Of a stretch of DNA of 22,579 nt, positions 1 to 22,579 are shown piece by piece. This stretch comes from a virus. The notes under the pieces are model-generated. The model did not search any database. It was not told where the DNA came from and saw only the letters and a program-made list of their open reading frames with translations. The position numbers and the translations under genes are program-made. The stretch covers positions 1 through 22,579 of the IMG/VR virus record IMGVR_UViG_3300033571_017587. One strand, written 5' to 3'. Numbering within the stretch: position 1 is the first letter of the stretch; the number at the start of each line of letters is the position of its first letter.

Positions 1-156
1 ATTCTTGAAAAACAAGGACATAGACATGCTTTCAATGGTGAAATTTTAGGTTTCTTTAAAGATTGGAAAACAGATGAAGTCGTTTGGGGAAAAATTCTCC
101 CTGCACTTGAAGAAAAACTTAAAGTGGAACTTACATTTAAAAACGAAGTCCAATGA
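1..156 (+). CDS. C-terminal fragment of an upstream replication-block gene (possibly UvsX/RecA-like)
   Basis: An open frame enters from the left window edge and stops with TGA at 154-156, giving the last 51 residues of a protein (ends FKNEVQ). It is read in the same direction as the helicase gene that follows. In T4 and many marine relatives the recombinase gene uvsX lies just upstream of helicase gene 41. The fragment has a GEILGFF...KTDEVVWGKIL segment loosely like the acidic, Trp-containing tail of UvsX proteins. That resemblance is weak and no ATP-binding motif is in view, so the UvsX suggestion rests mainly on position. The reading frame itself is well supported by its direct run into the helicase gene and normal codon use. 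Confidence 0.6.
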   Translation: MLEKQGHRHAFNGEILGFFKDWKTDEVVWGKILPALEEKLKVELTFKNEVQ

Positions 157-162
157 TGAAAG

Positions 163-197
163 TTATAAATTGCTTTTTGTGTAAATGCAATTTATAA
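163..197 (+). promoter_or_regulatory. 11-bp perfect inverted repeat in the helicase leader
   Basis: TTATAAATTGC at 163-173 is exactly complementary to GCAATTTATAA at 187-197, leaving a 13-base loop. It fills most of the 48-base gap between the upstream stop (156) and the helicase ATG (205), ending 7 bases before that ATG. The stem is AT-rich and lacks a T-tract after it, so it does not look like a standard terminator. A cis-acting RNA hairpin, an RNA-processing site or a protein operator would all fit. Confidence 0.5.
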
Positions 198-204
198 TGT
201 CTTT

Positions 205-1599
205 ATGTCAGAAAAGAATCTATCGTTAGATCTGGATTATTTTGAAAAAATAGTCATGTACAATGCTTTGTTTGATCAAAGTTATCTTGAAACTATTATT
301 GATTTCATTAATCCCATTTTTTTTAAAGATAAAAATATTAATATTGTTTTTACAATTCTTAAATCGTTTTATATTGAAAATAGACACGTTCCAAACGTCA
401 CAGAATTAAAAGCACATCTTGTTACACAAGAACAAAGGGATGCTTTGAAGCAAACTGTTATGTCTTTTAACGGTATTGATAAAAACTACAATAAAGATTT
501 GCTTATAAAAAACACTGAACGATTTTTAAGGGAAAAATCAGTTCTTACGACTGTATTAGAAACATCATTAGATGTTAATTCTGGTCATATTGATAATGCA
601 AAGATACTTAAGAAGTTTGAAAAGGCATGTAGTATATCTTTAATTGATAATATTGGAATGGATTATCTTGAAGATATCGATAAACACTGCTCTGATCTTA
701 ATAAATCATTTAATACCATTTCAAGTGGTTGGAAATGGCTTGATAATCATATTGGAGGTGGATTTATGTCAGAGGGTAGAGCACTTTATGTGTTTTTTGG
801 ACAAACTAATGTTGGTAAATCTATTTTTCTTGGTAATATTGCAACAAATATTCTTAGTCAGAATAAAACAGTTGTTTTAATTTCACTGGAAATGCCTGAA
901 CAGGTTTATGCAAAAAGAATATCCGCACAGTTATCTAAAATACCGTTTGATGATTTAAAACTTCAAGTAGATCCACTTAAAAAGCATCTTAATGAATATA
1001 AAATTAAAAATAGTAAATCTAAATTAATTGTAAAAGAATTTGCACCACAATCTTTAAGTGTTCTTCATTTAAAGACGTATGTAAACAAATTAATACAAAA
1101 GGGAATCAAACCAGACGCTATTATTGTTGATTATATTAATCTTTTGATGCCAGCATCTGCTGGATTAAGTTCATATGAGTCTATTAAAAAAATCACTGAA
1201 GGTTTAAGGGCTTTAACATATGAGTTTAACTGTCCTATAATATCTGCGACACAAGCAAACCGAGCCGCTATTAATACACCACAGCCCGATATGGGAAAAA
1301 CTAGCGAATCTATGGGTTTAGCGCACACTGTCGATGCTATGATGTCAATTTGGACAGAAGAAGGTGATTCTGATCTTGGTATTATTCACATGGGGATAGA
1401 AAAAAACCGTTTTGGCCCTAGAGAAGTATATACACATCTTAATATCGATTATCCAACTCTTGCATTGAGTGAACCCGATCAATCTGTTCAACAATATAGC
1501 GTTAAAAGTACATCACCAAATATGAATATGAATTTAGATGATGAAATTGGTTCTAGTATATCGGATACTTTAAATTTAATTGATAAATTAAGCAATTAA
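205..1599 (+). CDS. 41: DnaB-family replicative DNA helicase (T4 gp41-like)
   Basis: This 464-aa protein is the hexameric 5'-3' helicase that unwinds DNA ahead of the phage replisome. Residues 1-150 form an alpha-helical N-terminal region as in DnaB/gp41, and the RecA-like ATPase core follows. Walker A is GQTNVGKS at 199-206, the helicase motif 1a region includes ISLEMPE near 226-232, and Walker B is IIVDY with Asp309. A Q-containing segment ISATQANRAA downstream matches DnaB motif H3. Length agrees with T4 gp41 (475 aa). The ATG at 205 is chosen because it lies just after an 11-bp hairpin and no earlier in-frame start follows the previous stop. The start lacks a Shine-Dalgarno sequence. It heads a tightly spaced replication operon containing the candidate loader, single-strand binding protein and clamp. 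Confidence 0.93.
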   Translation: MSEKNLSLDLDYFEKIVMYNALFDQSYLETIIDFINPIFFKDKNINIVFTILKSFYIENRHVPNVTELKAHLVTQEQRDALKQTVMSFNGIDKNYNKDLLIKNTERFLREKSVLTTVLETSLDVNSGHIDNAKILKKFEKACSISLIDNIGMDYLEDIDKHCSDLNKSFNTISSGWKWLDNHIGGGFMSEGRALYVFFGQTNVGKSIFLGNIATNILSQNKTVVLISLEMPEQVYAKRISAQLSKIPFDDLKLQVDPLKKHLNEYKIKNSKSKLIVKEFAPQSLSVLHLKTYVNKLIQKGIKPDAIIVDYINLLMPASAGLSSYESIKKITEGLRALTYEFNCPIISATQANRAAINTPQPDMGKTSESMGLAHTVDAMMSIWTEEGDSDLGIIHMGIEKNRFGPREVYTHLNIDYPTLALSEPDQSVQQYSVKSTSPNMNMNLDDEIGSSISDTLNLIDKLSN

Positions 1600-1616
1600 T
1601 CTAAATAAACAACGTA

Positions 1617-2510
1617 ATGGATATAAAAAAAACATATCAAATTTTTACTCATAAAGATTTAGATGGGGCGGTCAGTCTTTTGACTTTTTTATGGTCTAAA
1701 CCTGAAGCTCAAGTTACATATAGAGAAATTACAAACGTACAAATTGATATAATTAAAGACTATATACAAAAAACTTGCAATCCACCTGAAATTATAATCA
1801 TGGATCTTTCCTTAAGAGAAGAAATGTTACCCGAACTTGATTATGAATATATAACATTTATAGATCACCATGTTAGAAGTTCAAAATATATTCCCTTGTT
1901 TAAACAAGCAAAAATACTTCATGGTGATTATACATCAAATTCTATTTTTGTAAGAAAATTATTTAAAAACATAGCACCAGAGTTTACAGATGCACAAAAA
2001 AAATTATTATTATTAGCTGATGATCATGATAGTGGTAATAATAATTTTCAAGATTCATATGATTTAAATATTTTGTTTTGGACGCAATTTAAAAACGAAT
2101 TTTGTTATTTTTGTAATTATTATAAAGATGGTTTTAGAGAATTTACTCCAAAACAAAAAGAAATTATCAAACATGCTAAAGATGATGCCAAAATAAAATT
2201 AACTCAAACTAATTGTTATGCTGGTGAACTAATAATCGAAGGAACCCCACAAAAAATAATAGCAGCAACTACTGAAAATTTTAATAATATCGTAATGGAT
2301 TCATTAATGAGCATACATAAACCAGATATATTGTTCTATATCAATACAAAAACGGAAAAAGTAAGTATGAGGCAAAGAAAAAGCGATAAAAATATTGATT
2401 TAGCTGCATTTGCAGACAAATATTGCAACGGAAATGGTCATAGGTACGCTGCTGGTGGAAAAATAACACCATTATTCATGGAAATGACCAAAAAACTTAA
2501 AGCATTATGA
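1617..2510 (+). CDS. DHH/DHHA1-family phosphoesterase (RecJ/NrnA-like nuclease)
   Basis: This 297-aa protein has the hallmarks of the DHH superfamily of manganese-dependent phosphoesterases, which includes RecJ exonuclease and NrnA oligoribonuclease. Motif I is THKDLDG with His12, Asp14 and Asp16; motif II is MDLS with Asp63; motif III is DHH at 83-85; a further acidic stretch ADDHDSG lies near 134-140. The C-terminal GNGHRYAAGGK at 272-282 is the GGGH-type DHHA1 substrate-binding loop. The compact length resembles NrnA more than full RecJ. It starts 17 bases after the helicase stop, and its last codons overlap the next gene (ATGA). Its place before the candidate 33-59-32 cluster is where T4 keeps rnh, so removal of primer RNA or 5' ends is a plausible role. 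The substrate cannot be read from sequence. Confidence 0.85.
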   Translation: MDIKKTYQIFTHKDLDGAVSLLTFLWSKPEAQVTYREITNVQIDIIKDYIQKTCNPPEIIIMDLSLREEMLPELDYEYITFIDHHVRSSKYIPLFKQAKILHGDYTSNSIFVRKLFKNIAPEFTDAQKKLLLLADDHDSGNNNFQDSYDLNILFWTQFKNEFCYFCNYYKDGFREFTPKQKEIIKHAKDDAKIKLTQTNCYAGELIIEGTPQKIIAATTENFNNIVMDSLMSIHKPDILFYINTKTEKVSMRQRKSDKNIDLAAFADKYCNGNGHRYAAGGKITPLFMEMTKKLKAL

Positions 2511-2800
2511 TTATAACATCCTCTCAGCAACTAGAATCACTCACAAATCCAGCAAATGCTTTAAATATTGAAGAATTTGAAGAGATAACTTTAAAATTTG
2601 GAGCATTTGTCTGTATATGCAAGGGTAAAAAAATGAATTATCTTAATTTTTTAAAATTTTTAGTTGACGATAAGAAGACACAGAAGATATACTTTGCATT
2701 ATTGGGTGAATACAACCTTCAAGGTATCATAAGAGCATATTTAAGCTCAACGCCAAACGTTTATAAAAAAATATTTCGATCAAAGTTAAACAAAAAATGA
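2507..2800 (+). CDS. Small hypothetical protein in the position of T4 gene 33
   Basis: I do not recognise this 97-aa protein by sequence. It is translationally coupled on both sides: its ATG overlaps the DHH gene stop (ATGA at 2507-2510) and its own stop overlaps the next ATG (2797-2800). It is predicted mainly helical, with an acidic N-terminal third (EEFEE) and a basic C-terminus (KKIFRSKLNKK). There is no signal peptide or membrane segment. In T4 the gene directly upstream of 59 and 32 is 33, a 112-aa late-transcription co-activator that bridges sigma-like gp55 and the polymerase clamp. Position and size fit gp33, but I see no gp33-like hydrophobic C-terminal flap-binding tail, so this remains a positional guess. 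Confidence 0.75.
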   Translation: MIITSSQQLESLTNPANALNIEEFEEITLKFGAFVCICKGKKMNYLNFLKFLVDDKKTQKIYFALLGEYNLQGIIRAYLSSTPNVYKKIFRSKLNKK

Positions 2801-3465
2801 ATAATTTTACTGATTTAAACAAAAAAGTATATAATTGTTATCTTAAAAATTATAGAAGGGGTGAACCATACAAACAACGTAAAGATTTTTCAAATATAAA
2901 CCCAAACACCGCAACATCTATTATAAAAATATCAAATTTTTTAAAGAAATTCCCACACATTAAGTGCGATGATTTCTTTGAGGCTCCTGTTTTTTTATAT
3001 CCTAATGATAAATATCCACCTTTAAACTCATTTACAACAAGAGCAGCATTAAAAAACTATGCTATGTATCAAAAACAAAAGGAAGATCGTAGTCCTGACA
3101 AGCAACATGATGAGATTAAAGAGAGTTTACGGTTTATTGGTATGTATTGTATTGATAAAAAAATTAATTTGGATGCGTATCTTTATAAAAAATCAGGATA
3201 CATCTATGCGTGGTTAGATCATTATAGGGAACATAGAGTAAATCCATATTGTTTGTTTGAGTTGGGCGATGTTTTTTCCATATTAAACACCATTCCAAAA
3301 GATGAACTTTATTTGTTTGCGACAAATTTATACGAAGCATTGGTATCATACAAAAACAAATACGATAAATGCTTAAAAACAAAAGAATTTATAAGAGATG
3401 GTGTTAAAAAAGTTAAGTTTTTTGTGGAAAAAGAGTTGACGAATACGCCAAATGTGATAATATAA
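2797..3465 (+). CDS. Candidate gp59-like DNA helicase loader
   Basis: This 222-aa protein is helix-rich and basic, with no enzyme motif. T4 gp59, which loads gp41 helicase on gp32-coated forks, is 217 aa and is encoded immediately before gene 32, as here. By eye the C-terminal two thirds can be aligned with gp59: a helix starting near IKESLRFIGM, then KINLDAYLY, then a helix ending in WLDHYREHRVNPYCLFEL, then a last helix with YEALVSYKNKYDK. These match the order and spacing of the gp59 C-domain helices, but identity is low. The N-terminal KDFSNINPNTATSI region resembles a DNA-binding HMG-like half only in charge. It starts by overlapping the preceding stop, and the gp32 ATG follows 8 bases after its own stop. 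The gene is certain; the loader role is an inference from size, order and helix pattern. Confidence 0.6.
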   Translation: MNNFTDLNKKVYNCYLKNYRRGEPYKQRKDFSNINPNTATSIIKISNFLKKFPHIKCDDFFEAPVFLYPNDKYPPLNSFTTRAALKNYAMYQKQKEDRSPDKQHDEIKESLRFIGMYCIDKKINLDAYLYKKSGYIYAWLDHYREHRVNPYCLFELGDVFSILNTIPKDELYLFATNLYEALVSYKNKYDKCLKTKEFIRDGVKKVKFFVEKELTNTPNVII

Positions 3466-3468
3466 ATA
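3436..3468 (+). promoter_or_regulatory. Promoter-like sequence directly before the gp32-like gene
   Basis: TTGACG at 3436-3441 is followed after 16 bases by TAATAT (3458-3463), or after 19 bases by TATAAA (3461-3466). The string TATAAATA at 3461-3468 also equals the T4 late-promoter core. Either reading would place the transcript start within a few bases of the ATG at 3473, giving a leaderless or nearly leaderless message. The sequence lies across the end of the upstream gene. AT-rich DNA makes such matches common (TATAAATA also occurs inside the gene at 4456), so confidence is modest. Confidence 0.35.
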
Positions 3469-3472
3469 GATT

Positions 3473-4336
3473 ATGAGTACTAAATACAACGCAAGCCTGT
3501 TCGATACCCTAAAGGAATCCTTCAGCAATAAAAATAACACCGAATCAGTCTTTAAAGACTTCTTGAAATTTGAATCTGGTAAGACATATGTGGTTCGTCT
3601 CGTACCAAACGTGGAAGACATAAGCAACAGTTGGTACAAATACGCACAACATATCTTTGAAAGCTGTGTTCATGGTAAAAAAATTTCAGTGTTATGTCCT
3701 AACACTTACAAAGAGAAGTGTCCGATTTGTGAGTACCGTTCCAAGATTTGGGCTACTAAAAATGAAACATTGATTAATCAGGTTAAACCTCTTAAAAAGT
3801 CGGAGAAGTGGCTTTACAATGCATATGTAATCACCGATCCTTCCAATCCCACAAATCAAGGTCAGGTTAAATATCTTAATGCTGGAGCGCAACTTGAAAA
3901 AATTATCGAAGCTGCTCGTTTTGGTGATGATAAAGATGAATTTGGCTCACGAATTTTTGATCTATCATCAAATGGATGTAATCTTAAAATTAAGGTTGAG
4001 ACTAATGAGGGTGGTTATCCATCATATGTAACTTCTAAATTTGTTTCACCTTCCGAAATTGAAGGTTTAGATACAGATTCTGCAATTGATTCTGTTTATG
4101 GTTCTTTCAAATCGTATGACAATATTTTCAAACCAAAAACTTATAACGAGATTAAAGATCTTCTTGATGTTCACTTCTTAGGTAAAGACACGGCTGCACC
4201 TGCGGTTGTTGAGGAAGATGAAGATGAGTTTAAAGTTGATGATATAAGTGCTTCAACTGAAACAGAAGTTGAAACCAAATCAGATTCTCTTTCTGATCAG
4301 GAGAAAAGGATGAAAGAGATTTTGGAAAGCCTCTAA
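3473..4336 (+). CDS. 32: Single-stranded DNA-binding protein (T4 gp32-like)
   Basis: This 287-aa protein coats single-stranded DNA during replication and recombination. It has the gp32 plan: a short N-terminal cooperativity region, an OB-fold core with a zinc site, and an acidic tail. Candidate zinc ligands are His60 or His67, Cys75, Cys83 and Cys86, the last two in KCPICEY, comparable with His64, Cys77, Cys87 and Cys90 of T4 gp32 (301 aa). The core motif KTYVVRLVPN at 37-46 is typical of T4-like relatives. From about residue 242 the tail is strongly acidic (VEEDEDEF), the part that in T4 contacts other replisome proteins. The first codons are noticeably richer in C and G than neighbouring genes, as expected for a highly expressed protein. 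Only three bases separate it from the next gene. Confidence 0.92.
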   Translation: MSTKYNASLFDTLKESFSNKNNTESVFKDFLKFESGKTYVVRLVPNVEDISNSWYKYAQHIFESCVHGKKISVLCPNTYKEKCPICEYRSKIWATKNETLINQVKPLKKSEKWLYNAYVITDPSNPTNQGQVKYLNAGAQLEKIIEAARFGDDKDEFGSRIFDLSSNGCNLKIKVETNEGGYPSYVTSKFVSPSEIEGLDTDSAIDSVYGSFKSYDNIFKPKTYNEIKDLLDVHFLGKDTAAPAVVEEDEDEFKVDDISASTETEVETKSDSLSDQEKRMKEILESL

Positions 4337-4339
4337 AAT

Positions 4340-4876
4340 ATGAATCAGGCGGAAGCGTTAGAAGCTGCTAAACTAGCTGCAATGGTGGGTGGTCAAATGA
4401 AAATGGTTGATCAATTTACCACCCACCGCACTAGTAATCCTGCAAATAAAATCGATATAAATAGTTTTGTAGCTAAAGTTAAAAATCCTAATGTTAGGAT
4501 CAAACCTGCGAGTTATTTAACAGACACACCCGCAGGATATGCACCACCGCCGCCTGAAGAATATGTGCAATCACAAGTTCCTGATATACAACCATCTTTT
4601 ATTCCAACTGCTGCTTCATTTGCAACAGAATCAACACAATTACCACAAGCGGTATCTACAATACTTCCGTCTGTTACTAGTCCAAATATTCAAACTTTAC
4701 GAACAGAAACAAAAACATCATCTATAATCGATGGTTTTAAAGAAGATAAAAATGTAACTCTTTTAACTCGTAGTGATGTAGATAGTATCAGAAATTCATT
4801 AAAAAACATTGACAAATCATTACAGGGTATGCTAAAGTATATGCAAGAAAGTAGCAAACCTAAAGTTGATGAATGA
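4340..4876 (+). CDS. Proline-rich hypothetical protein between gp32 and the clamp
   Basis: I do not recognise this 178-aa protein. Residues 1-30 are alanine- and methionine-rich and probably helical (AEALEAAKLAAMVGG). The middle, about 40-125, is low-complexity and probably unstructured, with a PPPPEEY stretch and many Pro, Ser and Thr. The last 50 residues form a likely amphipathic helix (DVDSIRNSLKNIDKSLQGMLKYMQ), possibly a coiled coil. It begins three bases after the gp32 stop, and its final 8 bases overlap the clamp start at 4869, so it is translationally linked to both. A flexible linker with helical ends suggests an adaptor or scaffold rather than an enzyme. Similar low-complexity proteins occur among phage structural proteins, so a virion role is also possible. 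Confidence 0.75.
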   Translation: MNQAEALEAAKLAAMVGGQMKMVDQFTTHRTSNPANKIDINSFVAKVKNPNVRIKPASYLTDTPAGYAPPPPEEYVQSQVPDIQPSFIPTAASFATESTQLPQAVSTILPSVTSPNIQTLRTETKTSSIIDGFKEDKNVTLLTRSDVDSIRNSLKNIDKSLQGMLKYMQESSKPKVDE

Positions 4877-5624
4877 ATTTTTAATACCAATTCCAAAAAG
4901 TTCTTTGGAAAAATTGTTAAAGCCTGTAAACAGGCTTGCCGATTCTTGCGTTTTACGTAATGATACCGAATCTATATACACTCTTTGTAGTTCAATTGAT
5001 AGTAGTGTTATACTTTACGCTAATACCAAACTTCCAGTAACTATAGATAAAATAAAACTTAATATTATCAATATTAAAAAATTTTTAACTGGATTAGATT
5101 GTTTGGGTGATGACGGTGAATTTAAAATTATTAAAAATGATAACAATATTGTTTGCAAATCAACTAATACAGTATCGGGCGAAAACAATCATTTTAAATA
5201 TCATTTAGTTGAAGATAACATTATCAAAGAATCCAGTGTTAATATTGAAAAAATTGCAAGTTTAAAGTATGATACTGTGTTTGATATTTCACTTGCAAAA
5301 ATTAAGCAAATCATGTCAGCGTATTCTTTTGTTAACGATGTTAATAAAATATATTTTTATACTAAAGATGATACTGTAATAGCGGAAATTGATGATAAAT
5401 CGCTTCAAAATATCGATAATGTATCTTTGGTGGCTTCTCCTTCATTTACAGGAGAACCTTTACTAACGCCAATGTCGGTTAAAATAGAAGTATTTAAATT
5501 ACTGGCTAGTAGTAAAACTTCTATTAAAGTTAAAATTAATAATGAGTTTAAAGTGTTTGTTTTTGAAACACAAGAAGATGAAAATACACAGTTAAAATAT
5601 ATTATATCCGCACTTGTTAAATAA
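4869..5624 (+). CDS. 45: DNA polymerase sliding clamp (T4 gp45-like)
   Basis: This 251-aa protein resembles gp45, the trimeric ring that tethers the phage DNA polymerase and, in T4, also activates late transcription. It has two repeated alpha-beta halves typical of PCNA/gp45 folds. An N-terminal part carries ESIYTLCSSID and NIINIKKFLTGLDCL, and a C-terminal part carries IYFYTKDDTVIAEIDD and the final IKVKINNEFKVFVFE strands. T4 gp45 is 228 aa, so size fits. The ATG at 4869 is preferred to an in-frame TTG one codon earlier. The start overlaps the preceding gene by 8 bases. No clamp-loader genes (44/62) lie in the window. Sequence identity to T4 is low, so the call rests on fold pattern, length and the replication-gene setting. 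Confidence 0.8.
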   Translation: MNEFLIPIPKSSLEKLLKPVNRLADSCVLRNDTESIYTLCSSIDSSVILYANTKLPVTIDKIKLNIINIKKFLTGLDCLGDDGEFKIIKNDNNIVCKSTNTVSGENNHFKYHLVEDNIIKESSVNIEKIASLKYDTVFDISLAKIKQIMSAYSFVNDVNKIYFYTKDDTVIAEIDDKSLQNIDNVSLVASPSFTGEPLLTPMSVKIEVFKLLASSKTSIKVKINNEFKVFVFETQEDENTQLKYIISALVK

Positions 5625-5646
5625 TTAATAAGTGATAAGATATAAT

Positions 5647-5970
5647 ATGTCGAAAAATAAATTAACAACTGTTGGATATTTTATCAAACGCCTTCGTGAT
5701 AGTGGATATGTAACTGATAAAGTTTTTACAGATTATTCTGAACATGATCCTAGAGCTTGGACTGTTGTGGTAGATCCTAAAGTATCATCTGTGTTTATAA
5801 CATGTTTTAACAATCATAATTCTTTTGGCGAAGAATATTTTGAAATGCATGATGGGGCGCAATTTATACCAGATAGATTTAAATTAAAAACAAGTTCTAT
5901 TGAAACAGTTGTCGAATATCTTGTTAAATTTGGAATAAATAATAAAGCACCTAAATACAATGACAAATAA
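5647..5970 (+). CDS. Hypothetical protein conserved in T4-like phages
   Basis: This 107-aa protein begins MSKNKLTTVGYFIKRLRDSGY. Similar small proteins, as far as I recall, occur next to replication genes in marine T4-like phages, but no function is established. It appears to be a single alpha-beta domain: an N-terminal helix, three strands (AWTVVVDP, SVFITCF, EYFEMHDGAQFIP) and a C-terminal helix (SSIETVVEYLVKFGI). There is no catalytic motif, membrane segment or signal peptide. I chose the ATG at 5647 over the in-frame GTG at 5632, because known relatives, as I remember them, start at this MSK and the short AT-rich leader matches other starts here. The last 11 bases overlap the next gene. 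Confidence 0.8.
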   Translation: MSKNKLTTVGYFIKRLRDSGYVTDKVFTDYSEHDPRAWTVVVDPKVSSVFITCFNNHNSFGEEYFEMHDGAQFIPDRFKLKTSSIETVVEYLVKFGINNKAPKYNDK

Positions 5971-6349
5971 AAGAAAAAAAACTAATACCCCCTCATTGTC
6001 TTCAGAAAATACCAGTGTAAAGTCAAAAAAAAAAGGTATGACAGATGAACAAGTAAAAGAATTAAATGATAAAGTTTTTTTAGCTGTTAATAATTTAGAA
6101 CTTCAAAAAAGTTTGGATAGATGGTTAAGAGAAAATTCACAAAATAACACAATTGTCAGAAGAGATTTGACAATGTTAAAAAATATGGTTTCTGAATATT
6201 TGGACTCTTTTGTTTTGTTTGGATATAATATGGAAGGAGAAAGAGTTATAATTCAAAAGTTTGAAACCTCAAAAGATAGAGATGCTGTTATGGAATTTCT
6301 CAAAACTATATTTTTAAAACAACAACACGAAAATTTTTTAGATGAATAA
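5960..6349 (+). CDS. Hypothetical protein with lysine-rich head
   Basis: This 129-aa protein is unrecognised by function. Residues 1-26 are Lys/Ser/Thr-rich and probably disordered. The conserved-looking part starts at an internal ATG (6038, MTDEQVKELND) and contains helices plus a strand pair YLDSFVLFGYNMEGERVII, ending in DAVMEFLKTIFL. I recall similar YLDSFVLxGY segments in hypothetical proteins of T4-like marine phages. A run of ten A residues (6025-6034) encodes SKKK just before the internal ATG, so the true start could be 6038 (103 aa). The gene overlaps its neighbours by 11 and 8 bases, indicating coupled translation within the replication operon. Confidence 0.72.
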   Translation: MTNKRKKTNTPSLSSENTSVKSKKKGMTDEQVKELNDKVFLAVNNLELQKSLDRWLRENSQNNTIVRRDLTMLKNMVSEYLDSFVLFGYNMEGERVIIQKFETSKDRDAVMEFLKTIFLKQQHENFLDE

Positions 6350-7382
6350 CATTGATCCTAGTTTAATAGACCCTTTTTGTATTCAAGCTGGATTAGACCC
6401 GACTCTATTTCCAGTAGGCTCTGCCCAACATTTAGATCTTAATTTTAACATAATACCTTTTTTATGTAATTTATTAAATGCAGTAAATGATGATAACGTT
6501 AGTGGAATATTAGTCGCACCGCCTTCATCGTTTGATATTACCCCATTTACTGATTTTACTGGGCTAACTGGTGTCGGTGATCCAAGAGTTTCTTTAGGAG
6601 AAGTAATGATTCAAACTGGTATAAATTTTATACCAAAAATGATAGCACAAACAGAGGTTAGACAAAACGGGGGAACTCAAATTATAGATAATTATATTTG
6701 TAATTCCGATGGTGTGACGATTAAAAAATCAGAAACACTTCCAGCATTATTATCTTTGGATTTAACTGGTCAAAACCCTTATCAATATGGTGCAATCACA
6801 ATACCGCCTTTAAGTACAACTTATGAAGAACTATTAACTCCCTTTGCACCACAAGATGTTACAAATTTTGTATATGATTATATAAATTCAGCCAGAGAAT
6901 CACACGCTGGTTATTTTGTTAACTTTATAAAAAAATATTTTTCAGATTATAAAGCGGAAGTAAACATATACAAAACATCAGGAACGATGCTTGTTCTTTT
7001 AACAAAAGGAACAACAATTGTGTATTTAAAATATTATGCTGATATTGCAAATAAAGTTGCAGTATTGTTAAATTTAGATGATATGAAATATATCATAGGG
7101 AATAAATCACCAACAAACGGTGCAATATCTTTAGCAATGGCATCCGAAATTCCAAATTATAAAAATATATATTTAAGTGAAACTTTATCAAAAGAACATT
7201 ATGATTTGTTAATGGACAAATATAAAACTACACCCGAATTGGAATATACATATATATTCTCAAATTCAGCACTAGCAATTAAATATTTTTCTGATACGTA
7301 TGGATCAATGTTGACACCCACAGTAAGTACCGTTCCAGTTGTTTATACTTCAGTAACAACAATTGGTGGTATTGTTGTTTAA
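6342..7382 (+). CDS. Hypothetical protein ending the replication block
   Basis: I do not recognise this 346-aa protein. The N-terminal third is rich in Pro, Asp, Phe and Thr with loop-like segments (PPSSFDITPFTDFTG). A strand-rich middle follows (TIKKSETLPALLSLDLTG), then a mixed alpha-beta C-terminal part with VNFIKKYFSDYKAEVNIYK, TMLVLLTKGTTIVYLKYY and a final Thr/Val-rich strand. There is no signal peptide, Walker motif or obvious metal site. It overlaps the preceding gene by 8 bases, so it belongs to the plus-strand operon, and its stop overlaps the stop of the converging spike gene by 4 bases. Its composition is more like a virion protein than a replication enzyme, but that is only an impression. 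Confidence 0.75.
   Translation: MNNIDPSLIDPFCIQAGLDPTLFPVGSAQHLDLNFNIIPFLCNLLNAVNDDNVSGILVAPPSSFDITPFTDFTGLTGVGDPRVSLGEVMIQTGINFIPKMIAQTEVRQNGGTQIIDNYICNSDGVTIKKSETLPALLSLDLTGQNPYQYGAITIPPLSTTYEELLTPFAPQDVTNFVYDYINSARESHAGYFVNFIKKYFSDYKAEVNIYKTSGTMLVLLTKGTTIVYLKYYADIANKVAVLLNLDDMKYIIGNKSPTNGAISLAMASEIPNYKNIYLSETLSKEHYDLLMDKYKTTPELEYTYIFSNSALAIKYFSDTYGSMLTPTVSTVPVVYTSVTTIGGIVV
7355..7379. terminator. Hairpin at the convergent end of the two main gene blocks
   Basis: AACAACAAT (7355-7363) pairs perfectly with ATTGTTGTT (7371-7379) around the loop TGGTGGT. It overlaps the last codons of the plus-strand gene, next to the stop of the minus-strand spike gene, exactly where transcription from both blocks meets. 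A candidate two-way terminator or transcript-end stabiliser; the stem is AT-rich and only a short TTT follows on the plus strand, so efficiency is uncertain. Confidence 0.35.
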
Positions 7383-9475
7383 TCACATCCAAGATTGAAA
7401 TTTGGTGGTGGTATTAAATTACCATCTGGATCAAATACACCATCAGCAGTAACAAAGTTTCCATTATACGCATCTCCATCATTCGGCCCTAGCCCATATT
7501 GCGAATTTCTTCTAGATATTGCTGCTTCATTTCCATTATTACCAAAAGGGTTAATACAAGGTATACATAAATCACCAATACTTCTATGTCCGGGTTTAGA
7601 ACCCATACCAGTTGGTTTTGCTGGTGTTGGTACGTGACTAGGTTGAGGTCTAGTTGCTCTAGCTGTTTTTGCATTTGCAACTTGATGTCCATGATAACTT
7701 GTATAATCATGGGCGTGTTCATCACCAGCATTACCGTGATTATGTGGGAAAGTAAATATTGGTAAAGTTTGACCGGGAACTACGAAAGTATTTGTAAACG
7801 TAACAGGCGCAGGACCATCTTTAGTCATTGCAAACGCAATACCGTTAACCATCAGCGGACTACCAGCAGGAACACCGGGAGGTGCAAAATAAGTCATAGC
7901 ATACCCAGTGGGCAAACCAGTATTATCAACGGGAACTTGTAACATTGCTCTATCATATGCTTCCATAGCCAATGTAAACATTGGAGTAGTTCCGTTAAAA
8001 ATATTTTTTGATAATGTGTTAAATAAATCTCTTCCTGCTGTTTTTACCACATAATCCTTTGTATTAGCTAATGTTGCTTTTAATGCACCTGTTGGATTAT
8101 TCCAATTAGCACCCAAATGAACCGAATTTGAACTGTTAGAAGGTCCAGTAGATACACGTTCGCCGGGGGCTGTAATGTGAGTGCAATGTAAACCACCATC
8201 CAATGATAAAGAACCTTTTATAGCAGTATCACCGCTAACATGCAAAGCACCAGCAACCATAACATTATTCGCTTCCATTCTTATTCCAGTATCACCAGAA
8301 CGATCATTACCATCTATTACAATATTTTTTCCTTTGATTGTAGTAAGATTTTTAGACATTAATGTTAATTCACCTTCAGTTGCTGCTATCGTAGTAACCG
8401 CACCGTTAAATTGAGCCTTACCTGTTGTGTGAACATCAATACCGGGAGATCCAACAGCCAATGTAAATTTTTGAGCAACTCCTAAAAATAAACTACCGGG
8501 GTTTATTAAAGGATCAGTATGTATAACTTGTTTACAATTACCTTTAGTGTGAGGAAAAAGTCCTTTTCCTTCTTCACTATTTAAAAATCCAAAAGGAGTG
8601 GTCATGTTTTCACCTTCAGCGGTTGTTGGTGCTTTGTTCATCGATTTTGGATGACCTACATGTATAGCAACATCAGACATAAATGGACCCATAGCATGAG
8701 TTCCACCACTACCTAAATCTTTTTGATGTTTTTCTAATGTTTTTTGTTTACTTTCTAAATCTTTAGCAGCGGTTTCGTTTGCTTTTTGTATTGCTTCTTT
8801 TTTAGAATAAACCATTCCATTTTTACAACCGGGACTACCACAACCTTTTCCTTGATTTAAAGATGACACCTTTTCACTTGAAAGAAACGGTGTAATTAAC
8901 ATATTTAAATATTTTTGAATTACTTCTAATGGGTAAGGTAAATTTGGTATTGTAAATCTTATAATTTGAAATGCTTTATCAATTAAACATTGATCTTTAT
9001 CTGTTAATATTTTACTAGAACACGTTGGACATGGAACCTGTGATCCTTTTTCTTTTTTAATTGTATCGACTTTTTTCTTATCAATATCATGTGTAGTATC
9101 TTGTAAACTTTTAGCAGCCGTTACTTGCTTTGATGTTGCTTCCCCAACTTGTTTTGTTTCATTACCATGTACATAACTATGTTTATCCCCTTGAGCTACC
9201 GTTTGAGAATCGCCCCTTATTGAAGTAAAAAGATTTTGACCAGCACCAATATACAAATCAGCATTTGATTTTATTGTTAAACCTCCACCTATAAGTTGAA
9301 CTAAACTTTTATATTTGTCTTGTAATAAAACATAAGACATATCATCTTGAATAGATGAACCAGTAGCAGTGTTAATAAAAATATTACTTTTTATTTCCAA
9401 GCCACCAGCTTCAGCAACTAATGAACTGGTTTGTTTTGAACCGGATAAACTATCTAATGTTGTTGATGCTGCCAT
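7379..9475 (-). CDS. Baseplate central-spike-like structural protein
   Basis: This 698-aa protein looks like the puncturing spike that in T4 forms the C-terminal beta-helix of gp5. Residues 20-110 hold short, regularly spaced beta turns (GGGLTIKSNADLYIGAG, GDSQTVAQGDKHSYVHGNE) typical of VgrG/gp5 helices, and a second such zone runs about 330-440 (LMSKNLTTIKGKNIVIDGND). Between them is a helical, charged insert with a zinc-ribbon-like pair, CPTC at 149-152 and CGSPGC at 212-217. Residues 578-597 are His-rich (HNHGNAGDEHAHDYTSYHGH), suggesting a metal-binding tip-like region. The C-terminus adds CIPC and a DPDGN turn. It follows the gp5-like gene by 25 bases, so OB-fold hub and spike appear to be separate proteins here. 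There is no signal peptide. Tail-tip or fibre protein is the alternative. Confidence 0.7.
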   Translation of the reverse strand: MAASTTLDSLSGSKQTSSLVAEAGGLEIKSNIFINTATGSSIQDDMSYVLLQDKYKSLVQLIGGGLTIKSNADLYIGAGQNLFTSIRGDSQTVAQGDKHSYVHGNETKQVGEATSKQVTAAKSLQDTTHDIDKKKVDTIKKEKGSQVPCPTCSSKILTDKDQCLIDKAFQIIRFTIPNLPYPLEVIQKYLNMLITPFLSSEKVSSLNQGKGCGSPGCKNGMVYSKKEAIQKANETAAKDLESKQKTLEKHQKDLGSGGTHAMGPFMSDVAIHVGHPKSMNKAPTTAEGENMTTPFGFLNSEEGKGLFPHTKGNCKQVIHTDPLINPGSLFLGVAQKFTLAVGSPGIDVHTTGKAQFNGAVTTIAATEGELTLMSKNLTTIKGKNIVIDGNDRSGDTGIRMEANNVMVAGALHVSGDTAIKGSLSLDGGLHCTHITAPGERVSTGPSNSSNSVHLGANWNNPTGALKATLANTKDYVVKTAGRDLFNTLSKNIFNGTTPMFTLAMEAYDRAMLQVPVDNTGLPTGYAMTYFAPPGVPAGSPLMVNGIAFAMTKDGPAPVTFTNTFVVPGQTLPIFTFPHNHGNAGDEHAHDYTSYHGHQVANAKTARATRPQPSHVPTPAKPTGMGSKPGHRSIGDLCIPCINPFGNNGNEAAISRRNSQYGLGPNDGDAYNGNFVTADGVFDPDGNLIPPPNFNLGCD

Positions 9476-9500
9476 ATTTTATTTATTAATTTTATTGAAA

Positions 9501-11129
9501 TTATCCATGTGCTCCTATGTTAGATGGTTCATATACTTGACCCATATAAATTGGTCTTTGTGAACTACCCCCTTCAAACGTCACCCATACTTTTGAACCA
9601 ACGGCTGGCGTTGAAAAAACACCAACAGGTGCTCCATATCTTGACATGTTAACACTACCATAAGCGTTCATACCTTGATTTGTTGTCCTTTGAACCAAAG
9701 CACCAGAACTCGCTGCTGTTAATGGAGCACCTTCACCTCTCATTCTCGCCATGGTTGTACCCGCAAATGATCCTCGTTTTGTAACTGTATTATCAAGACC
9801 ATCAATTGAATTATTTCTAGTTATTTGAATTTCCGCCATTGATATTGCGGTATTAGCGGCAAGCTCTGGTCTTGATTGTAAATCATTAACGCCCATTCCA
9901 CTATATCCAGCATACACCGATGTATCAAGAACACTAGTTGACCATGCACCCCAAGAACCACCCGGATCATTTACAGTATCAGCACCGGATGCTGCAACCT
10001 TACCACCTTGTTCCGCTAATGCCAATCTCCACATAAAATCCGCCCATTGATTTGGATCTTTAGTGTTTGATACTCCATATTTTGCTGCTTCTGATGGATT
10101 TAAATTTGCTGATAGTAAAGGTGAACATTTCATTCTTTCAACAGCATAACTTTTAAATGATGCTTCATCCATTACACCATTATTAGAAGCAATTGTCATT
10201 CCTTTGGAATCCATTTCACGGTTTTGAGCTACTGATAATGCTTTAGCTTCAGAAAGACTCATCGGAGAACCGCTTGAATTTCCAGCACACGCACTACCGG
10301 AACCAATTGGATCTTCATTTCCATTAAATGTTCCTTCTTTATTATTAACACCATCATCAGAAACTCCTCTATTATCACCATTTACAGCTTGAAGCGATTG
10401 AGCGGAATTATCATTACCATAGTTTGTGTTTACAGTTCCCGGATTTAAATGTAGTAAACTCATTACACCTTCTGGTGTATTAATTCTAACAACAGTTCCA
10501 CCGCCACCAGAATCTTCAAACGTTCCAACATAAGTTGCGCCGTTTTGTAATTGAATAGATGATCCAGTTGGGGTTCTAAAATCAATACCTTTGTGTGGAC
10601 TTTTTCTAAAACTTTCAGTAGCACCATAAGCGGAAGAAACACCAAAACTACTTGGTGATTTTCCGTCTATTAAAAGATATTTATTTGCATCATTTGCTGA
10701 AATAGGACGTTTATCACCCCATCTAACATCCAAATGTGGACCCGTTGACCTACCACTATTTCCAGTTTTTGCTAAAACGCCGGGAGTTACACCAGCATTT
10801 GAACCAGAACCAAGAGCACGATCTGTCGGTATTGTAGTTGCTTGTTGAGTATCCGTTGCAACGGGAGCACCCGTACCACCACCCCAGACAGGAGTAGATG
10901 GCCTTGCCCACGGTAAAACCCCCAACACTCTATCTAAAACATCAGGTGAAAACGGATCAGAAGATGCAGTTTTAAATGATATATCATCAAGTTTATCGTT
11001 CCATCCTTTAAAAAGTGGACCAGTTTTACCGGGAACTATTAATTTAACTCTACCTAAACCATCGGGATCTTGTGCATCTAAAACCAACCCAACGTATGTT
11101 CCATAAAGTAAATGACTATCACGAGACAT
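9501..11129 (-). CDS. 5: gp5-like baseplate hub protein with inserted wall-degrading domains
   Basis: This 542-aa protein appears to be the OB-fold part of the tail-puncturing hub. The first OB half is residues 8-75 (YGTYVGLVLD, DGLGRVKLIV, GVLPWARP). The fold resumes at about 500-535 with GSKVWVTFEGG and QRPIYMGQVY, the usual end of gp5/VgrG N-domains. About 400 residues lie between. These include a candidate M23/LytM peptidase with TGPHLD (His132, Asp134), HKGID (His179, Asp183) and LLHL (His227), and a lysozyme/transglycosylase-like region with Glu373, GSWGAWS at 391-397 and a helix ELAANTAISMAEIQI. T4 gp5 also carries a lysozyme, but after the OB domain. Inferred role: local digestion of peptidoglycan during DNA injection. 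The gene sits upstream of the spike gene and downstream of a 546-aa structural gene; 6 bases separate it from the latter. Confidence 0.8.
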   Translation of the reverse strand: MSRDSHLLYGTYVGLVLDAQDPDGLGRVKLIVPGKTGPLFKGWNDKLDDISFKTASSDPFSPDVLDRVLGVLPWARPSTPVWGGGTGAPVATDTQQATTIPTDRALGSGSNAGVTPGVLAKTGNSGRSTGPHLDVRWGDKRPISANDANKYLLIDGKSPSSFGVSSAYGATESFRKSPHKGIDFRTPTGSSIQLQNGATYVGTFEDSGGGGTVVRINTPEGVMSLLHLNPGTVNTNYGNDNSAQSLQAVNGDNRGVSDDGVNNKEGTFNGNEDPIGSGSACAGNSSGSPMSLSEAKALSVAQNREMDSKGMTIASNNGVMDEASFKSYAVERMKCSPLLSANLNPSEAAKYGVSNTKDPNQWADFMWRLALAEQGGKVAASGADTVNDPGGSWGAWSTSVLDTSVYAGYSGMGVNDLQSRPELAANTAISMAEIQITRNNSIDGLDNTVTKRGSFAGTTMARMRGEGAPLTAASSGALVQRTTNQGMNAYGSVNMSRYGAPVGVFSTPAVGSKVWVTFEGGSSQRPIYMGQVYEPSNIGAHG

Positions 11130-11135
11130 AATATA

Positions 11136-12776
11136 TTAAGCGACATTAACTCCAATTTTTGACGAGTCAGTGGGATGTCCATAAATATCTTCAGTGCCAT
11201 CTTTAAACGTACTAGCACCGAGTTTTGAAGCTGATTCTGGGTTTGTCGAATTAGTATCCCCTAATGCATTGATAATAGGATTAAAAATTGAAAAATTTGG
11301 ACCCATTATATTTTGAATTTCTGATACAACTTTATTTTGAGTTGCTTTTGCTGCTAACCCATATCCATAATTTGCCAACATAGAACTTAAAAAATTATTT
11401 GGATTATTTGCTAATGAGTTTACTTGGTTTATAATTTGATTTACTTGTGGTGGCAAATACTGTGATACAAACCCGAAAGGATTACTTGCAAAACTACCAG
11501 CAGTGCCAACCCAATCACTACCAGCACCAAATGCACTATTAACATAACCTTCCAATGTACCCGTAAGATTACTTGTTATGTTAGACATATTCATTAATGA
11601 TGTGAAAAACGGAATATCACTAGCAATAGAACGCAATATAGCCATCAATATACATAACAAATCAACCGGAATTATACTTTCTAAAAAATCCATTACAAGT
11701 TGTTGTAATTTAGACAATAACCCATTTATATAAGCATAAAATTTTTGAACATATTCCATAATACCATTATAAATGTCATTTATAAGAGTCGAAAATGCTG
11801 CTATTACACCATTAATACCCGCCACTAAACCCTGTATCGCACCAAAAGCTTTTTTAGGTAATGCTAAATAAGCAGATGTTCTTACTTTATTACAAAAAGC
11901 ATCCAATTCAGCAACTGCGTTTGGATGTATTTTGTTTATCAAAGCTGTTACTAAATTTGGATGTTCAGTTTGAGGTCCAGTTATTGGACTTGTATTCATA
12001 TTATTAGCATTAGCTTGAGTAACACCTAATTTACCAATATCATCAAATGATTTTTTTTGATATGCAGGTGTTTTCTTTAACGCTTCTTGTAATTTTGGCT
12101 GTTTAGCCATTTTGATAAAATCGTTTAAAAACCCTTGATCTATAACATATTTGTCTTGACCATAAACACCAGATTGTAAAATTTTATTATCAAAACCATA
12201 AACTAACATGTTTAATAAAAGATAATATTTATTTGTATTTAAATTGGAAAATTGATGTTTTATTCTGGCTAATTCACCGCCAAAAAGATAAGGATATAAT
12301 GATAAATTAGTTTGTTTTTCTAATTCTTGAATTTCTTTGTGTGTAATTGTATGTGATTTACTACCACCTTGATTTATTTCTTTAGTTTTATCTTTTTTCT
12401 GAGATGGTGTTTTTTTCTGTTCAGCCGATTGTTTAGACAATCTTGCATTTGGATTATCTGAATTTGCATTTGGGTTAGGATCAACTGAATTTGCAATATA
12501 AACTGGTGCGTCTTTTAAAGACGGATCGATTATACTAGCAGTAGTCCCAGTGAAAATAGCATCATCTGGCATTGATTCTATAAAACCATTCGATATATCA
12601 CCAGTAGTCCCAGTTAAAACAAAATCACCGCTTGACGCACCAATACCGCTTATTATATTTGGCTCGTTTGGATTAAAAACCTGTTGAACACTTGCCGTGG
12701 TGGGTTCTTTTGAAACGGGTGCAGACGTTTCTATTGTTTCAGATACCCCAAAAATTGGATTTATTTCAATGGACAT
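11136..12776 (-). CDS. Hypothetical virion structural protein, 546 aa
   Basis: I cannot assign a family. Residues 1-150 are low-complexity (Ser, Thr, Pro, Asn, Lys). They contain two TGTT motifs at about residues 55 and 76, encoded by a 13-base direct repeat (CAGTAGTCCCAGT at 12539 and 12602), and a Lys-rich stretch (QKKTPSQKKDKTKE). Residues about 150-280 are a folded helical domain. Residues about 300-400 form long, hydrophobic amphipathic helices (AIQGLVAGINGVIAAFSTLI, LVMDFLESIIPVDLLCILMA), followed by a Gly/Asn/Ser-rich tail. The position between hub genes suggests a baseplate or tail-interior protein, and the hydrophobic helices could interact with membrane during injection. The start at 12776 has the AAAATATG leader seen elsewhere and is 28 bases from a divergent gene. 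Confidence 0.75.
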   Translation of the reverse strand: MSIEINPIFGVSETIETSAPVSKEPTTASVQQVFNPNEPNIISGIGASSGDFVLTGTTGDISNGFIESMPDDAIFTGTTASIIDPSLKDAPVYIANSVDPNPNANSDNPNARLSKQSAEQKKTPSQKKDKTKEINQGGSKSHTITHKEIQELEKQTNLSLYPYLFGGELARIKHQFSNLNTNKYYLLLNMLVYGFDNKILQSGVYGQDKYVIDQGFLNDFIKMAKQPKLQEALKKTPAYQKKSFDDIGKLGVTQANANNMNTSPITGPQTEHPNLVTALINKIHPNAVAELDAFCNKVRTSAYLALPKKAFGAIQGLVAGINGVIAAFSTLINDIYNGIMEYVQKFYAYINGLLSKLQQLVMDFLESIIPVDLLCILMAILRSIASDIPFFTSLMNMSNITSNLTGTLEGYVNSAFGAGSDWVGTAGSFASNPFGFVSQYLPPQVNQIINQVNSLANNPNNFLSSMLANYGYGLAAKATQNKVVSEIQNIMGPNFSIFNPIINALGDTNSTNPESASKLGASTFKDGTEDIYGHPTDSSKIGVNVA

Positions 12777-12804
12777 ATTTTAATAATAGTATATAGTTAT
12801 ATTT

Positions 12805-13416
12805 ATGCATAATATCAGTTTTTCATACCCCCCAATAGGCATTGCAGGAGCAGCAAGAGCAGGAAAAGACACCCTCTGTAGAGGTATAATTCGACAATTA
12901 AAAGAATATAAAATAGATGCTATTCGCAAATCTATCGCTGGTGATGCGGTTAAGACAGATTTAAAAGATTTTATATCAAAAAAGTTTAATCTTGACGCTT
13001 TTACTGAAAATTCTGATGATAAAGAATTTATGCGACCATTATTAGTCGAATATGGTAAGATGCAGAGAAGTAAAACCAAAGGTAGATATTTTATTAATGC
13101 GTTTACAATTATACCAAATTTTGTTAATATATTACCCGATATTCGTTATATAGAATATGAACAAGATGAAGTATATTGGCTTAAAAATGAAGTAAAAGGT
13201 CTTTTAATCTTTATTAAAAGAAAAGGAATACAAGATGCTAATGATACTGAGAGAGTTAATAATAAAATTATCAGTAGTATGGCTGATTATATTTTAGAGT
13301 GGGATACTTTAAAAGAAAAAAACCCAGAAGATGTTTTGCAAATTGATTATTATGCCAAATGGATAGTTGATCAATATTATATACCAATGATATATTCAGC
13401 TACCACTTGCCAATAG
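12805..13416 (+). CDS. 1: Deoxynucleoside monophosphate kinase (T4 gp1-like)
   Basis: This 203-aa P-loop kinase would convert dNMPs, including those released from host DNA, to dNDPs for phage synthesis. The ATP-binding loop is GAARAGKDT at 15-23, typical of gp1 with Asp after the Lys. Downstream KSIAGDAVKTDLKDFI and MRPLLVEYGKMQRSK resemble the substrate-binding LRPLLQxYGxxxR segment of this family. T4 gp1 is 241 aa, so this is a compact version. The gene is on the plus strand, opposite to all its neighbours. Only 28 bases separate its start from a divergent structural gene, and its 3' end overlaps a converging gene by 17 bases, so any promoter must lie in that gap or inside the neighbouring coding sequence. 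The ATG at 12805 gives the P-loop its usual N-terminal distance. Confidence 0.85.
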   Translation: MHNISFSYPPIGIAGAARAGKDTLCRGIIRQLKEYKIDAIRKSIAGDAVKTDLKDFISKKFNLDAFTENSDDKEFMRPLLVEYGKMQRSKTKGRYFINAFTIIPNFVNILPDIRYIEYEQDEVYWLKNEVKGLLIFIKRKGIQDANDTERVNNKIISSMADYILEWDTLKEKNPEDVLQIDYYAKWIVDQYYIPMIYSATTCQ

Positions 13417-13711
13417 GACAACTGGATGCTTTAACATAGGCTTTAACTGCCATATAACATCCACATTTTAAACATCTTTCTTGTGCTTTGTTAAAAAATT
13501 CACAAGAATTGCATATATTTTTTCTTTTATTTGCTTCTTGACTATCAACATTAATAGGATTGCCAGCAGCTACACTTTTTACGGTTTTAAATATATCTTG
13601 TCCTAAATTTTTTGCCATTTGTGGTATACTTGGCATACTAGGTTTATTAGAAGATGCTAAATCTTTAATTCTATTTTTTTGAATAGCTTGTTTTATTACG
13701 TTTTTATCCAT
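13400..13711 (-). CDS. Small zinc-ribbon protein between hub genes
   Basis: This 103-aa protein has a helical, basic N-terminal part and a C-terminal cysteine cluster: Cys67 and Cys70 (CNSC), Cys80, Cys83 and Cys85 (CLKCGC) and Cys98 (SCPIGKW). The CxxC-x9-CxxCGC pattern followed by KA and SCPxGKW is a zinc-binding arrangement that I recall in small conserved phage proteins of unknown function. The ATG at 13711 is preferred to upstream in-frame starts, because it lies one base after the stop of the gp27-like gene and has the usual AATATG leader. The 3' end overlaps the converging dNMP kinase gene by 17 bases. It is probably made in the late operon. A regulatory or assembly role is possible; nothing here decides it. 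Confidence 0.8.
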   Translation of the reverse strand: MDKNVIKQAIQKNRIKDLASSNKPSMPSIPQMAKNLGQDIFKTVKSVAAGNPINVDSQEANKRKNICNSCEFFNKAQERCLKCGCYMAVKAYVKASSCPIGKW

Positions 13712-13712
13712 A

Positions 13713-15362
13713 TTAATAATTACTATCTTCTTCAGGCCATAATTCAGAATAACTATCAACTTTATTAGCTACGATTTCGTTTATATATGTTTCTTGTGTA
13801 AACAAATGAGTCACATGTGTAATTAACCATTGTCCTAAAAATCTATCGTCAAACGGATTTACATCACCAGACGCAGTACGATCAATAAATATAAATTTTC
13901 CGGGAGTTCTTATTGTTAATCCTAAAGTTTGAAAAGAAATAGATTGATTTAAAAATATAGCATCTAAAATCATTTGATGTAAAGGAGCATCATGTAAAGA
14001 ATAAGGTCCGGTTATAGAAAATTCATTTTTAGTCATTTGTCCGGTTGTTTTTGTTTTATTTAAACTTATTAATATTTGTGGTTTTTGATTACCATTGGAT
14101 TTTTTAAAATTATATAAACCAAGTTTAGCCAATTCTTTTAATTTCTCAATTACTTTTTTTGCAGTATTATTTTTCTTTTTTAAATTAAAAAACCCAGTAT
14201 GTTCATCAAAATAACATAATGGAGAATTTAATATTCTAGCATCGTCTAAAGATACCATAGGAGAATAATTATATTTTGTTATTTTTGAAGCAACTATAGA
14301 TGTAAAATTTTTAGTTTGTGTTCCAATTGAAGCATCGGCTCTTGGTATATACGGTGTGCTATTACTGGTATTTCCCGTTGTTTCGGATGAATCGGGAGCT
14401 AAACCATCTTCCAAAATTAATCTTTCCACTTGTTCATCTGTAGATTTTTTAAAATACTCTGACAGTGAAATTAAATGCCATCCTTTATCTTCACTATTTC
14501 TACCATAATCAAGTAATACCGGAAAATCATCTGAAGATTTACAATGTGATAATATATAAAACATATCATCCAAAGCCGTAGAATTTGCACTCGGATGAAA
14601 TGAAACTTTATTGTTAGAATCACCAACATCCCATTGTTGCGTTTTATCAAAATCAATACTAGGCTTATCGATACTTCCATTTTGATCAAATCCAATTTTT
14701 ATTTTTTCCATCGTATCACCATTAGTTGAAACTAAAGTTAATAAATCCTTTAAAGCATCATTGGGATTTATAGCAGCTTGTGAGTCTTTTAAAAATCTTG
14801 CTTGCGTTCCTAATCTTTTAGCCGACATGGTTGCAGATGACCATTCTAAATTTTTTTCTTTTAAAATTTGACATCTTTCGTCAATTAACATATACATCTT
14901 TTTCTTGATTTGAACATTTGGTGTTGGTAAATCTTGCATATCATAAACTACAAAATCATAGTCTAATTCCCAATATTTTTTTTCAAATTTAGCCGAACTA
15001 CCAGCACTTTTAATGGTTCCGTCTAAATTCATGTCAACGGGATATATTTTAATATGTATTCTATTTCTACCATCAGTTCTGTCTATATAAGGAGCTTTAA
15101 CATCTGTATTGTTTGGATCTGATGTTATTTTTTGAGCACCTCTTGCAAAAATTTCAAAATCAGAATTAAAAACTATTTCAGCTTTAGTAATCCAAGTAGA
15201 TAAACCTTCATGAATTTTAAGAGAATCAACAAAGAAAAAAGGAACATTTAATGGTTTTTGACCTTCAATTTGATTATACAATGATATTTCAATATAATAA
15301 TATTGATCTCTTACTTGATGATAAGTTCCTTTTTGATCTGTGTTGTTCATAGTATCAGCCAT
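13713..15362 (-). CDS. Baseplate hub protein, gp27-like candidate
   Basis: This 549-aa protein is beta-rich and large, compatible with the gp27/gpD family of tail-hub proteins that link tube and spike. Early residues hold a tube-like beta domain (YYYIEISLY, FFFVDSLKIHEGLSTW, ITKAEIVFN). The end has GQWLITHVTHLFTQETYINEI, matching the family's closing pattern in which a strand 'G.w.I..v.H.f....y...i' completes the hub ring. A Ser/Thr/Pro-rich linker lies near residues 320-345. T4 gp27 is 391 aa, so this version has insertions. The start at 15362 (ATGGCTGAT) follows the preceding stop by two bases; an in-frame TTG at 15371 was discarded because ATG is used throughout. It lies downstream of the tube-like gene. 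Hub identity is likely but not secure. Confidence 0.7.
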   Translation of the reverse strand: MADTMNNTDQKGTYHQVRDQYYYIEISLYNQIEGQKPLNVPFFFVDSLKIHEGLSTWITKAEIVFNSDFEIFARGAQKITSDPNNTDVKAPYIDRTDGRNRIHIKIYPVDMNLDGTIKSAGSSAKFEKKYWELDYDFVVYDMQDLPTPNVQIKKKMYMLIDERCQILKEKNLEWSSATMSAKRLGTQARFLKDSQAAINPNDALKDLLTLVSTNGDTMEKIKIGFDQNGSIDKPSIDFDKTQQWDVGDSNNKVSFHPSANSTALDDMFYILSHCKSSDDFPVLLDYGRNSEDKGWHLISLSEYFKKSTDEQVERLILEDGLAPDSSETTGNTSNSTPYIPRADASIGTQTKNFTSIVASKITKYNYSPMVSLDDARILNSPLCYFDEHTGFFNLKKKNNTAKKVIEKLKELAKLGLYNFKKSNGNQKPQILISLNKTKTTGQMTKNEFSITGPYSLHDAPLHQMILDAIFLNQSISFQTLGLTIRTPGKFIFIDRTASGDVNPFDDRFLGQWLITHVTHLFTQETYINEIVANKVDSYSELWPEEDSNY

Positions 15363-15364
15363 AA

Positions 15365-15955
15365 CTAACAAGATGCTTGATTGACATCTTTTAATAATTC
15401 AACTTCTAACTGATTAAAAACAAAAGTAACATTTGAATTAATTTCAGATGGATCTTGATTATTAAAATTTATTTCACTTAAACTGATTGGAAATGCGTTA
15501 GAATAAGAAAAAGAAATAATTTTATTATTATATTCATCAATGCCATAAATTTTAAAATTCGAAGTATAATTAGACATTGGATTAATTAATTTTTCTCCAT
15601 TATCAACAATGTTATGTGCAGTTGTTTTAGATGTTTTATAATTATTTAACAAATTAAGCCAATTCCAAATAGCCCAATAGTTTTTATATCCATTATCAAT
15701 TAAAAATTTTATTTGCAACGGGTCATATGCTGGTCTTGAAAAAGATGAAGTTTTATAAAATTGTCCACCAAAAGGAACATCCACCGCAGGTACATTGATA
15801 GCAGGTACAGGTGAGCCTATTATTGATAATTGTAAAGGGTCAATTTTAAAATTATCACTAATAATTCTATCATAATTCTTTTTCAGAGCTAATGGAATAT
15901 CCAAAACTAAAATGAATTTATCACTACGTGATCTATTTAACGGTGTTTGTAACAT
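15365..15955 (-). CDS. Tail tube protein-like (gp19 family)
   Basis: This 196-aa protein resembles T4-like tail-tube proteins (T4 gp19 is 163 aa), which stack as hexamers around the DNA channel. Supporting features are a strand with DKFILVLDIP, a VPAVDVPFGGQFYKTSSF segment, the hydrophobic helix WAIWNWLNLLNN, and a terminal strand series (FSYSNAFPISLSEINF, SNVTFVFNQLEVELL) usual for these folds. In related phages a gp19 paralogue sits near the hub genes as a tube-initiator-like protein, so it could be either the main tube subunit or such a paralogue. It follows the terminase gene by nine bases, and the hub gene begins two bases after its stop. Compact and without signal peptide. Confidence 0.75.
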   Translation of the reverse strand: MLQTPLNRSRSDKFILVLDIPLALKKNYDRIISDNFKIDPLQLSIIGSPVPAINVPAVDVPFGGQFYKTSSFSRPAYDPLQIKFLIDNGYKNYWAIWNWLNLLNNYKTSKTTAHNIVDNGEKLINPMSNYTSNFKIYGIDEYNNKIISFSYSNAFPISLSEINFNNQDPSEINSNVTFVFNQLEVELLKDVNQASC

Positions 15956-15964
15956 AATATTTTA

Positions 15965-17854
15965 TTAAATTAGAATTGCTGGTCGCCATTCTTCTCCATT
16001 ATATAATTTATCCTTATTATCTTTATTGTCTTTATCGATTGTTTCTACCATTGGTGGTTCAGGACCAACATTTCCCCAGTTTGAAAGCCAACGTTGAAGC
16101 TGTAATGACTCTTGTTCAATTGTTATCGGTGCTTTCATGTCAAATTTACCCACAAAACTAACATTATTGTTAATAATATTATTAGTTTTTTTAAAATTTG
16201 AAACTTGACCGTAAAAAATTGGACTTTTTTTAATTAAATCGCTATTATCAACAAGAGGTTTAATTTTTAAAGGTCTACCTTGATCGTCAGTTTCAATAAT
16301 ATTGAAATATTTTGGTGCTATAGACGGATCTAAAATAAATAAACCCCATATTAAAGATAAAACTCTATCATCCAAATCTTCATCTTTTCTTTTACTAAAT
16401 GTAAAATTAGGATGTCTAACAAAATTAGTAAGTTCCAATAAAGTATCCATGTCATATAACGCTAAAGCTTTCAAACTATTAGCCCAATATCTAAAATTCG
16501 TAACGCCCCTATAGCGAGTATTGGTGTGATTGTGAATACCAAATCTTCCTTCTTTGTTGTAATGTTTACTCATACCGTCAAACTGATATGTAACAACTGA
16601 TTCATAATTGTGCGTGTGACACAATACGTCTAATACTTGTTGACCATTATTGTTGTTTTCAACAAGAATGGGTGGTCTACCCCAATCGTTAAGAATGCCC
16701 ATTAATCTTGTTCCAAAATGAAAAGGACTCATTTGATTTGTTGAATAAATTGCAACTTGTTTTATATTTGTAAGATCTGAAAAATCTAAAATTTGTGCAA
16801 CTGTATTGCTTCTTCCTATACCTTCACTGACATCAACGCCAATAGCATAAAAACTTTCGGGGTTTGGTTCATTAAAAACTTTATAATCACCATTATCCAT
16901 AACAAGTATGGGGTCTTTGCATTGTTCTTTTAATTTTTCTAATAATTCAGGATCAATTGCGGTTTTACCTTTGTCGTGAAATACATTTCCAAACTCTTGA
17001 TCAAAATCTTCTTTTGATCCAATAGCATCTATAGCATCAAGTTTCCAAGCTTCGTCTCTACCGGGAACTTCCCACCAATCAACTCGTTCTAAATGCCATT
17101 CGCTATTTGATTCTTGTGCTTGTTTATAAAGATCATAAAATTTATTATCTACACCATTAGGCGTACTAATAATCACAAGTTGTGATTTCTTAGAAGATGA
17201 AATAATAGGAATAGCCGATTTCCACAATTCTTTCATTAAATCATTAGGACAGTGTGCCATTTCATCTATAATAAGAAGATTACTTGAACTACCACGAGGT
17301 CCAGCACTTGATGTTGAACAAACCGTAATAGCCGAATCGTTTTCTAATTGAAAACCATCTTTTCTCCACGATTTAACGGATGGTTTCATCCAAATTGGAA
17401 GCTGTTCAAATGCCATTTTAATACGAGCAAAAATTTCTTTTGCGGTATCTTCTTTATTTGCAACAATAGTGATCCTCTTATCGTTCTGAAAACATACCAT
17501 CCACAGCGCATAAATGGTGATTGTAGTTGTTTTTCCACTTTGACGGCTAGATAAGACAACATTAAATCTATTAGTAGAAAATGCTTTCAAAAGACGTTTT
17601 TGATACTTTCTAAGTTCTATTTTTTGTTTTCCATCATCAAGAGTTGTGATGAAAAAATAATTTTCAGCGAAATGTAATATTTTTTTATTACATGTTTTAA
17701 TCTCCTCAATCATTTGAGGAGTCCATTTCATTTGAGCGTTACCTCTTAATAGATTTTCATTGCCTTTAAAGAAATTACCATCTACTAATATGTCTTCTGT
17801 TGAAATATTAGATAAATCCAATTCATTATTTTCATCTTTTTTCTTCCTTGGCAT
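15965..17854 (-). CDS. 17: Large terminase subunit (T4 gp17-like packaging ATPase/nuclease)
   Basis: This 629-aa protein is the motor that pumps DNA into the prohead and cuts it. The N-terminal ATPase has Walker A SRQSGKTT at 103-110 and Walker B LLIIDE at 193-198 with catalytic Glu198, and the coupling motif ISTPNG near 229-234. The C-terminal RNase H-like nuclease has Asp341 (GVDVSEG), Glu399 (ILVEN) and the Asp pair at 495-496 (DDRVLSL). Length is close to T4 gp17 (610 aa). In T4, gene 17 lies beside 16 and 18; here it is surrounded by baseplate and tube genes, and no small terminase is recognisable. The start at 17854 is 17 bases from a divergent plus-strand gene. All catalytic residues appear intact. 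Confidence 0.95.
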   Translation of the reverse strand: MPRKKKDENNELDLSNISTEDILVDGNFFKGNENLLRGNAQMKWTPQMIEEIKTCNKKILHFAENYFFITTLDDGKQKIELRKYQKRLLKAFSTNRFNVVLSSRQSGKTTTITIYALWMVCFQNDKRITIVANKEDTAKEIFARIKMAFEQLPIWMKPSVKSWRKDGFQLENDSAITVCSTSSAGPRGSSSNLLIIDEMAHCPNDLMKELWKSAIPIISSSKKSQLVIISTPNGVDNKFYDLYKQAQESNSEWHLERVDWWEVPGRDEAWKLDAIDAIGSKEDFDQEFGNVFHDKGKTAIDPELLEKLKEQCKDPILVMDNGDYKVFNEPNPESFYAIGVDVSEGIGRSNTVAQILDFSDLTNIKQVAIYSTNQMSPFHFGTRLMGILNDWGRPPILVENNNNGQQVLDVLCHTHNYESVVTYQFDGMSKHYNKEGRFGIHNHTNTRYRGVTNFRYWANSLKALALYDMDTLLELTNFVRHPNFTFSKRKDEDLDDRVLSLIWGLFILDPSIAPKYFNIIETDDQGRPLKIKPLVDNSDLIKKSPIFYGQVSNFKKTNNIINNNVSFVGKFDMKAPITIEQESLQLQRWLSNWGNVGPEPPMVETIDKDNKDNKDKLYNGEEWRPAILI

Positions 17855-17855
17855 C

Positions 17856-17865
17856 TTATTAATAA
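17856..17865. promoter_or_regulatory. Palindrome in the terminase/132-aa gene divergent gap
   Basis: TTATTAATAA is a perfect 10-bp palindrome in the 17-base gap between two divergent start codons (17854 minus, 17872 plus). It could serve both directions as an A/T leader or a protein-binding site. AT-only palindromes arise easily by chance in this DNA. Confidence 0.25.
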
Positions 17866-17871
17866 ATACTT

Positions 17872-18270
17872 ATGAGAAAAATGAATAAATCGACTCTTAA
17901 AACGGATAAAAATAATCTATTATTAGGTAAAAAAGATTTAATCTTAAATTATCAAAGTAAATGGTTGATTTATAAATTAAATCTTTTTGATAAAAAGGGA
18001 TTATGGTTAAAATTTCAAAATAAATTAAACGAATTGCATGAAAAAAACATGTTAAAAACAATAACAGACGATGATTTATTAGATTTTTCTTTAAAAAATT
18101 CACATATTGAATTTGAATTACATGCATTTGAAGATATAATGCAAAAACATAATTTATTTAAGATTAATGAAATTATATATTCATATTCAGATGGTAAAAA
18201 AACCAAAAACACTAAAAATATAGCTTATGTTAGGTTTTATTTTGAGTTAGAAGAATTTTTTAACTATTAA
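17872..18270 (+). CDS. Hypothetical protein, inverted island in the late block
   Basis: This 132-aa protein is unrecognised. It is Lys/Leu/Asn/Phe-rich and probably helical through residues 30-90 (LWLKFQNKLNELHEKN, DDDLLDFSLKNSHIEFELHAFEDIM), then ends with two strands (INEIIYSYSDG, IAYVRFYFELEEFF). No GIY-YIG, HNH or LAGLIDADG motif is present, so it is not an obvious homing endonuclease. It is very A-rich and lies on the plus strand opposite all adjacent late genes. It starts 17 bases from the divergent terminase gene and overlaps the converging gp53-like gene by 11 bases. A second in-frame ATG three codons in (17881) could be the start instead. The divergent placement suggests an early or independently expressed gene. 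Confidence 0.7.
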   Translation: MRKMNKSTLKTDKNNLLLGKKDLILNYQSKWLIYKLNLFDKKGLWLKFQNKLNELHEKNMLKTITDDDLLDFSLKNSHIEFELHAFEDIMQKHNLFKINEIIYSYSDGKKTKNTKNIAYVRFYFELEEFFNY

Positions 18271-18616
18271 TTTGAGCATTTAATGCTGATATAACAGGCC
18301 AGACAAATTCCTTTTTCAATAATTTAATTTTAGTTCCCTGTTCCGGTATCAATGTGGGATTTTGAATGTTATTATATTCACATATTAACCACCATAAATT
18401 CATTGTACCGTAATATCTGTATGATATTAAAACCCAAGTGTCATTTAATTTAACATAATAATCATCTTCTGCTGAACTATCATTAGCAGGTAAAATATTT
18501 ATCGATCTTAAAAAATTATAAAAGCGAGTTCCGTTATCATCTTCGTATATATTCAAGAAATTTTCATATCTGTAAATAGATAATTTAGGCAAATCTGTAA
18601 AGTCTGATTGTTTCAT
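18260..18616 (-). CDS. LysM-type baseplate wedge protein, gp53-like candidate
   Basis: This 118-aa protein matches the compact core of gp53-type wedge proteins. An N-terminal strand region (LSIYRYENFLNIYEDD) is followed by NDTWVLISYRYYGTMNLWWLICEYNNIQNP, the characteristic 'Y.G....WWLI...NNI.NP' step, and then LIPEQGTKIKLL, the end of a LysM-like fold. T4 gp53 is 196 aa; shorter versions are common. LysM-type folds here serve protein assembly in the baseplate rather than murein binding. I chose the ATG at 18616, five bases after the preceding stop, over an in-frame GTG at 18640. Its 3' end overlaps the plus-strand 132-aa gene by 11 bases. Another small LysM tail protein is the main alternative. 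Confidence 0.75.
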   Translation of the reverse strand: MKQSDFTDLPKLSIYRYENFLNIYEDDNGTRFYNFLRSINILPANDSSAEDDYYVKLNDTWVLISYRYYGTMNLWWLICEYNNIQNPTLIPEQGTKIKLLKKEFVWPVISALNAQINS

Positions 18617-18620
18617 ATTA

Positions 18621-19730
18621 TTATGGGTTTCCTGTTGCACGATTTACTATGTCTCCTAGAAAATCACCTGTTGCGTTAGCAGCATTAGTAAGTGTTTCTG
18701 CAATTGCACCACCATCAGTAACTGAAATTTTAGAACCCCCCATTGTACCAGCAAATACATTTGAACTTTGTGATAACAGATCGGTAAAAGTTATTGATAC
18801 TCTATATGCTTCAGGCATAATAATATTATTTGCACCATATCCATACCAATCACTCATAGCTCTTGTCGTACCAATGCTTTCTATTTTTAACTCACTAACT
18901 ACTGCTGCTGGCATATAAACACCGCCAATGGCATAAGCGTCAACTTCATAAATTTTCGGTGGTATAAATGTCATTAACGATGTTCTTGTTTTTAAATTTT
19001 GAAAGGTAAAAAGTTGAACAAAACTAAAATGTCTAAATGCTGATTTTAAATCTAATGTATTATATAAAGGAAACGATAATGTTATAGATTGCTGTGAAGT
19101 TGACTTATATTCTTTTGTATCTTCAAATCCAAATCCCGGAGTTAAAGCACCCATTACAGCACCACCCACAGCACCAATTAAAGCAGAACCTGCATTGTTA
19201 TTTTGACTAGATCCGCTAGATTGAGCACCAAAACTTTTAGCTAGAGACGAAAGACCCTGTGCATCATCCCAAGTATTACTAATTGTTCTCAATGGTTGTC
19301 CGCTGTTTATTAACCAAGGAAAATTATATTTAAAACCCGTGGGTTTAGCGGAATATAATTTTAAAAATGTATCTAAATTTTTTGCATTACTAGCACCAAC
19401 AACAGATCCAGCAGTACTTAAAACTGCACCAGTTTGTGTTAATAAATTTGATAATTGCGTTGCCCATGTTCCAAATTGAAGTTCTTTTTCTACACAGAAC
19501 ACAGAAGGAACTTCGTCTTTATTTCCCGTGTTAGACCAATACATGTCTTTTGATACATCCACAAGACCACTTCCGGTTTTTTCTAATACCGTGTATGGTG
19601 AACTATGAACTCCCAAGAAACTCATTTCTTTGTCTGTAGCTTTAAAATACTGTGCTGAACCACCAGAACTTCCACCAAAACTACCGTTTACACCACTAGC
19701 CCCATCTTGTGTTATAGCATCATTTGACAT
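18621..19730 (-). CDS. Baseplate tail-tube cap protein, gp48/gp54-like candidate
   Basis: This 369-aa protein has the length of T4 gp48 (364 aa) and lies directly after the tape-measure-like gene, as gp48 follows gp29 in T4. Residues 1-30 are Gly/Ser-rich. The mid part includes the strand SITLSFPLYNTLD. The C-terminal part has PPKIYEVDAYAIGG, IESIGTTRAM and PEAYRVSITFTDLLSQSSNVF; the last pattern (PEA..v.itF..L...s.n) is usual for tube-cap and tube-initiator proteins. Residues 180-202 form a glycine-zipper-like hydrophobic stretch (GSALIGAVGGAVMGALTPGF), which is odd for a tube protein and may be a linker or a membrane-active segment. It starts just after an 11-bp tandem repeat. The structural-family call is by pattern only. 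Confidence 0.7.
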   Translation of the reverse strand: MSNDAITQDGASGVNGSFGGSSGGSAQYFKATDKEMSFLGVHSSPYTVLEKTGSGLVDVSKDMYWSNTGNKDEVPSVFCVEKELQFGTWATQLSNLLTQTGAVLSTAGSVVGASNAKNLDTFLKLYSAKPTGFKYNFPWLINSGQPLRTISNTWDDAQGLSSLAKSFGAQSSGSSQNNNAGSALIGAVGGAVMGALTPGFGFEDTKEYKSTSQQSITLSFPLYNTLDLKSAFRHFSFVQLFTFQNLKTRTSLMTFIPPKIYEVDAYAIGGVYMPAAVVSELKIESIGTTRAMSDWYGYGANNIIMPEAYRVSITFTDLLSQSSNVFAGTMGGSKISVTDGGAIAETLTNAANATGDFLGDIVNRATGNP

Positions 19731-19750
19731 ATAAAATACTTATAAAATAC
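19730..19750. repeat. 11-bp tandem repeat filling the intergenic gap
   Basis: TATAAAATACT (19730-19740) is followed immediately by TATAAAATACG (19741-19751 region), so the 21-base gap between the tape-measure-like and tube-cap-like genes consists of two copies differing in the last base. The first copy overlaps the start codon of the gp48/54-like gene. It could be a simple duplication of the translation leader. Confidence 0.5.
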
Positions 19751-19751
19751 G

Positions 19752-21926
19752 TTAAATATAACCCCAATTCCTATTGTTTGAATTATTGGTATATGTCATT
19801 CTAGTTTCAAAGTTAACATCTCTTACTGGTTTAAGAAGATAATCTTTAATTCCCGTATTAGAACTTGGTGATTGTTGTGTTTGATTTATAACAGTAGTGC
19901 TTTGTGTGTTATTTTGTTTTTCAGAGTTTTTCTGTAATGTAGCTGTTAAATTATCCAAACTAGTTATTATTTTTTTGTTATCTTGACTAAGTGCAACGTT
20001 TTGAGCGACTACTTGATTTGAATTTTCTTCCGGTTTTGGTTCGTATTTTACGGATGGTGCTGGCATTACTGGTCCTACTGGTGTAATGACGGGTGTAATT
20101 TTTGGTTCTTTTTCTTTATTAGGCATCAATGCTTTTGAATATCTTTCATCTAAAACTTTACGTTCTTCTGGTGAAGCTTGTTGATATTTTGGTGAACTTC
20201 TCCATATTTCTTGTGGTGTTCTGTTATCTTCGGGACCCATAGCCTGACCGTCATTATAAGTCTTCATCAAATCTATTGTTTGTTCGCCTAATTTGTGAGT
20301 ATCTATTTTCTCCGCTACCCAATCAACAGCTTCTCCTATTTTACCAACCCAACCCAATGTTGGTATTTTACCAACCCAACCAAGTAGTGTTCCAAAAAAG
20401 CTTACAAGTTCAGATATTAAACTACCTAAACCACCAAAAAATCCAGCAATAACAGCTGTAGCTTTTTGTATCGGACCCAAAGCATCATCGTTTATAACCG
20501 AAAAAAATGTTTTAATCCCTGTTACAAAACCATCAATTAATTGTATAACTGGTATGGATATAAATCTAGCCAACCATTTTAAAGGCGCAATAAACATCTC
20601 TAATACTTTTCCAAGAGGACTAAAAAATTCAAAAAAACCTTGAATTGGTCCTTTAATTTTTGTTAATTGTTCTCCAAGATTTTTTACAAATTTGCTTACA
20701 TTTGATAATGGACCTTCTTCTTTAAACATATTACTAATATTAGTAAACCAACCTGAAACACGAGTTCTAAGATCTGTTATTGTTTGCCATGATGTTTTTA
20801 AAGCATTAGACATCCTAGCGTACATTCCTTCGGTTTTTACTAAAGATTCACCATAAGCATTTTGTGCTGTTGTTAATTTTGCAAAATTCTTTTCAAACCC
20901 CAGTTTTTCAAAAAAACTATTTTTAAATTTTGAAATTTCATCTAAAACACCGTTTTTAAATTTTGTAATACCTTCTGTTGTCGCTTTAATCGTTTCGTCT
21001 ATCCATTTATTAATTCCAAGTTTTTCTCCAATTTTAACAAACGGATCTATTAAAAATCTTTTAAGAGCTACACCAACTTGTTCAAGTTGTTTTCCAATTT
21101 TAGTAAAAATTTCACCAATAGTTATCACCATCCCTTTAACACTTTGATAAATTTTATATAATTTTTCGCCCATCCATACTATATCGGCTAATGCTAAAAG
21201 TAATATACTTGCGAGCCAACCGCTACCGCCGCCTTTAAAAGAATCTTTAATGTTTTTAATAATACTTGCAATTCCTTTATCCATGTTTTCGGTAAACGAA
21301 CTTAATGATTTATAGATAGGATCTAAAAGTGTTCTTAATATTTTTATACCTTCAGGATGGAAACTTACCCTTAATATTTGCTCTCCTATGTTTTTTTGCT
21401 CACCCGTATCATTTTGTTTGTTGATTTTACCAAAAAGATTATTAATATTATTTGGTAAATTTTTAAAAACTTCAGATAATTTAAAAAACATATCATCCTT
21501 TTTTCCATTCTCTTCGGTTTTTTCGTTTATTTTAATCTTTTTAACCCCATCGGGTAATAAATCCAAAATAGGAGATTTTTTTAATTTTTCAACATTCGTT
21601 TTTTCGTTTTTATAATTTTCGTCTTCAAGTTTTTGAAGTTTTTCTTCTCTTTCTTTTATTTCTTTATCTCTTTTTAATTTTTTTTCATAGTCAGCTATTT
21701 CTTTATCTTCTATATCTTTGATAAAACGTTCTCTAGCTTCACGGAGTTTTCTAGAACGTTGTTCAATCTCAGTTTCACCCTTTAAAGCCGCTTTTTTGAG
21801 TTCTATTAAAGCTAAATTTTGTTTATTAACATAATCTTGTTCTCTTTTATATTTTTCTGCCATCGCTTGAATAGCCGCAAGATCAGCCTCGTTAGGCTGT
21901 GTACCCGTAAACGTATTAAATGACAT
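19752..21926 (-). CDS. Tape-measure / gp29-like tail protein
   Basis: This 724-aa protein has tape-measure architecture. Residues about 21-115 are an intensely charged coiled coil (ERFIKDIEDKEIADYEKKLK). A hydrophobic helix follows at 237-251 (GWLASILLLALADIVW region), then long amphipathic helices with repeated Phe/Ile/Trp spacing through about 600, and a Gln/Asn/Ser-rich tail near 670-705 (NNTQSTTVINQTQQ). T4 gp29, the length-determining hub protein, is 590 aa and is followed by gp48, as this gene is followed by a gp48/54-like gene. A 9-codon duplication encodes LGWVGKI twice near residues 515-530. The start codon at 21926 lies in a perfect hairpin. There is no signal peptide. Tape-measure proteins diverge fast, so identification rests on architecture and order. 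Confidence 0.72.
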   Translation of the reverse strand: MSFNTFTGTQPNEADLAAIQAMAEKYKREQDYVNKQNLALIELKKAALKGETEIEQRSRKLREARERFIKDIEDKEIADYEKKLKRDKEIKEREEKLQKLEDENYKNEKTNVEKLKKSPILDLLPDGVKKIKINEKTEENGKKDDMFFKLSEVFKNLPNNINNLFGKINKQNDTGEQKNIGEQILRVSFHPEGIKILRTLLDPIYKSLSSFTENMDKGIASIIKNIKDSFKGGGSGWLASILLLALADIVWMGEKLYKIYQSVKGMVITIGEIFTKIGKQLEQVGVALKRFLIDPFVKIGEKLGINKWIDETIKATTEGITKFKNGVLDEISKFKNSFFEKLGFEKNFAKLTTAQNAYGESLVKTEGMYARMSNALKTSWQTITDLRTRVSGWFTNISNMFKEEGPLSNVSKFVKNLGEQLTKIKGPIQGFFEFFSPLGKVLEMFIAPLKWLARFISIPVIQLIDGFVTGIKTFFSVINDDALGPIQKATAVIAGFFGGLGSLISELVSFFGTLLGWVGKIPTLGWVGKIGEAVDWVAEKIDTHKLGEQTIDLMKTYNDGQAMGPEDNRTPQEIWRSSPKYQQASPEERKVLDERYSKALMPNKEKEPKITPVITPVGPVMPAPSVKYEPKPEENSNQVVAQNVALSQDNKKIITSLDNLTATLQKNSEKQNNTQSTTVINQTQQSPSSNTGIKDYLLKPVRDVNFETRMTYTNNSNNRNWGYI
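20337..20381. repeat. 18-bp direct repeat inside the tape-measure-like gene
   Basis: TATTTTACCAACCCAACC occurs at 20337-20354 and again at 20364-20381, exactly 27 bases (9 codons) apart. On the coding strand it gives two copies of LGWVGKI. It is a recent in-frame duplication or a preserved protein repeat. Confidence 0.85.
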
Positions 21927-21951
21927 ATATACTACTTATTGTAGTATATAT
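21925..21951. promoter_or_regulatory. 11-bp perfect hairpin covering the tape-measure-like start codon
   Basis: ATATATACTAC (21925-21935) pairs fully with GTAGTATATAT (21941-21951), loop TTATT. It occupies nearly the whole 29-base gap between the gp26-like stop (21956) and the tape-measure-like ATG (21926-21924). On the minus-strand message the A and U of the start codon are inside the stem, so folding would hide the start; a translational switch or processing signal are plausible. Confidence 0.5.
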
Positions 21952-21955
21952 ATTT

Positions 21956-22579
21956 TCAGTTTAAAAACAACACACTGTCCACACTGATGGTTTTTACATA
22001 TTCATCATGTTTAACCGTTAAAACTTCATCCAATTTAGACTTCCACTCAGTAATAGTTTCTAATACCTTTTGAACAAGAACACTTGGAAGTTTTTCTATG
22101 ATTTTTATTCTCTGTTCAAATTTAAGATCGGTTAAAATTACCTCTTCTTCATTTATCCAAATTTTGTTGATATATTTTGAAAGTTCGCCCAAAAAAGCAT
22201 TAGTAATTAAAATTTTAACATCTTCGTTTGATTTAATGTCTTCGGTTTTTTTATTACCTTTAAATTGATTATCATATTCTACTTCAGTTTTAATTGTGGG
22301 TGGCATAATTTCAGCTTTTAAAACAAATGAACTATTATGTGATTCTAAAACTATGGTTTCGGGTGATTTATAGGATTTAAATTTATTTAAAATATCTTTA
22401 ACATCATATTTATTGGAAATGTTTTTTGCATCATCAAAAATTACATTAATTGATTCTGATATTTGTCCTTTTAAAGCTATTGCAATAGAAGTTTTATCTG
22501 ATAGTGTTAAACTGTCAATTAAAGCATCATCACCATTAACTATATTAGTTTTTAAAATATTATAAAACGCAGTTATAAA
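21956..22579 (-). CDS. gp26-like baseplate hub subunit, open at the window end
   Basis: The minus-strand frame ending at 21956 stays open to the right edge, giving at least 207 residues, so the start lies at or beyond 22579. An internal ATG at 22306 is not the start, because the frame continues upstream without a stop. The beginning in view contains ITAFYNILKTNI, VNGDD and LTLSDKTSIAIALKGQIS, which resembles the 'D+..i.l.LR' step of the T4 gp26 baseplate family (T4 gp26 is 208 aa). The end has helices with KIIEKLPSVLVQKVLETITEW. It is the first visible gene of the late block and is followed by the tape-measure-like gene. Family membership is a moderate-confidence reading; a tape-measure chaperone is an alternative. 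Confidence 0.65.
   Translation of the reverse strand, partial: FITAFYNILKTNIVNGDDALIDSLTLSDKTSIAIALKGQISESINVIFDDAKNISNKYDVKDILNKFKSYKSPETIVLESHNSSFVLKAEIMPPTIKTEVEYDNQFKGNKKTEDIKSNEDVKILITNAFLGELSKYINKIWINEEEVILTDLKFEQRIKIIEKLPSVLVQKVLETITEWKSKLDEVLTVKHDEYVKTISVDSVLFLN

Follow-up and report, generated by a model that had tools for sequence, protein, structure and literature searches.

The 22,579-nucleotide stretch of viral DNA analysed here (the window) contains no CCWGG, and comparison with its relatives makes it very probable that restriction has selected against this and other short words in a group of T4-like phages, a pressure that base modification would relieve in some of them. Selection by restriction is well supported because the depletion survives a null model that keeps proteins and codon usage, proceeds by synonymous exchange at conserved Pro-Gly pairs and is absent in relatives with modification genes. 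The initial annotation had ascribed the missing word to past selection by one CCWGG-cutting host system; the selection stands, but a single such system fails to explain the pattern because other words are avoided along with CCWGG. Depletion, synonymous exchange, the frame pattern, and the presence or absence of genes with its association to word usage are observed directly; the enzymes that cut, the modification of the DNA, the identity of the host, and cause and effect are what we infer from them.

CCWGG is missing from the window and its parent contig

Neither CCAGG nor CCTGG occurs in the window (22,579 bases, 31% GC; Table 1), as had been noticed by eye, whereas 13.0 copies of CCWGG are expected under a maximal-order Markov model and 12 (s.d. 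2) under a codon shuffle (Poisson probability of none given 12, 6e-6). CCSGG, by the codon-shuffle count that had been proposed alongside, is in excess (14 seen, 5 expected, s.d. 2). The absence extends beyond the window: a 72.5-kb parent contig, itself an incomplete genome, contains the window at 100% identity (as its positions 24710-47288) and has 0 CCWGG against 27 expected (codon shuffle). GATC (66 copies) and GGCC (5) are present in the window, as reported, but the conclusion drawn from them, that palindromes in general are not avoided, needs correcting: CGCG stands at 0 against 6 expected (codon shuffle), and palindromes are excluded in 11 relatives (see below). CTGCAG and CAGCTC are missing from the called genes of the window (greedy ORF calls, made without a gene finder).

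All 14 Pro-Gly pairs of the window avoid CCA and CCT, and they fall into five genes (7, 4, 1, 1 and 1) exactly as the initial annotation had listed, although a recount gives 11 CCC and 3 CCG in place of 10 and 4. Outside Pro-Gly, 31 of the 36 prolines in the spike-named gene use CCA or CCT (18 of 23 in the earlier, partial check), and across the ORF calls of the window 245 of 309 prolines do.

Table 1. Features of the window (gene positions from greedy ORF calls).
Feature	Position	Strand	Remarks
Whole window	1..22579		Part of T4-like myovirus: replication, baseplate and terminase genes
uvsX (RecA-like recombinase), 3' end with stop codon	1..156	+	uvsX is 23678-24865 of the parent contig
uvsX-gp41 junction	157..204		Site of queD in dpdA-bearing relatives; no queD in the window
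gp41-like DNA primase-helicase	205..1599	+	tblastn matches annotated DNA primase/helicase
Spike (named by the initial annotation only)	7379..9475	-	7 of the 14 Pro-Gly pairs, all CCC; CCGGG on + strand at 7590, 7773, 7875, 8163, 8442, 8496, 8829
Hub (named by the initial annotation only)	9501..11129	-	4 Pro-Gly (2 CCC, 2 CCG); sites 9961, 10438, 10780, 11029
gp27-like (named by the initial annotation only)	13713..15371	-	1 Pro-Gly, CCC; site 13900
Terminase large subunit	15965..17854	-	1 Pro-Gly, CCC; site 17061
Tube-cap (named by the initial annotation only)	18621..19730	-	1 Pro-Gly, CCG; site 19135

Several words are excluded in the relatives

Relatives of the window phage were fetched with the terminase large subunit. 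As a null we relied on the codon shuffle, which keeps proteins and codon usage, instead of an order-2 Markov model; the latter singled out words, CTNAG among them, for which the codon shuffle gave a weaker signal or none in several genomes. Contig by contig, CCWGG was seen 0 times against 27 expected in G001, 0 against 38 in G002, 0 against 40 in G033, 3 against 66 in G016, 0 against 71 in G023 (170 kb) and 0 against 114 in G027 (226 kb), and CCSGG was in excess in G023 (62 seen, 13 expected). Beside CCWGG the excluded words comprise CTGCAG, CAGCTC, CGCG and more, while GATC lies near expectation (0.86-1.02). In the 11 contigs without dpdA, 4-15 of the 82-98 palindromes tested are excluded, compared to 1 of 94, 0 of 96 and 0 of 89 in three dpdA-bearing contigs, where excluded non-palindromic 6-mers number 2 of 1974, 1 of 1939 and 3 of 1766 (exclusion counts rest on 12 shuffles per genome) and CGCG is still partly depleted (36/63, 34/55 and 9/20 seen/expected). 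The set of excluded words suggests that many restriction specificities lie behind it. The 14-genome tables leave out the 56.6-kb contig G003 (CCWGG 3 seen, 26 expected) and shorter loci, 51 sequences in all, among which several have intermediate counts (L110, 4/14, and L142, 5/19, for example).

Avoided words collide at Pro-Gly

Whatever the proline codon, CCN-GGN creates either CCWGG or CCGG, and Pro-Gly therefore cannot be made safe where CCGG is also cut. Relatives that avoid CCGG as well keep CCWGG almost only at Pro-Gly. Outside the Pro-Gly frame, CCWGG was seen 5 times against 140.4 expected in G010, G021, G013, G018 and G030 together, 0 times against 141.3 in G027, G033, G023, G016, G001 and G002, and 127 times against 93.7 in the dpdA-bearing G028, G029 and G031. 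When nine CCWGG-free or nearly free sequences were compared with four CCGG avoiders (non-independent comparisons, with sequences in common), 232 of 241 conserved Pro-Gly columns had CCC or CCG in the former set and CCA or CCT in the latter, a contrast found at only 770 of 7593 other conserved prolines. Loss of CCWGG at conserved protein sites thus goes by synonymous exchange, and single-step differences from CCWGG fall mostly on its middle base (234 of 274 in the four CCGG avoiders, 194 of 287 in six non-avoiding loci).

The Pro-Gly dipeptide is itself less frequent in the 11 avoiders (observed/expected 0.26-0.52) than in the three non-avoiders (0.80-0.92). A loss of Pro-Gly from proteins under restriction is only suggestive, however, because Gly-Pro is low too and its ortholog retention, taken from the non-avoiders, falls likewise (0.61 to 0.42, compared to 0.57 to 0.37 for Pro-Gly).

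Avoidance is absent where 7-deazaguanine genes are present

A third group of relatives, with almost no avoidance, carries QueD, QueE and a TGT-fold (DpdA-like) gene, with QueC in two of three contigs. Among 40 records, QueC was found in G028 and G029, and QueD and the DpdA-like protein in G028, G029 and G031; blastp found QueE in the latter three. In G028 the matches were to PF06508 (QueC, 3.3e-58), phrog_2076 (QueE) and phrog_2389 (QueD). The DpdA-like protein belongs to phrog_19058, for which no function is given, and its TGT sequence signal is weak. Its structural model (pLDDT 90.5) has archaeosine TGT (1iq8) as best PDB match (E 7.2e-9), and by fold only the protein is predicted to be a DpdA-like transglycosylase. 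A glutamine amidotransferase gene, separate from QueC, is also found in these relatives, and queD sits between uvsX and gp41, the junction that is syntenic in the window and lacks it. No dpdA or que gene was found in the 72.5-kb parent contig, which is incomplete. The third group is hence predicted, from its gene content, to carry 7-deazaguanine DNA, and avoidance is absent where modification genes are present.

The association recurred in 48 further loci, with words defined on 14 other contigs: CTGCAG and CAGCTC were seen 79 times (62.9 expected) in 12 loci with dpdA and 4 times (114.5 expected) in 36 loci without it. The test was not blind, as word counts of some contigs and of dpdA loci were known beforehand; one locus, L299, comes from G003, whose words had been counted earlier. 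Exceptions occur in both classes. GCAGGC is at 7 against 14.9 in the 12 dpdA loci, single dpdA loci miss a word (L217, CCWGG 0/3.6; L300, CTGCAG 0/4.3), and some loci without dpdA have CCWGG at expectation (L356, 12/13.2; L357, 11/9.9). Loci were drawn from scans covering the best 80 of 124, of 234 and of 87 relatives; of 222 (L214-L435) 58 were kept, 10 of these from the 14 contigs, the others being dropped as near-duplicates or for want of a pol-uvsX-gp41 span at the identity cut-offs. In a polymerase tree of 51 of the 58 loci (pol above 500 residues) all 13 dpdA-bearing rows lie in one clade, and the starred branches force only one dpdA change, whereas a tree of seven proteins forces at least two changes of the gene set, by gain or loss (one pairing with support 85/84).

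Alternative explanations

Since the dpdA rows share one clade, the contrast could stem in part from hosts that lack these enzymes. We consider it improbable that this is the whole of it, with the modification genes having no bearing on avoidance. Five rows without dpdA in the same 18-row clade (a fork of three has support 90; the place of two is not fixed) avoid CTGCAG and CAGCTC (1 seen, 22.0 expected), Shine-Dalgarno motifs are few in avoiders and non-avoiders alike (0.07-0.15), and the three dpdA contigs are almost free of excluded words, palindromic or not, so that on this reading their hosts would have to be nearly devoid of Type II restriction.

The remaining alternatives dispense with selection by host enzymes. 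CCWGG being a Dcm-type site, a methylase could have led to its loss through 5-methylcytosine and deamination to CTWGG or CCWAG, and in non-avoiders CTTGG does account for 27 of 52 partners of CCWGG in the TGG-ending frame, and the second base for 42 of 287 single-step differences. Yet the middle base dominates these differences, CCSGG is in excess in G023 and the window, words besides CCWGG are missing, and CTWGG (13) and CCWAG (23) in the window do not exceed four other one-step neighbours (22-35; raw counts, no model); such mutational loss is very unlikely. Equally hard to credit is a phage-encoded CCWGG-cutting nuclease directed against host DNA, with the site avoided for self-protection: this would need a complete absence such as that over 226 kb, but a C5-methylase was found in 0 of 26 records and MvaI/BcnI and EcoRII-C domains in 0 of 15 and 0 of 16 (control genomes gave no match either), 4-15 palindromes are excluded together, and word usage tracks DNA-modification genes. 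Least credible of all, to the point of being negligible, is a codon or tRNA preference at Pro-Gly in which restriction has no part; Pro-Gly does hold most of the expected CCWGG, but six contigs lack the word outside that frame too, and the codon choice is reversed in relatives.

Host

The window phage probably infects Bacteroidota, given its lack of Shine-Dalgarno motifs and the kinship of its RNR. In an RNR-alpha scan (best 80 of 181 relatives), 32 loci reach at least 56% identity, and 28 of these bear Bacteroidota titles, the other four being a Paceibacterota, a Falkowbacteria, an SR1 and a Lokiarchaeota MAG; a further 48 lie at 38-41%. CCWGG had been suggested as a help in identifying the host, but it was these other lines that narrowed the host, and only to a likely phylum. 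Of four genomes examined for the Bacteroidota promoter motif TAnnTTTG, one (G021) has it above shuffled upstream sequence, at 30 versus 15.8. No terminase relative was found among 222 stretches of GTDB contigs matched (two peptide patterns, alignment-based). Methyltransferase-like matches, which weigh against the preferred explanation, occur in 4 of 15 contigs. A search for CRISPR-like DNA in 4 and then 397 genomes (the 397 of one family) gave no convincing match; in 12 of the 397 there were matches with E at or below 1e-4 (the strongest at E 3.2e-7, with 85% over 53 bases), and these were rejected as host evidence, being short, imperfect and akin to AT-rich chance.

Discussion

Restriction selection on words, relieved by base modification, would operate as follows. 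The window phage, without a 7-deazaguanine modification gene in its known 72.5 kb, would meet hosts (probably Bacteroidota) in which DNA without modification is cleaved at a number of short words, CCWGG included. Lineages with fewer sites would survive, so that sites would come to be replaced, mostly by synonymous codons, with CCA and CCT giving way to CCC and CCG at Pro-Gly; where hosts also cut CCGG, CCWGG would be retained almost solely at Pro-Gly. In relatives with QueD, QueE, QueC, the DpdA-like transglycosylase and the glutamine amidotransferase, the DNA would be shielded, the purging pressure relaxed and nearly all words left near expectation. There is about an even chance of a wider reading, that within a single phage group two heritable answers to restriction replace each other, 7-deazaguanine DNA and the purging of many words (up to 15 palindromes), the gene set having changed at least twice (seven-protein tree) and word usage with it. 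In this wider reading restriction would also shape protein sequence, as proteins may lose Pro-Gly where CCWGG and CCGG collide.

An anecdotal missing site thereby becomes a comparative test: on the same phage core, purging of the genome or its lack goes with the absence or presence of DNA-modification genes, and one virus family seems to have two ways round the same defence. Because a pair of avoided words can clash within a dipeptide, the codon used at that point may indicate which of the enzymes mattered more, and part of what looks like codon preference in phages may be scarring by restriction. As a list, the excluded words offer a candidate fingerprint of the restriction systems met by an uncultured phage, and could be matched to host methylomes. 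No report of a 7-deazaguanine switch or of the Pro-Gly conflict was found in the literature.

That non-temperate dsDNA phages avoid restriction sites, and that hydroxymethylated coliphages do not, is already published (Rusinov et al., 2018; PMC6286503): 2.4% of sites are avoided in five hydroxymethylase coliphages versus 55.8% in four related phages without the enzyme. Avoidance there concerns mainly orthodox Type II sites; the words excluded here include the non-palindromic CAGCTC, a difference that counts against our preferred explanation. Akin to those dsDNA phages, the present group has lost nearly all copies of short, mostly palindromic words. Unlike in the coliphages as described there, the modification that goes with non-avoidance is predicted 7-deazaguanine, the contrast lies within one uncultured group with genes missing from syntenic sites, and CCWGG and CCGG conflict at Pro-Gly.

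The best named terminase relatives among the matches listed (40 of 2497) include Sinorhizobium phage phiM9 and cyanophages, at only about 30-37% identity. TARA_ERS488589_N000003 (T4-like, 180 kb, 32% GC, predicted marine Bacteroidetes host; PMC7198788) has queE and queD as gene162 and gene164 and is likened to our relatives by description only (T4-like, queE and queD); the accessible text on it has no word starting with 'restriction'. DpdA/Que-dependent 7-deazaguanine modification of phage DNA has been described (Hutinet et al., 2019; PMC6884629), and phage 9g DNA is reported as resistant or largely resistant to about 71% of the Type II enzymes tested (PMC5567051). Our relatives resemble that system in QueD, QueE, QueC (two of three contigs), the TGT-fold protein and the glutamine amidotransferase, and differ from it in that the amidotransferase stands apart from QueC and the system is predicted here from genes. 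In the known 72.5 kb of the window phage all of these genes are missing.

Avoidance of CCWGG in the window and in related contigs

Neither CCAGG nor CCTGG occurs in the window (22,579 bases, 31% GC), which bears out the absence of CCWGG claimed in the initial annotation, when 13.0 copies are expected under a maximum-order Markov model and 12 (s.d. 2) after shuffling synonymous codons within each gene; CCSGG is seen 14 times against 5 expected (s.d. 2). The same annotation held that proline before glycine is always encoded by CCC or CCG, and this stands for all 14 Pro-Gly pairs in the five genes that it named, although the split is 11 CCC to 3 CCG rather than 10 to 4. By our own ORF calls, CCA or CCT is used at 245 of the 309 other prolines in the window. 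The phage is a T4-like myovirus that encodes a gp41-like primase-helicase and a terminase whose 40 listed matches include, at ~30–37% identity, cyanophages and Sinorhizobium phage phiM9. A 72.5-kb IMG/VR contig (G001) contains its 22.6-kb record at 100% identity and likewise lacks CCWGG.

Relatives came from two terminase scans of viral contigs (26 loci, then the best 80 of 114, partly overlapping) and were sampled in stretches, nine contigs at first and six more later; these contigs are possibly incomplete, and CheckV assigns no completeness to them. Relative to codon-shuffle expectation (word counts as seen/expected here and below), CCWGG is missing or nearly so from G023 (0/71), G027 (0/114), G033 (0/40), G001 (0/27), G002 (0/38) and G016 (3/66). 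A second set is depleted of CCGG (G010, 1/94; G013, 1/38; G021, 31/106; G018, 27/55) and partly of CCWGG (53/74, 20/32, 63/96 and 19/35, respectively), G030 is intermediate (CCWGG 22/97, CCGG 123/168), and in a third set CCWGG is as frequent as expected (G028, 151/145; G029, 137/124; G031, 76/70).

When a palindrome was scored as excluded if seen at no more than 0.15 of an expectation of at least 8 (12 shuffles), the excluded among the palindromes tested numbered, in the 11 avoiders, 10/89 (G023), 11/93 (G016), 13/98 (G027), 4/87 (G033), 15/96 (G010), 14/97 (G021), 13/96 (G030), 4/84 (G001), 6/82 (G002), 6/84 (G013) and 7/87 (G018), and in the third set 1/94 (G028), 0/96 (G029) and 0/89 (G031). 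CTGCAG is absent from all 11 avoiders and CAGCTC occurs at most once in 10 of them (G033, 4/17), while GATC stays near expectation (ratio 0.86 in G033, 0.94–1.02 elsewhere). Since so many words are excluded, several putative restriction specificities are the likely agent.

The sole palindrome excluded in the third set is ACATGT in G028 (3 seen, 28 expected). Raw counts of GATC, CTGCAG, GGATCC and CAGCTC are all 0 in positions 1–50000 of Tenacibaculum phage PTm1 (L149), a named Bacteroidota phage. N6/N4 methyltransferase-like matches were found in 4 of 15 contigs (G021, G018, G016 and G013; L087, L088, L089 and L090), with partial profile coverage and one or two stops within the matched stretch. 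The G021 contig holds at ~39–57 kb (L048, L049) an 18-kb stretch of 40–49% GC, against 32% for the contig, which is either a foreign insertion or a chimeric assembly; a tmRNA of 458 bases with the tag ADEEMLLAA was also called in the G021 contig (ARAGORN; perhaps a false call). In G023, two ribonucleotide reductase genes share 83–95% identity with those of G016, G013, G018, G001 and G002, and have no match in G010 or G021. The terminases of G016, G013, G018 and G002 are 69–87% identical to that of the window (G001, 100%). Recent exchange is possible.

Synonymous exchange and a proposed conflict at Pro-Gly

When nine sequences with zero or almost no CCWGG were compared with four CCGG avoiders, CCC or CCG in the former was paired with CCA or CCT in the latter in 232/241 cases at conserved Pro-Gly columns and in 770/7593 at other conserved prolines, counts that are not independent because the pairwise comparisons share sequences. 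Single-step differences from CCWGG fell on the middle base in 234/274 cases against the CCGG avoiders, and in 194/287 (42/287 on the second base) against six non-avoiding loci. The cytosines are thus mostly kept, which speaks against decay of 5-methylcytosine as the main cause of CCWGG loss.

In CCN-GGN any third base yields either CCWGG or CCGG. In G010, G021, G013, G018 and G030 together, CCWGG was seen 172 times in the Pro-Gly frame (193.2 expected) and only 5 times in the other two frames (140.4 expected); therefore the CCGG avoiders shun CCWGG too, save where the protein forces the choice. Outside the Pro-Gly frame the six CCWGG avoiders had 0 (141.3 expected), and G028, G029 and G031 had 127 (93.7 expected). 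The frame contrast is large, and we infer that a two-enzyme conflict at Pro-Gly is its cause.

7-Deazaguanine genes in the non-avoiders

A screen for genes of at least 90 residues common to G028 and G029 and missing from the 11 avoiders returned eight, of which five are QueC (PF06508, E 3.3e-58), a glutamine amidotransferase, QueE (phrog_2076), QueD (phrog_2389) and phrog_19058, the remaining three matching nothing. The tRNA-guanine transglycosylase (TGT) signal in the phrog_19058 sequence is weak; its AlphaFold2 model (pLDDT 90.5) retrieved tRNA-guanine transglycosylases in a structure search, the best being the archaeosine enzyme 1iq8 (E 7.2e-9), and we call the protein DpdA-like, a predicted transglycosylase. 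Among 40 records, many of them fragments, QueC is present in two (G028, G029), and phrog_19058 and QueD in three (also G031, a 91-kb contig). At the syntenic places queE, dpdA and queD were not found in the 11 avoiders, where other small genes may sit; weak tblastn matches (E 0.03–1) were taken as chance. The neighbours gp46, thyX, uvsX and polymerase bear the names of what we take to be their counterparts in T4-type phages.

Positions of the genes and features discussed
Feature	Sequence	Position
queE	G028, G029, G031	between gp46 and 084
dpdA	G028, G029, G031	between polymerase and thyX
queD	G028, G029, G031	between uvsX and gp41
second QueD-like gene	G028 (dpdA-bearing)	G028:C1:133369-133803 (-)
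uvsX, 3' part	window	1-156 (gp41 start at 205)
uvsX-gp41 junction without queD	window	157-204
ribonucleotide reductase genes (two)	G023	L035:14301-17209 (+)
tmRNA	G021	L050:5196-5653 (-)

On L132, a 38.7-kb contig fragment that the terminase tree places as sister (96/95) to G030, one of the avoiders, CTGCAG was seen 11 times against 3 expected (order-2 model), and QueC, QueD and phrog_19058 were not found; were the genome complete, it would be a further contrast to the avoiders.

Scans with the DpdA-like protein and with uvsX (loci L214–L435) gave 58 non-duplicate loci spanning pol-uvsX-gp41, 15 with both dpdA and queD and 43 with neither. After removal of the 10 loci that belong to the 14 contigs on which the words had been defined, we compared 12 dpdA loci with 36 lacking the gene, in a test that was not blind. 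The dpdA loci held CCWGG at 106/99.4, CTGCAG at 36/27.9 and CAGCTC at 43/35.0, compared with 65/192.3, 1/52.9 and 3/61.6 in loci without dpdA, and at least one CTGCAG or CAGCTC was found in 12/12 and 3/36, respectively. CCAGTC (26/31.4 versus 35/63.1) and GCAGGC (7/14.9 versus 3/21.1) separated them more poorly.

In a seven-protein tree of the 14 contigs the distribution of dpdA needs at least two changes, G028 pairing with the avoider G030 (85/84) and G029 and G031 with the avoider G033 (98/98). A polymerase tree with 51 rows puts all 13 dpdA rows in one clade of 18 together with five that lack the gene; of these, L321, L370 and L373 belong to a fork with support 90, and L357 and L364 stand at the base, where placement is not firm; the minimum is again two changes, of which the starred branches force one. 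These five loci have one CTGCAG or CAGCTC in all (22.0 expected), and CCWGG is kept in L357 (11/9.9) and L364 (4/4.8). The changes may have been gains or losses of genes, and the hosts of bearers and non-bearers may differ.

Host

Shine-Dalgarno-like motifs precede 7–10% of ATG starts in six contigs (shuffled 5–7%), compared with 84% in T4 (22%) and 5% in phage PTm1 (3%). Cellular loci with at least 56% identity in RNR-alpha belong to Bacteroidota in 28/32 cases (best 80 loci listed), and a published T4-like genome carrying queE and queD has a predicted Bacteroidetes host (PMC7198788). On these three grounds the host is probably a member of the Bacteroidota. A DNA search of 397 genomes of one family gave no convincing CRISPR-like match. 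The highest RNR-alpha identity to the phage among the 80 loci listed (73%) is in L463, a contig titled as a Lokiarchaeota MAG and possibly phage DNA within it.

Relation to known systems

In a literature search that covered the accessible portions of papers (including PMC8056088 and PMC8594841) and few subscription journals, we found no earlier account of site avoidance switching with 7-deazaguanine genes inside one phage group, or of the conflict at Pro-Gly, which is weak evidence that both are new. The finding in the window holds and belongs to a known class, restriction-site avoidance, which Rusinov et al. (2018; PMC6286503) describe as widespread in non-temperate dsDNA phages, with 2.4% of sites avoided in five coliphages that have a hydroxymethylase versus 55.8% in four related ones that lack it. 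Protection of phage DNA by 7-deazaguanines is likewise described by Hutinet et al. (2019; PMC6884629) and in the phage 9g paper (PMC5567051). What makes the setting informative is a phage group in which modifying bases and purging words seem to be alternatives, together with a dipeptide that brings two of the avoided words into collision.
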